DNA from: Nocardia sp. BSTN01
GTDB lineage: Bacteria > Actinomycetota > Actinomycetes > Mycobacteriales > Mycobacteriaceae
Length of the DNA stretch: 64,000 nt
Assembly: GCF_015354405.1 (NCBI RefSeq)
Contig: NZ_JADKYP010000001.1
Location: 124,001-188,000, forward strand
Direction: 5' to 3'
A program made the position numbers and the translations under genes. Below are positions 1 to 64,000 of this stretch, piece by piece. Below the pieces are notes generated by a model. The model saw only the letters and a list, made by a program, of their open reading frames with translations. It was not told where the DNA came from and did not search any database. Within the stretch, counting starts at the first letter, position 1; each line of letters opens with the position of its first letter.

Positions 1-3000
1 CTACCGCACCGGCGACGTGGTGCGCTGGCGCCGCGGCGAACCGGTGGTGGAATATGTGGGCCGCAACGACTTCCAGGTCAAGATCCGCGGTCTGCGTATC
101 GAACTGGGCGAGATCGACAGCGCGCTGATCGATCAGCCCGGTGTCGACTTCGCGGTCACCGTGGGGCACCGCACCGCGACGGGCACGACGATTCTCGTCT
201 CGTATGTGCGCTCGGCCGCCGGTGTGCCGCTGGATACCGAGACGCTGACCGCCGAACTCGCCGCGCGGCTGCCGGAGTACATGGTTCCGACGGCGATCGT
301 GGTTCTGGACGAGATTCCGCTGACCCCGGTCGGCAAACTCGATCGCAAGGCCCTGCCGGAGCCGGTCCTGGAGGCCAAGCGCTACCGCGCACCGCAGACC
401 GCCACCGAACAGGTGGTCGCCGAGGTGATCGGTGAGGTGCTGGGCGTCGATCGCGTCGGCGTGGACGACGACTTCTTCGCCCTCGGTGGCGACAGCATCG
501 TCTCCATCCAGGTCGTGTCGCGGGCGCGCGCCCGCGGCGTGCACTTCACCCCCCGCGACGTGTTCACCGCGCGCACGGTCGAGGCACTGGCCCGCGTGGC
601 CACCGTCGAGGCGGCGGCCGCCGCCGAGCAGTCCGGGCCGATGCCGTTGCCGCCGGCCGCGGTTCGTGCGCTGGAACTCGACCCCTCCGGTCGCGAGCTC
701 CGGGCGATCGCCCTCGATATTCCGGCCGACTGCAACCCCGAGCGGATCCGTGCGGCGGTGACGGGTGTACTCGAACGGCATGCCGTACTGTCCGCGCGGC
801 TCGATCTCGAGGCGGGCGCCCTGGTGATTCCGGAAACTCCCGTCCCGGCGGTCCTGCGGCAGTTCGTGCCCGGGCCCGACGCCGTCGACCTGGCGGTGCG
901 ATCGCTGAAGCAGGAGCTCGATCCGGCGGACGGGCGCACCATCGCCTTCGCGCTCATCGCGCCCACCGACCCGGGCGAATCCGTCGGCGCCGCAACGAGT
1001 CTGGTCGTCGCGGCGAGCGGGCTGGTGGTGGACGACACCTCCTGGCGCATCGTCGTCGACGAGTTGTCGGAGTCGTGGGCGGGAGGACATTCCGCGCCCG
1101 CGGCCGTCGACGCCGGTCCGCTGGGCGTCGGTCGCGCGCTCGCGGCGAGTGCCGGAGCGGCCGAGACCGTGGCGCAGCTCGGCTGGTGGCGGCGTCATCT
1201 CGCCTCCGCACCCGCCGATGCGCCGGTCGAGGGCATCGATCTGGCGGCGCGCGGGCGGGTCTCGCTGGTCATCACCGCCGAGGGCGCGGCCGCCGTGGAC
1301 GCGGTCGCGCACGCCTATCACGCCACCATCGAGGATGTGCTGCTCACCGCCTTCGCGCTGGCGCAGGAGCGGGGCGCCCGGGCCGATGCCGGCGATCTGA
1401 TCGGCACCGTCGTGCGGTTGGCGGCCGACGGCCGTGCGGTCGCCGGCGCCGAATCCGCCGGGACAGTCGGTGGTTTCACCTCCACCTATCCGTTGCTGGT
1501 CGGCCTCACCGGTATCGATGTCGAGCAGGCGCTGCTCGGTCACCGCGCGGCCGGCGACGCCATCGCGCAGATCAAGGAGTTGCGCCGCGCGGTGCCCGAT
1601 TCGGGTGTCGGCTACGGTCTGCTGCGGTATCTCAACGCCGACACCGCGCCCGCACTGGCCGCGGCCCCGCAGGGCCGCACCGCGTTCCGCTACCGCGATC
1701 TGCGTCCGGCCCGGCCGTACCCGCACCTGCCCGCGGCCGATCTGCTGCTCGACATCACCGTCGACGCCACCGAGGACGGACTGCTGGCGCGCTTCGATTA
1801 CGCGGCAGCCGTTTTCACCGTCGACCAGGTGAAGGAGTTCGCCGGGCTGTGGGTGCGGGCGCTGGGCGGTCTCGCCGAGCACGGAACCCGTGCCGACGCC
1901 GGTGGTTTCACCGTGTCCGACTTCGAGCTGGTCCGCCTGGACGCCGCCGATATCGCGAAGTTGTCGCAGGACTACCCGGATCTGGCCGATGTCTGGCCGG
2001 TGACGCCACTGCAGTCGGGCATGCTGTTCCACGCCCTGCTGGCCGACACCTCGACCGACGTCTACATCACCCAGTTCACCCTGGATCTGGGCGGTGCGGT
2101 GGACGAGCGGCGGCTGCGCGCGGCCGCACAGGCCGTGCTGGACCGGCACGACAATCTGCGGGTCGCCTTCGCCGCCGACGCCACCGGGAATCCGGTGCAG
2201 GTGGTGCTCGATCGCGTCGACGTACCCTGGCGCAGTATCGATCTCAGCCACCTGGCGCCCGAGGCCGCCGAGGCCGAAGCGGTCCGGATGTGTGAACTCG
2301 ACTACGGCCGGCGGTTCGCGATGGACCGGGCGCCGCTGCTGCGGTTCAGCCTGTTCCGTCTCGGCGCCGACGCCTACCGGCTGCTCGTCACCAGCCACCA
2401 CATCCTCATCGACGGCTGGTCGACACCGCTGCTCATGCAGGATCTGCTCACGCTCTACGCGGTGGGCGCGCGGTCGCGGCAGCTGCCGTCGGCCGGGTCC
2501 TACGGTGACTATCTGCGCTGGCTGATCTCCCAGGATCCGGCGGCCGCGCGGGCGCAATGGCAGCGTGCGCTGGACGGGATCACCGAGCCGACGCCGCTGG
2601 CGCCGGTCGACCCGAGCCGGGAGATCTCCGCGGGTGTGGGCGAAATCGGCTTCGAGCTGTCGGTCGCCGACACCACCGAGCTGACCCGGCTCGCCGCCCG
2701 GCTCGGTGTCACGGTCAACACCGTGGTGCAGGCGGCGTGGGGTCTGCTCATCGGTCGCAGCATCGATCGCGACGACGTCGTCTTCGGCGCCACGGTATCC
2801 GGGCGCCCGCCCGCGCTGCCGGGTGTGGAGACGATGGTCGGATTGTTCCTCAACGCCATTCCGGTCCGGGTGCGCCTGGGCGCCACCGACACGCTGGCCG
2901 GCCTGCTGAGCCAGTTGCAGGCCGAACAGGCGGCGCTGCTGGACTTCCACTACCTGGGCCTGAGCGATATCCAGCAGGCCGTCGGGGTGGAAGGGCTGTT

Positions 3001-5926
3001 CGACTCGCTGGTGGTGTTCGAATCCTTCCCGGTCGATCGCGACGGACTCGACCGTGTCGGCTCGATCGACGGTATGCACGTCACCGGCATCGGCGCGGTC
3101 AACGGCACGCACTATCCGGTGACGGTGATCGTGGTGCTGGACAACCAGCTCCGGATCAGCCTGAAGTATCTGCGCGACGTCTTCGACGAGGCGGCGGCGC
3201 AGGCGCTGTCGCAGCGGCTCGCGGCGCTCATCGGCCGCTTCACCGATACGCCGCAGGCTCGGGTCGCCGATGTCGAGGCACTGCTCGAGGGCGAGCGCGC
3301 CGCACTGGAGGCCCGCAACGCCACCGATGTGCCGCAGCTGCGCGATCAGGCGACGCTGCTGAGTCTGTTCGACGAGCAGGTGACCCGCACCCCGCAGGCG
3401 CCGGCGCTGCATTTCGGCGACGTGACGCTGAGCTACCGCGAGCTGGATCTGCGCTCGCGCGCCCTCGCCGCCGAACTGATCGGCCGGGGGGTGGAGCCGA
3501 ATTCGCTGGTGGCCGTGGCCATGCGGCGGTCGATCGACCTGGTGGTCGGCATCTACGCGGTGCTGCGAACGGGTGCGGGTTATGTCCCCGTCGACCCGGA
3601 TCACCCGGCCGAGCGCAACGAGTTCGTGCTGGCCAACGCCCGTCCGGTGTGTGTGCTGACCACGGGCCGCGACGGCTTCGCCACCGACAGCGGGGTCCCG
3701 GTCGTCGACATCTCCGGTTTGGACGGGGAGCCGGAATCCGTTGCGGCGCTGCAGTTCCCGTACGTCCATCCGGATGCGGTGGCCTATGTCATCCACACCT
3801 CCGGCTCGACCGGCCGGCCGAAGGGCGTGGTGATCACGCACCGGCAGATGACCAATCAGTTCCGGTGGGCGCAGCGGACCTATCCGCACGACACCGGCGA
3901 CGTCGTCCTGCACAAGACGCCGATCACCTTCGACATCTCGACGTGGGAGTTGTTCTGGCCGTTGCAGACCGGTGCGGCGATCGTGATCGCCGAGCCGGAC
4001 GGCCACCGCGATCCGGCGTATCTGTCGCAGGTGATCGAACAGCGCTCGGTGAGCACGGTGCACTTCGTGCCCTCCATGTTGGACGCGTTCCTGGATCCGG
4101 CCGCGAATGCGGCGGTGACCCGCGGTTATCCGTCGCTGCGGCGGGTCTTCGCCGCCGGTGAGGCGCTGTCGGCGGAGACGGCGCAGCGATTCGGCGCCAC
4201 CCTTGGGGAAGCCGAACTGGTGAACTGGTACGGCCCGGCCGAGGCCACCGTGGTCACCGCCTGGCCCGCCGGGAACGCCGACGGTGTCGCCGTTCCGATC
4301 GGCACGCCGGTCGCCAATACCCGGGTGTACGTGCTGGATCGGCAGCTGCGGCCGGTGCCGCCGGGCTCGCCCGGTGAGCTCTACGTGGCCGGTGTGCAGC
4401 TGGCCCGCGGCTATCTCGGCGCACCCGCGCTGACCGCCGAACGGTTCGTCGCCCACGAGGGCGGGCAGCGGCTCTACCGCACCGGCGATATCGTGCGCTG
4501 GCGCGAAACCGGCGCCGGCGCGGCACTGGAATATTTGGGCCGCAGCGATTTCCAGATCAAACTACGTGGTCAGCGCATCGAGCTCGGAGAGATCGAGGCG
4601 GTGCTGGCGGGCTTCGCGCCGGTGCGGCATGCCGTGGTGTCCCTGGTGCGCAGCTCGTCGGGTGACCGCCTGGTCGCCTACGTGGTGCCCGACCGGGGCG
4701 CGATCGAGGAGGCCGAGTTGCTGGCCTATGCGCGAGAGTCGTTGCCCGCGTACATGATTCCGGCGGCCGTGGTGGTGCTCGACGCGCTGCCGCTCAATGC
4801 CAGCGGCAAACTCGATCGCAAGGCGCTGCCGGTGCCGCAGTTCTCCGGACGCCCCTACCGGGCGCCGTCGACACCGCTGGAGGAGGCGATCGCCGGCGTC
4901 TTCGCCGAGGTGCTGGGCGCCGACCGGGTCGGCCTGGACGACGACTTCTTCGATCTGGGCGGCAATTCCCTGGTCGCGACCCGGGCGGTGAGCCGGTTGC
5001 GCACGCTCACCGGCGTCGAGGTCCGGGTGCAGTGGTTCTTCCTCGGATCCACCGTCGCCGCCCTCGCGCAGCGCATCGTCGCGGCGATGAGCGACGAGCA
5101 CGACTACGACCTGGAATCGGATGCCGCACTCGGTGTGCTGCTGCCGATCCGGGCGCAGGGCGAGGGTGAGACGCTGTTCTGCATCCACCCGATGTACGGA
5201 CTGTCCTGGTGCTACGCGGGTCTGACCCGGTACGTCGCGGACCGGCCGATTCTGGGCGTGCAGTCGCCGGCGCTGTCGGAGGACGGCTACCTGCCGGAAT
5301 CGTTGCAGGAGATGGCCGATCGCTACGTCGCCGAGATTCGCGCGGTGCAGCCGCACGGCCCGTATCACCTGCTCGGCTGGTCGCTGGGCGGTGTGCTGGC
5401 CCATGCCGTCGCGACCACGCTGCAGGCGGCGGGTGAGCAGGTCGGCTCGTTGAGCATGCTCGACAGCCACGCCGAGATCGACGTCGCCGATTTCCGGACC
5501 GCGATCCGGGAAGCGCTGGCGGAGATCGGCATCGGCGCCGAGGCCCTGGTCGGCAACGGCGACATCCACGACCTCAGCGAGGAGGCGGTGGCCGCCCTGC
5601 ACGCCACCATCCCGCCGGATATGGCCGTGCTGACGCCGGACCGGGTACGCCGCATCTACCGCAGTGCGGTGCGGTCGGCGGAGTTGATCGCCGAACATCG
5701 GCCGGACGTATATCGCGGCCGCCTGCACTATTTCAGCGCGGCCGGACACGAAACGGCGGCGCAGAACTGGCGGCCCTACGTCGAGGGCGAGATCGCCGAT
5801 CATCGGGTCGGCGTCGCTCACGACCAGATGACCTCGCCGTCGGCGCTGGCCGAACTCGGGCCGGTGCTCGCGCGAGTGCTGGCGCGCGGGGCCGGTCCTC
5901 GCCCGGAGGGGCCGTCTCCGGCATGA
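1..5926 (+). CDS. Non-ribosomal peptide synthetase, 3' part: (A)-PCP-E-like-C-A-PCP-TE
   Basis: The gene is cut by the left edge: the frame is open from base 2 and the first residues are the A8 core of an adenylation domain (YRTGDVV), so the real start is upstream. Counting from base 17, the order is A-domain tail with the A10 Lys (PVGKLDRKALPEP, about residues 100-120), carrier protein with the pantetheine Ser in GGDSI (about 160), epimerization-like domain (205-640), condensation domain with intact HHILIDG (655-1090), a full adenylation domain (1115-1600), a second carrier (GGNSL) and a type I thioesterase (1710-1969) with nucleophile GWSLGG (about S1789) and a likely His at VAHDQ. It is therefore the chain-terminating NRPS of a peptide assembly line. 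The last A-domain pocket read by eye (D-I-W-H-F-A-W-V-V) resembles the serine pocket in its first five positions but not at the end, so I assign no substrate. The E-like domain has lost its catalytic motifs. It lies over 30 kb from the siderophore NRPS genes, so a separate product is more likely. Confidence 0.93.
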   Translation, partial: YRTGDVVRWRRGEPVVEYVGRNDFQVKIRGLRIELGEIDSALIDQPGVDFAVTVGHRTATGTTILVSYVRSAAGVPLDTETLTAELAARLPEYMVPTAIVVLDEIPLTPVGKLDRKALPEPVLEAKRYRAPQTATEQVVAEVIGEVLGVDRVGVDDDFFALGGDSIVSIQVVSRARARGVHFTPRDVFTARTVEALARVATVEAAAAAEQSGPMPLPPAAVRALELDPSGRELRAIALDIPADCNPERIRAAVTGVLERHAVLSARLDLEAGALVIPETPVPAVLRQFVPGPDAVDLAVRSLKQELDPADGRTIAFALIAPTDPGESVGAATSLVVAASGLVVDDTSWRIVVDELSESWAGGHSAPAAVDAGPLGVGRALAASAGAAETVAQLGWWRRHLASAPADAPVEGIDLAARGRVSLVITAEGAAAVDAVAHAYHATIEDVLLTAFALAQERGARADAGDLIGTVVRLAADGRAVAGAESAGTVGGFTSTYPLLVGLTGIDVEQALLGHRAAGDAIAQIKELRRAVPDSGVGYGLLRYLNADTAPALAAAPQGRTAFRYRDLRPARPYPHLPAADLLLDITVDATEDGLLARFDYAAAVFTVDQVKEFAGLWVRALGGLAEHGTRADAGGFTVSDFELVRLDAADIAKLSQDYPDLADVWPVTPLQSGMLFHALLADTSTDVYITQFTLDLGGAVDERRLRAAAQAVLDRHDNLRVAFAADATGNPVQVVLDRVDVPWRSIDLSHLAPEAAEAEAVRMCELDYGRRFAMDRAPLLRFSLFRLGADAYRLLVTSHHILIDGWSTPLLMQDLLTLYAVGARSRQLPSAGSYGDYLRWLISQDPAAARAQWQRALDGITEPTPLAPVDPSREISAGVGEIGFELSVADTTELTRLAARLGVTVNTVVQAAWGLLIGRSIDRDDVVFGATVSGRPPALPGVETMVGLFLNAIPVRVRLGATDTLAGLLSQLQAEQAALLDFHYLGLSDIQQAVGVEGLFDSLVVFESFPVDRDGLDRVGSIDGMHVTGIGAVNGTHYPVTVIVVLDNQLRISLKYLRDVFDEAAAQALSQRLAALIGRFTDTPQARVADVEALLEGERAALEARNATDVPQLRDQATLLSLFDEQVTRTPQAPALHFGDVTLSYRELDLRSRALAAELIGRGVEPNSLVAVAMRRSIDLVVGIYAVLRTGAGYVPVDPDHPAERNEFVLANARPVCVLTTGRDGFATDSGVPVVDISGLDGEPESVAALQFPYVHPDAVAYVIHTSGSTGRPKGVVITHRQMTNQFRWAQRTYPHDTGDVVLHKTPITFDISTWELFWPLQTGAAIVIAEPDGHRDPAYLSQVIEQRSVSTVHFVPSMLDAFLDPAANAAVTRGYPSLRRVFAAGEALSAETAQRFGATLGEAELVNWYGPAEATVVTAWPAGNADGVAVPIGTPVANTRVYVLDRQLRPVPPGSPGELYVAGVQLARGYLGAPALTAERFVAHEGGQRLYRTGDIVRWRETGAGAALEYLGRSDFQIKLRGQRIELGEIEAVLAGFAPVRHAVVSLVRSSSGDRLVAYVVPDRGAIEEAELLAYARESLPAYMIPAAVVVLDALPLNASGKLDRKALPVPQFSGRPYRAPSTPLEEAIAGVFAEVLGADRVGLDDDFFDLGGNSLVATRAVSRLRTLTGVEVRVQWFFLGSTVAALAQRIVAAMSDEHDYDLESDAALGVLLPIRAQGEGETLFCIHPMYGLSWCYAGLTRYVADRPILGVQSPALSEDGYLPESLQEMADRYVAEIRAVQPHGPYHLLGWSLGGVLAHAVATTLQAAGEQVGSLSMLDSHAEIDVADFRTAIREALAEIGIGAEALVGNGDIHDLSEEAVAALHATIPPDMAVLTPDRVRRIYRSAVRSAELIAEHRPDVYRGRLHYFSAAGHETAAQNWRPYVEGEIADHRVGVAHDQMTSPSALAELGPVLARVLARGAGPRPEGPSPA

Positions 5927-5953
5927 TGGGCGGCGCATACGTAACGGACCGGT

Positions 5954-5969
5954 CTGGTCAGACGACTAG
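5954..5969. promoter_or_regulatory. Inverted repeat CTGGTC-AGAC-GACTAG, candidate operator
   Basis: A 16-bp near-perfect inverted repeat (arms CTGGTC and GACTAG, one mismatch) lies in the 149-base gap before the mycolyltransferase. It overlaps a possible -10 hexamer TAGATA at 5967-5972. The TGGTC...GACTA geometry resembles GntR/FadR-type sites. No such regulator is encoded nearby, so the binding protein is unknown. Confidence 0.35.
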
Positions 5970-6075
5970 ATAGGCCGTAGGGTCGGGCGAGGTCTCGACC
6001 GTCCGGGTGGCGCCTCGCCGGGCGCCCCACGGAAGAGCTGAAACCGAATTCGAGCAGATAGCGAAGGTGTGAACA

Positions 6076-7149
6076 TTGATTCGTCGACACTTCCGGCGTA
6101 GTGGTCTGAGAGCTGCTGCCGTGCTCGCGGCCACCGGAGTCCTCACAGGCGTCGTGGCCGGAGTCGGCGCAACGTCCGCCTCGGCGGACGATCCGGTCAT
6201 CGCCTCGAAGTCTCTGTTGGCCGACCCGCAGTCGCCCGACGGATCGCGGATCGAGAAGGCCACCTACAAGGACGACCGCAGCATCCGGCTGTACGTCCAC
6301 TCGGCGGCGATGAACCGCACCTTCCCGGTCGATGTGCAGCGCCCCGCCGACGCCTCGGTGCCGCGCCCGACCCTGTATCTGCTCAACGGCGCGGGCGGCG
6401 GCGAGGACGACGCGTCGTGGCAGAAGAAGACCGATATCGTCAACGGCTTCCTGTCCGACAAGAACGTCAACGTCGTGCAGCCCATCGGCGGTAAGTGGAG
6501 CTACTACACCGACTGGCTGAAGGACGACCCGAGCCTGGGCCGCAACAAGTGGAAGACCTTCTTCACCGAGGAGCTGCCCCCGCTGATCGACGGCGCGCTG
6601 GGCACCAACGGCGTCAATGCCATTGCCGGCCTGTCGACTTCGGGCACGTCGGTGCTGAACCTGGCGATCGCCAAGCCGGGCCTGTACAAGTCGGTGGCCG
6701 CCTACTCCGGCTGCGCGGAGACCAGCACCGAGGTCGGCCGCGAAGCGGTGAAGCTGACCGTCAACACCTGGGGCGGCGGCGACGTGCGCAACATGTACGG
6801 CGAGGACGACAACCCGGCCTGGCAGGACAACGACCCGCTGCTGCACGCCGAGCAGCTGCGCGGCGCGAACCTGTACATCTCCTCGGGTAACGGCCTGCCC
6901 GGCCAGTGGGACACCCTCAACGGCCCCTACACCCTGCCCGGCGCCTACGGTCTGGGCAACCAGCTCGTCGTCGGCGGCGTGATCGAGGCCGCGACCAACT
7001 ACTGCAGCCACGACCTGCAGGGCAAACTGGACTCGCTGAACATTCCGGCGACCTACAACTTCCGCAGCTCGGGCACCCACTCGTGGGGCTACTGGCACGA
7101 CGACTTCCTCGACTCGTGGCCGGTGCTGGCCCGCGGTCTGGGCATCTGA
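6076..7149 (+). CDS. Secreted mycolyltransferase / antigen 85-type esterase
   Basis: A 357-residue exported protein of the antigen 85 (FbpA/B/C) alpha/beta-hydrolase family, which transfers mycolic acids onto trehalose and arabinogalactan at the cell envelope. It starts at a TTG preceded by GAAGGTG. A Sec signal peptide follows: an Arg-rich N-terminus, a hydrophobic run and a cleavage site near TSASA-DD (about residue 38). The nucleophile Ser lies in AGLSTSG (about S187) and the C-terminal His in THSWGYW, as in the family. A paralogue is encoded at 18594-19649 and shares blocks such as LYLL(N/L)GAGGG, PIGG(K/M) and THSWGYW. The presence of this family implies a mycolate-containing cell wall. 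Which acceptor it prefers cannot be told from sequence. Confidence 0.88.
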   Translation: MIRRHFRRSGLRAAAVLAATGVLTGVVAGVGATSASADDPVIASKSLLADPQSPDGSRIEKATYKDDRSIRLYVHSAAMNRTFPVDVQRPADASVPRPTLYLLNGAGGGEDDASWQKKTDIVNGFLSDKNVNVVQPIGGKWSYYTDWLKDDPSLGRNKWKTFFTEELPPLIDGALGTNGVNAIAGLSTSGTSVLNLAIAKPGLYKSVAAYSGCAETSTEVGREAVKLTVNTWGGGDVRNMYGEDDNPAWQDNDPLLHAEQLRGANLYISSGNGLPGQWDTLNGPYTLPGAYGLGNQLVVGGVIEAATNYCSHDLQGKLDSLNIPATYNFRSSGTHSWGYWHDDFLDSWPVLARGLGI

Positions 7150-7168
7150 CCGCCTCACACGGACCACC

Positions 7169-7214
7169 GGATCCGCCTCGATCGCCCTCGCGATCGGGGC
7201 GGATTCGTCTTTTT
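7169..7214 (+). terminator. Rho-independent-type terminator after mycolyltransferase
   Basis: A 16-bp stem (7169-7184 pairing with 7191-7206, two mismatches/wobbles) with a 6-base loop is followed by GTCTTTTT. It lies 20 bases after the mycolyltransferase stop and before mntH, so the two genes are probably separate transcripts. Confidence 0.75.
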
Positions 7215-7262
7215 CCGAGGGTTGGCTCACTAAAAAGTTCGGTCGCCCGTAAACTATTCTTC

Positions 7263-8510
7263 ATGGATGCGATCACCGTCGAATCCGGGCCGGCGAGCCG
7301 GAATCGGCTGCGTTCGCTCGTGGTCCTGCTGGGCCCGGCGTTCGTGGCGGCGATCGCCTATGTCGATCCCGGCAATGTGGCCTCCAATATCAGCGCCGGC
7401 GCGCAGTACGGCTATCTGCTGGTGTGGGTGGTCGTCATGGCGAATGTGATGGCCGCGCTGGTGCAGTATCTGTCGGCGAAACTGGGCGTGGTGACCGGCC
7501 GCTCATTACCGCAGATCGTGCGCGAACGAGCCGGGCGCCCGGTCCGGCTGGCCTACTGGGGACAGGCCGAATTGGCCGCGATGGCAACCGATCTCGCCGA
7601 AGTCGTCGGCGGCGCCATCGCCTTGAACCTGCTGTTCGGACTGCCGCTGCTGCTCGGCGGCGTGATCACCGGCGTCGTGTCGATGGCCTTGCTGGCCGTG
7701 CAGAACCGCCGCGGGCAGCAGCCGTTCGAGCGCGTGATCATCGGCCTGCTGGCGGTGATCGCGATCGGCTTCCTGGCCGGTGTGGTGATCTCGCCGCCCT
7801 CGCCGTCCGGCGTGGCCGGCGGGCTGGTGCCGCATTTCGAGGGTGCGCAGAGCGTGCTGCTCGCCGCCGCGATGATCGGCGCCACGGTGATGCCGCACGC
7901 GATCTATCTGCACTCCGGCCTGACTCGGGACCGGCACGGCCGCACCGAGCCGGGCCCGCGCCGCAGCCGCCTGTTGCGCGCGACCCGGATGGACGTCGGT
8001 CTGGCGATGATCATCGCCGGTGCGGTCAATCTGGCGATGCTGCTGATGGCCGCCGCCACGCTCGGCGGCCGCGATATCGACTCGATCGAATCCGCGCACG
8101 CCGCGGTCCGCGAGGTCCTCGGCCCCTGGGCCGCCCTGCTGCTGGCCGTGGCCCTGCTGGCCTCCGGCCTGGCGTCCACCTCGGTGGGCGCCTACGCCGG
8201 CGCGATGATCATGGACGGGCTGCTTCGCCGTAAGGTCCCACTGTTGTTTCGCCGTGTGGTGACCTTGGTTCCCGCTCTGCTCATCCTCGCCGCCGGCGTC
8301 GACCCCACCCGCGCCCTGATCGTCTCGCAGGTGGTGCTGTCCTTCGGCATCCCGTTCGCGCTGATCCCGTTGGTGCGGTTCACGAGTGATCGCGTGCTGA
8401 TGGGTGCGGACGCCAATCATCGCGCGACCACCGCGGCCGCGTGGCTGATCGCCGCGGTGATCAGCGCCTTGAACCTGCTGCTGATCTATCTGACGGTGGC
8501 CGGTGGCTAG
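7263..8510 (+). CDS. mntH: NRAMP-family divalent metal transporter (MntH-like)
   Basis: A 415-residue polytopic inner-membrane protein of the NRAMP family, which imports Mn2+ (and Fe2+) with protons. The two metal-binding signatures are present: DPGN in the first helix (AYVDPGNVASNIS) and MPH in the sixth (ATVMPHAIYLHSG). About eleven hydrophobic segments are visible. I start it at the ATG 7263 because the protein begins cleanly with the family N-terminus there; the frame is open further upstream into the preceding gene but that part has no family similarity. No Shine-Dalgarno sequence is visible, and TAAACT at 7250-7255 sits 7 bases before the ATG, which suggests a leaderless mRNA. I see no clear MntR or iron box in the short promoter region. 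Confidence 0.92.
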   Translation: MDAITVESGPASRNRLRSLVVLLGPAFVAAIAYVDPGNVASNISAGAQYGYLLVWVVVMANVMAALVQYLSAKLGVVTGRSLPQIVRERAGRPVRLAYWGQAELAAMATDLAEVVGGAIALNLLFGLPLLLGGVITGVVSMALLAVQNRRGQQPFERVIIGLLAVIAIGFLAGVVISPPSPSGVAGGLVPHFEGAQSVLLAAAMIGATVMPHAIYLHSGLTRDRHGRTEPGPRRSRLLRATRMDVGLAMIIAGAVNLAMLLMAAATLGGRDIDSIESAHAAVREVLGPWAALLLAVALLASGLASTSVGAYAGAMIMDGLLRRKVPLLFRRVVTLVPALLILAAGVDPTRALIVSQVVLSFGIPFALIPLVRFTSDRVLMGADANHRATTAAAWLIAAVISALNLLLIYLTVAGG

Positions 8511-8516
8511 CGGCTG

Positions 8517-9383
8517 TCACGCCGTCGTCCGTCGATAATGCTCCGCGATCTCGTCGCTCGTGGTCACCCAGACGCCCGGATGGTTCACCACGTAGTCGAG
8601 CGCCTCGTCCAGATAGCGGTGCCGGAACGCCTGCCCGGTGACGAACGGGTGCAGCGCCAGCGTCAGCACCCGCCCACTGTCGGCGGAATCGGCGTAGAGC
8701 TGGTCGAGCTGGTCGCGGACCATGCGGACGAAATCGGGTCCGGTGAGGCCCTTGCTGACGAAGATGCCGATGTCGTTCAGTTCCACCGAATACGGAACAC
8801 TCAGCAGCCCGGGCACATTCAGCCGATAGGGCTGATCGTCGTTGGTCCAGTCGAGGACGTACTCGAGTCCCAGTTCGGCCAGCAGCTCCGGCGTGTGGAA
8901 GGTCTCGGTGAGGCCGGGCCCCATCCAGCCCCGGGGCCGGCGGCCGGTGGTCTTCTCGATGGTGGTGACGATATCGGTCAGGACCCGGCGTTCGTCGTCC
9001 AGCGACAGCCCGGTGTGCAGATGGCTGTTGCTGCTGCCGTGCGCGAGCCAATCCCAGCCGCGTTCCTTCCCCGCCGCGATGATCTGCGGATATCGTTCGC
9101 CCACATCGGAATTCAGCAGGGCGCTGGCCCGGATCCCGTACTTGTCGAGCAGCTGGATCTGGCGCCAGATACCCACCCGCGGTCCGTAGTCGCGCCAGCC
9201 GTAGTTCAGGGCGTCCGGTGTCAGGGCGGTGGTGCCCTCGTAGGTCGCGGTGCCCGGCAGGTCGACATAGAAATGTTCGATATTGAGGCCGACGTAGAAC
9301 GCGACTCGTTTACCCTCGGGCCAGTGGATCGGCTCGCGCTCGGTGATGGGGGAGTAGTCGTACAGTGTGATGTCCGTGCTCAT
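8517..9383 (-). CDS. Polysaccharide deacetylase-family protein
   Basis: A 288-residue protein of the NodB/PuuE polysaccharide-deacetylase superfamily. Features include a bait NSD motif (ALLNSDVGER) near residue 94, the HGSSNSH metal-site region near 115, RPRGWMGPGLTET and a late LALHPFVTG segment. There is no signal peptide, so a cytoplasmic amidohydrolase related to PuuE allantoinase-type enzymes is more likely than a cell-wall deacetylase. I start it at the ATG giving MSTDITLYDY; a start 8 codons further upstream is also possible and no strong ribosome binding site decides between them. It is divergent from the MerR gene, with only 65 bases between the starts, so the MerR protein may control it. 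The true substrate is unknown. Confidence 0.75.
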   Translation of the reverse strand: MSTDITLYDYSPITEREPIHWPEGKRVAFYVGLNIEHFYVDLPGTATYEGTTALTPDALNYGWRDYGPRVGIWRQIQLLDKYGIRASALLNSDVGERYPQIIAAGKERGWDWLAHGSSNSHLHTGLSLDDERRVLTDIVTTIEKTTGRRPRGWMGPGLTETFHTPELLAELGLEYVLDWTNDDQPYRLNVPGLLSVPYSVELNDIGIFVSKGLTGPDFVRMVRDQLDQLYADSADSGRVLTLALHPFVTGQAFRHRYLDEALDYVVNHPGVWVTTSDEIAEHYRRTTA

Positions 9384-9448
9384 GGCGGTATCGTCGAACC
9401 TTGCCATACATGTGAAGGTCAATCGAAAGCCGTTGTGAGGTAGGGCAT

Positions 9449-9829
9449 ATGCGGATCGGCGAGTTGGCGGAGCGGACCGAGACGTCCCGGCGGCTGTTGC
9501 GCTACTACGAGGAGCAGGGCCTGATCCGGGTGCGCCGCTGCGCCAACGGTTACCGCGACTACGACGAGCGTCTGGTCGATCAGATCCTGCACATCCGCGG
9601 TCTCCTGGACGCGGGCCTGCCCACCCGGATCATCAAGCAGATCCTGCCCTGCCTGGACGACCCGCGCGACATCCATTTCGCCGACGCCACACCGGAAATC
9701 ATCGCTACCCTCGAACATCAGCGCGACCGCCTGACCCAGCGCATCGACCTGCTCACCCGCAACCGCGACGCCATGACCGCCTACATCGGCGAACTGCGCG
9801 GCTGCGCCCGCCCGGCGTCAGTGGGTTGA
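9449..9829 (+). CDS. MerR-family transcriptional regulator
   Basis: A 126-residue protein with the N-terminal winged helix-turn-helix of MerR proteins (MRIGELAERTETSRRLLRYY, then EEQGLIRVRR..GYRDYDE) followed by a coiled-coil dimerisation helix (about residues 75-115). No cluster of Cys for metal sensing is present (only three scattered Cys), so the effector is not an obvious metal. It is divergently arranged with the deacetylase-family gene and may regulate it. The 3' end overlaps a toxin remnant by one codon. Confidence 0.88.
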   Translation: MRIGELAERTETSRRLLRYYEEQGLIRVRRCANGYRDYDERLVDQILHIRGLLDAGLPTRIIKQILPCLDDPRDIHFADATPEIIATLEHQRDRLTQRIDLLTRNRDAMTAYIGELRGCARPASVG

Positions 9830-10026
9830 TCCGGTGCGGTCGGCACGGCGCCGATCGTCGGCGTGCACGCGCCTGGTTGGCGTGCATGATGTTTCTCGCA
9901 TTCAACGGCGTACAACTTCGAGTCGACACGGACTACTGCGAGAACTTGGTCGTGGACGTCGCCACCGGTGCGGTCGTCGAGATCCCGGCCGTCGCCAAGG
10001 CTCTGGAATACCTCGCCGTGCGCTGA
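9826..10026 (+). pseudogene. C-terminal remnant of a Doc/Fic-type toxin
   Basis: A short open frame whose second half (AWLACMMFLAFNGVQLRVD, ... LVVDVATGAVV) matches the C-terminal helices of death-on-curing toxins, where NKRTAWLA..FL.LNG is followed by (L)(V)..VA.G. The HPFxDGNKR catalytic motif that should lie directly before it is missing or scrambled (GADRRRARAWLA), and no N-terminal part or Phd antitoxin is found next to it. The frame opens inside the end of the MerR gene with a TTG and no ribosome binding site. I read it as a degraded toxin fragment. A small unrelated protein cannot be ruled out. Confidence 0.5.
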
Positions 10027-10043
10027 TCACTGTCGACGGTGGT

Positions 10044-10910
10044 TTACGCTCCCGTCTCCGCGGCGCGGCGGTAGCCGCGTACGGCCGGGTAGCCGAAGAC
10101 CACGATCATGCCGAGGACCCATGCCACCGTCTTCCACAGGGGTTCGGCGATCGGGCCGTCCCAGCAGAGGCCGCGCATGGCGTCGATGGCGGTGCTCATG
10201 GGCTGGTTCTCGACGATCGTCTGCAACCAGGTGGGGTAGGCGAAGACCGGGACGAAGCCGGAGTTGAAGAACATCAGCAGGGTGTTGATGATGCTGATGA
10301 TGTTGACCAGCATCACGCCCTCGGAGACGGTGGCCAGGGCGGTCACCATCACCGCGAAGCCCACGCCGAACAGCACCGGGATGCCGATCATGGCCAGGGA
10401 GGCCAGCGGGCCGTTCCAGAAGCGGAAGCCGATGCAGACGCCGACCGCGATCACGAACAGCGTGGTCACCAGGACGCGCAGTGCCTCGGCCAGCAAGCGG
10501 CCGGTGAGCCCCGCGGCCCGGTGGATCGGCATCGTCCAGAAGCGTCCGAGCAGGCCGGTGTACTTCTCGGTTTTGAAGCCCAGCGCGCTGACCACCGCGC
10601 CGGACATCGCCGCCACCAGCGTGATCAGGGGAACAGTGCCGTACACGCTGGGCATGCCGGTGGCCGCGGTGATCGAATCGCCGAGCACGATCCGGAACAT
10701 CAGCAGGGTCAGGGCCGGGTAGATCAGCGTCTGAATGGTGGTCGCGGGGTCGCGCGCCCACACCAGCAGCAACCGTTTGCACTGGATCAGACTGTGTTGT
10801 GCCCAGGTCGCCACCGACCGCTCGGAGCGGGGCGCGACCGTCGGCAGCGGCGTCTTCCAGCCGAGAGTTTCCGGGGACGCCTCGGCGGCATCGATGGTCA
10901 GACTGCTCAC
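10044..10910 (-). CDS. ABC-2 type exporter permease (second permease of Drr-like system)
   Basis: A 288-residue membrane protein of the ABC-2 transporter family (DrrB/DrrC type) with about six hydrophobic helices after a roughly 50-residue cytoplasmic N-terminus. The conserved C-terminal stretch around NSGFVP...NQPMSTAIDAMRGL is typical of daunorubicin-resistance-type permeases. The GTG start overlaps the stop of the preceding permease gene as GTGA, so translation is probably coupled. It is the last gene of a three-gene operon (ATPase, permease, permease) that should export a lipid or a hydrophobic drug-like compound. The substrate is not predictable. Confidence 0.85.
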   Translation of the reverse strand: MSSLTIDAAEASPETLGWKTPLPTVAPRSERSVATWAQHSLIQCKRLLLVWARDPATTIQTLIYPALTLLMFRIVLGDSITAATGMPSVYGTVPLITLVAAMSGAVVSALGFKTEKYTGLLGRFWTMPIHRAAGLTGRLLAEALRVLVTTLFVIAVGVCIGFRFWNGPLASLAMIGIPVLFGVGFAVMVTALATVSEGVMLVNIISIINTLLMFFNSGFVPVFAYPTWLQTIVENQPMSTAIDAMRGLCWDGPIAEPLWKTVAWVLGMIVVFGYPAVRGYRRAAETGA

Positions 10911-11712
10911 GATCGCCTCACACTCGCCCACACCGCCAGCGGTACGAACGCCGCCGTCAGACTGATCAACCACACCAGCGGCACCCACAGCACATGCCAG
11001 CTCACCCCGCCTGCGGCCATATCCCGCAGCGCGAAGGAGAACTGCGAGACCGGCTGATTACGTGCGAACGGCCGAATCCACGCCGGGAAGCCGGATTCCG
11101 GCACGAAGCCGCACGACAGCATGCCGAGGATCAGCGTCGGCAGGGTCAGTGCCTGACTCAGCGCCTCCGGACTCTTGGTGAAACTGCCCAGCGCGTCCGC
11201 GCCGATGGCCAGCACGGTTCCGACGGCCAGTGAGAACGCGCAGAACAGCACGGCCTGGCCGAGGCCGGCGGTGAACCGGAAACCGATCATGTATCCGAAG
11301 ATCAACGCCGCGATCAGTGAGGTCACCGAACGCACCAGACCCGCGCAGATGCGCGAGGTCAGCGGAACCATCGGCCCGATCGGCATGGTCTGCATCCGGG
11401 TGTGCAGACCGGTCATCGATTCGAAGGCGGCGATCTGCGCATTCGACATCATGGTGAACGACATGGTCTGCAGCACGATGATCGGCATCACGAACTGCGC
11501 GTAGTCGATGCCACGGAACTGCATCACATAACGCAGCGGCAGATAGAAACCGAGGGTGAACACCAGCGGCGTGATCACCGCGACGACCAGTTCCCCCTTG
11601 GTCGCCATCGTGCGCACGATCCGCCCGGTCAGCGCCCGCCACTGGGCGAAGCTCGAGATCCGCGCCTCGGGCATCTGTGCGAAGAGGCGGGCCTCGGCGG
11701 CCACCGGCGCGC

Positions 11713-11716
<4 letters not shown>
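10907..11716 (-). CDS. ABC-2 type exporter permease (first permease of Drr-like system)
   Basis: A 269-residue integral membrane protein of the same ABC-2 family as its downstream neighbour, with which it shares the layout and the C-terminal CGFVPESGFPAW...NQPVSQFSFALRDM block. It starts at a GTG that overlaps the ATPase stop by four bases, and its own stop overlaps the next start in the same way. The two permeases probably form the heterodimeric membrane channel driven by the ATPase encoded at 11713-12867. Confidence 0.85.
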
Positions 11717-12867
<1,151 letters not shown>

Positions 12868-13334
12868 CAACTCTCCACTATCGGCCGGGCCGCGACCGGA
12901 TTGTCCGGAACGCTGATCTTTGTCCCGGTTGATGGATACCTTCCACCGGGCGCGATGTTACTTCGTCTCGCTGCGCGGCCGTCGGTGCCGCGGGCTCGGG
13001 GCGCCGACAGGGCCCTGGTGTTTTCCGCCGCGGTAATTTTCTACCGCGATCTGAAACATGGTGTTGTCGAAACGGGTCCGCAGGTTCAATCTGTGGCGTT
13101 GCTCACACTTCCCGCGGCGAATCGGCCTCGATCACCATTGTCGCTGGTCCGGACGCGGACCGGGCGGTTCGTAGGATGTTCGCGGTTGTTGTCGCTCGCC
13201 CGGAACGCACCATAGTCTGACGATCAGGGGAGCGGTATCGATTCGTCCGCACCCGCCCGCGGCATCGTCGCCCGCCCGCTGCTGGTGCACACGTCGAACG
13301 ACTGCCGAGGTCTCCGCCGGCGAGAGGGTGGCCA
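12868..13334. other. Intergenic region between divergent DrrA-like and aldehyde-dehydrogenase-like genes
   Basis: This stretch of 467 bases holds no credible gene. On the minus side GATAGT (about 12881-12886) could be a -10 for the ABC operon. On the plus side TTGTCG (13189-13194) and CATAGT (13211-13216), 16 bases apart, form a candidate promoter for the dehydrogenase-like gene. The central part shows no repeat or RNA structure I can support. Confidence 0.4.
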
Positions 13335-14807
13335 ATGGCCGAGATGCTGAAGTCCCACGATCCACGCACCGGCGAGCTCATCGGCGAATATCCGATCATG
13401 GACGCGGCCGCGGTCACCGAGGTCGTGCGCGCCGCTCGATCGGCCGAGACCTGGTGGGCGGCAATCGGATTCGCCGGGCGCAAACGCTGGCTGCTGGAAT
13501 GGAAGCGCAGTATCGCCCGCAATGCCGGCGAACTGGCCGAACTGATCTGCACCGAATCGGGTAAGCCGCGCGTCGACGCCGCGATCGAGATCATGCTCGC
13601 CGTGGAACATCTGAACTGGGCCGCGCGCAACGCCGAAAAACTCTTGGGGCGAAGCAAACTCGCCTCGACCTGGCTCACCCGCAATCAGCGGGCCTCGGTG
13701 GGCTATCTGCCGCTGGGCGTGGTCGGGGTGCTCGGCTCGCCGAACAATCCGGTCTTCACTCCGATGGGCTCGATCGCGTACGCGATGGCCGCCGGCAACG
13801 CGGTGGTGTTCAAGCCCAGCGAGCTCACCCCGGGTGTCGGTATCTGGCTGGCCGACAGCTGGGCGGCGCTGGCGCCGAACAAGCCTGTCCTGCAGGCGAT
13901 CACCGGGACCAGCGTGACCAGCGCCGAGCTGTGCCGCGCCCGGGTCGACAAGATCGCCTACGCCGGCTCCGAGGCCGGTGCGCGCGAGGTGATCGAACTG
14001 TGCGCGCCCACCCTCACACCCGTCGTGGTCGAGAAGGCCGGCAAAGGCACGATGATCGTGCACGTCGACGCCAAACTCGACACCGCGGCAGAGGCCGCGG
14101 TGTTCGGCGCCATGTCCAACGCGGGGCAGAGCCCGGCCGGTATCCAGCGGGCCTATGTCGCGGATTCGGTCTACGAACCGTTCCTGGAAAGGGTCGTCGC
14201 GCAGGCGCGTGCGCTGCGGCCCGGCGGCGATCGCAAGGCCTCCTACGGTCCGATGATCATGGATGCCCAGGTCGACGTGGTCCGCCGGCAGGTCAAGGAT
14301 GCGATCGCGCGCGGCGGGCGGGCCGTGGTGGGCGGCCTGGAATCGATCCGCGAACCGTATATCGAGCCGATCGTGCTGACCGATGTGCCCGAGGACAGTC
14401 AGGCGATCACCGCGGAGGCGGTCGGGCCGGTGCTGATCGTCAATCGGGTGGCGAATATCGACGAGGCGATCGATCGCATCAACGCCGCCGATCAAGGCCT
14501 GGCGGTCTCGGTGTTCACCCGCGACGTGCGGGGTGTCGCCGACTTCGCCGAACGCATCAGAACCGGTGTGGTGACGGTGAATTCGACCATGGCCTACGCC
14601 GCCAACCCGGCCCTGCCCTTCGGCGGGGTCGGCGAGTACGGGCAGGGGCATACGCACGGCGAGGCCGGATTGCGCGAATTCAGCCGCACCCTGGCGATCG
14701 CGGAGAAGCGCTATCGCGCGCCGGTGGATCTGTCGAGTTTCGACCGGCACCCGCGCCATCTGCGGTTGACGCGGGCGATCTTCCGGATCCGCCACAGCCG
14801 GTTCTAG
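13335..14807 (+). CDS. Aldehyde dehydrogenase-family protein lacking the catalytic cysteine
   Basis: A 490-residue protein with the full aldehyde-dehydrogenase fold: an NAD-site region (SPNNPVF...AGNAVVFKPSE), the general-base Glu segment (VVVEKAGKG) and the C-terminal PFGGVGEYGQGH. The catalytic loop, normally NxGQxCxxxxR, reads NAGQSPAGIQR, so Pro (residue 267, codon 14133-14135) stands where the nucleophilic Cys should be. No other Cys is close. The frame is intact on both sides, so a sequencing frameshift does not explain it. It may bind NAD(P) and an aldehyde without oxidising it, or work by an altered chemistry. It starts at ATG 13335 after GAGAGGGTG. It is convergent with the double-TetR regulator gene. 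Confidence 0.85.
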   Translation: MAEMLKSHDPRTGELIGEYPIMDAAAVTEVVRAARSAETWWAAIGFAGRKRWLLEWKRSIARNAGELAELICTESGKPRVDAAIEIMLAVEHLNWAARNAEKLLGRSKLASTWLTRNQRASVGYLPLGVVGVLGSPNNPVFTPMGSIAYAMAAGNAVVFKPSELTPGVGIWLADSWAALAPNKPVLQAITGTSVTSAELCRARVDKIAYAGSEAGAREVIELCAPTLTPVVVEKAGKGTMIVHVDAKLDTAAEAAVFGAMSNAGQSPAGIQRAYVADSVYEPFLERVVAQARALRPGGDRKASYGPMIMDAQVDVVRRQVKDAIARGGRAVVGGLESIREPYIEPIVLTDVPEDSQAITAEAVGPVLIVNRVANIDEAIDRINAADQGLAVSVFTRDVRGVADFAERIRTGVVTVNSTMAYAANPALPFGGVGEYGQGHTHGEAGLREFSRTLAIAEKRYRAPVDLSSFDRHPRHLRLTRAIFRIRHSRF

Positions 14808-14831
14808 TCGCGGCCGGCTCGAGTGCCGCCG

Positions 14832-16091
14832 CTATGCCTCGAGCTGTTCGCCCTGCGCCGCCTCCGGCGCTGAATTCCAACCCAGCAGCACCGCTTCCAT
14901 CAATGCGCACACCCGGGCGACATGTTCCGGACGATTCTCGAAGCGCACGCGCCGCCCGACGTCGACCACCTGCGCGATGGCCGCATGGACGCGGCAGCGC
15001 GCCTCGGCCGGGTCGTCGTCGAGCAGATGCGCCCACTCGAGCACGTTCTGCCGCTGCACCGAACGCAGCTTCTGCTGCTCGGTCGCGGGGAGATTCGAGA
15101 ATTCGGCGAAATAGACCGGCAGAATCTCCGGCGTCGAGAAGGTCAGCCGCGCGAACCGCGCCGCGATGCGCAGCGCTGCATCGGAGCGGCTGGTGGCCTC
15201 CGCCAGTGCCTCGGAATTCGCGATCGCGAGACGTTCCCCGGTGCGGTGGAACGCGGCCGCCAGCAGATCGGATTTACTCGCGAAGTAGCGGTACACGCTG
15301 GACGCGTTGATACCGACCGCCGCGCCGATCTCCTCGATACTGGCCTCGTGATAGCCCTGGCGGCCGAAGATGCGGATCGCCTCGGTGAGCAGCTGTTCGC
15401 GTTTGGAACTCAGCGGCAGCCCGCGCACCGGCGCCCCGGTGGCCGCGGGGTCGGGCAGCGGCGGCAGCTCGGTATGCAAGAGCGACCAGCACATATCGAG
15501 AATCAGATCGGTGAGCCGCGCGTTGGACAGAGCGGTGCGGTGCGCGGTGATGCTGCCGATCACGCCCAGCATGCCGGTCGCGATCAGTTCCACGTCGGCG
15601 GGCGATGCCTCCGGCCGCAGCGCGGCGACCGCGGATTCGATCAGATCCTGCAGTTCGTCGTAGATCACCCGGATGCGCGCGCGGTCCTCGCGCTCGAGGT
15701 AGCGGCGCTCCCAGCGGTACAACCCGCCCTCGCGGCGCACATCGATGGTGTGCTCGGCCAGGGCGCGGATCAGCGCGGTGAATCGAGATTTCGGATCGAG
15801 TCCGGGAGCGTCGGCGGCCTTGGCGGCGTCGAGCAGTTGCTGGGCACCGACCTCGGCGGCGGCCACCAGCAGCGCGTACTTGTTGGCGAAGTGGCGGTAC
15901 AGCGCCGGACCCGAGATGCCCACCTCGGCGGCGATCTCGTCCACGCCGACCGGGTGATAGCCGCGTTCACTGAAGGCGCGGGCGGCGACCCGCACGATCT
16001 GTGCCTTGCGATCCTTCGGCCGACGACGGGGCGTCGTGGTGGTACCCGGTCGCGCGGATGCGAGCCCGGCCTCGCTGCGATCCGCGACCAT
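14832..16091 (-). CDS. Tandem TetR-family regulator (two TetR units in one chain)
   Basis: A 419-residue protein holding two complete TetR/AcrR repressor units. The first HTH is near residues 30-75 (IVRVAARAFSERGYHPVGVD...GPALYRHFANKYALL) and the second near 230-275 (LLTEAIRIFGRQGYHEASIE...SSVYRYFASKSDLL), each followed by a helical ligand-binding region. Fused TetR pairs are known in actinobacterial lipid-metabolism regulators. The start is the ATG 16091, supported by AGGAGAGG directly upstream. It is divergent from the enoyl-CoA hydratase gene; the gap between them holds repeated GTTAAC-type boxes that are its probable operators. An acyl-CoA ligand is plausible from this context but is inference. 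Confidence 0.9.
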   Translation of the reverse strand: MVADRSEAGLASARPGTTTTPRRRPKDRKAQIVRVAARAFSERGYHPVGVDEIAAEVGISGPALYRHFANKYALLVAAAEVGAQQLLDAAKAADAPGLDPKSRFTALIRALAEHTIDVRREGGLYRWERRYLEREDRARIRVIYDELQDLIESAVAALRPEASPADVELIATGMLGVIGSITAHRTALSNARLTDLILDMCWSLLHTELPPLPDPAATGAPVRGLPLSSKREQLLTEAIRIFGRQGYHEASIEEIGAAVGINASSVYRYFASKSDLLAAAFHRTGERLAIANSEALAEATSRSDAALRIAARFARLTFSTPEILPVYFAEFSNLPATEQQKLRSVQRQNVLEWAHLLDDDPAEARCRVHAAIAQVVDVGRRVRFENRPEHVARVCALMEAVLLGWNSAPEAAQGEQLEA

Positions 16092-16150
16092 ACACCTCTC
16101 CTTCTGCGTTTCGGCTCGTCGACGGCGCCGATTGGTTGACAGCGCCGGAC

Positions 16151-16190
16151 AAGTCAACATAAGTTAACCACAATTCGCAAAGTTAACCAT
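16151..16190. promoter_or_regulatory. Repeated AAGTTAACCA boxes, candidate TetR operators
   Basis: Between the divergent double-TetR and enoyl-CoA hydratase genes lie three related boxes: AAGTCAACAT (16151-16160), AAGTTAACCA (16161-16170) and AAGTTAACCA (16180-16189). Each of the last two contains the palindrome GTTAAC. The starts are 10 and 19 bases apart, close to one and two helical turns. They are well placed to control both genes. Confidence 0.55.
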
Positions 16191-16236
16191 CATTCTCGTC
16201 TCGTCGCCACCGGCGGCGGACCACCTGGGAGTAACC

Positions 16237-17031
16237 ATGAGCGATCGCGACCACACCCCCGGCCTCACCATCGTGCGGGACGATCGCGTTTTGCGGGTGA
16301 CCATCGACAATCCCGGCCGCAAGAACGCCCTCAGCTACGACGCGATGATCGCCCTCGGTGACACGCTGGGCAGCGTGGCCGCGGATCCGTCGATCCGCGT
16401 GGTCGTGCTGACCGGGGCGGGCGGTGATTTCTGTACCGGCGCCGATCTGGCCGCGGCGGCCGCCGAGAAGGAGCGGGGTATCACCCCCGAGATAACCATG
16501 GACGGCGCGAACCGGATGATCCGTTCGATCATCGACGCGCCGGTGCCGGTGATCGCTCGGGTGCGCGGTGCCGCCGCGGGAATCGGTGTGGCGCTGGCGC
16601 TTTCCGCCGATTTCACCTATGCGAGTGAGGAGGCCTATCTGCTGCAGGCCTTCATCAACATCGGCCTGATGCCCGACGGGGGCGCCGCCGCGCTGGTGGC
16701 CGCCGCATCCGGGCGGGCGCTGGCGGCGGAGCTGGCGCTGCTCGGCGAGCGGCTGCCGGTCACCGAGGCCTATCGGCGCGGCCTGCTGGCCGGGGTCCTG
16801 CCCGTCGACGAACTCGATGCGAAGGTCGAGGCGGTCGCCGCCAAGCTCGCGCACGGCCCGCGCCGCGCTCTCGAACTCACCAAGCGCACCCTCAACCGGG
16901 CCGCCCTGACGTCGCTGGACGAGGCGCTCGCCGCCGAGAAGGCCGGACAGGCGGAGTTGCTGCGCGGACCCGATTTCGCCGAGGGCGCCGCCGCGATGCT
17001 GGGCAAGCGCAAGGCGGTATTCGCGCACTAG
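16237..17031 (+). CDS. Enoyl-CoA hydratase/isomerase family protein
   Basis: A 264-residue crotonase-fold protein, the usual length for single-domain members. The oxyanion-hole segments are visible (FCTGADL near residue 68 and RGAAAGIGVALAL near 110). The second catalytic acid region reads INIGLMPDGGAAALV, where many hydratases have a Glu, so the reaction (hydratase, isomerase or other) is open. The ATG start follows GGGAGTAACC. It is controlled together with, or by, the divergent TetR-pair gene, which supports a role in fatty-acid or related acyl-CoA breakdown. Confidence 0.88.
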   Translation: MSDRDHTPGLTIVRDDRVLRVTIDNPGRKNALSYDAMIALGDTLGSVAADPSIRVVVLTGAGGDFCTGADLAAAAAEKERGITPEITMDGANRMIRSIIDAPVPVIARVRGAAAGIGVALALSADFTYASEEAYLLQAFINIGLMPDGGAAALVAAASGRALAAELALLGERLPVTEAYRRGLLAGVLPVDELDAKVEAVAAKLAHGPRRALELTKRTLNRAALTSLDEALAAEKAGQAELLRGPDFAEGAAAMLGKRKAVFAH

Positions 17032-17172
17032 GACGCCCCGGTCGAACCGGCGGCTTCCGTGAGCGCTGCGCCGCAGCATCTCTCGACGGCGCCGGCGTGG
17101 GGTGGTGTTCGGGCCGGGGGCGGCCGCACCGTCGGTCACCGAGCGCGCTCGACGGCGCCGGTGCCCGGGTGG

Positions 17173-18420
17173 CTAGCCGCCCGCGCTCTCGTCCTCCGGA
17201 AGGGCCGGGTCGAGCGTCGCGTCGAGCACCGGATCCGAGGTCGCCGCCGGATACTCGTAGCCCACCCAGCGGTTGCGATTCGCCCAGCCGACCAGGTCGT
17301 ATCGCCAGCGAAACGGCCAGGTCCGCGACACCGTCATGAACAGCACCGCCCCGAGCGCCGCATAGTCGTCGTGCGCGGACAGCAGCGCGCGCTGCTGGCG
17401 CGGGGAGGCGGTGAAGAAGGCCTCGAACATCGAGATCGATTGCGCGGTCGTCAGCCGCCCCAAGCCGTAGACGCCGCGCATCCGCATCCAATACACCAGC
17501 CGCGCCTGCCACGGCCACAGCGCCGCGACCGGATCGGCGCCCGTGCGCACCGCGTCGACCAGCGTGTCGACCAGGGCCAGCGAATCGGCGACGCTGTAGC
17601 CGGTGCACGGATGCATCATGCCGCCGCGGGAGCCGAACGGCACCGGATCGTTGCCGCGCAGCGAGCCGCGCATCGGCGGGGGCGGCTGATTCAGCGGATA
17701 GTGCGCGGCCTCGGACGGTTCGTCACCGCGCAGCCGGACGCCGTGCGCGGCGAGCCGATGCAGGGTGCGCCGGCGCAGTTCGTGCTGCGGCATGCCGCCG
17801 CGCAGGCCGAGACTGGTCTCCTCGAAGATCACCGTGCCGTCGCCGAGCGGGACCGCGTACAGGAACGAGGGCGGCTCGTCCGGGCCGGCGCCGTTCTCGT
17901 CGCGCCAATCCAGCAGCAGCCCTTCACCATCGGCGATCATCGGCGCCGCCCGGTCGGCATCGACGAAGATGCCGTGCGCGCTGGCGGTGCGCCGGGACCC
18001 GGGCGAAGCCAGACCGCGGGTATCGACCACCGCGGCGGCGGTGACGGTGCCGCCGTCCTGCAATTCGACGCGATGAGCGTCGACAGAGGTAGCGCGACCA
18101 GCCAGGACGGTGGCATCGTCCAGAGGGAGCGCGTCGCGTAGCCCGGGCTTGGAGAGTACGCAGTACGGCCTGTCGATTCGATGCGGCGTCTGCGTCCAGA
18201 CGGTGGGCGCCTCGATGCGCTGGGCGATCGCGCTGTGCGGCAGCCACGCGGGAAGTTCGTCGACCCAGCAGGAGAAGGTCGGCGGCCACAGCCGCTCGGG
18301 CCGCGGATCCACCGCCACGACGTCGAGCCCCGCCCGCATCGCGCGGTGAGCGACGGCACGGCCGGTCGGCCCGAGCCCGACCACGCACAGATCGGCTCGA
18401 CGGACATCCTGCGCACTCAT
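17173..18420 (-). CDS. Lycopene cyclase (CrtL/CrtY-type FAD-dependent)
   Basis: A 415-residue protein with an N-terminal dinucleotide-binding motif (VVGLGPTGRAVAHRA) and the cyclase signature around residues 195-210 (FLYAVPLGDGTVIFEETSLG), followed by the substrate-side FGSRGGMMHPCTGYSVADSL. This family closes the ends of lycopene into beta-ionone rings at the membrane, in a redox-neutral reaction using reduced FAD. The start is the ATG that gives MSAQDVRRADLCVVG. No other carotenoid gene (crtE, crtB, crtI) is in the window, so the rest of the pathway must be elsewhere. It is convergent with the enoyl-CoA hydratase gene. Confidence 0.85.
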   Translation of the reverse strand: MSAQDVRRADLCVVGLGPTGRAVAHRAMRAGLDVVAVDPRPERLWPPTFSCWVDELPAWLPHSAIAQRIEAPTVWTQTPHRIDRPYCVLSKPGLRDALPLDDATVLAGRATSVDAHRVELQDGGTVTAAAVVDTRGLASPGSRRTASAHGIFVDADRAAPMIADGEGLLLDWRDENGAGPDEPPSFLYAVPLGDGTVIFEETSLGLRGGMPQHELRRRTLHRLAAHGVRLRGDEPSEAAHYPLNQPPPPMRGSLRGNDPVPFGSRGGMMHPCTGYSVADSLALVDTLVDAVRTGADPVAALWPWQARLVYWMRMRGVYGLGRLTTAQSISMFEAFFTASPRQQRALLSAHDDYAALGAVLFMTVSRTWPFRWRYDLVGWANRNRWVGYEYPAATSDPVLDATLDPALPEDESAGG

Positions 18421-18593
18421 GGCTGCATTCTCCCAGCCCGGCCCCGCATCGCCGCGCAGGCCGTGGACGTTACGCCCCGAAAACTCGTGGCGTAGCAATT
18501 CGCGTCGTGAAATGCGTTGGGGCAGTTCATAACCTGAGACCACGGGCGCCGTCGGGGGGTGCTCGCCGATTGCTGGTGGCCAGGGAGAACGAT

Positions 18594-19649
18594 ATGCGAA
18601 GGTTTCGAGACACGGGGCGGGCTCCGCGGCACAGATCCATGCTGCGGATGATGAGTACGGCGGTGGTGGCCGCCGCCGCCCTGCTGATGTGCCAGGGGAA
18701 CGGTGCGGCCGATCCCGCGCCGGCGCCCGGTCCGACCGGCTCGGACTCGGCGATCGTCCGGGTCCGCACCGACGATCCGCGCCATCAGTCGTTGTTCGTG
18801 CACTCCGCGGCGATGGGACAGGACATCGAAGTGCAGGTGCAGCGGGCCGCCGATACGAGCGCCCCGCGTCCGGTGCTGTATCTGTTGCTCGGCGCCGGCG
18901 GCGGTCTCGACGGCTCGACCTGGGCGACGAAAACCGATGCGCTGAAATTCCTCGCCGACAAGAACGTCAACGTGGTGACGCCGATCGGTGGCATGTTCAG
19001 CTATTACGCCGACTGGCAGCGCGACGATCCGCACCTGGGTCACAACAAGTGGCGCACTTTCCTGACGCGGGAACTGCCGCCGCTTCTGAACACGTATCTG
19101 GATGCCAACGGCCGCAACGGAATTGCCGGCTATTCGATGTCGGCCACCACGACCTTGGCGCTCGCGGCGACTACCGGGGACCTGTTCTCCGCGGTCGGCT
19201 CCTACAGCGGATGCGCGCAGACCTCCGATCCGGTCGGACAGGAATTCGTCCGGCTCACGGTCGAGACGTGGGGATGGGGCAATGCCGAGAACATGTGGGG
19301 ACCGCCCGGCGATCCGGACTGGGTCGGCAACGATCCCTACGTGCACGCGGAGGGCCTGCGCGGCAAGGCCATCTATATCGCGAACGGGAGCGGACTGCCC
19401 GGGCCCTACGACACCTTGAACGGCGAATACTCACTGCCCGGGGAATGGGGTTACGCCAATCAGCTCGCGCTCGGCGGCATCATCGAATCGGCGACGAACT
19501 ACTGCGCCCACAACATGCAGGCACGGCTGGACTCGCTGAACATCCCCGCCACCTATGACTTCCGGCCGACCGGCACGCACTCCTGGGGTTACTGGCAGGA
19601 CGACCTGAAGAAATCGTGGCCGGTGCTGGCCTCGGGCCTGGGACTGTAA
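18594..19649 (+). CDS. Secreted mycolyltransferase / antigen 85-type esterase, second copy
   Basis: A 351-residue exported protein of the antigen 85 family and a paralogue of the one at 6076-7149. It has a long basic N-terminus and a hydrophobic signal segment ending near GNGAADP (about residue 40). The nucleophile is in AGYSMSA (about S181) and the C-terminal His in THSWGYWQ. I chose the ATG at 18594 because AGGGAG lies seven bases upstream and the signal peptide then has normal length; the frame is open for 29 more codons upstream without family similarity. It is followed after three bases by a secreted lipase gene, which suggests co-transcription. Likely role: mycolate transfer at the outer envelope. 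Confidence 0.87.
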   Translation: MRRFRDTGRAPRHRSMLRMMSTAVVAAAALLMCQGNGAADPAPAPGPTGSDSAIVRVRTDDPRHQSLFVHSAAMGQDIEVQVQRAADTSAPRPVLYLLLGAGGGLDGSTWATKTDALKFLADKNVNVVTPIGGMFSYYADWQRDDPHLGHNKWRTFLTRELPPLLNTYLDANGRNGIAGYSMSATTTLALAATTGDLFSAVGSYSGCAQTSDPVGQEFVRLTVETWGWGNAENMWGPPGDPDWVGNDPYVHAEGLRGKAIYIANGSGLPGPYDTLNGEYSLPGEWGYANQLALGGIIESATNYCAHNMQARLDSLNIPATYDFRPTGTHSWGYWQDDLKKSWPVLASGLGL

Positions 19650-19652
19650 CCG

Positions 19653-20594
19653 ATGCGCGGCGATCGCAATCCCACTGCGCGCGCGATACTCGCGCTGGTC
19701 CTGGGGGCGTTGATCGCCTGGGCCGGCGCCCGTGCGCCCCAGGCCGCGGCCTTCCCGGCCGAAGTGCCGTATTTGCCGGGCGCCAACGATTTCGGCTGCC
19801 GGACCACCGCGGACAAGCCCTATCCGGTGATTCTGGCCCACGGCGCAGCCACCGACGCCGGGCGCAGCTTCGCCGTACTCGCACCGCAATTGCACCGGCT
19901 CGGCTTCTGTGTTTTCGCTGCCGATGTGGGGCGACTGCCATTGTCGAATCTGGGCGCCAACGGTGTGCCCGATCCGAAATGGGCGGGATTGGGTCCGGCG
20001 GCCGCGGCGGTGGAGGGCAACGGAATCTACGGCGTGGCCGATATCGCCACGCAGGCAATGGAATTGGGTGCCTTCGTCGCACGGGTCCTGGATGCGACCG
20101 GAGCGGCGAAGGTCGTCATGGTCGGCCACTCCACCGGCGGCACGGATATTCGTGAATTCGTGCGCCACCGCCCCGAGCAGGTGGCGAGCGTGGTCACCGT
20201 CGGCACGCCCTATCGCGGATCGACCTTCGCCGGCCTGCCGGCGATGTTCCCGTTCTACGGCGCGCTGGGCATGAACGGGCCGGCGGTTGCGGCGCAGGTC
20301 TTCGGACCCGCCGGAGCCGAACAGGCGCCGGGAACGCCGACCCTGAACCGGTTGAACGCCGACGGTGAGACCCATCCGGGAATCCGCTACACCGCCATCG
20401 CCAGCCGCGACGATACGGTCATCACCCCGCCGGAGACGGCCCTGTTGAGCGATCCGCGGGGCGGCAACCGAAACATCTGGCTGCAGGACGGATGCCCCAC
20501 CCTCGTCGTCGCCCACGACGCGATGCTGTCGGATCCGCGCGCGCTCGCCGAAATCGCCGCCGCCGTCGCGGGCACGCCGCCCCCGCCCTGCTGA
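19653..20594 (+). CDS. Secreted class 2-type lipase/esterase
   Basis: A 313-residue exported alpha/beta-hydrolase. A signal peptide (hydrophobic ALVLGALIAWAGARAPQAAA) is followed by the lipase core: oxyanion segment PVILAHGAATD, nucleophile elbow GHSTGGTD (about residue 160), probable acid in ASRDDTVITP and probable His in VVAHDAML. The C-terminus ends PPPPC, so one Cys could pair with the conserved NDFGCR or DGCP Cys. It begins three bases after the mycolyltransferase stop, so the two are probably translated from one message. A tandem paralogue follows. The substrate is likely an extracellular acylglycerol or ester. Confidence 0.87.
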   Translation: MRGDRNPTARAILALVLGALIAWAGARAPQAAAFPAEVPYLPGANDFGCRTTADKPYPVILAHGAATDAGRSFAVLAPQLHRLGFCVFAADVGRLPLSNLGANGVPDPKWAGLGPAAAAVEGNGIYGVADIATQAMELGAFVARVLDATGAAKVVMVGHSTGGTDIREFVRHRPEQVASVVTVGTPYRGSTFAGLPAMFPFYGALGMNGPAVAAQVFGPAGAEQAPGTPTLNRLNADGETHPGIRYTAIASRDDTVITPPETALLSDPRGGNRNIWLQDGCPTLVVAHDAMLSDPRALAEIAAAVAGTPPPPC

Positions 20595-20669
20595 GGGCGC
20601 TGATTCGTCACCGGGCGCCCAGGTGTGTCTGGACGGCGGCGAGCAATCGTTCCGCTACCCTGGGCTGCC

Positions 20670-21602
20670 ATGAGTGCGGTGCGGTTCGCCACGATCTCCG
20701 TGCTCCTGTGCGCGCTGATCGCCGTCGCGGCCGGCCGCGCGCCGCGAGCGCACGCCTTCGCGATGGACGTTCCGCCGCTGGCCGGCGCGAACGATTTCTC
20801 CTGTCGTCCGACCCGTGACAAGCCCTATCCGGTGATCCTGGCGCACGGTGCGGCGACCGATGCCCAGCGCAGCTTCGGCGCGCTGGCCCCCGCGTTGCGC
20901 AGCCAGGGCTACTGCGTCTTCGCCGCCGATGTGGGACGGGTACCGCTGCCGACGCTCGGACTGAACGGTGTCTCCGATGCCGGCTGGCCGGGATTGGGCC
21001 CGATCGCCGCGGCCGTACAGGGCAACGTCGTCTACGGCGTGGCCGATATCGGCTCGCAAGCGGTGCAACTGGCCGCGTTCGTCGCCATGGTGCGCGGGGT
21101 GACCGGGGCGCCGAAGGTCGAGATGGTGGGGCATTCGACCGGCGGCACAGAGATTCGGGAGTATGTGCGCCGCCATCCGGGCGTAGTGGACAGCGTGGTC
21201 ACAGTCGGCACGCCCTACCGGGGTTCGACCTTCGAAGGCCTGCCGAAGATGTTCCCGTTCTACGGGGCCATCGGGATGGACGGCGAGCAGACCGCGGCCC
21301 AGGTCTTCGGTCCCGCGGGCGCCGAGCAGGTTCCGGGCACGCCGACATTGACCCGGCTCAACGCCGACGGCGAAACCGAGCCGGGGATCCGCTACACCGC
21401 GATCGCGAGCCGCACCGACGAGGTGATCACCCCGGCGGAGACCGCATTGCTGGCCGATCCGCAAGGCGACAACCGCAATATCTGGATCCAGGACGGGTGC
21501 CCGGCGCTGGCGGTCAGCCACAACGAACTGCTGTCGAATCCGCGCGCGATCGCCGAGATCACGGCCGCGGTCGCCGGCGCGCCGCCGCCCCCGCCCTGCT
21601 GA
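20670..21602 (+). CDS. Secreted class 2-type lipase/esterase, tandem paralogue
   Basis: A 310-residue exported lipase, clearly a duplicate of the preceding gene: shared blocks include KPYPVILAHGAATDA, CVFAADVGR, GHSTGGT, VTVGTPYRGSTF and AGAEQ(A/V)PGTPTL. Signal peptide: SVLLCALIAVAAGRAPRAHA. Catalytic Ser in GHSTGG, acid in ASRTDEVITP, His in VSHNELL. The start is the ATG 20670; TACCCT at 20656-20661 lies eight bases before it and no Shine-Dalgarno sequence is present, so it may have its own promoter and a leaderless message. The frame is open 15 codons further upstream without a signal peptide at its start. Confidence 0.87.
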   Translation: MSAVRFATISVLLCALIAVAAGRAPRAHAFAMDVPPLAGANDFSCRPTRDKPYPVILAHGAATDAQRSFGALAPALRSQGYCVFAADVGRVPLPTLGLNGVSDAGWPGLGPIAAAVQGNVVYGVADIGSQAVQLAAFVAMVRGVTGAPKVEMVGHSTGGTEIREYVRRHPGVVDSVVTVGTPYRGSTFEGLPKMFPFYGAIGMDGEQTAAQVFGPAGAEQVPGTPTLTRLNADGETEPGIRYTAIASRTDEVITPAETALLADPQGDNRNIWIQDGCPALAVSHNELLSNPRAIAEITAAVAGAPPPPPC

Positions 21603-21616
21603 GCCGGGCCGATCGG

Positions 21617-22093
21617 CTACTTCGGCGTCACCCAGGTGGTGATGTCGGCGTGCACGACCTCGACGCCGTGTTTGTCGTAGATCGACACCGGGACGACCAC
21701 TTCCGTCCCTTCGGTGAGGGTCGCGAAATCCGGGATCCGGTCGAGTTTCGCGACCGCGCGCAGCCCCGATTCGGCCTTGGCCAGGTACTGCACGTTCATC
21801 GCCTTGGGGATCCAGCGGTGGGTGGTCGGCACCGTCGCCTCGCTCAGCATCCCCATCGCGACTTCGGCCAGGTTGCAGGCCGCGATCGCGTGGAAGGTGC
21901 CCAGATGGTTGTGGATCCCGAACCATTTCGGCGCGGTGACCTCACACAATCCCGGCTCCAGCCGCACGACGTTCGGGACGACGGTGCCGAAGTAGGGGAC
22001 GCGGGCGATCATGCCGACCGAGAACAGGGCATGTCCGAGCCGGTTGTCGGGCAGCTTCTTCCAGCCGCGATACGTGGCGGTCTCTGTGGTCAT
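21617..22093 (-). CDS. DUF4442 hotdog-fold protein (thioesterase-like)
   Basis: A 158-residue protein of the DUF4442/PaaI-like hotdog family. The segment NHLGTFHAIAACNLAEVAMG carries the Asn-His and long helix typical of this fold. A thioesterase acting on an acyl-CoA is the usual guess, but activity is not shown for most members. The start is the ATG 22093, seven bases downstream of a possible -10 (TAAGAT on the minus strand), so the mRNA is probably leaderless. An inverted repeat overlaps that promoter. It is convergent with the second lipase gene. Confidence 0.75.
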   Translation of the reverse strand: MTTETATYRGWKKLPDNRLGHALFSVGMIARVPYFGTVVPNVVRLEPGLCEVTAPKWFGIHNHLGTFHAIAACNLAEVAMGMLSEATVPTTHRWIPKAMNVQYLAKAESGLRAVAKLDRIPDFATLTEGTEVVVPVSIYDKHGVEVVHADITTWVTPK

Positions 22094-22102
22094 GGCCAGC
22101 AT

Positions 22103-22118
22103 CTTACTCTGGAGTAAG
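22103..22118. promoter_or_regulatory. Inverted repeat CTTACT-CTGG-AGTAAG, candidate TetR-type operator
   Basis: A 16-bp inverted repeat with perfect 6-base arms begins ten bases upstream of the DUF4442 gene and overlaps its likely -10 (TAAGAT, minus strand 22106-22101). TTACTC...GAGTAA palindromes are typical of TetR-family acyl-CoA-responsive repressors in actinobacteria. The repressor is not next to it. Confidence 0.5.
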
Positions 22119-22194
22119 TTCGACGCGCCGCGGTCCGGTCGGGTACCGTCCGACCAGGACCGCGGCATGTCCGCCGGAGTGGACGACCCCCGAT

Positions 22195-22224
22195 TTGGAG
22201 TGGGTGGGGGGCCTCGGGCATACT
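22195..22224 (+). promoter_or_regulatory. Candidate promoter of the S10 ribosomal operon
   Basis: TTGGAG (22195-22200) and CATACT (22219-22224), 18 bases apart, are followed by GTTCGGGTTGCC. This sequence context is like that of ribosomal protein promoters of mycobacteria. Transcription would start near 22231, giving a leader of about 330 bases before rpsJ. Confidence 0.5.
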
Positions 22225-22558
22225 GTTCGGGTTGCCTGCAGCGGTGGTGTGTGTCCATCGCCGGTAGGTGAGCAGGACCCACTGAGTATCGGCGTCGAGT
22301 CCGGCGCGGGTACGTCCGGGACGAAGTTCGAGACCCAGCAGGTGAAGTATGCCCGGGGTCGAAGAATGAGCGGAGAGGCGACACGCCCGACCGCGTGGAC
22401 CGGAAGAACCATGACAGATGAACAGCGGCGATGGATCGGGTGCGCCCCGGTCGTGATGGTGGCTGATGCGTCTTCGTGTGTTCGGGCTGTGCAAATGAGG
22501 GTGGTTCGGGAGCGAAAGCTCCTGGGTCACAACGTAAGCGGAGAAAAGGACACTCAGC
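22225..22558 (+). other. Long untranslated leader of the S10 operon
   Basis: These 334 bases between the candidate promoter and rpsJ hold no convincing gene: the open frame here has no ribosome binding site and no protein-like composition. Several short GC-rich inverted repeats could fold, but I cannot name a known leader RNA. AAAGGA, about 11 bases before the rpsJ GTG, is the ribosome binding site. Confidence 0.4.
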
Positions 22559-22864
22559 GTGGCGGGACAGAAGATCCGCATCAGGCTCAAGGCCTACGAC
22601 CATGAGGCGATCGATGCGTCTGCACGCAAGATCGTCGAGACGGTGACCCGCACCGGTGCCCGCGTCGTCGGGCCGGTGCCGTTGCCGACCGAGAAGAACG
22701 TGTATTGCGTCATCCGCTCGCCGCACAAGTACAAGGACTCGCGCGAGCACTTCGAGATGCGCACGCACAAGCGGCTGATCGACATCCTCGACCCGACGCC
22801 GAAGACGGTCGACGCGCTCATGCGCATCGATCTGCCGGCCAGCGTCGACGTCAACATTCAGTGA
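22559..22864 (+). CDS. rpsJ: 30S ribosomal protein S10
   Basis: A 101-residue protein with the full S10 family sequence ([13 protein letters not shown] near the start, then [20 protein letters not shown] and [11 protein letters not shown]). It starts at GTG. It is a component of the 30S head and also binds NusB in antitermination. First gene of an eleven-gene operon running to rpsQ. Confidence 0.98.
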
Positions 22865-22878
22865 CGGGGATTGCAGAT

Positions 22879-23544
22879 ATGACTGACAACAAGAACAGGC
22901 CGGCGGCCGGCATCCTGGGCACCAAGCTCGGTATGACCCAGGTGTTCGACGAGAAGAACCGCGTCGTTCCGGTGACCGTCGTCAAGGCCGGACCGAACGT
23001 CGTGACCCAGATCCGCACCGAGGAGCGCGACGGCTACTCCGCCGTTCAGATCGCTTTCGGCGCGATCGACCCGCGCAAGGTGATCAAGCCCGTCGCCGGG
23101 CAGTTCGCCAAGGCCGGTGTCACCCCGCGTCGCCACGTCGCCGAGATCCGCGTCGCCGACGCCGCCTCGTTCGAGGTGGGCCAGGAACTGTCGGCCGATG
23201 TCTTCGAAGAGGGCACCTACGTCGACGTGACCGGCACCAGCAAGGGCAAGGGCTACGCCGGTGTCATGAAGCGTCACGGCTTCAAGGGTCAGGGCGCCGC
23301 CCACGGTGCGCAGGCCGTGCACCGCCGGCCGGGCTCCATCGGTGGTTGCTCCACCCCGGGCCGCGTGTTCAAGGGCATGCGGATGGCCGGCCGGATGGGT
23401 AACGACCGCGTGACCACGCAGAACCTCTCGGTCCACAAGGTGGACGCCGAGAACGGCCTGCTGCTGATCAAGGGCGCGATCCCGGGCCGCAAGGGTGGCA
23501 TCGTGATCGTCAAGAGTGCTGCGAAGGGTGGTGCCCGGGCATGA
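22879..23544 (+). CDS. rplC: 50S ribosomal protein L3
   Basis: A 221-residue L3 protein ([48 protein letters not shown]). It binds 23S rRNA near the peptidyl-transferase centre and initiates 50S assembly. The ATG at 22879 is chosen because L3 proteins begin at this point; the frame is open upstream into rpsJ. The stop overlaps the rplD start as ATGA. Confidence 0.98.
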
Positions 23545-24212
23545 GCACCGACACTAAGACCAACCTGACGCTTCCGGTGAAAGAGCCGGGCGGCAAGACC
23601 AACGGCACCGTCGAGCTCCCCGCGGAGATCTTCGACGCGACCGCCAACATCGCGCTGATGCACCAGGTCGTCGTGGCCCAGCAGGCCGCGGCTCGCCAGG
23701 GCACGCACGCCACCAAGACCCGCGGCGACGTCCGCGGCGGTGGTAAGAAGCCGTACCGCCAGAAGGGCACCGGCCGCGCCCGCCAGGGTTCGACCCGTGC
23801 GCCGCAGTTCACCGGCGGTGGCACCGTGCACGGCCCGCAGCCGCGCGACTACTCGCAGCGTCTGCCCAAGAAGATGAAGGCCGCCGCCCTGCGTGGCGCC
23901 CTGTCGGACCGGGCCCGCAACGAGCGCATCCACGTGATCAGCGAACTGGTCGCCGGCCAGACGCCGTCCACCAAGGCCGCCAAGAACTTCCTGGCCGAGC
24001 TGTCGGACCGCAAGAAGGTTCTGGTCGTGGTGGGCCGCGAAGATGTCACCGCGTGGAAGAGCGTGGCGAACCTGCAGGGTGTGCACCCGATCGCGCCGGA
24101 CCAGCTGAACACCTACGACGTGCTGCTCAGCGACGACGTCGTGTTCAGCGTCGAGGCGCTCAACGCGTTCGTGCACGGCCCGGCCGAGTCTGCACAGGAG
24201 GAAAGCAAGTGA
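23541..24212 (+). CDS. rplD: 50S ribosomal protein L4
   Basis: A 223-residue L4 protein with the extended loop ([23 protein letters not shown]) that lines the exit tunnel. It overlaps rplC by four bases and rplW by four bases, so translation is coupled. In some bacteria L4 also represses this operon; nothing in the sequence shows whether that happens here. Confidence 0.98.
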
Positions 24213-24514
24213 CCACCATCGCCGACCCCCGCGACATTCTGCTCGCGCCGGTGATCTCCGAGAAGTCCTACGGGCTGATCGAAGAGGGCACCTACACCTT
24301 CCTGGTGCACCCGGACTCGAACAAGACGCAGATCAAGATCGCCGTCGAGAAGGTTTTCGGCGTCACGGTCACCAGCGTCAACACTGCCAACCGTCAGGGC
24401 AAGCGCAAGCGGACCCGCTTCGGTTACGGCCAGCGCAAGAGCACCAAGCGCGCGCTCGTGACCATCTCGGCCGACAGCAAGCCCATCGAGATCTTCGGAG
24501 GCCCGGTCGCCTAG
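24209..24514 (+). CDS. rplW: 50S ribosomal protein L23
   Basis: A 101-residue L23 protein ([41 protein letters not shown]). It forms part of the exit-tunnel rim that binds trigger factor and SRP. The start is the GTG at 24209, with a strong AGGAGGAAAG just upstream; the frame is open earlier inside rplD. Confidence 0.97.
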
Positions 24515-24547
24515 GCGGTCGGATCTTCAGAAAGCAGAGAAGAACTC

Positions 24548-25378
<831 letters not shown>

Positions 25379-25392
25379 GGAGGAGGTTAAAG

Positions 25393-25674
25393 ATGCCACG
25401 CAGCCTCAAGAAGGGCCCGTTCGTCGACGAACACCTCCTCAAGAAGGTGGACGTCCAGAACGAGAAGGGCACCAAGCAGGTCATCAAGACCTGGTCGCGT
25501 CGTTCGACCATCATCCCCGATTTCATCGGCCACACGTTCTCGGTCCACGACGGCCGCAAGCACGTGCCGGTGTTCGTCTCGGAGAACATGGTCGGGCACA
25601 AGCTCGGTGAGTTCGCGCCGACCAGGACGTTCCGGAGCCACGTCAAGGAAGATCGGAAGAGCAAGCGGCGATGA
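25393..25674 (+). CDS. rpsS: 30S ribosomal protein S19
   Basis: A 93-residue S19 protein ([37 protein letters not shown]). A strong AAGGAGGAGG lies eight bases upstream of the ATG. Its end overlaps the rplV start by four bases. Confidence 0.98.
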
Positions 25675-26078
25675 GCGAACAAGACACCACGCTTCAGAAT
25701 CCGACCGCGCGCGCGACCGCGAAGCACGTTCGCGTCACTCCGATGAAGGCTCGCCGCGTCGTGGACCTGGTCCGCGGCAAGCGGGTCGAGGATGCGCTGA
25801 ACATCCTGCGCTTCGCGCCGCAGGCCGCCAGCGAACCCGTCGCCAAGGTCGTGGCCAGCGCCGCGGCGAACGCCGAGAACAACTTCGGCCTGAACCCCGA
25901 CACCCTGGTCATCTCGACGGCGTATGTCGACGAGGGCGCGACCATGAAGCGTTTCCAGCCGCGTGCCCAGGGCCGCGCGTTCCGGATCCGCAAGCGCACC
26001 AGCCACATCACGATCGAGGTCGAGAGCGTCGCCAGCGCCGCCCCGGCTCGTAGCCGCCGGAAGGGAGGGGCTAAGTAA
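25671..26078 (+). CDS. rplV: 50S ribosomal protein L22
   Basis: A 135-residue L22 protein ([41 protein letters not shown]) whose beta-hairpin lines the exit tunnel. It overlaps rpsS by four bases and its TAA stop directly abuts the rpsC start. Confidence 0.98.
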
Positions 26079-26876
<798 letters not shown>

Positions 26877-26879
26877 CCC

Positions 26880-27296
26880 ATGTTGATGCCCCGCAAGGTC
26901 AAGCACCGCAAGCAGCATCACCCCCGTCGTACCGGTATGGCCAAGGGCGGCACCTCGGTGGCGTTCGGTGACTTCGGCATCCAGGCTCTGGAGCCGGCAT
27001 ACGTCACCAACCGGCAGATCGAGTCGGCGCGTATCGCGATGACCCGCCACATCCGTCGTGGCGGCAAGATCTGGATCAACATCTACCCGGATCGCCCGCT
27101 GACCAAGAAGCCGGCCGAAACCCGCATGGGTTCCGGTAAGGGTTCGCCGGAGTGGTGGGTCGCGAACGTCAAGCCCGGTCGCGTGATGTTCGAGATGTCT
27201 TACCCGAACGAGGAGACCGCTCGTGAGGCGCTGCGCCGCGCGATGCACAAGCTCCCGATGAAGTGCAGGATCGTGACCAGGGAGGAGCAGTTCTGA
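26880..27296 (+). CDS. rplP: 50S ribosomal protein L16
   Basis: A 138-residue L16 protein ([40 protein letters not shown]). Its stop shares one base with the rpmC start. It contacts the A-site tRNA elbow in the 50S subunit. Confidence 0.98.
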
Positions 27297-27535
27297 TGGC
27301 TACCGGAACTCCGGCCGCAGACCTGCGCGAGCTCAACGAGGACGAGCTCGTCGCCCGCCTGCGTGAATCGAAGGAAGAGCTGTTCAACCTGCGCTTCCAG
27401 ATGGCGACCGGCCAGTTGCAGAACAACCGGCGCCTGCGTGTGGTTCGTCACGAGATCGCGCGCATCTACACGGTCATGCGTGAGCGCGAGCTCGGCCTGG
27501 CCTCCGGTCCTGAAGGCAAGGGAGACGCCGCATGA
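27296..27535 (+). CDS. rpmC: 50S ribosomal protein L29
   Basis: A 79-residue L29 protein ([40 protein letters not shown]). The ATG at 27296 is used because it gives the normal L29 N-terminus and has GGAGGAG nearby; the frame is open further upstream. Confidence 0.97.
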
Positions 27536-27828
27536 GCGACGTAAAGGGCCCGGCCAAGACGCCGGCCAAGCAGGAGGAGCGTGGCTCGCGCAAGGTGCGC
27601 ATCGGCTACGTCGTCTCCGACAAGATGAACAAGACCATCGTGGTCGAGCTGGAAGATCGTGTGAAGCACCCGCTTTACGGCAAGATCATCCGCACCACCT
27701 CGAAGGTGAAGGCGCACGACGAGAACGAGATCGCCGGTGTCGGCGACCGCGTGCAGCTGATGGAGACCCGTCCGCTGTCTGCCACCAAGCGGTGGCGGCT
27801 GGTGGAGGTCCTGGAGAAGGCGAAGTAG
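27532..27828 (+). CDS. rpsQ: 30S ribosomal protein S17
   Basis: A 98-residue S17 protein ([40 protein letters not shown]) with a short charged N-terminal extension. It overlaps rpmC by four bases and is the last gene of this operon. The usual continuation with rplN is not in the window. Confidence 0.98.
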
Positions 27829-27858
27829 TCTTCCCGGCCCCGGCTGTGTAGTCGAATA

Positions 27859-27895
27859 CGAAGGCCCGCTTCCCTGTTCGGGAAGCGGGCCTTCG
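27859..27895 (+). terminator. Hairpin terminator of the S10 operon
   Basis: A perfect 16-bp stem (27859-27874 with 27880-27895, five-base loop) lies 30 bases after the rpsQ stop. No T-run follows, as is common for actinobacterial terminators. It cleanly ends the ribosomal operon before vapBC. Confidence 0.85.
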
Positions 27896-27945
27896 TGCAT
27901 CCGGAGCCGACGAGTGGGTGGTATCTACCCTGGTATCATCGGAGC

Positions 27946-28170
27946 ATGGCATGGACGATGCGGTTTCCCGAGGATGAGGGAGCGGAGCTCGACGCGCAGG
28001 CCCGGGAGGAGGGGCGCGCCAAGAGCGAGATCGTCCGTGATGCTGTGCGTATGTATCTTCTGGCCCATCGGCGCTGGGACGTTGCGTTCGTCGAAGAGGA
28101 AGACACGGTGGATTTGGGGGGCCCGATCCGCAAGGAGGACATCCGGGGCGCGATGAATCGGTCCGCATGA
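27946..28170 (+). CDS. vapB: VapB-like ribbon-helix-helix antitoxin
   Basis: A 74-residue protein with an Arc-type ribbon-helix-helix: a beta strand (MAWTMRFPEDEG) followed by EEGRAKSEIVRDAVRMYLL. The acidic C-terminal part would wrap around the toxin. It overlaps the PIN-domain toxin gene by four bases. The chosen ATG has GGAG directly upstream. A direct repeat GGTATC (27920-27925 and 27932-27937) overlaps a possible -10 (TATCAT, 27934-27939) and may be the autoregulatory site. Confidence 0.8.
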   Translation: MAWTMRFPEDEGAELDAQAREEGRAKSEIVRDAVRMYLLAHRRWDVAFVEEEDTVDLGGPIRKEDIRGAMNRSA

Positions 28171-28607
28171 TCGTCGTCGCCGACACCTCGGGTCTCCTCG
28201 CGTTGTTCAATCGCTCGGATCCGGAACACTTCGCGGTGCGGCGTGCCGCCGATTCCGCGAGCACATTGGTGACCAGCCAGTTGGCGCTCACGGAAGTTCA
28301 CCACGTGGCCAGTGTTCGCGGTGATAGGAAGATCGCCGACCGTATCGTCGCGTTGCTTGCCGATCGGATCGAGGCGGGACGACTCGTGCTGGGCGACGTG
28401 GGCGCTGATCGCCTGCGAACAGCCCTGCGGGTGCGGGCCGCATACGAGGGCCTGAATCTCGATCTCGTCGACGCGGTCAGTGTCGTGCTGGCTGCCGATT
28501 TCGACACCGACGCCATCCTGACGTTGGATCGCAGGGACTTTCGGGTGCTGCGTCCACTGAATCGCTTCCGCGCATTCCGATTGTTCCCCGATGATCTCGA
28601 CCAGTGA
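28167..28607 (+). CDS. vapC: VapC-like PIN-domain ribonuclease toxin
   Basis: A 146-residue PIN-domain protein, usual length for VapC. The acidic catalytic residues are visible: Asp in VADTSGLLAL near residue 6, Glu in ALTEVHH near 43, Asp in LVDAVSVVLA near 101 and Asp in LTLDRRDFRVL near 119. VapC toxins cleave tRNA or rRNA when the antitoxin is lost. It is encoded with and downstream of the antitoxin. Confidence 0.88.
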   Translation: MIVVADTSGLLALFNRSDPEHFAVRRAADSASTLVTSQLALTEVHHVASVRGDRKIADRIVALLADRIEAGRLVLGDVGADRLRTALRVRAAYEGLNLDLVDAVSVVLAADFDTDAILTLDRRDFRVLRPLNRFRAFRLFPDDLDQ

Positions 28608-28622
28608 TCGCGGGAGGTCGCT

Positions 28623-29291
28623 GTGAGCTGGAGGACTTGGCCCGACTCCCTTCGCGCCGATGTCCGCACCCTGTGGGAGTACAACCTCCTGGGTCATGAG
28701 GTGCGGGCGGTGGATGTGGGGATCGGGCTGGGGAGCCACGACATCGGGGTGGCGGCGTACGCGGTCGAGCTGTTTCGGCGGGGGATGTTTTCGACGATCG
28801 TGTTCAGCGGCGCCAATGCGCCCACGACGGTTGCCGAGTTTCCGGACGGGGAAGCGGTTCACTATCGGGAACACGCTGTCGCGCTGGGGGTTCCGGACGA
28901 CGCTGTGCTGGTCGAACCTCGGGCCACGAATACCGCTGAGAACATCGACTTTTCGCGGGCGTTGCTGTGTGACACCGGTCGCGACGTGCGGTCGGTTCTG
29001 CTGATCTGCCGGCCGTATCAACAGCGGCGCAGTTATGCGACCTGCCGGAAGCGGTGGCCGGAGGTCGAGGTGGTGTGCGGTTCGCTACCGGAATCGCTCG
29101 ACGATTACGTGGCGCGGATCGGCGATGTGGAGCGGGTCGTCACGATGCTGGTGGGGGATACGCAACGCGTGTGGCGATACGCGGCCGAGGGCTGGGCGAT
29201 CGAGCAGGAGGTTCCGGAGGGGGTGTGCGCCGCATACGACCGGCTGGTGGCAGCCGGGTTCACCGGGCGCCTGCTGCCGCCGCGCGAGTAG
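28623..29291 (+). CDS. YdcF-like protein (DUF218)
   Basis: A 222-residue protein of the DUF218/YdcF family: a nucleotide-binding-like start (AVDVGIGLGSHD), TIVFSGANAP, and the EPRATNTAENIDFSR block conserved in the family. No signal peptide or membrane helix is seen, so it is probably cytoplasmic, like E. coli YdcF, which binds S-adenosylmethionine. The GTG start follows GGGAGG. The function is not known. It lies 15 bases after vapC but is not obviously related to it. Confidence 0.75.
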   Translation: MSWRTWPDSLRADVRTLWEYNLLGHEVRAVDVGIGLGSHDIGVAAYAVELFRRGMFSTIVFSGANAPTTVAEFPDGEAVHYREHAVALGVPDDAVLVEPRATNTAENIDFSRALLCDTGRDVRSVLLICRPYQQRRSYATCRKRWPEVEVVCGSLPESLDDYVARIGDVERVVTMLVGDTQRVWRYAAEGWAIEQEVPEGVCAAYDRLVAAGFTGRLLPPRE

Positions 29292-29471
29292 CGGCGATAC
29301 CTATATCGAGTACGTCGAACCGAGCGAGGAGCGGTGGCGCCGAGTGCGGGGCCTTCCACCTCCGGTGAATGACCGCTCCGCATCGCGTACCGCGAATCGG
29401 TAGATTCGGGTCGTAGGGAGGAGCTGAATCGTGGGTGGGGCACCGGCCGTCGACGAGCCCGGGGTGCGGTG

Positions 29472-30767
29472 ATGCGGGTTCTGATCGCAGGCGCCGGCAT
29501 CGCCGGGTTGACCGCGGCGGCATGCTTGCACCGGGTGGGGATCGAGGCCGTCGTGCTGGACGCGGTCGGTGAACTTCGCCCGCTCGGCGTCGGAATCAAT
29601 CTGCTCCCGCATGCGGTGCGGGAGCTGCACGAACTGGAACTCGGTGCGGCACTGGACGATTGCGCGATCGCCACCTCCACCGCGGTACATCTCGACCGGT
29701 TCGGAAATCACATCTGGAGTGAGCCGCGGGGACTCGCCGCGGGGCACGCGTGGCCCCAATACTCCGTGCACCGCGGCGAATTGCAGGGCCTGCTCCTGGA
29801 TCTGGTGCGCCGTCGGCTCGGGCCCGATGCCGTGCGCGAAGGAATGGTGCTGCAATCGTTCGCCGAGGATGCCGACGGCGTGCGTTGCCGGTTCCTCGAC
29901 CGCGCCGCCGGCACCGTCGTCGAGGAGACCGCGGACGTGTTGATCGGCGCCGACGGCTTGCATTCCACGGTCCGCGCGCAGTTGCATCCGGACGAGGGGC
30001 GGCCGCTGTGGAACGGAATTCGAATGTGGCGCGGCGTCAGCGAGTTTCGCCCGTTCCTGGACGGGCGGACGATGGTGCTCGCGGGTTGCAATCGCGCCGC
30101 GAAATTCGTGATGTACCCGATCTCGGGTGGTGCGCACCGGCGTGGGCGTGCGCTGGTGAATTGGGTCGCGGAGGTGCGGGTGCCCGATGCCGGGGTGCAG
30201 AATCCCGACTGGAATCGCGCCGGGCGGTTGGCGGATGTGCTGCCGCACTACGACGGTTGGCACCTGGCCGGTGTCGACGTTCCGGCGCTGCTGCGCGCCA
30301 GTGCCGAAGTGCTCGAATATCCGATGGTCGACCGGAACCCCTTGCCGCGCTGGGGTTGCGGACGTGTGACGCTGATGGGTGACGCCGCGCATCCGATGTA
30401 TCCGGTCGGTTCCAACGGCGGGTCGCAAGCGATTCTCGACGCCCGCGCCGTGGCGTCCGAGCTGGCCGCGACCGCCGACCCGATCGCCGGGCTCGCGCGC
30501 TACGAACAGGTCCGGCGCGATGCCGTCAACACCATCGTGGTCGCGAACCGGGATATGCCGATGGACCGCGTGCTGCATGCCGTCGCGCAGCGGGCGCCGG
30601 GTGGCTTCGATCGGATCGAGGATGTCCTCACCGCCGCCGAACTCGCCGCCCTGGCCGACGCGTACCGCCACACCAGCGGCGCTGCCCCCGCCGGGGATGC
30701 CGACGCGCGTTACGCCGCCGGCGCTTCGGCGGACGACGGCGGGCCGTACGACTCCGAGAGTGTGTGA
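29472..30767 (+). CDS. FAD-dependent monooxygenase (PhzS/PHBH-like)
   Basis: A 431-residue group A flavoprotein monooxygenase: GAGIAGLTAAA near the N-terminus, the DG motif (LIGADGLHSTVRAQL) near residue 160 and the second FAD motif GDAAHPMYPVGSNGGSQAIL near residue 302. The last motif resembles PhzS-type enzymes, which hydroxylate aromatic rings with NAD(P)H and O2. The substrate is unknown and no pathway genes lie next to it. It starts at the ATG (a GTG one codon upstream is possible). Its last 58 bases overlap the end of the convergent acyltransferase gene. Confidence 0.83.
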   Translation: MRVLIAGAGIAGLTAAACLHRVGIEAVVLDAVGELRPLGVGINLLPHAVRELHELELGAALDDCAIATSTAVHLDRFGNHIWSEPRGLAAGHAWPQYSVHRGELQGLLLDLVRRRLGPDAVREGMVLQSFAEDADGVRCRFLDRAAGTVVEETADVLIGADGLHSTVRAQLHPDEGRPLWNGIRMWRGVSEFRPFLDGRTMVLAGCNRAAKFVMYPISGGAHRRGRALVNWVAEVRVPDAGVQNPDWNRAGRLADVLPHYDGWHLAGVDVPALLRASAEVLEYPMVDRNPLPRWGCGRVTLMGDAAHPMYPVGSNGGSQAILDARAVASELAATADPIAGLARYEQVRRDAVNTIVVANRDMPMDRVLHAVAQRAPGGFDRIEDVLTAAELAALADAYRHTSGAAPAGDADARYAAGASADDGGPYDSESV

Positions 30768-32023
30768 CCGGTGTCGAGGGCGCTCGCATGCTGCGGTGAT
30801 GCCGAACCGTTCCAGCCGAGCGACCGCAATCGGCGTCCGAGCGGGGTGGTTCCCTCGATGCGGGGCCGGCCGGTGAGGTAGATACTGCCGGGCGCGTGGC
30901 GCACCACGCCGACCACCGCGAGGGTGACCGCCAGGACCGCGACGAACAACAGCGCCGTCGCGCCCGCCGCGCCGACCGCGTCGTGCAGCCGCGGGTAGAG
31001 AGGGATCAGCAGTTCCAGCACGATCGGATGCATCAGGAAGACCGCGAAGGAGCGATCGGCGCCGTAGCGCGAGATGCGGCCGACGACACGGTACTTCGGC
31101 CGCAGCCAGGACCACCACGTACTCACCGTGTAGAGGCCGACGATCAGCGCGACGAAATAGACGGCCATGTACGGGTTGAAGACGTTGTCGGCCTGCCACG
31201 GTGTGGTGCCGTCCGCGACGGCGTGCTGATAGCACCACTCGGCGCCCGCCGCCACGAGGACGGTGCCGAGGATCAGCAGCGGGCCGAAGCGGCGCACGGC
31301 CCGGTCGACGGTGCCGATATGCCAGGCGGCGACCGCGCCGAACAGGATGTAGAACTGGTACGGCAGTACCGTCACGTAGAGGTGGTCCCACAGCTGCTCC
31401 GGCATACCGGTGAGCGTCGGCGGATGCGTGAGCGCCCACAACATGCCCGCTTGTACGAGCGCACTCGTCCCGAGTACCCACCGGTGGTGGCCGGCCGACC
31501 AGCGGACGAACCGGAGCAACAGCGGAAAAAGCAGGTAGATCTGCATCGAGACCAGCAGGAAGTACAGCTGATACCAGGCCTCTCCGGTCACGAGCTCGAT
31601 CGCCAACCGGCGTATCGCTCCCGCCGCGGACTCCTGATGAATGCCGGCGAGCACCGAATAGCCCCAGTAGAACACCGACCAGAGAACGTAGGGGATGCCG
31701 ACGAGGGCGAAGCGCCGGCGCCAGAAGTGCGGCGCGTCGAAGGACCGATCGGCGTACTGGTAGATCAGCACGAATCCGGTCAGCGTGAAGAAGGCCTCGC
31801 GGGGAAAGTGCAGCAGCACCATCACCCCGTTCGCCGACACATTGTTCGGATCACTGGATCTGTCGATCACGTGTACGGCGATCACACTGGCGAAGGTCAG
31901 GATTCGGAACAGGTTGACCTGATGCAGATAGGGCCGCGACGGCTGGGGTGGTGCGGCCTCTCCGGATTCGGTGGTGACGGAGCTGGGCGTACCGCGGACC
32001 GATGTCGCAATCGCCGTACTCAT
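30710..32023 (-). CDS. Membrane acyltransferase (acyltransferase 3 family)
   Basis: A 437-residue integral membrane protein with about ten hydrophobic segments. The family's N-terminal signature is present: NLFRILTFASVIAVHVI with the active-site-type His, then PREAFFTLTGFVLIYQY. Members O-acylate sugars, cell-wall components or antibiotics. The ATG giving MSTAIATS is chosen; the frame is open upstream without similarity. A cytoplasmic, Ser/Gly-rich C-terminal tail of about 50 residues follows the last helix, and its coding sequence overlaps the 3' end of the monooxygenase gene. Confidence 0.82.
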   Translation of the reverse strand: MSTAIATSVRGTPSSVTTESGEAAPPQPSRPYLHQVNLFRILTFASVIAVHVIDRSSDPNNVSANGVMVLLHFPREAFFTLTGFVLIYQYADRSFDAPHFWRRRFALVGIPYVLWSVFYWGYSVLAGIHQESAAGAIRRLAIELVTGEAWYQLYFLLVSMQIYLLFPLLLRFVRWSAGHHRWVLGTSALVQAGMLWALTHPPTLTGMPEQLWDHLYVTVLPYQFYILFGAVAAWHIGTVDRAVRRFGPLLILGTVLVAAGAEWCYQHAVADGTTPWQADNVFNPYMAVYFVALIVGLYTVSTWWSWLRPKYRVVGRISRYGADRSFAVFLMHPIVLELLIPLYPRLHDAVGAAGATALLFVAVLAVTLAVVGVVRHAPGSIYLTGRPRIEGTTPLGRRLRSLGWNGSASPQHASALDTGHTLSESYGPPSSAEAPAA

Positions 32024-32220
32024 AGTGCCGTGATCCGTGGGCAGGAGCACCGTCCGTCGCGCAGCAAGGTCGCCGACGAATGCGCTCGCGGAAAGGTCTC
32101 GATCATCTGCTTCCTCGAGTCGGTCGTCGCACTCCATGATTACGACCGAGCCTGTGAGGTTCCTTATCGGGCCCTTCGAGGCGCCTGAACCGCCTGGTAG
32201 CGGCGTCGCGACACGGGTGC

Positions 32221-32826
32221 TCAGCGCATGACGGGGAAGACGGCGACGGTGCTGCGCCCGGTCGCCGCCTCGATGAAACCGACCGGATCGGCGACGGCCG
32301 ACAGCGTCGACGCGGTGGCCCGCAACGCGATGTCCGGGGGCGGGGGACCGCCGACGGCGGCGATCAGATCCAGATAGTGCACGGTGGCCTCCACGGTCGC
32401 GGTCTCGGCGATGGCGCCGTAGCTCGCGCTACCCAGATGCGGATACGCCAGGCCGGTCGTGCGGTCGTGGGCGCGCAGTTCCGCGATCACCCGCGGCCCG
32501 GTCCGGGCGAAGTGCGCGGCCAGCGACTCCGGGCCCACCTGCGCGGCGCGGCGCGCTTGTTCGGCGATGTCGTCGGCCAAGGTGTGGGTGGCGCCCGCAG
32601 GCGCGTGGAGCCGCCGGATCATTTCCGCGCCGGTGGTGACCTCCGGATCCGGCACCGAAGGGCCGTGCAGGAATTCGAGTACGCCCTGATCCGGTGCCGC
32701 ATGCGCGACGAGATCCTGTACCGCCCACCCCGGCAGGCGCGTCGGCGTTCGCCACTGCGCCGCGGTGAGCGCGGTCGTGCGTCTGGCCCACGCGTGCCAG
32801 ACGGCCTGCAGCACGTCGACACTCAT
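32221..32826 (-). CDS. DinB/maleylpyruvate isomerase-like protein (TIGR03083-type)
   Basis: A 201-residue protein resembling the mycothiol-dependent maleylpyruvate isomerase N-terminal domain and the actinobacterial TIGR03083 family: W..RT..L...QW..PTRLPGWAVQDLVAH, then EATVHYLDLIAAVGG. The His residues HAAP and VHYLDL are where the family binds metal. Its start has AGGGGGA just upstream. Function is unknown; thiol-dependent transfer or isomerisation is the family-based guess. Confidence 0.7.
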   Translation of the reverse strand: MSVDVLQAVWHAWARRTTALTAAQWRTPTRLPGWAVQDLVAHAAPDQGVLEFLHGPSVPDPEVTTGAEMIRRLHAPAGATHTLADDIAEQARRAAQVGPESLAAHFARTGPRVIAELRAHDRTTGLAYPHLGSASYGAIAETATVEATVHYLDLIAAVGGPPPPDIALRATASTLSAVADPVGFIEAATGRSTVAVFPVMR

Positions 32827-32921
32827 ACGGTCCCCCTATCGATGTTCGGGGTGCGTGCGTGGCCGGCCCCCTACCGATATCACCACCGGCGTGCGGTGAC
32901 GGCAACCGGATATCGGCCGCG

Positions 32922-35042
32922 TCAGCCGCCGACCGCCACGGGCATGCTGATGCGGCGCGCCGCCTCCAGTATTCCCAGTATCCGGGAGCCCGGCAGGCCG
33001 ATGGCGGCGCCGATCGCGGCGGGGGTCCACGATTCGTCGGTGAGGGTGAGGATTTCGGCGAGCTGGTCGACCGACAGCTTGGACAGGCCGCGGCGGCGGA
33101 TTTCGTGTGCCACCGACCGGATGGCGACCTCACCGGTCTCGTCCTCCGCGGAATCCACAGCGACGGAATCGACAGCGACGGAATCGACAGTCACGGAATC
33201 CACAGCGACGGAATCGATATCGGCGAATTCCGCCTCGTCCACCTCCGTGTCTTCGGCGTGGGCGGGGTCGTCCATCGGCGCCGTGCGGTCGAGTTCGGCT
33301 GCGGCCGCAACCGGTCGCGGTGCTTCGGCGACCGGCTCGCCCAGCACCAACTGCACGGCGTCGTCCACGGCCCGCCGCGTGCGCGTCTTGCGCGGTTCGT
33401 CGGAGACGATCCGGAGCCCGGCACCGTGCGATCCCGGCCGTTCATCGGTGCGCGCGGGCGGCGCCTCGGCCTCCGTGACTTCGGTTGTCGCCGAAGCGTT
33501 TACCGTCGGCTCGTCGGCCTTGCCGGGTGCCGCGTCGGTAGAGCCGTCGGTGGCCGTCGCGCCGGTAGGGTCGTCGATCGCTGTCGCGCCGGTAGGGTCG
33601 TCGATCGCTGTCGCGTCGGTGACCACTTCGTATGCGGCGGCCGGTTCGGCGGGAGCCGGGCCCCGCGTGGTCGACGATGCGTTTGCCGCGGTCGTGCCGG
33701 CGGCTGGCGGGGTCGGTGCGGCCGAATCCTGGGGCGACGTCGCAGGAGAGACGACGGTCGGCGAATCGGCGAAAGCCACCGCGCCCTCTTCGCCGGATGC
33801 CGGAACCGGTGATTCGACAGCCACCGAAACGGTCGGTGCGATGCGCGCGGCGGATCGCGGCGGTGCAGACACGGTGTCGAGCGCTGCCCCGGCCGCGTCC
33901 ACCGTCGCAGCCGTAGGCCGGCAACTGTCCACCGCGTCCGCGAGCAGCAGCGAGGCATCCCAGCCCGCCACCGAAACCGGTTGCGGCACAGCCGTCGACG
34001 GGAGCTGTGGATAACTGGGGAATTCCGCGGTCCCGGCGGATTCGGGGAGCGGACGTGCCTCCGCCCATTCCGGAAGGTCGTCGGGCCGGTAGCTCGGGCG
34101 GTATCCGGTCGGCGGTAGTTCGGAGTCGATGTCCTCCATCGGGATGTCGTCGATGAGCTGGGCGTAGCGCGCGGAAACCCAGGCGTGCAACCAGATCACG
34201 ACGCCCACCATGACGGGGGCGACGGCGGCCTCGGCGGCGCGCGCCGGTGCGCCCGCGACCAGATGGGGGCCGGCGTTGAGGGCGATGGTGACGCCGAGCA
34301 GCGCGGTTTCCAGGAAGACGACCTTGCCGCGGTCGATATCGCGGCCCCATCGGGCGGCGGTGGTGGCGACCACCATGATGGTGATGATCGGGATCGAGAT
34401 CATGGCCTCGAAGCCGTAACTGAGCCAGTACAGCGGATCCGACATGTCGCCGCTGGGCACGAGGTTGTGCTGGACGTTCACTCCCGCCCACACCATGCCG
34501 AGGACGACGACGCCGATCAGTGCCCGCGAAGACCATTCGGCGCGGCGGAACAGTTGCGCCAGGCGCGCATCGGAATTCGACACCCGCATACGCGCCGCGC
34601 GGGCCCGCCGGTGCCAGCGAGCGTCCGCGTCGTCGGCCCGGCGCAGGGCGAGGGCGACGCGGCGATCACGCTTCTCGGCCGACAGCTGGGCCGTCACCGC
34701 GCGTTTGCGCTGCCGGCGGCGCTGGGCGCGAATCCATTCGGCGAGATCGCGTTCGGCGGCGATCTCGCGATCGGACAGTTCGGCGAACAGCGCCGGGTCC
34801 GCTTGCAGGGGCAGCTTGCCCCGCGCGGTCGCCACCCGCCGGGCCAGCGCGTCCAGCTCCGCCTGCGGGGAGTGCTCGGTGGCGCCCCGGCGCCGGGCGG
34901 CCTTCGGCGTGGCCGAGGGCGCCTCCACGGAGACCTCCCCGAGGTGTGCGCCGGCGGCGGACCGTGCGGCGGCGTGGATCGGAGGGTGTGCGGAGTCCGC
35001 CGGAGGGACGGCGGTCGTGGTGGTCGACTGCTCGTCGAGCAT
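32922..35042 (-). CDS. Large membrane protein with DUF2637-like core, repeats and C-terminal DNA-binding-like end
   Basis: A 706-residue protein in three parts. Residues 1-165 are charged, with Arg-rich helices. Residues about 170-310 hold four to five membrane helices (ALIGVVVLGMVWAGVNV, MISIPIITIMVVATTAARW, ETALLGVTIALNAG, MVGVVIWLHAWVSARYAQL), which resemble the DUF2637 family found in actinobacterial plasmid-transfer (Spd-like) proteins. Residues 320-640 are low-complexity, Ala/Pro/Thr/Asp-rich, with two repeat tracts. The last 65 residues (SKLSVDQLAEILTLTDESWTP AAIG) look like a helix-turn-helix similar to those at the end of actinobacterial mobile-element proteins. The function is unknown. 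A link to a decayed conjugative element is inference; no other transfer gene is present. Confidence 0.65.
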   Translation of the reverse strand: MLDEQSTTTTAVPPADSAHPPIHAAARSAAGAHLGEVSVEAPSATPKAARRRGATEHSPQAELDALARRVATARGKLPLQADPALFAELSDREIAAERDLAEWIRAQRRRQRKRAVTAQLSAEKRDRRVALALRRADDADARWHRRARAARMRVSNSDARLAQLFRRAEWSSRALIGVVVLGMVWAGVNVQHNLVPSGDMSDPLYWLSYGFEAMISIPIITIMVVATTAARWGRDIDRGKVVFLETALLGVTIALNAGPHLVAGAPARAAEAAVAPVMVGVVIWLHAWVSARYAQLIDDIPMEDIDSELPPTGYRPSYRPDDLPEWAEARPLPESAGTAEFPSYPQLPSTAVPQPVSVAGWDASLLLADAVDSCRPTAATVDAAGAALDTVSAPPRSAARIAPTVSVAVESPVPASGEEGAVAFADSPTVVSPATSPQDSAAPTPPAAGTTAANASSTTRGPAPAEPAAAYEVVTDATAIDDPTGATAIDDPTGATATDGSTDAAPGKADEPTVNASATTEVTEAEAPPARTDERPGSHGAGLRIVSDEPRKTRTRRAVDDAVQLVLGEPVAEAPRPVAAAAELDRTAPMDDPAHAEDTEVDEAEFADIDSVAVDSVTVDSVAVDSVAVDSAEDETGEVAIRSVAHEIRRRGLSKLSVDQLAEILTLTDESWTPAAIGAAIGLPGSRILGILEAARRISMPVAVGG
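33151..33215. repeat. 15-bp tandem repeat in the large membrane protein gene
   Basis: Just over four copies of a 15-base unit (consensus GAATC(C/G)ACAGCGACG on the plus strand) keep the frame and encode VDSVA-type pentapeptides in the low-complexity region. Confidence 0.85.
33535..33616. repeat. 27-bp repeats (ATAIDDPTG) in the large membrane protein gene
   Basis: Two near-identical adjacent 27-base units (GTCGCGCCGGTAGGGTCGTC plus seven bases) and a diverged third encode ATAIDDPTG repeats. They lie within the same disordered segment as the 15-bp repeats. Confidence 0.75.
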
Positions 35043-35235
35043 GGCGTGCCTTTCCCGGCAGCAACCGCGCTACCGAGGTCGATTACCCGAGTACTCGAAC
35101 ATATGTGTGATCGAAGTGAGAGAGTAATCGCCGACCATCGGCGCGGTCAACGCTTTCACCGAACATCAGTTCGGGTGATTATGCAAATGGGCTGTTCGGC
35201 CCGGCGATTCCGAATTACGCTGCGACACCGGAATT

Positions 35236-35994
35236 TCAGTGCACCGCGGTATGCCAGACAATGGCCGCCGCGAGCGCCCCCGCGCCGTTGAGCGACCAGT
35301 GCAGTGCGATCGGCGCGAGCAGACTTCCGCTGCGCCGGCGCAACCAGGTGAAGATCACACCGGCGGCAGCGGTGGCCAGGACGGCCAGTGCGATGCCGGC
35401 GATCTGCCCGCCGACACCACCGCCGAGCAATGTGCTCAAACCGCGGTTCCCCCTGGTCAAGCCGAGTGACGAGGCGATATGCCAGCAGCCGAAAAGCAGT
35501 GACCCGACGACGAATACACCGCGCGCGCCGGTCGCTCGATCCAGTGCGCCGTGCAGGACGCCGCGGAAGGCGAGTTCCTCCGGAATCACCGTCTGCAGCG
35601 GAATGACGATCATGGAGGCGATCAATGCCCCGGACAGGGTCGCATATCGATTGGCGAGAAAGAACGGCCGCGTAATCGGCAGAAGGGCGCCGATCACCAC
35701 CGCGCCCACGACAATCGCGACGGCGCCGAGCGCATAGAGCGTTCCGCGCCGCCACTGCCGCGGCGAAAGTCCCAATTCCGCCCAGCCGAGCCCGCGTCGC
35801 CGCATCAACAGCACGAGAATCACCGCGGCCGCCGGAACGGTCGCGATATTCGCCCATTGCGAGGTGAAATGCGCGATCAGATTCGTACCGGCGAGCACCG
35901 CCACCACGACGGCGACGTCGAGGTAAGCGTGTAACCGGCGCCCCGGTCCGACCGGGGCCGAGGATTGCGCGACCCCGTTATCGTTTCGAGACAT
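35236..35994 (-). CDS. CPBP-family intramembrane metalloprotease
   Basis: A 252-residue membrane protein with about seven hydrophobic segments and all CPBP (Abi) motifs: EExxxR in PEELAFRGVLHG, FxxxH in FGCWHI and HxxxN in HWSLNG. Related proteins process prenylated proteins or give bacteriocin self-immunity. The ATG giving MSRNDNG is chosen; the frame is open upstream. No bacteriocin gene is nearby, so the substrate is unknown. Confidence 0.87.
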   Translation of the reverse strand: MSRNDNGVAQSSAPVGPGRRLHAYLDVAVVVAVLAGTNLIAHFTSQWANIATVPAAAVILVLLMRRRGLGWAELGLSPRQWRRGTLYALGAVAIVVGAVVIGALLPITRPFFLANRYATLSGALIASMIVIPLQTVIPEELAFRGVLHGALDRATGARGVFVVGSLLFGCWHIASSLGLTRGNRGLSTLLGGGVGGQIAGIALAVLATAAAGVIFTWLRRRSGSLLAPIALHWSLNGAGALAAAIVWHTAVH

Positions 35995-36091
35995 CGCCGC
36001 CAGTCTACGTTCATCCGGGCGGGCGCGCCGTGTTCGGCGGGTCACGATCGACGCGTCGGACGCCGGTACCGCGGGCCGGCGACCATCCGCG

Positions 36092-37033
36092 CTATCCGAT
36101 CGGTTCGCCGCTCCAGCCCGCGTATTCGGTCCATGCCTGCAAGGTGCGCGTGGTCTCGAACACGCGCTCGGCCCCACTGATCGGGTCGATGAAGGCCAGC
36201 CGCGCGGCCAGCAGTTGCAGCGGCCGGGTGAAATCGTCCACGGGGCGATCGGTGAGGTCGGGATAGAAGTCGTCTCCGAGGATCGGCACCCCGAGCCCGT
36301 TCATGTGCAGTCGCAACTGGTGGGTGCGGCCGGTGTGCGGGCTCAGCCGATAGCGACCGAGGCCGTCGCGGTGGTCGATCAGCTCGATCAGCGTTTCCGC
36401 GTTGGGTTCGCCCTCGACCTCGAAGGCGCGAAGGATCGTGCGTTCCTTGACGATTCGGCTGCGCACCGTGCGAGGCAGGGTCAGCGCGGGATCGTAGGGC
36501 GCGATCGCCTCGTACTGTTTGTGGACCCGGCGCTTGTGGAACAGGGTCTGATACGCCCCGCGCCGCGCCGGATCGACCACGAACAGGATCAGTCCGGCCG
36601 TGGTCCGGTCCAGCCGGTGCGCGGGTACCAGATCCGGAAGGTCCAGATCGCGCCGCAACCGGACGAGTGCGGTCTCGAGGATGTGCTGTCCGCGCGGAAT
36701 CGTGGACAGGAAGTGTGGTTTGTCGACCACCAGCAGATGGTCGTCGCGATGCACCACGGTGACCTCGAAGGGCACCGGTGTCTCGTTCGGCAGATCGCGG
36801 TGGAACCACACCGCGCCCCCGGGGACGTAGGGCGCGTCCGGCTCGATCGGACCGTCGAGGTCGACGATGTCGCCGCCGGCGAGCATCTCGTCGATGCGCG
36901 CGGCGGGGACCCGGGGGAGCCGATGGACCAGATGGTCGCGAATCGTCGCCCAGGTTCCGTCTTCGGGTAACCGCAGCCGCGCCGGATCGAGTCCGTGGCG
37001 CTTGGGCAGCGGCGGCTGTTGCCGGCGTCGCAC
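36092..37033 (-). CDS. RluA-family pseudouridine synthase
   Basis: A 313-residue RNA pseudouridine synthase. The catalytic Asp lies in HRLDRTTAGL (about residue 143), and the family blocks LLVVDKPHFLSTIP and LSPHTGRTHQLRLHM are present. The N-terminus shows an S4-like basic region. Target (23S rRNA or tRNA) cannot be told. It is followed on its 3' side by the CPBP protease gene in the same direction. Confidence 0.92.
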   Translation of the reverse strand: MRRRQQPPLPKRHGLDPARLRLPEDGTWATIRDHLVHRLPRVPAARIDEMLAGGDIVDLDGPIEPDAPYVPGGAVWFHRDLPNETPVPFEVTVVHRDDHLLVVDKPHFLSTIPRGQHILETALVRLRRDLDLPDLVPAHRLDRTTAGLILFVVDPARRGAYQTLFHKRRVHKQYEAIAPYDPALTLPRTVRSRIVKERTILRAFEVEGEPNAETLIELIDHRDGLGRYRLSPHTGRTHQLRLHMNGLGVPILGDDFYPDLTDRPVDDFTRPLQLLAARLAFIDPISGAERVFETTRTLQAWTEYAGWSGEPIG

Positions 37034-37069
37034 GTAACGACCCTAACGACAGCGCCGCAGTGCCTCGGA

Positions 37070-37648
37070 TCAGAGGTCGCGGTCCCGCGCAGCCGATCGG
37101 TCGTCCGCCATGCGATAGTGGCCGGCCTCGAGCCGCTCCAGCACGCCGGCCGTCCACTGCGACAGGTTGTCGAATGTGCCGCTCCACAGCTCGAGCAGGT
37201 CGGCGGAATGCGGAGCTTCGTACCGAGGCGGGTAGTCGGGCTTCATGGCGAGTAGTTCGTCTCGCACCTGCGCACTGCGTTCGTGTTGCTGTCGCAGCAG
37301 ACCGATGACGTGCGATCGCGGCAGGGTGTCCATGAACGCGATACCGGCGCCGAGTTCCTCCATATCGACGCTGACCAGCGCCGCTTCCAGGAGGGTGCGG
37401 AACTCGGCGTCACCGGCCTCGGTCATTTCGAAGAGGGTGCGGCCGGGACCGGTGCTGCTGGCTTCGGTTCCGCTCGCCTGCAGTTTGCCCTCGTGGGTGA
37501 GCTGTTTGAGGGCGTGGTAGATCGAGCCCGGCTTCACATTCGTCCACGTGTCGGCGCGCCAGGACAGCAATTCGCGCCGAACCGCGTAGCCGTACGTCGG
37601 CTGCCGCAACCGGATCACGCCGAGGACGAGTAATCGCACTGTGGACAC
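37070..37648 (-). CDS. PadR-family transcriptional regulator
   Basis: A 192-residue PadR/Vir-type repressor. The N-terminal winged helix is VRLLVLGVIRLRQPTYGYAV..GSIYHALKQLTHEGKL, and the C-terminal Vir_act_alpha-like helices follow. The GTG at 37648 gives the normal family N-terminus; the longer upstream frame runs through the divergent gene. It is divergent from the VOC gene, and a TCAAATTTGA palindrome lies between the two starts, so it probably controls both. Confidence 0.87.
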   Translation of the reverse strand: MSTVRLLVLGVIRLRQPTYGYAVRRELLSWRADTWTNVKPGSIYHALKQLTHEGKLQASGTEASSTGPGRTLFEMTEAGDAEFRTLLEAALVSVDMEELGAGIAFMDTLPRSHVIGLLRQQHERSAQVRDELLAMKPDYPPRYEAPHSADLLELWSGTFDNLSQWTAGVLERLEAGHYRMADDRSAARDRDL

Positions 37649-37671
37649 GAATGGATGATAGCCTCCACTAG

Positions 37672-37681
37672 TCAAATTTGA
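37672..37681. promoter_or_regulatory. TCAAATTTGA palindrome, candidate PadR operator
   Basis: A perfect 10-bp palindrome, AT-rich in otherwise GC-rich DNA, sits in the 51-base gap between the divergent PadR and VOC genes. Its position suggests autoregulation and control of the VOC gene. Confidence 0.5.
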
Positions 37682-37699
37682 ATACCGGAGGGATGTGGG

Positions 37700-38287
37700 A
37701 TGCCCGAGAGTGCGGTGCCGTTGTTGTGGAGCCGTAAGTCCGAGCTGTCCGAAGTGCTCGACTTCTACCGCGGCCTCGGTTTCGAGGTCACCTATGAGCA
37801 GACTCGCCCCTACGTGTACGGCGCGGTCGCGCGCAGCGGGTACGAACTGCACTTCACCGCCCGGCCCGACGGCGTCGACGCGGAACTCAGCTGTTTGATT
37901 CTCGTCGACGACGTCGGCGCCTATCACGGCGAATTCACTGCCGCGCTGCGCGCGCGGCTCGGCAAGGTGCCGGCCAAGGGGATGCCGCGCATCACGCGGT
38001 TCAAGCCCGGGCAGACCCGTTTCACGATCGTGGATCCCGCGGGCAATCACGTGCTGGTGATCCAGCGAGACGAGCCGCGCGAGCTCGAGTACGGCGGGTC
38101 CGCGGAGCTCGAAGGCCTCGCTCGGGTGCTCGACAATGTGCGCATACTGCGCGATTTCAAGAACGACGACGCGGCGGCGCTGAGAGCGCTGGAAGTCGGC
38201 CTGCGCAGATACGGGCCGACCGCGACGCCGGAGGATCTGGCGCGTGCGCAGCGGGAGCGGGCGGAGTTGTCGGGCGAGTCGCCCTAG
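37700..38287 (+). CDS. VOC-family (glyoxalase/bleomycin-resistance-like) protein
   Basis: A 195-residue protein with a vicinal-oxygen-chelate fold in its first 120 residues (LSEVLDFYRGLGFEVTYEQ; FTIVDPAGNHVLVIQRDEP) and a helical C-terminal extension. Bleomycin-resistance-type members bind and sequester drugs; others are dioxygenases or lyases. It is divergent from a PadR regulator, which often senses toxic small molecules. The ATG is preceded by GGAGGG. Confidence 0.8.
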   Translation: MPESAVPLLWSRKSELSEVLDFYRGLGFEVTYEQTRPYVYGAVARSGYELHFTARPDGVDAELSCLILVDDVGAYHGEFTAALRARLGKVPAKGMPRITRFKPGQTRFTIVDPAGNHVLVIQRDEPRELEYGGSAELEGLARVLDNVRILRDFKNDDAAALRALEVGLRRYGPTATPEDLARAQRERAELSGESP

Positions 38288-38298
38288 CGTCCGCGATG

Positions 38299-38334
38299 GC
38301 GGTCCCGGGCGCGACGGCGGGCGCCCGGGACCGC
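38299..38334. terminator. Bidirectional hairpin between convergent genes
   Basis: A perfect 14-bp GC-rich stem (38299-38312 with 38321-38334, eight-base loop) lies between the VOC gene and the MTB12-family gene, which converge. No T-run follows on either side. Confidence 0.75.
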
Positions 38335-38341
38335 TCGTGCA

Positions 38342-38806
38342 CTAAACGGTGCAGGGCAGGTTCGCGTAATAGGCGATGGTGCACTCGGATTCGCGGGTCA
38401 GCTTCCAGGTGCCGTCGATGTCCTTCCACTTCAGCTCGATGTACATGGCATCGAAGCCGGGGACGTTGATCTGCAGGTTGTGGGTGAGGGTGTCGCCCTG
38501 CACGTTCACCGGAGCGACGGCCTGCCACTGGAATCCGGGCACCGAGGCCATGACGCCGCCGACCTGGTCGACCAGGCTCAGACCGGCCTCGCCGGCCTCC
38601 AGCTCGTTGGCGCGAGCGGACCGTGAACCGTTCGGGTCGAGCACCAACTGCAGTTTGCTCTGCAGCTCGCCGACGCCCGGAGCGGCGGCGTGCACAGGGG
38701 CGGCGATCGGCGCGGCGACGGCGGGGGTCACGGAGGCGACGCCGCCGGCGAAGACCACGACGGCCAGCGAAAACGCCGCAACGGCACGGGATTTGATCTT
38801 GATCAT
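38342..38806 (-). CDS. Secreted low-molecular-weight antigen, MTB12/CFP-2 family
   Basis: A 154-residue exported protein: signal peptide (KIKSRAVAAFSLAVVVFAGG...VAAP, cleavage about residue 32), then the MTB12 family core (ELQSKLQLVLD, ARANELEAGEAG, VMASVPGFQWQ) and a C-terminal GTWKLTRESEC...LPCTV with two Cys that could form a disulfide. The family is restricted to mycolate-containing actinobacteria and has no known function. Its promoter side contains an iron box at 38885-38903, shared with the siderophore hydroxylase gene, so iron control is possible. Confidence 0.85.
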   Translation of the reverse strand: MIKIKSRAVAAFSLAVVVFAGGVASVTPAVAAPIAAPVHAAAPGVGELQSKLQLVLDPNGSRSARANELEAGEAGLSLVDQVGGVMASVPGFQWQAVAPVNVQGDTLTHNLQINVPGFDAMYIELKWKDIDGTWKLTRESECTIAYYANLPCTV

Positions 38807-38884
38807 GGTCGTATCCGATCAGTTGGGGGACGGGAGTGCCCTGCCTCGCAATCGTTCCGCAAGGGCTGGCACCACTAAGCAATA

Positions 38885-38903
38885 TAAGGTAAGCCTATGC
38901 AAA
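38885..38903. promoter_or_regulatory. IdeR/DmdR-type iron box (13 of 19)
   Basis: TAAGGTAAGCCTATGCAAA matches 13 of 19 bases of the consensus TTAGGTTAGGCTAACCTAA. It lies between the MTB12-family gene and the divergent hydroxylase gene. A possible -10 (TAATAC, 38910-38915) follows it. This is the weakest of the five boxes. Confidence 0.6.
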
Positions 38904-39022
38904 GGTAGGTAATACTCAGTCGACTTCGGGTGGATCCGCTCCTTCCGATATGTCGGATCTGCGCAGCTGAACGCCCCGGCGACCGGCTGGGCGGTGGCTG
39001 GAATCACAGAACGGGAGAACCA

Positions 39023-40312
39023 GTGAAGACGCTTCTCGTGGTCGGAGCCGGGCCGAAAGCGATGGCAGTGGCGGCGAAGGCTCGGGTGCTGCGGGACCTG
39101 GGGTTACCCGCTCCGCGCGTGGTCGTGGTGGAACCGCATGCGGTGGGCGGCAATTGGCTGCCCAGCGGCGGCTGGACCGACGGCCAGCACCGGCTCGGCA
39201 CCAGCCCCGAAAAGGATGTCGGCTTCCCGTATCACTCCACCTGGGCGCGCGGCCACAACCGCGCGATCGACCGGGCGATGATCGCCTACAGCTGGACGTC
39301 GTTCCTGGTCGAGAACGGCGCCTATGCCGAATGGATCGACCGGGGCCGGCCCAGTCCGCATCATCACGTCTGGGCCAACTATCTGCAGTGGGTCGCCCGC
39401 AAGGCCGAGGTCGAGATGGTGATGGGCGCGGTGCGCCGGATTCGCCCGGCCGCCGACGGCTGGCTGGTCGCGGTGGCCGACAGTTCCGGCGTGGAGACCG
39501 AAATCGACTGCGACGGACTGATGATCACCGGCCCGGGCGACAGTCGGCGCGCGCTGGCCGAACATCCGAAGGTGCTGAGCATCGCGGACTTCTGGGATCT
39601 CGCGGGTAAGCGCCGGCTGCCGGTCTCCTCGCGGGCGGCGGTGATCGGCGGCGGTGAGACCGCGGGGTCGGCGGTGGACGAATTGGTCCGCCACGACGTC
39701 CTCACCGTGTCGGTGATCTCGCCCGCGGCCACCATCTACACCCGCGGTGAAAGTTATTTCGAGAACGCGCTGTTCAGTGATCCGGCGAAGTGGCGGGCGC
39801 TGAGCCTGCAGGAGCGCCGCGACGTCATCCGCCGCACCGATCGTGGCGTGTTCTCGGTGCGGGTGCAGGAGAACGTGCTGGGGGACAATCGCGTTCATCA
39901 TCTCCAGGGACGCGTGGTGCGGGTGGCCGAGCGCGGCGAGGGAGTGGCGCTCACCTTGCGCAACGAATTGCGCCCCGATCAGATGCACGCCTTCGATCTG
40001 GTGGTCGACGCCACGGGAGGCCAGCCGCTGTGGTTCCTGGATCTGTTCGATGCCGATGCCTCGGATCTGGTGGAGCTCGCGGTGGGCGGGCCCGTCACTC
40101 ATGCCCGGCTGGAGGCGGCCATCGGCCACGATCTGGCGGTGTCCGGCCTCGATGCCAAGCTCTATCTGCCGAATCTCGCGGGGATGGCGCAGGGGCCCGG
40201 CTTCCCGAATCTCAGCTGCCTGGGCGAACTTTCGGATCGGGTGCTGGGTGAGGTGCCGGTGCGCCGGGCCGCCGCGGTGGCGCGGATCGGGGCCGGGCAG
40301 CGCCCGGAATGA
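39023..40312 (+). CDS. mbtG: L-lysine N6-monooxygenase (MbtG-like)
   Basis: A 429-residue flavin-dependent N-hydroxylase very like mycobacterial MbtG: GAGPKAMAVAAKA (FAD site), SGGWTDGQHRLGTSPEKDVG near residue 48, NADPH motif VIGGGETAGSAVDEL near 210, the FENALFSDP block and a late GMAQGPGFPNLSCLGELSDR. It hydroxylates the lysine side-chain amine, giving the hydroxamate precursor of a siderophore. The GTG at 39023 (with CGGGAG upstream) gives the same N-terminus as the family; the frame is open 31 codons earlier. It is followed, after its own iron box, by a formyltransferase gene, which points to formylation of the hydroxylated lysine. Ornithine as substrate is the alternative. Confidence 0.9.
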   Translation: MKTLLVVGAGPKAMAVAAKARVLRDLGLPAPRVVVVEPHAVGGNWLPSGGWTDGQHRLGTSPEKDVGFPYHSTWARGHNRAIDRAMIAYSWTSFLVENGAYAEWIDRGRPSPHHHVWANYLQWVARKAEVEMVMGAVRRIRPAADGWLVAVADSSGVETEIDCDGLMITGPGDSRRALAEHPKVLSIADFWDLAGKRRLPVSSRAAVIGGGETAGSAVDELVRHDVLTVSVISPAATIYTRGESYFENALFSDPAKWRALSLQERRDVIRRTDRGVFSVRVQENVLGDNRVHHLQGRVVRVAERGEGVALTLRNELRPDQMHAFDLVVDATGGQPLWFLDLFDADASDLVELAVGGPVTHARLEAAIGHDLAVSGLDAKLYLPNLAGMAQGPGFPNLSCLGELSDRVLGEVPVRRAAAVARIGAGQRPE

Positions 40313-40326
40313 TCACCCGGCAAACT

Positions 40327-40345
40327 GTAGGCTAGGCTACCCTTA
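40327..40345. promoter_or_regulatory. IdeR/DmdR-type iron box (15 of 19)
   Basis: GTAGGCTAGGCTACCCTTA matches 15 of 19 consensus bases. It is only 15 bases after the hydroxylase stop and 24 bases before the formyltransferase start, so the formyltransferase-NRPS operon probably has its own iron-repressed promoter. Confidence 0.8.
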
Positions 40346-40368
40346 GTTCGAGGGAAGAGGTTCGGTTC

Positions 40369-41306
40369 ATGCGTATCGTGTCGTTCGGTTATCAGACCTG
40401 GGGTCGTCAAACGCTGCAGGCGCTGATCGATTCGGAACATGAGGTGGTGCTCGCGGTCACCCACCCCGCGAGTGAACACGCCTACAAGGGCATCTGGTCC
40501 GATTCGGTCGAGGAACTGGCGCGCGAACACGGCATTCCGGTCCACCTGACCGAGCGCGCCGATGCGGAGACCATCGACCTGGTCAAGCGCGCCGAACCCG
40601 ACATCATCGTGGTCAACAGCTGGTACACCTGGATGCCGCCGGAGCTGTATCTGATGCCGCCGCACGGCACGCTGAATCTGCACGATTCGCTGCTGCCGAA
40701 GTTCACCGGGTTCTCGCCCGTGCTGTGGGCGCTGATCAGCGGTGAATCCGAATTCGGCCTGACCGTGCACCGGATGGACGAACAGCTCGACACCGGCGAC
40801 ATCCTCGTGCAGCGCTCGCTGCCGATCGGCCCGACCGCCACCGGAACCGAACTCGTCCTCGCCGGAATGGAATTGATTCCGGGCGCGCTTCAGGAGGCGC
40901 TGAGCGCGATCGAATCCGGCACCGCGGTCTGGCGGCCGCAGGACAAGGCCGAGCGCACCTATTTCCACAAGCGGTCCGAGCGCGACAGCCGCATCGACTG
41001 GCATTGGGACGCAGTGGATCTCGAACGTTTCGTGCGCGCGCTGTCCGAGCCGTATCCGCGGGCCTTCTCCTACTACCGCGGCGAGAAGGTGGAGATCACC
41101 GCCGCCACCCTGTCGCAGGCCCGCTACGGCGGAACTCCCGGCCGAGTGGTCGTGCAGGAGGGTGGTGGCGTGGTGATCTGCGGGCCGGACGCACATCGCG
41201 GCGGCAATCTCGGTCTGGTCGTGACCCGGGTGCGCACCGCCGACGGCGCCGAGCACGACGGCGCCGAATTCTTCGCTCGCGGTGGTTATCTCACCGACGC
41301 CCCGGC

Positions 41307-41310
<4 letters not shown>
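40369..41310 (+). CDS. Formyltransferase for hydroxylated siderophore amino acid
   Basis: A 313-residue 10-formyl-tetrahydrofolate-dependent formyltransferase (Fmt/PurN fold). The catalytic Asn-His-Asp set is visible: Asn and His in LNLHDSLLP (about residues 106 and 108) and Asp in LDTGDI (about 144). A C-terminal Fmt_C-like domain follows. It is too short and in the wrong context to be the housekeeping methionyl-tRNA enzyme. Next to the N6-hydroxylase it most likely makes N6-formyl-N6-hydroxylysine, as found in formobactin-, amamistatin- and brasilibactin-type siderophores. Its ATGA stop overlaps the next NRPS start, and GGGAAGAGG supports its own start. Confidence 0.87.
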
Positions 41311-44441
<3,131 letters not shown>

Positions 44442-44503
44442 GCTACGATTCCGAGAGGGCCGGGATCGCGAGTCGCCCGGAGCGAAGTACAAGGAGCTGT
44501 GCA

Positions 44504-45505
44504 ATGAACCCAGGTCGAACATCCGCGCGCCGCGGTATGCGCGCACGCGGCGCGGTGCTGCGAACCACGTTGCTGGCGCTGATCCTGGGTCTGGTGACGG
44601 CCGTGGCCGCGTGCGGATCCGGTTCGGACGACGCCGATTCCGGTGCGGCCGTGACGATCGAGCACAGCATGGGCACCACCACCGTCGACGGCACGCCCAA
44701 GCGCGTGGTGACCCTCGGCCCGGCCTGGCTGGACGCGGCCGTCTCGCTCGGGGTCACCCCGGTCGGCTATCTGGTGCCCGGCGCCGGGGCCGGGATGACC
44801 GTGCCGTGGCTGCCGCCGACGCTGCCGCAACAGTCCAAGGCCCTGAACGTGGGCGGCGATGTCGTCGAGCAGATCGCGGCGCTCGAGCCCGATCTCATCG
44901 TGGCGCCGGGTTACATGATGGACAAGGCCATGTACGACAAGCTGTCCAAACTCGCCCCGACCATCGGGCCGCTGTCCTCGGCGCAGATCGACCCGTGGGA
45001 GGACCAGGTTCAGGCCCTCGGCAAGGTGCTGCACAAGCAGGACCAGGCCGGCAAGGTGGTCGCCGATGTGCACGGCAGGATCGACGCGGTCGCCGCGAAA
45101 CATCCCGGCCTGAAGGGCAAGACCTTCCTCACCTGCATGCTCACCACGCCCACCCAGTTGATGGTGCTGGCGGATCCGAAAGACGGTTCCGCGCAGGTGT
45201 TCACGCGGCTCGGGATGACGATGCCGGCGAAACTGGTCGCCGAGGCCCCCTCGGGCGGACGGCTGGCGCTCTCGCCGGAACGGCTCGGCGATCTGACCTC
45301 CGATCTGCTGGTGTGCGGCGCGGCGCCGGGCCTGCAGGAGAAGTTCACCCAGCTGCCGGGCTACGCGGATCTGCCGTCGGTGCGCCAGGGCGGCATCTCG
45401 TTCGTCGACATGATCACGATCAACGCCATCAACCAGCCGACCGCGCTGTCGGTGCCGTATCTGCTCGACAAGCTCGAACCGACCTTCGCGACCGTCGGCA
45501 AGTAA
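44504..45505 (+). CDS. Siderophore-binding lipoprotein (FecB/FepB-type substrate-binding protein)
   Basis: A 333-residue lipoprotein. The signal peptide ends in a lipobox (TAVAAC, about residue 36), so it is anchored to the outside of the cytoplasmic membrane. The rest is a class III periplasmic-binding-protein fold: RVVTLGPAWLDAAVSLGVTP, LEPDLIVAPGYM, and a C-terminal FVDMITINAINQPTALSVPYL. Such proteins bind ferri-siderophores and deliver them to an ABC importer. AAGGAG lies seven bases before the ATG. It sits inside the NRPS gene group, behind its own iron box. No FecCD-type permease is nearby; the IrtAB-like pair downstream is the only candidate partner here. Confidence 0.88.
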   Translation: MNPGRTSARRGMRARGAVLRTTLLALILGLVTAVAACGSGSDDADSGAAVTIEHSMGTTTVDGTPKRVVTLGPAWLDAAVSLGVTPVGYLVPGAGAGMTVPWLPPTLPQQSKALNVGGDVVEQIAALEPDLIVAPGYMMDKAMYDKLSKLAPTIGPLSSAQIDPWEDQVQALGKVLHKQDQAGKVVADVHGRIDAVAAKHPGLKGKTFLTCMLTTPTQLMVLADPKDGSAQVFTRLGMTMPAKLVAEAPSGGRLALSPERLGDLTSDLLVCGAAPGLQEKFTQLPGYADLPSVRQGGISFVDMITINAINQPTALSVPYLLDKLEPTFATVGK

Positions 45506-45518
45506 GGACTGATTACCC

Positions 45519-47213
45519 ATGTCTGATGCGCTCGTGCCGAATACGACCGTGCCGGCCACCTCTGCTCCGAAAACCGCTGCGGCCGCGACGGAGTCGCGGG
45601 CGGGCGGGCGGGGCATCCCGTTGTCCCCGGCCCAGCAGGCCGCCCTGCTGCCGGAACGCCTGCGCGGGATCGCGGCGACGAATCTCTTTCTCGCCCTGGA
45701 GATCACCGGTGACCTCGGTCCGGCCGATCTGGACCGGGCCGCGGTCGCCGCGGTGAGCCGGCACGACGTTCTGCGCACGCTCTATCCGGACGATCGCCGG
45801 ATTCCGTACCAGCGTGTCGTCGACGCGCCCGACACGGTGGTCGAGACGGTCGAGACCGCCTCCTCGGACCTCGACGCCGCGCTGCGCGCCGACGCCGCGC
45901 ACCGCATCGATCCGGTGCGCGAGTTGCCGATCCGGATCAGACTGCACCGCACGCCCGATCGCGACGTCCTGTCCCTCACCGCTCATCCGGTGGCCGCCGA
46001 CGATCGCAGTCTCGAACTGCTGATCGCGGAACTGGCCGAGGGGACGGTCGCCGAGCCCGTGACGCAGTACCGGGGCTACGCGATGGCACAGATGAAGTCA
46101 CTGGTCGGTGACGCGGCCGCCGATCCCGACCTCGGGTACTGGCTGGGTCGGCTGGCCGATCTGCCCGAGCGGGCGACCGTGGCGGTGACCGCTGATTCCG
46201 GCGCGGCACCGGGTCCGGCCGCCGCGACCCGCACCCTGCGGATTCCGGCGGCTGCCTTCGGTGACCACGACGTCGAACTGTCCGTGGTGGCCGCACTGGC
46301 CGCGGTGCTGGGCGCGGCGGGTCTCGGTGATGATGTGCCGATCGGCATCGCCGACGCGGGACGTACCGGCGCACAGCAGGATTCGGCGCTCGGCGCTTAC
46401 GCGAACCATCTGGTGCTGCGCGTCGACACCGGCGCGTCCGCCACCCCGCGAGCGCTGCTGGCGCAGGTCGCGGAGCTCGCGGTGCCCGCGCGCGCCCATG
46501 CCGCGGCCCGGATCGAGCGGATCACGCATCAGCTGCGCGGTGCCGCCGCCGTCGCCGCGGGTGCGCCCTTCCAGGCCCTCGTCACCACCCGAACCGAGGT
46601 GACCGGTGCGAATGCGCGCGAGATCGCCCGGCGAGTGGCGCGGCCGCACGGCGTGGATGTCGTCGCCGATGTCGTCACCGGAGGCGAGGAGGTGGCGGTG
46701 ACCCTCGAATTCCCGGCGGTACTGGCAGGAAGCGCTGAATTCGACACGCTCACGAGCGGAATCGAGCGATGGCTGCTGAACTCCGCTGCCTCGGATAATC
46801 CGCTGCGCGATGTGGAGATTCCGACGGTGTTCGAACGGAACACGTCGTACTCCGGTGGCACCGGTCTCGGCGGAGAGCCCAGCACGGAGGCCGAACGGCT
46901 GATCGCCGCCACCATTCGCGAGGTGCTCGAACTGGACGCGGACGACGAGGTCGGCCGCGCCGACACCTTCTTCTCGCTGGGCGGGGACAGCATCGCCGCA
47001 CTGCGCATGGTCACCCTGCTCGGTGAGCGAGGCTATGCGCTCGATGTGCAGAAGGTGTTCGAATTCCCGGCTGTGCACGAAATGGCCGCACAGCTGACCG
47101 AGGCCGAGGCGGTCCCGGCCGCCGAACAGCCCGCCCCCGTCGCGCCGATGAGCGCTTCCGGTCTGGATCCGGCCGCGCTGGCCGCACTCGGCAAGAAGTT
47201 CGCCGCACGGTGA
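45519..47213 (+). CDS. Unusual condensation-domain/carrier didomain protein (no adenylation domain)
   Basis: A 564-residue protein with a condensation-like domain (about 30-430; start motif LSPAQQAALLP, then AVSRHDVLRTLY) joined directly to a carrier domain (about 455-525, S491 in FFSLGGDSIAALRMV). No adenylation domain is present, so the carrier must be charged by another protein. The HHxxxDG motif reads HPVAADD, with Pro at the catalytic second His (residue 157). Similarity in the second half of the condensation domain (GAYANHLVLRVD...APFQALVTTRTEV) is also weak. It could hold an intermediate for tailoring or act as a docking partner. Its stop overlaps the next NRPS start (GTGA). The carrier's GGDSI form usually precedes an E or C domain acting in trans. 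Confidence 0.82.
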   Translation: MSDALVPNTTVPATSAPKTAAAATESRAGGRGIPLSPAQQAALLPERLRGIAATNLFLALEITGDLGPADLDRAAVAAVSRHDVLRTLYPDDRRIPYQRVVDAPDTVVETVETASSDLDAALRADAAHRIDPVRELPIRIRLHRTPDRDVLSLTAHPVAADDRSLELLIAELAEGTVAEPVTQYRGYAMAQMKSLVGDAAADPDLGYWLGRLADLPERATVAVTADSGAAPGPAAATRTLRIPAAAFGDHDVELSVVAALAAVLGAAGLGDDVPIGIADAGRTGAQQDSALGAYANHLVLRVDTGASATPRALLAQVAELAVPARAHAAARIERITHQLRGAAAVAAGAPFQALVTTRTEVTGANAREIARRVARPHGVDVVADVVTGGEEVAVTLEFPAVLAGSAEFDTLTSGIERWLLNSAASDNPLRDVEIPTVFERNTSYSGGTGLGGEPSTEAERLIAATIREVLELDADDEVGRADTFFSLGGDSIAALRMVTLLGERGYALDVQKVFEFPAVHEMAAQLTEAEAVPAAEQPAPVAPMSASGLDPAALAALGKKFAAR

Positions 47214-50200
47214 GCGAGGTGGAGATTCTCGACGTCGTCGCGCTGTCGCCACTGCAGCGCGGGCTGTATTCGGTCAGTTCGATGGCGCAGGGCATCGACC
47301 CCTATCTGGTCACCTTCGCGGTGCGCATCGATGATCTGGCCGATCCGGCGGCACTGCGCGCGGCCTTCGACGGCGTCCTGCGGCGCTACCCGCATCTGGG
47401 TGCGGCGGTACTGGCCGAGGATGTGCCGCATCCGGTGCTGGTCATCACCTCGGCGGGCCGAATCGGCTGGCGCGAGCTCGATCTGCGCTCGGCCCCCGAC
47501 CCCGAGGCGGCGGCGCGGGATCTCTACTGGCAGGAAGCGCGCCGGCGGCTCGACCTGGACCGCGGGCCGCTGTTCCGGGTGGTCGCTGCGCAGGTCGGCG
47601 AGCGCGAGTACGAAGTTGTGTGCACCGCACACCATATCGTCGTCGACGGCTGGTCGATTCCGCTGCTGTTCTCCGATCTGATCGCCCTGCATCGCGGGGA
47701 GGGCGCGGCGCTGCCCCCGGCTCCGCCGTTGCGGGAACACGCGGCCTGGCTGGCGAGCCGCGACACCGAGGCCTCGGCGCGGGCATGGGCCGCGGCACTG
47801 GAGGGTCTGGCGCCGATGCCGATGCTCGGGCCGCCGGCACCGGCGGATCTCGACCTGCCCGTCGTGGGCGAGGCGCGCGTGGACGCGGCGGGCACCGACC
47901 TGCTCCTCACCTGGGCGCGGGCCAACGGCCTCACACTGAACACCGTCCTCCAAATGGCATGGGCGCGTATTCTTTCCGGCCTGACCGGCCGCGACGACGT
48001 GGTCTTCGGCCAGACCACCTCGGGCCGGGACGCCTCGCTGCCGAATGCGGAACGCCTGGTCGGCGCGCTGGTCACCACCATTCCGGTGCGGGTGCGGATG
48101 GACGACCGCGCGCCCGCGCAGGTCGGCGCCGAACTGCAGCGTTCGGTGGCGCAGTTGCGGGCGCACGAATATCTGGGCATCGCGGAGATCACCCGCCACG
48201 CCGGGGCCGGGCAGTTGTTCGACAGTCTGCTCGTCTTCGAGAACTCACCGGTCGGCGCGGTCGCACCGCGCATGCCGATGGGTGGCGGCGCCACCATGAC
48301 CGCCCGCCGCGTCGATTCCCCGAGCCACTATCCGATCGCCGTCGTACCCGTACTGGAACACGGCGAGCTGATCTGCCGCGTCGAAACCCGACCGGACCTG
48401 CTCACCACCTTCGACCCGGACCGGATGGCGCGCCGGTTGCTCGCCGTCGCCACCCGGATCGTGACGGCGCGGCAGTGCAGTGCGGTCGATGTACTGCTCG
48501 ACGACGAGCCCGCCGCGCTGACGGCCGACTACGCCGGTGGCGCAGGGGTTTCCGATTCCACGTCGATTGTCGGCTCGTCGGCCGAGGTATCGGGTTCCCC
48601 GGCATCCACGCAGGCGGTGCCGGGTACTCCGGCGAGTTCCATCGTCCGGTCCGCGCCGGCGACACAGGCCGTGCCGGATAGCCGGGCGAGTTCTGCTGCC
48701 GGGTCCGCGCAGGCTTCGCCGAGCAGCGCGCCGAGTTCTGCCGCACCCGCCACGGTTCCGGAGGCGTTACTCGACGCTGCCGATGCGGCGGCCGATCGGA
48801 TCGCGGTCGTCGATGCGGCGGGTGAGCAGACTTTCGCCGAATTCGGTTCCGCGGTACGCACATTGGCCGCCGAGCTGGTTGCGGCGGGGATCGGTTCCGG
48901 TGACTCGGTGGCGGTCATGCTGCCCCGCGACCGCCGAGTCCTGCACGTTCCCTTCGCCGTCGGTCTCGCCGGCGCCACTTGTGTGCACGTCGATCCGGCC
49001 ACCCCGGCCGACCGCGTGGCGTATCTGCTGAGCACCAGCGGGGCGCGCATCGTTCTCGCCGACGCGGACCGCGCCGAGACGCTGGCCGAGGTCCGCGCGC
49101 AAGCGGTGGAATGCCGCCACGGGATCACGGACAGCGACGGCCGCCTTCTGTTTCCAGGCTCCGATTCGGTTTCGGCGGGCGGCCGTGGTGTGCCGCGAGT
49201 GACGGTTTCGGCCGAAACGGCGACTCCGGGCGTTGCGACGACGGAGGAGGCCACGTCGCACGGGTCGCCACTGCCGGCATCGGACGGTGCCGCAGCGCAC
49301 GGACGGTCGGACTCCAGTGCGGAACGGAACCGCGAGTCCGTCAGCGCGTCAGACACTGTGCCGCAACGGTATTCGGACGCCCCGTTCTATGTGGTGTTCA
49401 CCTCCGGCACGACCGGCAGGCCCAAAGGGGTGGCGGTATCGCATCGCGCGCTGCTCAACCACTGGGGCAATCACGAGCGGCGGATCTTCGCGCCGATCGC
49501 CGCCGCCACCGGGCGCACACTGCGCATCGGGCACGGCTGGTCCACCGGATTCGATGCGGCGTGGCAGCCCACGGTCGCCCTGCTGAGCGGCCACACCGTG
49601 GTGATGTTGGGGGACGAGGTACGCACCGACGCCGAGCGCATCGTCGCGGCGATCGACGACTTCGGTATCGATATCTTCGACACCTCACCGTCCATGCTGA
49701 ACCGGTTGATCGCCGCCGGGATGTTCCGGACCGATTCCGAGACCGGCGCCGAACACTGCCCGTTGGCCGTGCTCGCACTCGGTGGTGAGGCGATCAGCCC
49801 CGACACCTGGCGGCGCCTGCAGGGATTGGCGACCACCCGGGTCATCAACTTCTACGGCCCGACCGAGGCGACCGTCGAGGCGCTGATGGCCGATGTGCAC
49901 GATCACGCCGCGCCGACCATCGGCCGCCCGTTCGACGCGATGACCGCCGAGGTGCTCGATCACCGGTTGCGGCCGGTGCCGCCAGGGGGGCAGGGCGAGC
50001 TCTACCTTTCCGGACCGCAACTCGCGCTCGGTTATCTGGGGCGGCCCGCCACCACCGCGGCCGCCTTCGTAGCCGGCGAGGCGGGTGAAAGGCGTTATCG
50101 CACCGGCGATCTGGTGCGCCGCTCCGACGACGGGACCGTCGTCTACGAGGGGCGTGTCGACCGGCAGGTGAAGATCAACGGATACCGCGTCGAACCCGAC

Positions 50201-51946
50201 GAGGTCAGTGTGGTGCTGCGGGAACTCGACGGCGTGCGCCACGCGGCGGCGCTGGCCTTCACCGAGAACGGGCGGACCCGGCTGGGCGCGCTGGTGGTCG
50301 GTGACGGCACCGTCGCGCGGCTGCGTTCCGATCTGGCCCGGCGGCTGCCGCAGTACCTGGTTCCCACCCGCATCGTGTTCGTCGACGAGATTCCGTTGAA
50401 CCGCAACGACAAACTCGATGTGCACGTCGCGACCGAACTGCTGGCCCGCCCGGACCACACCGGCGCCCGCGCCGAACCGCGCACCGAGACCGAACGCACC
50501 CTGCTGGCGCTGATCGAGGCGATGAGCGCAGGGTCGCGGATCGGCATCCTGGACAGCCTGGTGGACCTGGGGATCGACAGTATCGGCGTCATCGATCTGG
50601 TGTCGCGGCTGCGCGGCGCCGGTTACCGCGTCTCGGCGCGAGAAGTGCTCGCGGCGGCCGATCTTCGCGATCTCGCCGAGCGTCTGGACGAACCGTCCGA
50701 GGACGCCCGGGTCGAGGCCGAGGTGACACCGGCAGGAACCGTACTACCGCTCACCGCCCTGGCGCACGAGATCCTCGGCTACGGCGACTACCGCTGGCTC
50801 GCCCAAACCCAGGTGATCTCGCTCGATCCGGAGATCACGCCCGAGGCGATTGTGCGACGGCTCGAGGACCTGGCCACCGCCCATCCCACACTCCGTTCTC
50901 GCCTGGGGATCGGCGACGACGGGCGGCCGGTCCTGATCGCGCAGGAACACTCGAGCGCGGCCGCATCGTTCGTTGTCGCCGCGCCGGACGAAAGCCGCAG
51001 TGCGGCAGATCATCTGGGGGCGACGGCGCAACGGCTGGATCCGGACGCCGGCCGGATGGTGGCCGCGACCCTGTTGTCCGGCGACCGGCCGCGACTGGTG
51101 CTGTCGATCCACCACCTGGCGGTGGACGTGGTGTCCTGGCTGATTCTCGTGGACGATCTGCGCCGGCTCGAACAGGGGGGCGAGGCGGTGAACGAGACCG
51201 GGGCCGAAGAGGTTTCGGATTCCGTCCCCGGCGGAACCCGGCCCGGCAATCCGCCGATCCTGGGCGCACCGCTCGGCGGCCGCCACACCGATCCGCGCAG
51301 CGATCGGGCCGGTAAGGCCATCCAGCGAATAGTCGAACTGGGCCCCGACCACACCGAGGCGCTGCTCGCCCGGTGCGCGGACACCGATGTGCCCCTGGAC
51401 GATCTGCTACTGGCCGCGTGCGCGCGACTGGTCGCCGATACCGCCGACGACACCGGTCGCATCGCGGTGACCCGCGAATCGCACGGCCGCGACCCCGGCG
51501 ACGACACCCGCCGCGTCGGCTGGTTCACCGTCGAGGAGACGGCGTTGGTGCCGGCGGCCGAACTCGAGACCTGGACGCCGGGCACCGGCCGGGCGCCGGT
51601 CCACGATCGGACCCTGCACGCGCGCGGGCAGATTCGCCTCAACCACCTGGGCCGCTTCGATGTGCTGCAGTTCGGCAGCGGCCCGTGGACGCCGGTGCCG
51701 CTGCCGGAGCTCACCGCCGAATTCGGTGTGGCCGGACATCCGGATCTCCCGCTGCGCTTCACCATCGACCTCAACACCGCGGTGGTGTCGAAGGATTCAC
51801 GTCCGGTTCTGGTCGCGCACATCGACGTGAACTCGGCGGTGCTCGACGAGGCCGGGGCCGACGCGCGCGCCGAGCGCTGGCGCACCATACTGTGTGATTT
51901 CGCCGCCGGAATGTCCGAATTCGGTGCACAGCGACAGGCAGGGTGA
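47210..51946 (+). CDS. Siderophore NRPS, C-A-PCP-E (MbtF-like)
   Basis: A 1578-residue synthetase. Condensation domain (about 10-430) with intact HHIVVDG (H141, H142). Adenylation domain (about 520-1080) with FTSGTTGRPKG, the stretch GHGWSTGFDAAWQP, YGPTE and A10 LNRNDKLDVH; the A10 Lys is kept, the flanking residues are unusual. The GWSTGFDAAWQP stretch is what I recall from MbtF-type hydroxylysine modules; the pocket by eye is D-A-Q-D-A-G-F-V-E. Carrier with LGIDSIGVIDL (about 1120). The terminal domain is of the epimerization type: HHLAVDVVSW, ESHGRD and VGWFTVEE, so its catalytic residues are kept. Two Ser/Ala-rich low-complexity stretches lie before (about 440-515) and inside (about 645-720) the A domain. 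The GTG start overlaps the preceding stop. Confidence 0.88.
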   Translation: MSEVEILDVVALSPLQRGLYSVSSMAQGIDPYLVTFAVRIDDLADPAALRAAFDGVLRRYPHLGAAVLAEDVPHPVLVITSAGRIGWRELDLRSAPDPEAAARDLYWQEARRRLDLDRGPLFRVVAAQVGEREYEVVCTAHHIVVDGWSIPLLFSDLIALHRGEGAALPPAPPLREHAAWLASRDTEASARAWAAALEGLAPMPMLGPPAPADLDLPVVGEARVDAAGTDLLLTWARANGLTLNTVLQMAWARILSGLTGRDDVVFGQTTSGRDASLPNAERLVGALVTTIPVRVRMDDRAPAQVGAELQRSVAQLRAHEYLGIAEITRHAGAGQLFDSLLVFENSPVGAVAPRMPMGGGATMTARRVDSPSHYPIAVVPVLEHGELICRVETRPDLLTTFDPDRMARRLLAVATRIVTARQCSAVDVLLDDEPAALTADYAGGAGVSDSTSIVGSSAEVSGSPASTQAVPGTPASSIVRSAPATQAVPDSRASSAAGSAQASPSSAPSSAAPATVPEALLDAADAAADRIAVVDAAGEQTFAEFGSAVRTLAAELVAAGIGSGDSVAVMLPRDRRVLHVPFAVGLAGATCVHVDPATPADRVAYLLSTSGARIVLADADRAETLAEVRAQAVECRHGITDSDGRLLFPGSDSVSAGGRGVPRVTVSAETATPGVATTEEATSHGSPLPASDGAAAHGRSDSSAERNRESVSASDTVPQRYSDAPFYVVFTSGTTGRPKGVAVSHRALLNHWGNHERRIFAPIAAATGRTLRIGHGWSTGFDAAWQPTVALLSGHTVVMLGDEVRTDAERIVAAIDDFGIDIFDTSPSMLNRLIAAGMFRTDSETGAEHCPLAVLALGGEAISPDTWRRLQGLATTRVINFYGPTEATVEALMADVHDHAAPTIGRPFDAMTAEVLDHRLRPVPPGGQGELYLSGPQLALGYLGRPATTAAAFVAGEAGERRYRTGDLVRRSDDGTVVYEGRVDRQVKINGYRVEPDEVSVVLRELDGVRHAAALAFTENGRTRLGALVVGDGTVARLRSDLARRLPQYLVPTRIVFVDEIPLNRNDKLDVHVATELLARPDHTGARAEPRTETERTLLALIEAMSAGSRIGILDSLVDLGIDSIGVIDLVSRLRGAGYRVSAREVLAAADLRDLAERLDEPSEDARVEAEVTPAGTVLPLTALAHEILGYGDYRWLAQTQVISLDPEITPEAIVRRLEDLATAHPTLRSRLGIGDDGRPVLIAQEHSSAAASFVVAAPDESRSAADHLGATAQRLDPDAGRMVAATLLSGDRPRLVLSIHHLAVDVVSWLILVDDLRRLEQGGEAVNETGAEEVSDSVPGGTRPGNPPILGAPLGGRHTDPRSDRAGKAIQRIVELGPDHTEALLARCADTDVPLDDLLLAACARLVADTADDTGRIAVTRESHGRDPGDDTRRVGWFTVEETALVPAAELETWTPGTGRAPVHDRTLHARGQIRLNHLGRFDVLQFGSGPWTPVPLPELTAEFGVAGHPDLPLRFTIDLNTAVVSKDSRPVLVAHIDVNSAVLDEAGADARAERWRTILCDFAAGMSEFGAQRQAG

Positions 51947-51968
51947 CAGCTATGGGAGGGAAGGACTG

Positions 51969-53870
51969 ATGACGGTTCAGACCGTGGATCCGGCCGAGCC
52001 GGAGGCGGCGCGGCAGGTGCCGCCGACCACGCCCGACGCACCGCTTGAACCCGACCGGGTCGCGCTCAAACAGCAGCGCCGCGCCGACGGCCTGGCCCGC
52101 AAACAGGTACTCGCGCCGGTGAACGGCGCGCTGTCGCTGGCGAGCCTGGTCGTCGTGGCCTCCTCGATCTGCGCCGTGGTGCCGTTCATCCTCATCGTCG
52201 AGGCCTGCCGGGAACTGCTGTCCGCACCGATCGACAAGGACCGGGTGTGGACGCTGGTGATCGCCGCGGTCGTGGTGCTGGTGCTGCGCGGACTGCTGCA
52301 GGCCGCGGCGCTGGTCTGGACCCACATGGTCGACGCGAAATTCCAGCTCACCCTGCGACAACTGCTGGCGGCCAAGCTGACCCGGGTGCCGCTGGGCTGG
52401 TTCACCGACCGCAGTTCCGGTGAGGTGAAGAAGTTCCTGCAGGACGATGTCGAGGCACTGCACTATCTGGTCGCACACGCGCGACTGGAATTCGTCGGTG
52501 CGGTGACGGTGCAACTGGTGGCGCTGATCTACCTGTTCACCGTCGACTGGCGGCTGACGCTGATCCTGCTCGTGCCGCTGGTGCTCTACACCCGCGGCCT
52601 GGCGGCCATGATGGGTAAGGCGCATCAGGAACGCTTCGCCGTCTTCGACGCCAACGAACGCGCCATCGAACAGTCCATCATCGAATTCGTCGACGGCATC
52701 CAGGTGGTGCGGGCGTTCGGCCGGGCCCGCAAGGCGCACAGCACCTTTCAGCGCGCGGTCGACAACACCGCCGAGAGCCTGCTCGCGTGGAAGACGCCGA
52801 TGACCAAACTGCAGTCGGCCGCCGAGATTCTGCTGACCCCGGCGCTGCTCATGCTCGTCGTGGTGGTGGCCGGCGTGGGCTTCGCCGACCTGGGTTGGAC
52901 CGATCCGGTCGACATCCTGCCGTTCCTGCTGCTCGGCATCGGCCTGGGCAGCGCGCTGCTGGGCATCGGCTTCGGCGGACAGGCGCTGCGCGAGGGCGGG
53001 GCCGCGGCGTTGCGCCTGCACCAGTTGCAGCAGACACCCGAACTCGAGGTGCGGGCCGACGGCGACGACGCTGCCGACGCTGCCGGTGACGCTGCCGCCA
53101 CGGGACTCGCGGTGCGGTTCGAACAGGTGAGTTTCGGCTATCGCGCCGATCGGACCGTCCTGCGCGAGGTCGACTTCGAACTCGCGCCCGGGTCCATCAC
53201 CGCCCTGGTCGGCCCGAGCGGTTCCGGCAAGTCGACCGTAGCCCGGCTGCTGCCGCGCTTCTACGACGTGACCGCGGGCCGGATCACGATCGGCGGCAAG
53301 GATGTCCGCGAGTATTCCACCGCGCAGCTCTATCGCACCGTGGGATTCGTCCTGCAGGACGTGCGGATGATTCGCGGCACGATCCGCGACAACATCGCGC
53401 TGGCCCGGCCCGACGCGGATGCGGCCGCCGTCGAGCGAGCCGCACGCGCCGCCCAGATCCACGATCGGATTCTCGAACTGCCGCACGGCTACGACTCCGA
53501 AATCGGTGTCGACGCGGTGCTGTCCGGTGGTGAGGCGCAGCGCCTGTCGATCGCCCGCACCCTGCTGGCCGATACCCCGGTGCTGGTGCTCGACGAGGCC
53601 ACGGCCTTCGCCGACCCCGAATCCGAGGCCGCGGTCCAGGACGCGCTCGCCGTCCTGGTCGCCGGGCGCACGGTGCTGGTGATCGCGCATCGGCTGCACA
53701 CCATTACGGGCGTCGACCGAATTCTGGTGCTGGACAACGGCGAACTCGCCGAAACGGGTGACCACGCCACGCTGTCGGTGGCCGGCGGGCTCTATCAGCG
53801 CCTCTGGGAACAGAATCAGGCGTCGGTGGGCGTGCTGGGCGGTTGTGACTCCGAAGGAGAACTGCGGTGA
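51969..53870 (+). CDS. ABC half-transporter, IrtA-like (membrane domain plus ATPase)
   Basis: A 633-residue exporter-fold half-transporter: six membrane helices (about 45-330) and a C-terminal ATPase with GPSGSGKST, LSGGEAQRLS and LVLDEAT. Together with the next gene it forms the heterodimer typical of mycobacterial IrtAB, which imports ferri-siderophores despite its exporter fold. Unlike M. tuberculosis IrtA it has no N-terminal siderophore-interacting domain; a separate gene at 56415-57113 supplies that. The ATG at 51969 has GGGAGGGAAGGA upstream. An Ala/Asp-rich linker lies between the two domains near residue 370. Confidence 0.88.
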   Translation: MTVQTVDPAEPEAARQVPPTTPDAPLEPDRVALKQQRRADGLARKQVLAPVNGALSLASLVVVASSICAVVPFILIVEACRELLSAPIDKDRVWTLVIAAVVVLVLRGLLQAAALVWTHMVDAKFQLTLRQLLAAKLTRVPLGWFTDRSSGEVKKFLQDDVEALHYLVAHARLEFVGAVTVQLVALIYLFTVDWRLTLILLVPLVLYTRGLAAMMGKAHQERFAVFDANERAIEQSIIEFVDGIQVVRAFGRARKAHSTFQRAVDNTAESLLAWKTPMTKLQSAAEILLTPALLMLVVVVAGVGFADLGWTDPVDILPFLLLGIGLGSALLGIGFGGQALREGGAAALRLHQLQQTPELEVRADGDDAADAAGDAAATGLAVRFEQVSFGYRADRTVLREVDFELAPGSITALVGPSGSGKSTVARLLPRFYDVTAGRITIGGKDVREYSTAQLYRTVGFVLQDVRMIRGTIRDNIALARPDADAAAVERAARAAQIHDRILELPHGYDSEIGVDAVLSGGEAQRLSIARTLLADTPVLVLDEATAFADPESEAAVQDALAVLVAGRTVLVIAHRLHTITGVDRILVLDNGELAETGDHATLSVAGGLYQRLWEQNQASVGVLGGCDSEGELR

Positions 53871-55597
53871 TCAGGAAGATCTTCGCCCTCATTCCGCCGG
53901 AACTGCGCCGCTACGTGCCGCGCCATCTGGCCCTCATCGGCGCGGGCGCGCTGGGCCAGATCGCGGCCTATCTGCTGCTGATTCCGGTGCTGCAGGCGCT
54001 GTTCGACGGTGATGTCGGGCGGGCTTGGCGCTGGACCGCCTGGCTGGCGCTCGCCGTGGTCGTCGCCTCGGTGTGCTCGTATCAGCAGTTGCTGGTGGGT
54101 CTGCGGATCGGGGTGGGCATGCTGCGCGGCGTGCAGACCCGGCTGGGCGACCACCTGAGCACGCTGCCGCTGGGCTGGTTCGCCACCGCCAACGCCGGAT
54201 CCCTCTCCCGCATGGTGGTCGGCGGCGTGCGCGAAATCCTCAGCGTCGTCAACTATCTGCTCGCACCCGTACTGACCGCGGTCCTGGTTCCGGTGGGCGT
54301 CGCGATCGGGGTCGCCTTCATCGACTGGCGGATCGCGCTGGTCATGCTGGTCAGCCTGCCGGTGCTGCTGCTGGTCAGCAGCTGGGCCAACAACAGTTAC
54401 ACCCGCGCCGACCGCAGGCTCGATGCCGCTGCGGCAGAAGCCAATTCGCGGGTCGTGGAGTTCGCGCAGGCGCAGCCCGTACTGCGGGCATTCGGCGCGG
54501 TGGGCGCCGGCAACCGGGCGCTCACCCGGGCCCTGCGCGAGCAGGAGGCCGCGTCCAAGCGCATGATCGTGGCCAGTGTGCCGGGGCTGATGGTGTTCGC
54601 ACTGTGCGTGCAGATCGTCTTCCTGATCGTGGTGTCGGTGGTGGTGGCCCGCGGGACCGGCGGCGACCTCTCCATTCCGGCCACGATCGCGCTGATCGCG
54701 GTGACCTCCCGATTCATCGAACCGATCAACCGCGCCGCCCAGCTGAGCACCGCGATCCGCAGCGCCGGCGACGCCGCCGACCGGATCACGGACTTCCTGT
54801 CCGAGCACGATCTGGCCGAGGCCACCGAACCGGTGACCCCCGGTGCGCCCGAGATCGTCTTCGATACTGTCGAATTCGGTTACCGCGAGGGTGAAAAGGT
54901 CGTCGACGGCGTCTCGTTCACCGTGCCGAGCGGCACCACCACGGCGATCGTGGGCCCGTCCGGCGGCGGTAAGACCACCCTGCTCAAGCTGGCCTCCCGG
55001 TTCTACGACGTCGGCTCCGGCAGCATCACCGTCGGCGGCCACGATGTGCGCCGGCAGCCCTCGGAAACCCTGCTGCGCCAGGTGTCGCTGGTCTTCCAGG
55101 ACGTCTACCTGTTCGACGAGACCATCTCCGACAACATCCGCATCGGGAATCCGGACGCGACCGACGAGCAGGTGCGTCGAGCCGCGGAGATCGCCAAGGT
55201 GGACGAGATCGTCGACCGGCTGCCCGACGGCTGGGATTCGGCGGTGGGCGAGGGCGGCGCGGCGCTGTCCGGCGGTGAGCGCCAACGGGTGTCGATCGCC
55301 CGCGCGCTGCTCAAGGACGCGCCGATCGTGCTGCTCGACGAGGCGACCAGCGCCCTCGACCCGCACAGCGAGGCGGCGGTGGTGCGCGGCATTCACGAAC
55401 TGACGCGGGACAAAACCGTTGTCGTGGTGGCGCATCGGCTCGACACCATCGCCCACGCCGATCAGATTCTGTTCGTGGAGGCGGGCCGCATCGTCGAACG
55501 CGGTACGCACGCCGAACTCCTCGAACTCGGCGGCCGCTATGCCGCGTTCTGGTCCGAGCGGTCCCGCGCGACCGGCTGGCATCTGGTGTCGGCCTAG
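53867..55597 (+). CDS. ABC half-transporter, IrtB-like (membrane domain plus ATPase)
   Basis: A 576-residue half-transporter, partner of the preceding gene and overlapping it as GTGA. Six membrane helices (about 15-300) are followed by an ATPase with GPSGGGKTT, LSGGERQRVS and VLLDEATSALD. Ferri-siderophore import with IrtA is the expected job from the locus. Export of the finished siderophore cannot be excluded from sequence alone. Confidence 0.88.
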   Translation: MIRKIFALIPPELRRYVPRHLALIGAGALGQIAAYLLLIPVLQALFDGDVGRAWRWTAWLALAVVVASVCSYQQLLVGLRIGVGMLRGVQTRLGDHLSTLPLGWFATANAGSLSRMVVGGVREILSVVNYLLAPVLTAVLVPVGVAIGVAFIDWRIALVMLVSLPVLLLVSSWANNSYTRADRRLDAAAAEANSRVVEFAQAQPVLRAFGAVGAGNRALTRALREQEAASKRMIVASVPGLMVFALCVQIVFLIVVSVVVARGTGGDLSIPATIALIAVTSRFIEPINRAAQLSTAIRSAGDAADRITDFLSEHDLAEATEPVTPGAPEIVFDTVEFGYREGEKVVDGVSFTVPSGTTTAIVGPSGGGKTTLLKLASRFYDVGSGSITVGGHDVRRQPSETLLRQVSLVFQDVYLFDETISDNIRIGNPDATDEQVRRAAEIAKVDEIVDRLPDGWDSAVGEGGAALSGGERQRVSIARALLKDAPIVLLDEATSALDPHSEAAVVRGIHELTRDKTVVVVAHRLDTIAHADQILFVEAGRIVERGTHAELLELGGRYAAFWSERSRATGWHLVSA

Positions 55598-55707
55598 CCT
55601 TCGTTCCGCTCGTGGCGAAGCCGTGTAGCAGTGCCAAATTCGCCGAACAGGACCTCGGCCAGGTCATATGCCTTTGGGGAATATTCCTGTGGTGATATAG
55701 TCTGCTG

Positions 55708-56040
55708 ATGTGGCAGATCGAGTTGTCGGACGAAGTGGCCCAGTGGCTCGTTTCTCTGAATGAATCGGACTATGCCGCTGCGAGTCGTAAACTCGATCTG
55801 CTCGCTGCCGAGGGCCCGATGCTGCGTATGCCACATGCGAAGTATCTCGGGCAGAAGTTGTACGAACTGCGGTTTGCGTTGGAGAGCGTCAACCGTCGCA
55901 TCACCTACACATTCGATGAGGGTAGGAAGGTGATCACTCTGACCACCTTCCGGAAACAGCGGCAGAATGAGGCTCGCGAAGTGCTGCGCGCACGCCGTGC
56001 GCTGAAGCGTTATCGCGGGAGCGAAGAGGGTGAACGATGA
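55708..56040 (+). CDS. HigB/RelE-type (Gp49-like) toxin
   Basis: A 110-residue protein of the RelE/HigB superfamily: WLVSLNESDYAAASRKLDLL, then MPHAKYLGQKLYELRF and RITYTFDEGRKVITLTTFRK, ending in a basic helix. These toxins cleave mRNA on the ribosome. It comes first in the pair, as in HigBA modules, and overlaps the antitoxin gene by four bases. TATAGT (55696-55701) lies six bases before the ATG and no ribosome binding site is seen, so a leaderless message is likely. Confidence 0.87.
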   Translation: MWQIELSDEVAQWLVSLNESDYAAASRKLDLLAAEGPMLRMPHAKYLGQKLYELRFALESVNRRITYTFDEGRKVITLTTFRKQRQNEAREVLRARRALKRYRGSEEGER

Positions 56041-56342
56041 ACACTGTGAACTATCAAAAGGTTCATGCCCAGCGGCTGGCGCGGATGACCCCTGAGCAGC
56101 GTGCCGAATACGACGCTGCCTACGAACACGCCGGTTTGGCACTGCGACTCGCGGAGCTGTTCTATGACGCCCGCACGGCGGCCGGTCTGACGCAGACGGA
56201 GCTGGCGCGTCGCATGGGTACTACTCAGCCGACGATCGCCCGGATCGAGGGCGGCGGCCGGATCCCGACACTGGACATGCTCGAGCGGTTGGCCACTGCG
56301 GTCGGCATGCAGCTCGATATCTCGCTCACCGCCGCGGCCTGA
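56037..56342 (+). CDS. HigA-type antitoxin (XRE helix-turn-helix)
   Basis: A 101-residue protein with an XRE/Cro helix-turn-helix (LTQTELARRMGTTQPTIARI, about residues 56-80) and a charged N-terminal helix. It would bind the toxin and repress the pair's own promoter. The pair lies within the siderophore locus, between the transporter and the SIP reductase gene, and has no evident link to iron. Confidence 0.88.
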   Translation: MNTVNYQKVHAQRLARMTPEQRAEYDAAYEHAGLALRLAELFYDARTAAGLTQTELARRMGTTQPTIARIEGGGRIPTLDMLERLATAVGMQLDISLTAAA

Positions 56343-56414
56343 CGTTGCGGATGCCGTCTCGCTGCAGCCGGTGGTCGATGGCGGGCCGGATGGGCAGGTG
56401 GCCACTGCTGGCGC

Positions 56415-57113
56415 TCACCGCCAGTAGCCGCGGGTGGCGATATTGTGTTTCGGCAGTTTGGCTTTCAGCGATTTGGTGATCGCGCGTGTGGTGGCGGCAT
56501 CGCAGGCGGCCCAGCCGAACGCGTCGGGGGAGCAGGTCACCGAGTCGGCCGCCTGCCGCAGCAACTGGCCGTAGTTCACTCGCTGCACCCACGTCACCTC
56601 GGTCTTGGGTCCGGTCCGCACCGGCAGCGACTGTTCGGACTCCTCCTGCCATTCCAGCCAGACCCGGGCCGGCGTCTCACCGATGGCGTCCAGCAGCGAG
56701 TTGACGGCGGGCAGGGAGGCGCTGTCGCCGAAGATCAGAAACTCGGACGGGACCGGTTCGGGCACAGCGAATTTCGAGCCCATAACCGTGGCGTCGATGA
56801 CATCGCCGACCGCGGCTTTCTCGGCCCAGCGCGAGGCAGGTCCACCGTGCAGGGCGAATTCGATATCGAAGGTGTCGGCTTCAGGATTCGGGTCGACCAG
56901 GGTGTAGCCCCGCTGGACGAGATTGCCGCTGTCCTCGGCGAACCAGATCCGTACCCATTGGGTGGGGTGGACCGGGTGCTCGGCCAGCAGGCCGCCGCCC
57001 GTGAAGCCGATGCGCAAGTATCTGTCGCTGATCTGTCGCGTCGAGGTCACCGTGAACCGGTAGTCGTCGGCGCCGAGCGCCTTCAGCACGATGCCATTGA
57101 ACCCTTTGCCCAT
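56415..57113 (-). CDS. Siderophore-interacting protein (SIP-type ferric reductase)
   Basis: A 232-residue flavin reductase of the SIP/ViuB family. The FAD-binding RxYT-type motif is QRGYTLVDP (about residue 68), followed by FALHGGPASRWAEKAAVGD and GDSASLPAVNSLL; the C-terminal AATTRAITKSLK...ATRGYWR is characteristic. It reduces iron in imported siderophores so that it is released in the cytoplasm. Divergent from the MbtB-like NRPS. TACTCT (minus strand 57125-57120) lies six bases before the ATG and there is no ribosome binding site, so the mRNA is probably leaderless. The iron box at 57132-57150 overlaps its promoter. Confidence 0.9.
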   Translation of the reverse strand: MGKGFNGIVLKALGADDYRFTVTSTRQISDRYLRIGFTGGGLLAEHPVHPTQWVRIWFAEDSGNLVQRGYTLVDPNPEADTFDIEFALHGGPASRWAEKAAVGDVIDATVMGSKFAVPEPVPSEFLIFGDSASLPAVNSLLDAIGETPARVWLEWQEESEQSLPVRTGPKTEVTWVQRVNYGQLLRQAADSVTCSPDAFGWAACDAATTRAITKSLKAKLPKHNIATRGYWR

Positions 57114-57131
57114 GCGGCTAGAGTAGCGGAG

Positions 57132-57150
57132 TTAGGTTAGCCAAACCACA
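57132..57150. promoter_or_regulatory. IdeR/DmdR-type iron box, SIP side (15 of 19)
   Basis: TTAGGTTAGCCAAACCACA matches 15 of 19 consensus bases, with the left half perfect. It lies upstream of the SIP gene start, across the likely -35 to -10 region of that promoter. Confidence 0.8.
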
Positions 57151-57188
57151 TCCCTACGGCAGTCGGGGGTGTGTGGGCTACTATGCTT

Positions 57189-57207
57189 TGAGGTTAGGCA
57201 AGCCTAG
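57189..57207. promoter_or_regulatory. IdeR/DmdR-type iron box, NRPS side (15 of 19)
   Basis: TGAGGTTAGGCAAGCCTAG matches 15 of 19 consensus bases. It sits 52 bases before the MbtB-like NRPS start, next to a possible -10 (TATGCT, 57183-57188), so repressor binding would block transcription. It is the second box in the same divergent gap. Confidence 0.8.
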
Positions 57208-57259
57208 CCTTTGAAGTAGGTGGTGAGGCCCGATTTCCGGCCGGTGAGGAGTTTGTCTG

Positions 57260-60200
57260 ATGCTCGGCAAGGCTGACGTTCGTGACATCGTGGCGGCGGA
57301 GCTGGGGATCCGACCCGAATCGATCGGATACGACGACGATCTGGTCGGCCTGGGCATGCATTCGATGAAGCTCATGCGTCTCGCCGGTCGCTGGCGCAAA
57401 CAGGGCCACGAGGTCCGCAGTTCCGAACTCGCGCTGGCGCCCACGATCTCCGCATGGGCCGAATTGCTCGGCGCCACTCCCGAACCCGCGCCCGCCGCCG
57501 CCACCGCCGAAGCCGGTGCCGTGTTCGCCGACGGCGAGGAATTCCCGCTCGCCACCATGCAGCACGCCTACTGGGTGGGCCGCCGCCAGGACCAGCGGCT
57601 CGGCGGTGTCGCCGCCCACCTCTACGTCGAATTCGACGGCCGCGGCCTGGACGCCGAGCGCATGGGCCGTGCGGTCGAACGCCTGGTCCGGCGCCATCCC
57701 CAGCTACGCGTGCAGTTCACCGACGCCGGCACGCAGCGCGTGCTGCCCGAGCCGCTGCTCCCGGTGTTCTCGGTCGAGGATCTGCGCGCGGCCGCCGACC
57801 CGGACACCGAACTGGAACGGCTGCGCCAGGACAAGAGTCATCAGCGGATGGATGTCGAGGCCGGTCAGGTCATCGACATCACCCTCACCCTGCTGCCCGG
57901 CGGCGCCCACCGCGTGCACGTCGACGTGGACATGCTCGCCGGAGATGCGTTGAGCTACCGGCGAATTCTCGACGATCTGGCCGCGCTCTACGACAGCGAC
58001 GCCGATCCGGCCGATACCGTCGGCTACACCTTCCGCGAATATCTCGACGCCAGAGCGCGCCACGCGCCGGACAATTCGGCCGCCCAGGCCTGGTGGGAGC
58101 AGCGACTCGCCGACTTGCCCGATATCCCGTCGTTGCCGGTACTGGCCGAGGACGAGCGCGCCGACCCGAGCCGCAGCATCCGGCTGCACCACTGGTTCGA
58201 ACCCGAGGCCAAAGCCGGATTCGACAAGCTCGCCCACAGCCACGGTGTCACCCCCGCGGTGGCGCTGGCCACGGTGTTCGCCGAGGCCATCGCACGCTGG
58301 TCCGCGCGGCAGCGCTTCCTGCTGAACGTCCCGCTGTTCGACCGGGAGCCGCTGCACGACGATATCGACCGCGTGGTCGGCGACTTCACCAATTCGGTCC
58401 TGGTCGACGTCGACGCCCACGCGCCGGAATCGATGGTCGCCCGCGCCAAGCGCCTGCAACGCGAATTGCACACCTGCGCCGTGCATTCCGGGTACGAGGG
58501 CCTGGATGTGCTGCGCGATCTCGGCCGCCTGCGCGGCGGTCCGGTGACGCCGTCGGTGGTCTTCACGTCCGGCCTGGACCTGGGCGAGCTCTTCTCCGAG
58601 CGGGTCACCACCCTGTTCGGCGAGCCGGTGTGGATCCTGTCGCAGGGCCCGCAGGTCGATCTCGACGCGCAGGTCGCCGAACTGGGCGGCGGTCTGCTGG
58701 TCAATTGGGACGTGCGCCGCGACGCCATGCCCGAGGGCGTGGTCACGGCGATGTTCGCCGAATTCCGCCGCCTGCTGCTGGCCCTCGCCGAGCCGGATGC
58801 GGACTGGAACGCACCGCTGTCGATCGAGCTGCCGGCGCAGCAGCGTGCGGTACGCGAGCGGGTGAACGACACCTTCACCGACTGGCAGGCCCGCACCCTG
58901 CACGGTGACTTCTTCGACCGCGCCCGCCGCAAGCCGGAGCCCGAGGCCCTGCGCTGGCGCGGCGGTGCCTGCGACTACGGCGATCTGGCCGATCAGGCGC
59001 TCGCGGTCGCCGCCGCGCTCACCGATGCCGGCGTGCGGCCGGGAGATACCGTCGCGGTGGTGATTCCCAAGGGCCACCGGCAGATTCCCGCCGTCCTCGG
59101 TGTGCTGGCCGCGGGAGCGGCCTACGTGCCGATCGGCACCGGTCAGCCGCCGGCGCGGCGCGACCGCATTCTGGCGCGCGCCGGTGCCCGGGTCGCGCTC
59201 ACCGATGCGGCGCTCGAGCTGCCGGCCGACGTCACCGCCATCGACTTGACCACCGCGCTGGCCGGCCGCCGCCTCGAGCGCGCCTACGCCAGCGATCCGG
59301 ACGCCGTCGCCTACGTGCTGTTCACGTCCGGATCCACCGGTGAGCCCAAGGGCGTGGAGGTCAGCCATCGCGCCGCCGCCAACACCATCGACGCCCTCGG
59401 CGCCTATTTCGGCCTGGACGCGAGCGTTCGGCTGCTGGGCCTGTCGTCGCTGGAATTCGATCTGTCGGTTTTCGACATCTTCGCTCCGCTCGCGCTGGGC
59501 GGTGCGCTGGTGTGCGTGGACGCCGAGATCGAGCGGGACGCCCAGGCGTGGGCCCGGCTGATCGCCGAAGACGAAGTGAGCGTGCTCAATTGCGCGCCCG
59601 GCTTGATCGGGATGCTGCTGGACTCCGCCGACGCGGCGGCCTTGCGCACACTGCGGGTGGTCGTCACCGGCGGTGACCGGGTCGACGCCGAACTCGCGCA
59701 TCGCCTGCGCGCCGCGGTGCCCGACCTGCGTTTCGCCGGTCTCGGCGGTGCCACCGAGGCCGCGATCCATTCGACCGTCTGCGAAGTGACCGACGACTTC
59801 CCGGCCGACCGCGCCACCGTGCCCTACGGCACGCCGCTGGCGAATGTGGCGATGCGGGTGGTGAACGAGCGCGGCGAGGACTGCCCGGACTGGGTCGTCG
59901 GCGAATTGTGGATCGGCGGAACGAGTGTGGCCGACGGCTACCGCGGCGACCCGGAACGCACCGCCCAGCGCTTCGTCGAATACGGCGGCCTGCGCTGGTA
60001 CCGCACCGGCGACCTGGCCCGGTATCTGCCCGACGGCACCGTCGACTTCCTCGGTCGTGCCGACCATCAGGTCAAGATTCGCGGCTACCGCGTGGAACTC
60101 GGTGAGGTCGAGACCGCGCTGACCACACTGCCGTCCGTTCAGCAGGCCGTCGCACTGGTGACAGGTTCCGGCCGGTTGGCCGCCGCGGTGCGGGCCGGCA

Positions 60201-60709
60201 GTGTCACCGCCGACGAGTTGCGGGTAGCGCTGCGGGATCTGCTTCCCGCCCACATGATCCCGGACCTGATCGAGATCGTGACCGAGATCCCGCTGACTCC
60301 CAACGGGAAACTGGACCGGGCCGCGATCCGGCGGCTGGTCGAGGCCGGCGCCCCCGATGCCGGCGCGGCCGCGGTGGCGCCCGCGAACGAGATCGAGGCG
60401 GCGCTGGCCTATATCGCGGCGCAGATCCTCGGTGTCGAGACCGTCGGTGTGGACACCGATTTCTTCGAGATCGGCGGCAACTCGATCCTGGCCACCACGT
60501 TCACCGCCAAGGTGCGCGGACTGCTCGCGGTAGAGAAATTCGGTGTCACCGCGGTCTTCGGCGGACGGACCGTGCGCCGCATCGCCGCACAACTGCAGGC
60601 CGACGAGACCACCCCCGGCCGCTTGGCGCAGGTGTCGCGGATCCTGCTGGAACTGGCCGAAGTGCCCGTGCCCCAGCCGGATTCGGCACTCGCCCCGGCG
60701 GGGAACTGA
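57260..60709 (+). CDS. Siderophore NRPS, ArCP-Cy-A-PCP (MbtB-like)
   Basis: An 1149-residue synthetase. It opens with an aryl-carrier domain (S35 in LGMHSMKLMRLA), then a heterocyclization domain (about 90-520) with the DxxxxD motif DMLAGD (D224, D229), an adenylation domain (about 540-1010; LFTSGSTGEPKG, A10 PNGKLDRAAIRR) and a carrier (S1075 in IGGNSILAT). This is the layout of MbtB: an aryl acid, probably salicylate, is joined to Ser/Thr (or Cys) and cyclised to an oxazoline (or thiazoline). The pocket by eye (D-L-F-N-V-G-L-I-H) resembles that of Cy-linked Cys/Ser/Thr modules and does not settle which. No terminal thioesterase is present, although M. tuberculosis MbtB has one. The aryl-acid synthase and ligase are not in the window. 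GAGGAG precedes the ATG, and an iron box lies upstream. Confidence 0.9.
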   Translation: MLGKADVRDIVAAELGIRPESIGYDDDLVGLGMHSMKLMRLAGRWRKQGHEVRSSELALAPTISAWAELLGATPEPAPAAATAEAGAVFADGEEFPLATMQHAYWVGRRQDQRLGGVAAHLYVEFDGRGLDAERMGRAVERLVRRHPQLRVQFTDAGTQRVLPEPLLPVFSVEDLRAAADPDTELERLRQDKSHQRMDVEAGQVIDITLTLLPGGAHRVHVDVDMLAGDALSYRRILDDLAALYDSDADPADTVGYTFREYLDARARHAPDNSAAQAWWEQRLADLPDIPSLPVLAEDERADPSRSIRLHHWFEPEAKAGFDKLAHSHGVTPAVALATVFAEAIARWSARQRFLLNVPLFDREPLHDDIDRVVGDFTNSVLVDVDAHAPESMVARAKRLQRELHTCAVHSGYEGLDVLRDLGRLRGGPVTPSVVFTSGLDLGELFSERVTTLFGEPVWILSQGPQVDLDAQVAELGGGLLVNWDVRRDAMPEGVVTAMFAEFRRLLLALAEPDADWNAPLSIELPAQQRAVRERVNDTFTDWQARTLHGDFFDRARRKPEPEALRWRGGACDYGDLADQALAVAAALTDAGVRPGDTVAVVIPKGHRQIPAVLGVLAAGAAYVPIGTGQPPARRDRILARAGARVALTDAALELPADVTAIDLTTALAGRRLERAYASDPDAVAYVLFTSGSTGEPKGVEVSHRAAANTIDALGAYFGLDASVRLLGLSSLEFDLSVFDIFAPLALGGALVCVDAEIERDAQAWARLIAEDEVSVLNCAPGLIGMLLDSADAAALRTLRVVVTGGDRVDAELAHRLRAAVPDLRFAGLGGATEAAIHSTVCEVTDDFPADRATVPYGTPLANVAMRVVNERGEDCPDWVVGELWIGGTSVADGYRGDPERTAQRFVEYGGLRWYRTGDLARYLPDGTVDFLGRADHQVKIRGYRVELGEVETALTTLPSVQQAVALVTGSGRLAAAVRAGSVTADELRVALRDLLPAHMIPDLIEIVTEIPLTPNGKLDRAAIRRLVEAGAPDAGAAAVAPANEIEAALAYIAAQILGVETVGVDTDFFEIGGNSILATTFTAKVRGLLAVEKFGVTAVFGGRTVRRIAAQLQADETTPGRLAQVSRILLELAEVPVPQPDSALAPAGN

Positions 60710-60759
60710 CCGCAGCACCGGGCACCCGAGTTTTCGTTGTAGACAGATTGGTTCGTCAG

Positions 60760-63700
60760 ATGCGTTCGCTGGAAGACCTGCAGGTAGCGATGGCGGCTCG
60801 GCTCGCCGAGGAAGGTTTGGCCACCGCCGCGGCCGTGCCGGCACGCCGGAATCCGCAGCGGGCGCCGTTGTCGTTCGGGCAGCGTTACGTGTGGGCGCAT
60901 CAGCAGATTTCGCCCGGCAGCTCCGCCTACAACCTGTGCCTGGCGCTGACCTTCGAGAGCGCGGTGGACGCCGAGCCGATCGATGTGGGGGCACTGCGTG
61001 CGGCCTTCGCCGCGCTCGTCGAGCGGCACGAGGTGCTGCGCACCACCTATCACACCGATGAGGACGGTGAGCCCTATCAGCGGATCCACGCCGACCTGCC
61101 GCCCCGGCTGGTGGAGGAGGACCTGTCCGGTCTCGCCGCGGAGCAGGCCCGGCGGCGGCTGCGCGAGCTGACCGAGGCCGCGGCCCGCGAAAGCTTCGAT
61201 CTGACCGCGGAATCCTCGTTGCGCGTGACCTTCGTCCGGATGTCCGCCACCGAACTGGTCGCGGTGGTGGTGATTCAGCACATCGCGTGGGACGGGATGA
61301 CGCTGCCCGCCCTCTCCCGGGATGTGGAGACCTTCTATCGGCAGGCACTGACCGGCCCGGTCACGGTGGAGCCGCTGCGGTTGCAGGTCGCCGATTTCGC
61401 CGAATGGGAGGCCGACCGGTTCGCCGCCGACGACCATGCCGAGGATATCCGTTTCTGGCAGAGCCGCTTCGACGGGGAACTTCCGGAGCTGCAATTGCCC
61501 TACGATCGCCGCCCCGTGGCGGCCACCGAGCGCGGTGCCCGCCGTGATCGCCCGCTGAGCGCGGCCGCCGACACCGCGCTGCGCCGCCTCACCGCCGAGC
61601 TGCGCACCACCCCGTTCTCGGTATTCCTCGCCGCCTACTACGTCGCGCTGCGCGAGATGACCGGGCGCGGCGACATGGTCATCGGCACCACCGTGGCCAA
61701 CCGCGAAGAGTCCGGGATGGAGCTGCTGATCGGCAATCTCAGCAATATGCTCCCGCTACACATCGCCGGCCGTGACGATCAGCGCTTCGCCGACCTGGTC
61801 GAACAGGTGCGCGGCGTGATCACCGACGCGTTCGGGCACAAGCATTTCCCGCAGGAAGGCATCGTCCGCGCGGTGAACGCCGCGACCGGCAACGTCGGCT
61901 CGAACCTGTTCGACACGATGGTGCTGTTCCTGCACCAGAAGATCGACGGTCCCCAGCTGCCGGGCGTCACCACCAGCTGGGAGCTGATGGACAACGGCGC
62001 CGCCCTGCTGCCGCTGGTGGTGGAGACATTCATGCACGGTGATCGGACCGACGTCCAGATCACCTATCGCACCGACCTTTTCGACGCCGTTACGATCGAT
62101 CGCCTGCACGAGTACATCGACCTGGTGCTCGCCGCCGCGGCCGCCGACCGGCGGGTATCGGAGCTGGCCACGCTGTCGGCGACCGATCGCGCGGCGCTGG
62201 CGCAGTGGTCGCACGGCGCCGCGGTACCGATCGAGGCGGAGACCGCCGACGCGATGATCCGCGCCTCCGCGCGCACCTACCCGGACCGCACGGCCGTGGT
62301 GTTCGGCGATATCGAACTGAGCTACCGCGAATTCGATACCCGGGTGAACCGGCTCGCGCGACTGCTGCTGGAAGACGGGGTGCGGCCCGGCGATCGCGTC
62401 GGTGTCTACGCCGAACGCAGTGAACGGCTGCCGATCGCTTTCGCTGCGGTGCTGCGCGTCGGCGCGGTGTATTTCCCGATCGACCCCAGCTACCCGATCG
62501 ACCGCATCGAGTACATGCTCGGCGATGCCGAACCGGCGTTGCTGCTGACATCAGCGGACAAGGCGCTGAGCGTCGAAACCCGCGTTACCACAATCGATCT
62601 CACCGACCAGCAGGTGAACGAACGCCTGTCCGCACTCGACGGCTCGGAGCTGTCGCCGACCGCACTGCCGCGACCCCTGCATCCGCTCGATCCCGCCTAT
62701 CTGCTCTACACCTCCGGCACCACCGGCCGCCCCAAAGGTGTCGTGATCCACCACCGCGGCATCGCCAACCATGTGCAGTGGATGCGCGACTATCTCGGCT
62801 TCGGCGAGGAGCGCATCCTGCAGAAGGCGCCGATCGGCTTCGACGTCTCGGTCTTCGAACTGGTGAACGCGCTGTGCACCGGATCGGCGACGGTGCTGCC
62901 GCCGCCGCAGTGGTGGCAGGCCGATGTGGAGGCGCTCGCCGGGATCATCCACCGGCATCGCATCACACAGATCTCGTTGGTGCCCAGTGTGGTTCGCGCC
63001 TTCATCGACGCCGGACCGGACCCGGCTCGGCTGCAGTCCATGCGTTACGTCTACCTGGGTGGCGAGGCGGTACCCCCGGCGCTGGTCGAGGAATCGAGCC
63101 GGTTCTTCGGCGGCACGGTCCTCGGCCTCTACGGCCCCACCGAGGGCTCGATGGACCTCATGCACGAGGACTTCGCCGGACGAACGAACACCGAAGCTGC
63201 CGCCGGCACTGCGCTCGAACCGGCGCTCATCGGCCTGCCCGAATGGAATTCGTCGGTCTACGTGCTGGACGAGCGGTTGCGGCAGGTCCCGCCCGGCGTG
63301 ATCGGTGAGCTCTACCTCGGTGGCGTGCAGCTCGCGCAGGGCTACCACCGGCGCCCCGATCTGACCGCCGGAGCCTTCGTGGCGTGCCCGTTCGCCGGTG
63401 AGCCCGGTGCCCGGATGTATCGCACCGGCGATATCGTGCGCTGGAATTCCCACGGCCGCATGGAATATCTGGGGCGGGTCGACGATCAGGTCAAGGTGCG
63501 CGGGCATCGCATCGAACTCGGTGAGATCGGCACCGTGCTGCGCCGCGTACCCGGAATCGCCTCCGCCGTGGCGATCACCGTGCCGCAGGGTGCGCAGAGC
63601 CACGACCTGGCACTGGTGGCCTACTATGTGCCCGAAGCGAATTCGGAATTCGCCACCGGCGGCGACGCCGAGAACACCGAGCGCATCAAAGCCGCACTGG

Positions 63701-64000
63701 CACAACGCCTGCCGGAATACATGATCCCCACGGCACTGGTGAAACTGGCGGCACTGCCGCTGACCGCCAACGGCAAACTCGACCGCCGGGCACTGCCGCA
63801 GCCGGATCTCGGCGGCAGCACCGGCCACGGCCGGGAACTGCGTGCGGGCGCAGAAGCCGCGGTCGCGGAGGTGGTGCGCGCGGTGCTGCACCTCGGCGAT
63901 ACCACCGCGTTGGCCGCCGACGACGATTTCCTGGCCCTCGGCGGCGATTCCATCAGCGCGATCCGGATGGCGTCGGCGTTGAAGAAGTACGGATTGCTGA
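60760..64000 (+). CDS. Siderophore NRPS, C-A-PCP-(continues), 3' truncated by window
   Basis: The first 1080 residues of a synthetase that runs off the right edge. Short N-terminal helix (about 1-30), condensation domain (about 35-480) with QHIAWDG (the catalytic His is kept, the first His is Gln), adenylation domain (about 490-990; LYTSGTTGRPKG, YGPTEGS, YRTGDIVRW, A10 LTANGKLDRRALP) and a carrier with S1064 in LGGDSISAIRM. The pocket by eye is D-V-F-S-Y-G-L-M-D; I cannot assign it. It begins 50 bases after the MbtB-like gene in the same direction, so it probably extends the aryl-capped chain. No strong ribosome binding site is seen before the ATG 60760; the end and further domains are unknown. 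Confidence 0.9.
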   Translation, partial: MRSLEDLQVAMAARLAEEGLATAAAVPARRNPQRAPLSFGQRYVWAHQQISPGSSAYNLCLALTFESAVDAEPIDVGALRAAFAALVERHEVLRTTYHTDEDGEPYQRIHADLPPRLVEEDLSGLAAEQARRRLRELTEAAARESFDLTAESSLRVTFVRMSATELVAVVVIQHIAWDGMTLPALSRDVETFYRQALTGPVTVEPLRLQVADFAEWEADRFAADDHAEDIRFWQSRFDGELPELQLPYDRRPVAATERGARRDRPLSAAADTALRRLTAELRTTPFSVFLAAYYVALREMTGRGDMVIGTTVANREESGMELLIGNLSNMLPLHIAGRDDQRFADLVEQVRGVITDAFGHKHFPQEGIVRAVNAATGNVGSNLFDTMVLFLHQKIDGPQLPGVTTSWELMDNGAALLPLVVETFMHGDRTDVQITYRTDLFDAVTIDRLHEYIDLVLAAAAADRRVSELATLSATDRAALAQWSHGAAVPIEAETADAMIRASARTYPDRTAVVFGDIELSYREFDTRVNRLARLLLEDGVRPGDRVGVYAERSERLPIAFAAVLRVGAVYFPIDPSYPIDRIEYMLGDAEPALLLTSADKALSVETRVTTIDLTDQQVNERLSALDGSELSPTALPRPLHPLDPAYLLYTSGTTGRPKGVVIHHRGIANHVQWMRDYLGFGEERILQKAPIGFDVSVFELVNALCTGSATVLPPPQWWQADVEALAGIIHRHRITQISLVPSVVRAFIDAGPDPARLQSMRYVYLGGEAVPPALVEESSRFFGGTVLGLYGPTEGSMDLMHEDFAGRTNTEAAAGTALEPALIGLPEWNSSVYVLDERLRQVPPGVIGELYLGGVQLAQGYHRRPDLTAGAFVACPFAGEPGARMYRTGDIVRWNSHGRMEYLGRVDDQVKVRGHRIELGEIGTVLRRVPGIASAVAITVPQGAQSHDLALVAYYVPEANSEFATGGDAENTERIKAALAQRLPEYMIPTALVKLAALPLTANGKLDRRALPQPDLGGSTGHGRELRAGAEAAVAEVVRAVLHLGDTTALAADDDFLALGGDSISAIRMASALKKYGLL

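What the first reader, a model, noticed from the sequence alone, without database searches (positions are those of the whole stretch)
38885..64000. Mycobactin-like locus with a formyltransferase: probable formyl-hydroxamate aryl-capped siderophore
The sequence shows an MbtG-like lysine N6-hydroxylase, a formyltransferase with its Asn-His-Asp set, an MbtB-like ArCP-Cy-A-PCP protein, an MbtF-like C-A-PCP-E protein and IrtAB/SIP uptake genes, all with iron boxes. Known N6-formyl-N6-hydroxylysine siderophores from Nocardia relatives (formobactin, amamistatin, brasilibactin) also carry lipid or polyketide parts, but no polyketide or acyltransferase gene is visible here. The set of modules, including a C-PCP protein, does not map simply onto one of these compounds. 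A new member of the family is possible (inference).
Basis: partly seen in the sequence, partly recalled or inferred. Interest (0 to 1): 0.75.

Follow-up and report, generated by a model that had tools for sequence, protein, structure and literature searches.

The report
Nocardia nova-type nocobactin siderophore genes
This is a known kind of Nocardia iron-scavenger gene cluster (nocobactin family, formyl type); the one unexpected part is that two of its peptide-assembly proteins lack the residue normally needed to form bonds and yet are kept across many species.

Summary
The genes described are present, and a salicyl-capped, N6-formyl-N6-hydroxylysine siderophore is well supported. The "missing" polyketide genes lie just beyond the window: thioesterase, KS and an NbtC equivalog (1402.8 bits, cut-off 1150). 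Salicylate synthase and ligase are on another contig. Gene content matches nocobactin subfamily II (or IX) of Männle et al. 2020 (PMC7413640; section 9 and part of 10 read); its tested subfamily II member, N. elegans NBRC 108235, has the same gene order over the stretch held and is reported to make nocardimicin G/H-like ions. So: an ordinary new member of a known family.

One point I did not find in print: the two halves of a split NbtD (C-A-T and C-T) lack the catalytic His of HHxxxDG in 44 of 44 and 45 of 45 distinct sequences; 27 of 27 one-piece NbtD examined keep it in both C domains. Carrier motifs stay intact, and all 44 genomes with C-T (of 149) also have the C-A-T-E-C protein. This suggests that C-A-T-E-C took over the first-lysine step, and argues against the published guess that C-T replaces NbtD's terminal C-T.

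The parts
38885..38903 (.). IdeR-type iron box before nbtG
   Evidence: pattern scan, 3 mismatches, 0 in 100 shuffles
38930..40312 (+). NbtG-like L-lysine N6-monooxygenase (alternative GTG start at 39023 fits the N-terminus of the solved protein)
   Evidence: PDB 4d7e L-Lys monooxygenase, E 3.5e-224; only match in the genome
40327..40345 (.). iron box before terH
40369..41310 (+). TerH-like formyltransferase; N103, H105, D141; stop overlaps the ATG of the next gene (41307)
   Evidence: PF00551/PF02911, PDB alignments
41307..44441 (+). C*-A-T protein, corresponding to the first three domains of NbtD; A code DALHPGHVSK close to NbtD's; condensation domain lacks the catalytic His
41739..41759 (+). 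degenerate condensation motif HTIAWDD (canonical HHxxxDG)
   Evidence: second His absent in 44 of 44 distinct orthologs
44428..44446 (.). iron box before the binding-protein gene (overlaps the end of the C*-A-T gene)
44504..45505 (+). Fe-siderophore binding lipoprotein (PF01497)
45519..47213 (+). C*-T didomain protein, corresponding to the last two domains of NbtD; catalytic His absent
45984..46004 (+). degenerate condensation motif HPVAADD
   Evidence: second His absent in 45 of 45 distinct orthologs
47210..51946 (+). NbtE-like C-A-T-E (terminal D-lysine / caprolactam module), code DAQDAGFVEK
51969..53870 (+). IrtA-like ABC transporter half
   Evidence: Irt name inferred from type and position
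53867..55597 (+). IrtB-like ABC transporter half
   Evidence: name inferred
56415..57113 (-). siderophore-interacting protein
   Evidence: PF04954, PF08021
57132..57150 (.). iron box between SIP and nbtF
57194..57212 (.). iron box between SIP and nbtF
57260..60709 (+). NbtF-like ArCP-Cy-A-T (salicyl-Ser/Thr oxazoline), code DLFNVGLIHK; DMLAGDALS fits the Cy motif DxxxxDxxS (motif recalled)
60748..64000 (+). C-A-T-E-C protein (continues to window-equivalent 66933); motifs QHIAWDG, HHLVVDG (E), HHLLTDG; code DVFSYGLMDK

Best explanation
This is the nocobactin-type siderophore cluster of a Nocardia nova-complex strain, formyl type. Shown by sequence: the gene set, iron boxes, and the absence of the catalytic His in the condensation domains of the C-A-T and C-T proteins. 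Inferred: NbtS makes salicylate, NbtT loads it on NbtF, NbtF makes the hydroxyphenyl-oxazoline; the C-A-T-E-C protein adds the first lysine unit, epimerises it and passes it to the beta-hydroxy acid made by KS + NbtC (ester bond); NbtE adds and epimerises the second lysine, which closes as the caprolactam; NbtG hydroxylates and TerH formylates lysine N6. The product should be of the nocardimicin G/H kind. The C*-A-T and C*-T pair (a split NbtD) cannot form bonds in the usual way; its A and T domains stay conserved, so it most likely still loads lysine and/or carries an intermediate for the C-A-T-E-C protein.
For: NbtC equivalog 1402.8 bits vs cut-off 1150 (MbtD model 740.5 vs 1150); NbtG to PDB 4d7e; salicylate synthase TIGR03494 513.8 bits vs 325.15 beside a ligase whose best PDB hit is salicylate-AMP ligase 5wm2, with an iron box. 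In the own genome NbtG has one match and NbtC one full-length match, its other 15 matches being partial and at most 36% identical. Same gene order in N. aobensis, kruczakiae, mikamii, cerradoensis, elegans and africana over the stretches held. Published: this architecture with nocardimicin G/H-like MS in N. elegans (PMC7413640). Absent catalytic His: 44/44 C-A-T and 45/45 C-T distinct sequences vs 27/27 NbtD with it in both domains; carrier motif intact in all of these; A code close to NbtD's. Tree of 98 domains: C-A-T C sister to NbtD C1 (0.833), C-T C sister to NbtD C2 (0.957), second C of C-A-T-E-C with the C of NbtE (0.992). All 44 C-T genomes of 149 also have C-A-T-E-C; 45 have the latter.
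Against: No product is known for this strain; the literature link is MS-based and called a postulate by its authors. Why two A domains (C*-A-T and C-A-T-E-C) persist for one first-lysine position is unexplained; the A code of C-A-T-E-C (DVFSYGLMDK) could not be assigned here, nor its specificity in the paper. The 44 cases reflect shared ancestry (both C classes monophyletic), so one or few events. The rate evidence is weak: dN/dS of the dead C domains (means 0.27 and 0.28, 7 comparisons each) is below that of the motif-intact E domain of NbtE (0.31) in the same set, and overlaps intact NbtD C domains (means 0.20 and 0.18). In one of 19 readable rows (G098) the E motif of C-A-T-E-C lacks its second His. 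Amamistatin A is reported with D- and L-lysine (PMC7413640 section 9), so stereochemistry does not follow one simple rule.
Confidence: 0.8

Rival explanations
1. C*-A-T and C*-T still do the NbtD job (first lysine, ester bond) with a non-canonical active site, and C-A-T-E-C has another role; this is close to the published guess that C-T substitutes for NbtD's terminal C-T.
For: A code close to NbtD's; A and T under strong purifying selection (C-A-T: A 0.13, T 0.11; C-T: T 0.12); C-T present in 44 of the 45 genomes with C-A-T-E-C; published suggestion (PMC7413640 section 9).
Against: The second His of HHxxxDG is Thr (25), Ala (18) or Ser (1) in C-A-T and Pro (44) or Ser (1) in C-T; several residues tolerated at the C-A-T site do not look like a new catalytic residue. 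C-A-T-E-C is found in all 44 C-T genomes, and its two C domains keep the catalytic His in every readable row (21 and 19).
Confidence: 0.2
2. C*-A-T and C*-T are fading relics of NbtD with no function.
For: Catalytic residue absent; their C domains evolve faster than the other C domains of the cluster (0.27-0.28 vs 0.11-0.19).
Against: Carrier motif kept in 44/44 and 45/45, A3 motif in 43/44; omega far below 1; C-T present in 44 of 45 genomes with C-A-T-E-C, the exception (G123) being an 88% complete assembly of 720 contigs.
Confidence: 0.12
3. The cluster makes a new compound with a fourth amino acid, because it has four A domains.
For: Four A domains with four different codes.
Against: The paper explains the ions of strains with the extra NRPS genes by the usual core with no extra residue (PMC7413640 section 10).
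Confidence: 0.08

Closest known systems
Nocobactin-like BGC subfamily II (Nocardia elegans NBRC 108235; Männle et al. 2020)
   Same: TerH formyltransferase, discrete C-T protein, C-A-T-E-C protein, NbtF in cluster I, transporters in the operon, no C-methyltransferase in NbtC; same gene order from nbtG to the start of nbtF in L009, all that was held
   Different: Nothing found that differs in kind; the ten proteins compared are 83-97% identical. Subfamily IX has the same listed features and was not compared by sequence
Nocobactin NA cluster (nbt, N. farcinica; description read in PMC7413640 section 9; original paper not held)
   Same: NbtC equivalog, KS, TE, NbtE-, NbtF-, NbtG-like proteins, NbtS/NbtT in a second locus
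   Different: NbtD split into C*-A-T and C*-T, both lacking the catalytic His; extra C-A-T-E-C; formyl- instead of acetyltransferase
Subfamilies VI (brasilibactin-like) and VIII
   Same: Discrete C-T protein and C-A-T-E-C, TerH (paper)
   Different: NbtC there carries a C-methyltransferase (paper); none here
Mycobactin (mbt)
   Same: Overall assembly logic (recalled) with MbtG-, MbtC-, MbtD-, MbtB-like parts
   Different: Formyltransferase instead of a long-chain acyl group on lysine N6; MbtD model below cut-off

Membership tests
Nocobactin-type siderophore cluster | NbtC-type AT-KR-ACP | tested here: met
   NF037941 1402.8 bits, cut-off 1150
Nocobactin-type siderophore cluster | stand-alone KS and thioesterase next to NbtC | tested here: met
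   PF00109/PF02801 and PF00975, adjacent ORFs
Nocobactin-type siderophore cluster | NbtF (ArCP-Cy-A-T) | tested here: met
   Two PP-binding stretches, one Condensation-superfamily domain, one AMP-binding; DMLAGDALS fits the Cy motif (motif recalled)
Nocobactin-type siderophore cluster | NbtG lysine N6-monooxygenase | tested here: met
   PDB 4d7e, E 3.5e-224; activity not tested
Nocobactin-type siderophore cluster | one-piece NbtD (C-A-T-C-T) with catalytic His in its C domains | tested here: not met
   Two genes, HTIAWDD and HPVAADD; published subfamilies II, VI, VIII and IX also have the discrete C-T protein, so this excludes only the nocobactin NA subtype
Nocobactin-type siderophore cluster | salicylate synthase and salicyl-AMP ligase (cluster II) | tested here: met
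   L024: TIGR03494 513.8 bits; ligase best PDB hit 5wm2
Nocobactin-type siderophore cluster | product with aryl-oxazoline, acylated N-hydroxylysine, hydroxy fatty acid, caprolactam | not testable with these tools
   needs culture and MS
Nocobactin subfamily II (or IX) | TerH formyltransferase, C-T protein, C-A-T-E-C protein, NbtF in cluster I, transporters in operon | tested here: met
   against PMC7413640 section 9
Nocobactin subfamily II (or IX) | no C-methyltransferase domain in NbtC | tested here: met
   Pfam shows AT, KR (adh_short) and PP-binding only
Nocobactin subfamily II (or IX) | no SagB-type dehydrogenase beside the cluster | tested here: inconclusive
   None among the proteins profiled between 38930 and L006 18722; flanking ORFs were not scanned
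Mycobactin (mbt) | MbtD model over cut-off | tested here: not met
   740.5 bits, cut-off 1150
Mycobactin (mbt) | long-chain acyltransferase MbtK | not tested
   not searched in the genome

The most novel reading that the evidence does not exclude
In this branch of the nocobactin family the former NbtD has become a condensation-dead, conserved loading pair: C*-A-T charges lysine on its carrier, where NbtG and TerH (encoded directly upstream, the terH stop overlapping its start) modify N6, the dead C domains serving as docking surfaces in the manner of the X domains of glycopeptide synthetases (recalled comparison), and C*-T carries the hydroxy-acyl or a transfer intermediate, while a later-recruited C-A-T-E-C protein does all bond formation of that step and flips the lysine to D.
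Probability: 0.25. Interest if true: 0.6.

Novelty: new member of a known kind. Interest (0 to 1): 0.33.

Why it matters
As a cluster it adds one strain to a known siderophore family. What could matter is the domain bookkeeping: published work guessed that the C-T protein substitutes for the terminal C-T of NbtD; the sequences say that neither C domain of the split NbtD can catalyse in the usual way. That gives a clear test of how an assembly line hands a step from an old module to a new one. That extra E-containing enzymes may set the lysine stereochemistry is already suggested in the paper (section 9); the loss in the old module would give that idea a mechanism.

Tried and rejected
Considered and dropped: a mycobactin sensu stricto (MbtD model below cut-off); a cluster without polyketide part (PKS genes next to it); a DHB- rather than salicylate-capped product (salicylate synthase found; the other three chorismate-binding proteins were not classified). 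Asterobactin as product was considered from memory only: five papers listed, passages of one seen, not pursued. A substrate for the code DVFSYGLMDK could not be assigned. That N. nova JCM 6044 (nocardimicin producer by a reference title seen) and NBRC 15556 (L011) are one strain is recalled and was not confirmed. The test for relaxed selection came out weak: dead C domains 0.27 and 0.28, but the motif-intact E domain of NbtE 0.31, and intact NbtD C1 and C2 0.20 and 0.18 with overlapping ranges and non-independent pairs. The structure prediction of the C-T protein was not finished at any poll; nothing from it is used.

On novelty: papers searched with 'nocobactin' + 'condensation domain' (2 listed, not opened), 'brasilibactin' + 'biosynthe' + 'epimerization' (1 listed, PMC7413640), and inactive condensation domains in general (15 of 26 listed, none opened); in the main text of PMC7413640 'inactive' and 'HHxxxDG' do not occur. 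Subscription papers and supplements were not searched, so 'not in print' is claimed only within these searches.

Rows: six C-A-T and six C-T sequences identical to others were removed before the counts. Earlier counts of 31 and 31 include duplicates and are superseded. G042 gave C-T but no C-A-T (contig end). The 27 NbtD are those fetched, not every NbtD-like match, whose list is also cut at the end.

Mended on re-reading: G146 keeps both His of its E motif, so only G098 is named for a degenerate E; the NbtE E-domain rate was added; identity limit for C-T is 47%.
Full report
What is there. The window is contig C1:124001-188000 of a 7.79 Mb genome; its genus is Nocardia, judged by named loci up to 92% identical in the C-T protein. 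Its last 25 kb hold, in order, nbtG, terH, a C-A-T NRPS, an Fe-siderophore binding protein, a C-T NRPS, a C-A-T-E NRPS, an IrtAB-like pair, a SIP (minus strand), nbtF and the start of a C-A-T-E-C NRPS. Reading on along the contig gives the end of the C-A-T-E-C gene (window-equivalent 66933), then a thioesterase, a KS, NbtC (AT-KR-ACP) and a DrrABC-type ABC exporter with an iron box in front.

Second locus. The salicylate branch is elsewhere, as described for N. farcinica (PMC7413640 section 9): contig C181 carries a salicylate synthase (TIGR03494, 513.8 bits, cut-off 325.15) and, facing it, a ligase whose best solved relative is salicylate-AMP ligase 5wm2, with an iron box before the synthase.

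Regulation. Five IdeR-box-like sites are found in the whole window, all in this locus, and none in 100 shuffles. The consensus is recalled; all five have three mismatches.

Known family. Männle et al. 2020 (PMC7413640; section 9 and part 1 of section 10 read; passages) describe nocobactin clusters in 92 of 101 Nocardia genomes. Subfamilies II, VI, VIII and IX have a discrete C-T protein and an extra C-A-T-E-C protein, the formyltransferase TerH, NbtF in cluster I and in-operon transporters; VI and VIII also have a methyltransferase in NbtC. The present cluster has the former and not the latter, so it fits II or IX. Sixteen named Nocardia loci with the C-T protein were fetched; aobensis, kruczakiae, mikamii and cerradoensis (91-92% in that protein) and elegans, nova and africana (83-84%) have the same order of genes over the stretch held. 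N. elegans NBRC 108235 is the paper's tested member of subfamily II, with ions matching nocardimicins G and H. The compound class is therefore known; this strain's product is predicted, not shown.

The unexpected part. The C-A-T and C-T proteins correspond to the two parts of NbtD: in a tree of 98 domains their C domains are sisters of NbtD C1 (support 0.833) and C2 (0.957), and the A code DALHPGHVSK is close to or the same as that of NbtD (DA[AML]HPGHV[CS]K in 7 of 7 NbtD read). But the second His of HHxxxDG is absent: in C-A-T it is Thr (25), Ala (18) or Ser (1) of 44 distinct sequences; in C-T Pro (44) or Ser (1) of 45; in 27 of 27 one-piece NbtD proteins examined it is kept in both C domains. 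The carrier-serine motif is intact in all 44 and 45; A3 is TSGSTG in 43 of 44 and GKL of A10 is kept in 44 of 44. By contrast the C-A-T-E-C protein has QHIAWDG, HHLVVDG (E) and HHLLTDG; its two C domains keep the catalytic His in all readable rows (21 and 19), its E domain keeps both His in 18 of 19, and its A code, DVFSYGLMDK, is the same in 19 of 19 readable rows.

Co-occurrence. In 149 genomes of the genus, the own one included, the C-T protein (47% identity or more, three genomes in two pieces) is in 44; the C-A-T-E-C protein (60% or more over its first C domain, frame above 2000 aa) is in 45, among them all 44; the exception, G123, is an 88% complete assembly of 720 contigs. Four more genomes have that first C domain alone in short frames. 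In a family sample of 201 genomes (15 of the own genus) two genomes of other genera had a C-T match above 50% (G223, and a fragment in the 66% complete G162).

Rates. Within the N. nova complex and N. veterana dN/dS (Nei-Gojobori, own script; 7 comparisons, 4 for C-A-T-E-C) averaged 0.27 and 0.28 for the dead C domains, 0.13 and 0.11 for A and T of C-A-T, 0.12 for T of C-T; for comparison 0.11 for the C, 0.19 for the A and 0.31 for the E of NbtE, and 0.19, 0.12, 0.16 and 0.12 for C1, A, E and C2 of C-A-T-E-C. Intact NbtD C domains elsewhere averaged 0.20 and 0.18. So A and T are clearly constrained, while relaxation of the dead C domains is mild and not unique to them.

Reading. The simplest account is that C-A-T-E-C took over condensation of the first lysine and the ester step, adding an E domain (D-lysine), while the old NbtD kept only loading and carrying. 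The paper reports brasilibactin A with D- and D-lysine and nocobactin NA with L- and D-lysine, which fits, but amamistatin A with D- and L-lysine; it already suggests that the extra E-containing enzymes could explain stereoisomers (section 9). The new observation does not fit its suggestion that C-T substitutes for NbtD's terminal C-T. Amamistatin work (PMC8978914; section 4 part 2 and passages read) found products with lysine N6 unmodified or formylated without the hydroxyl, so the assembly line can accept incompletely modified lysine; that leaves room for modification on the carrier, but shows nothing about it here.

Limits. All of this is sequence evidence. The loss is probably one or few events inherited by many species. 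G111 has both an intact NbtD and the split version.

Noticed in passing
It looks like an aryl-oxazoline plus N-hydroxy-diamine siderophore, perhaps nocardichelin-like (composition recalled); papers only listed.
   Followed up: partly
55708-56342: A Gp49/RelE-type protein and an HTH protein overlapping by 4 bases: a toxin-antitoxin-like pair between irtB and the SIP gene.
   Followed up: no
L074 and L110 (G111): One genome holds both an intact one-piece NbtD gene and the split NbtD/C-A-T-E-C cluster.
   Followed up: no
L052/L053 (G098), also L072/L073 (G146): C-A-T-E-C whose E motif lacks the second His in G098 (HRLVADAASW; G146 keeps it), and in both genomes an NbtC frame enlarged to about 1500 aa.
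   Followed up: no
L006 18831-20000 and L007 298-1614: Two similar, probably secreted proteins in tandem right of the exporter genes; lipase-like by eye, not profiled.
   Followed up: no
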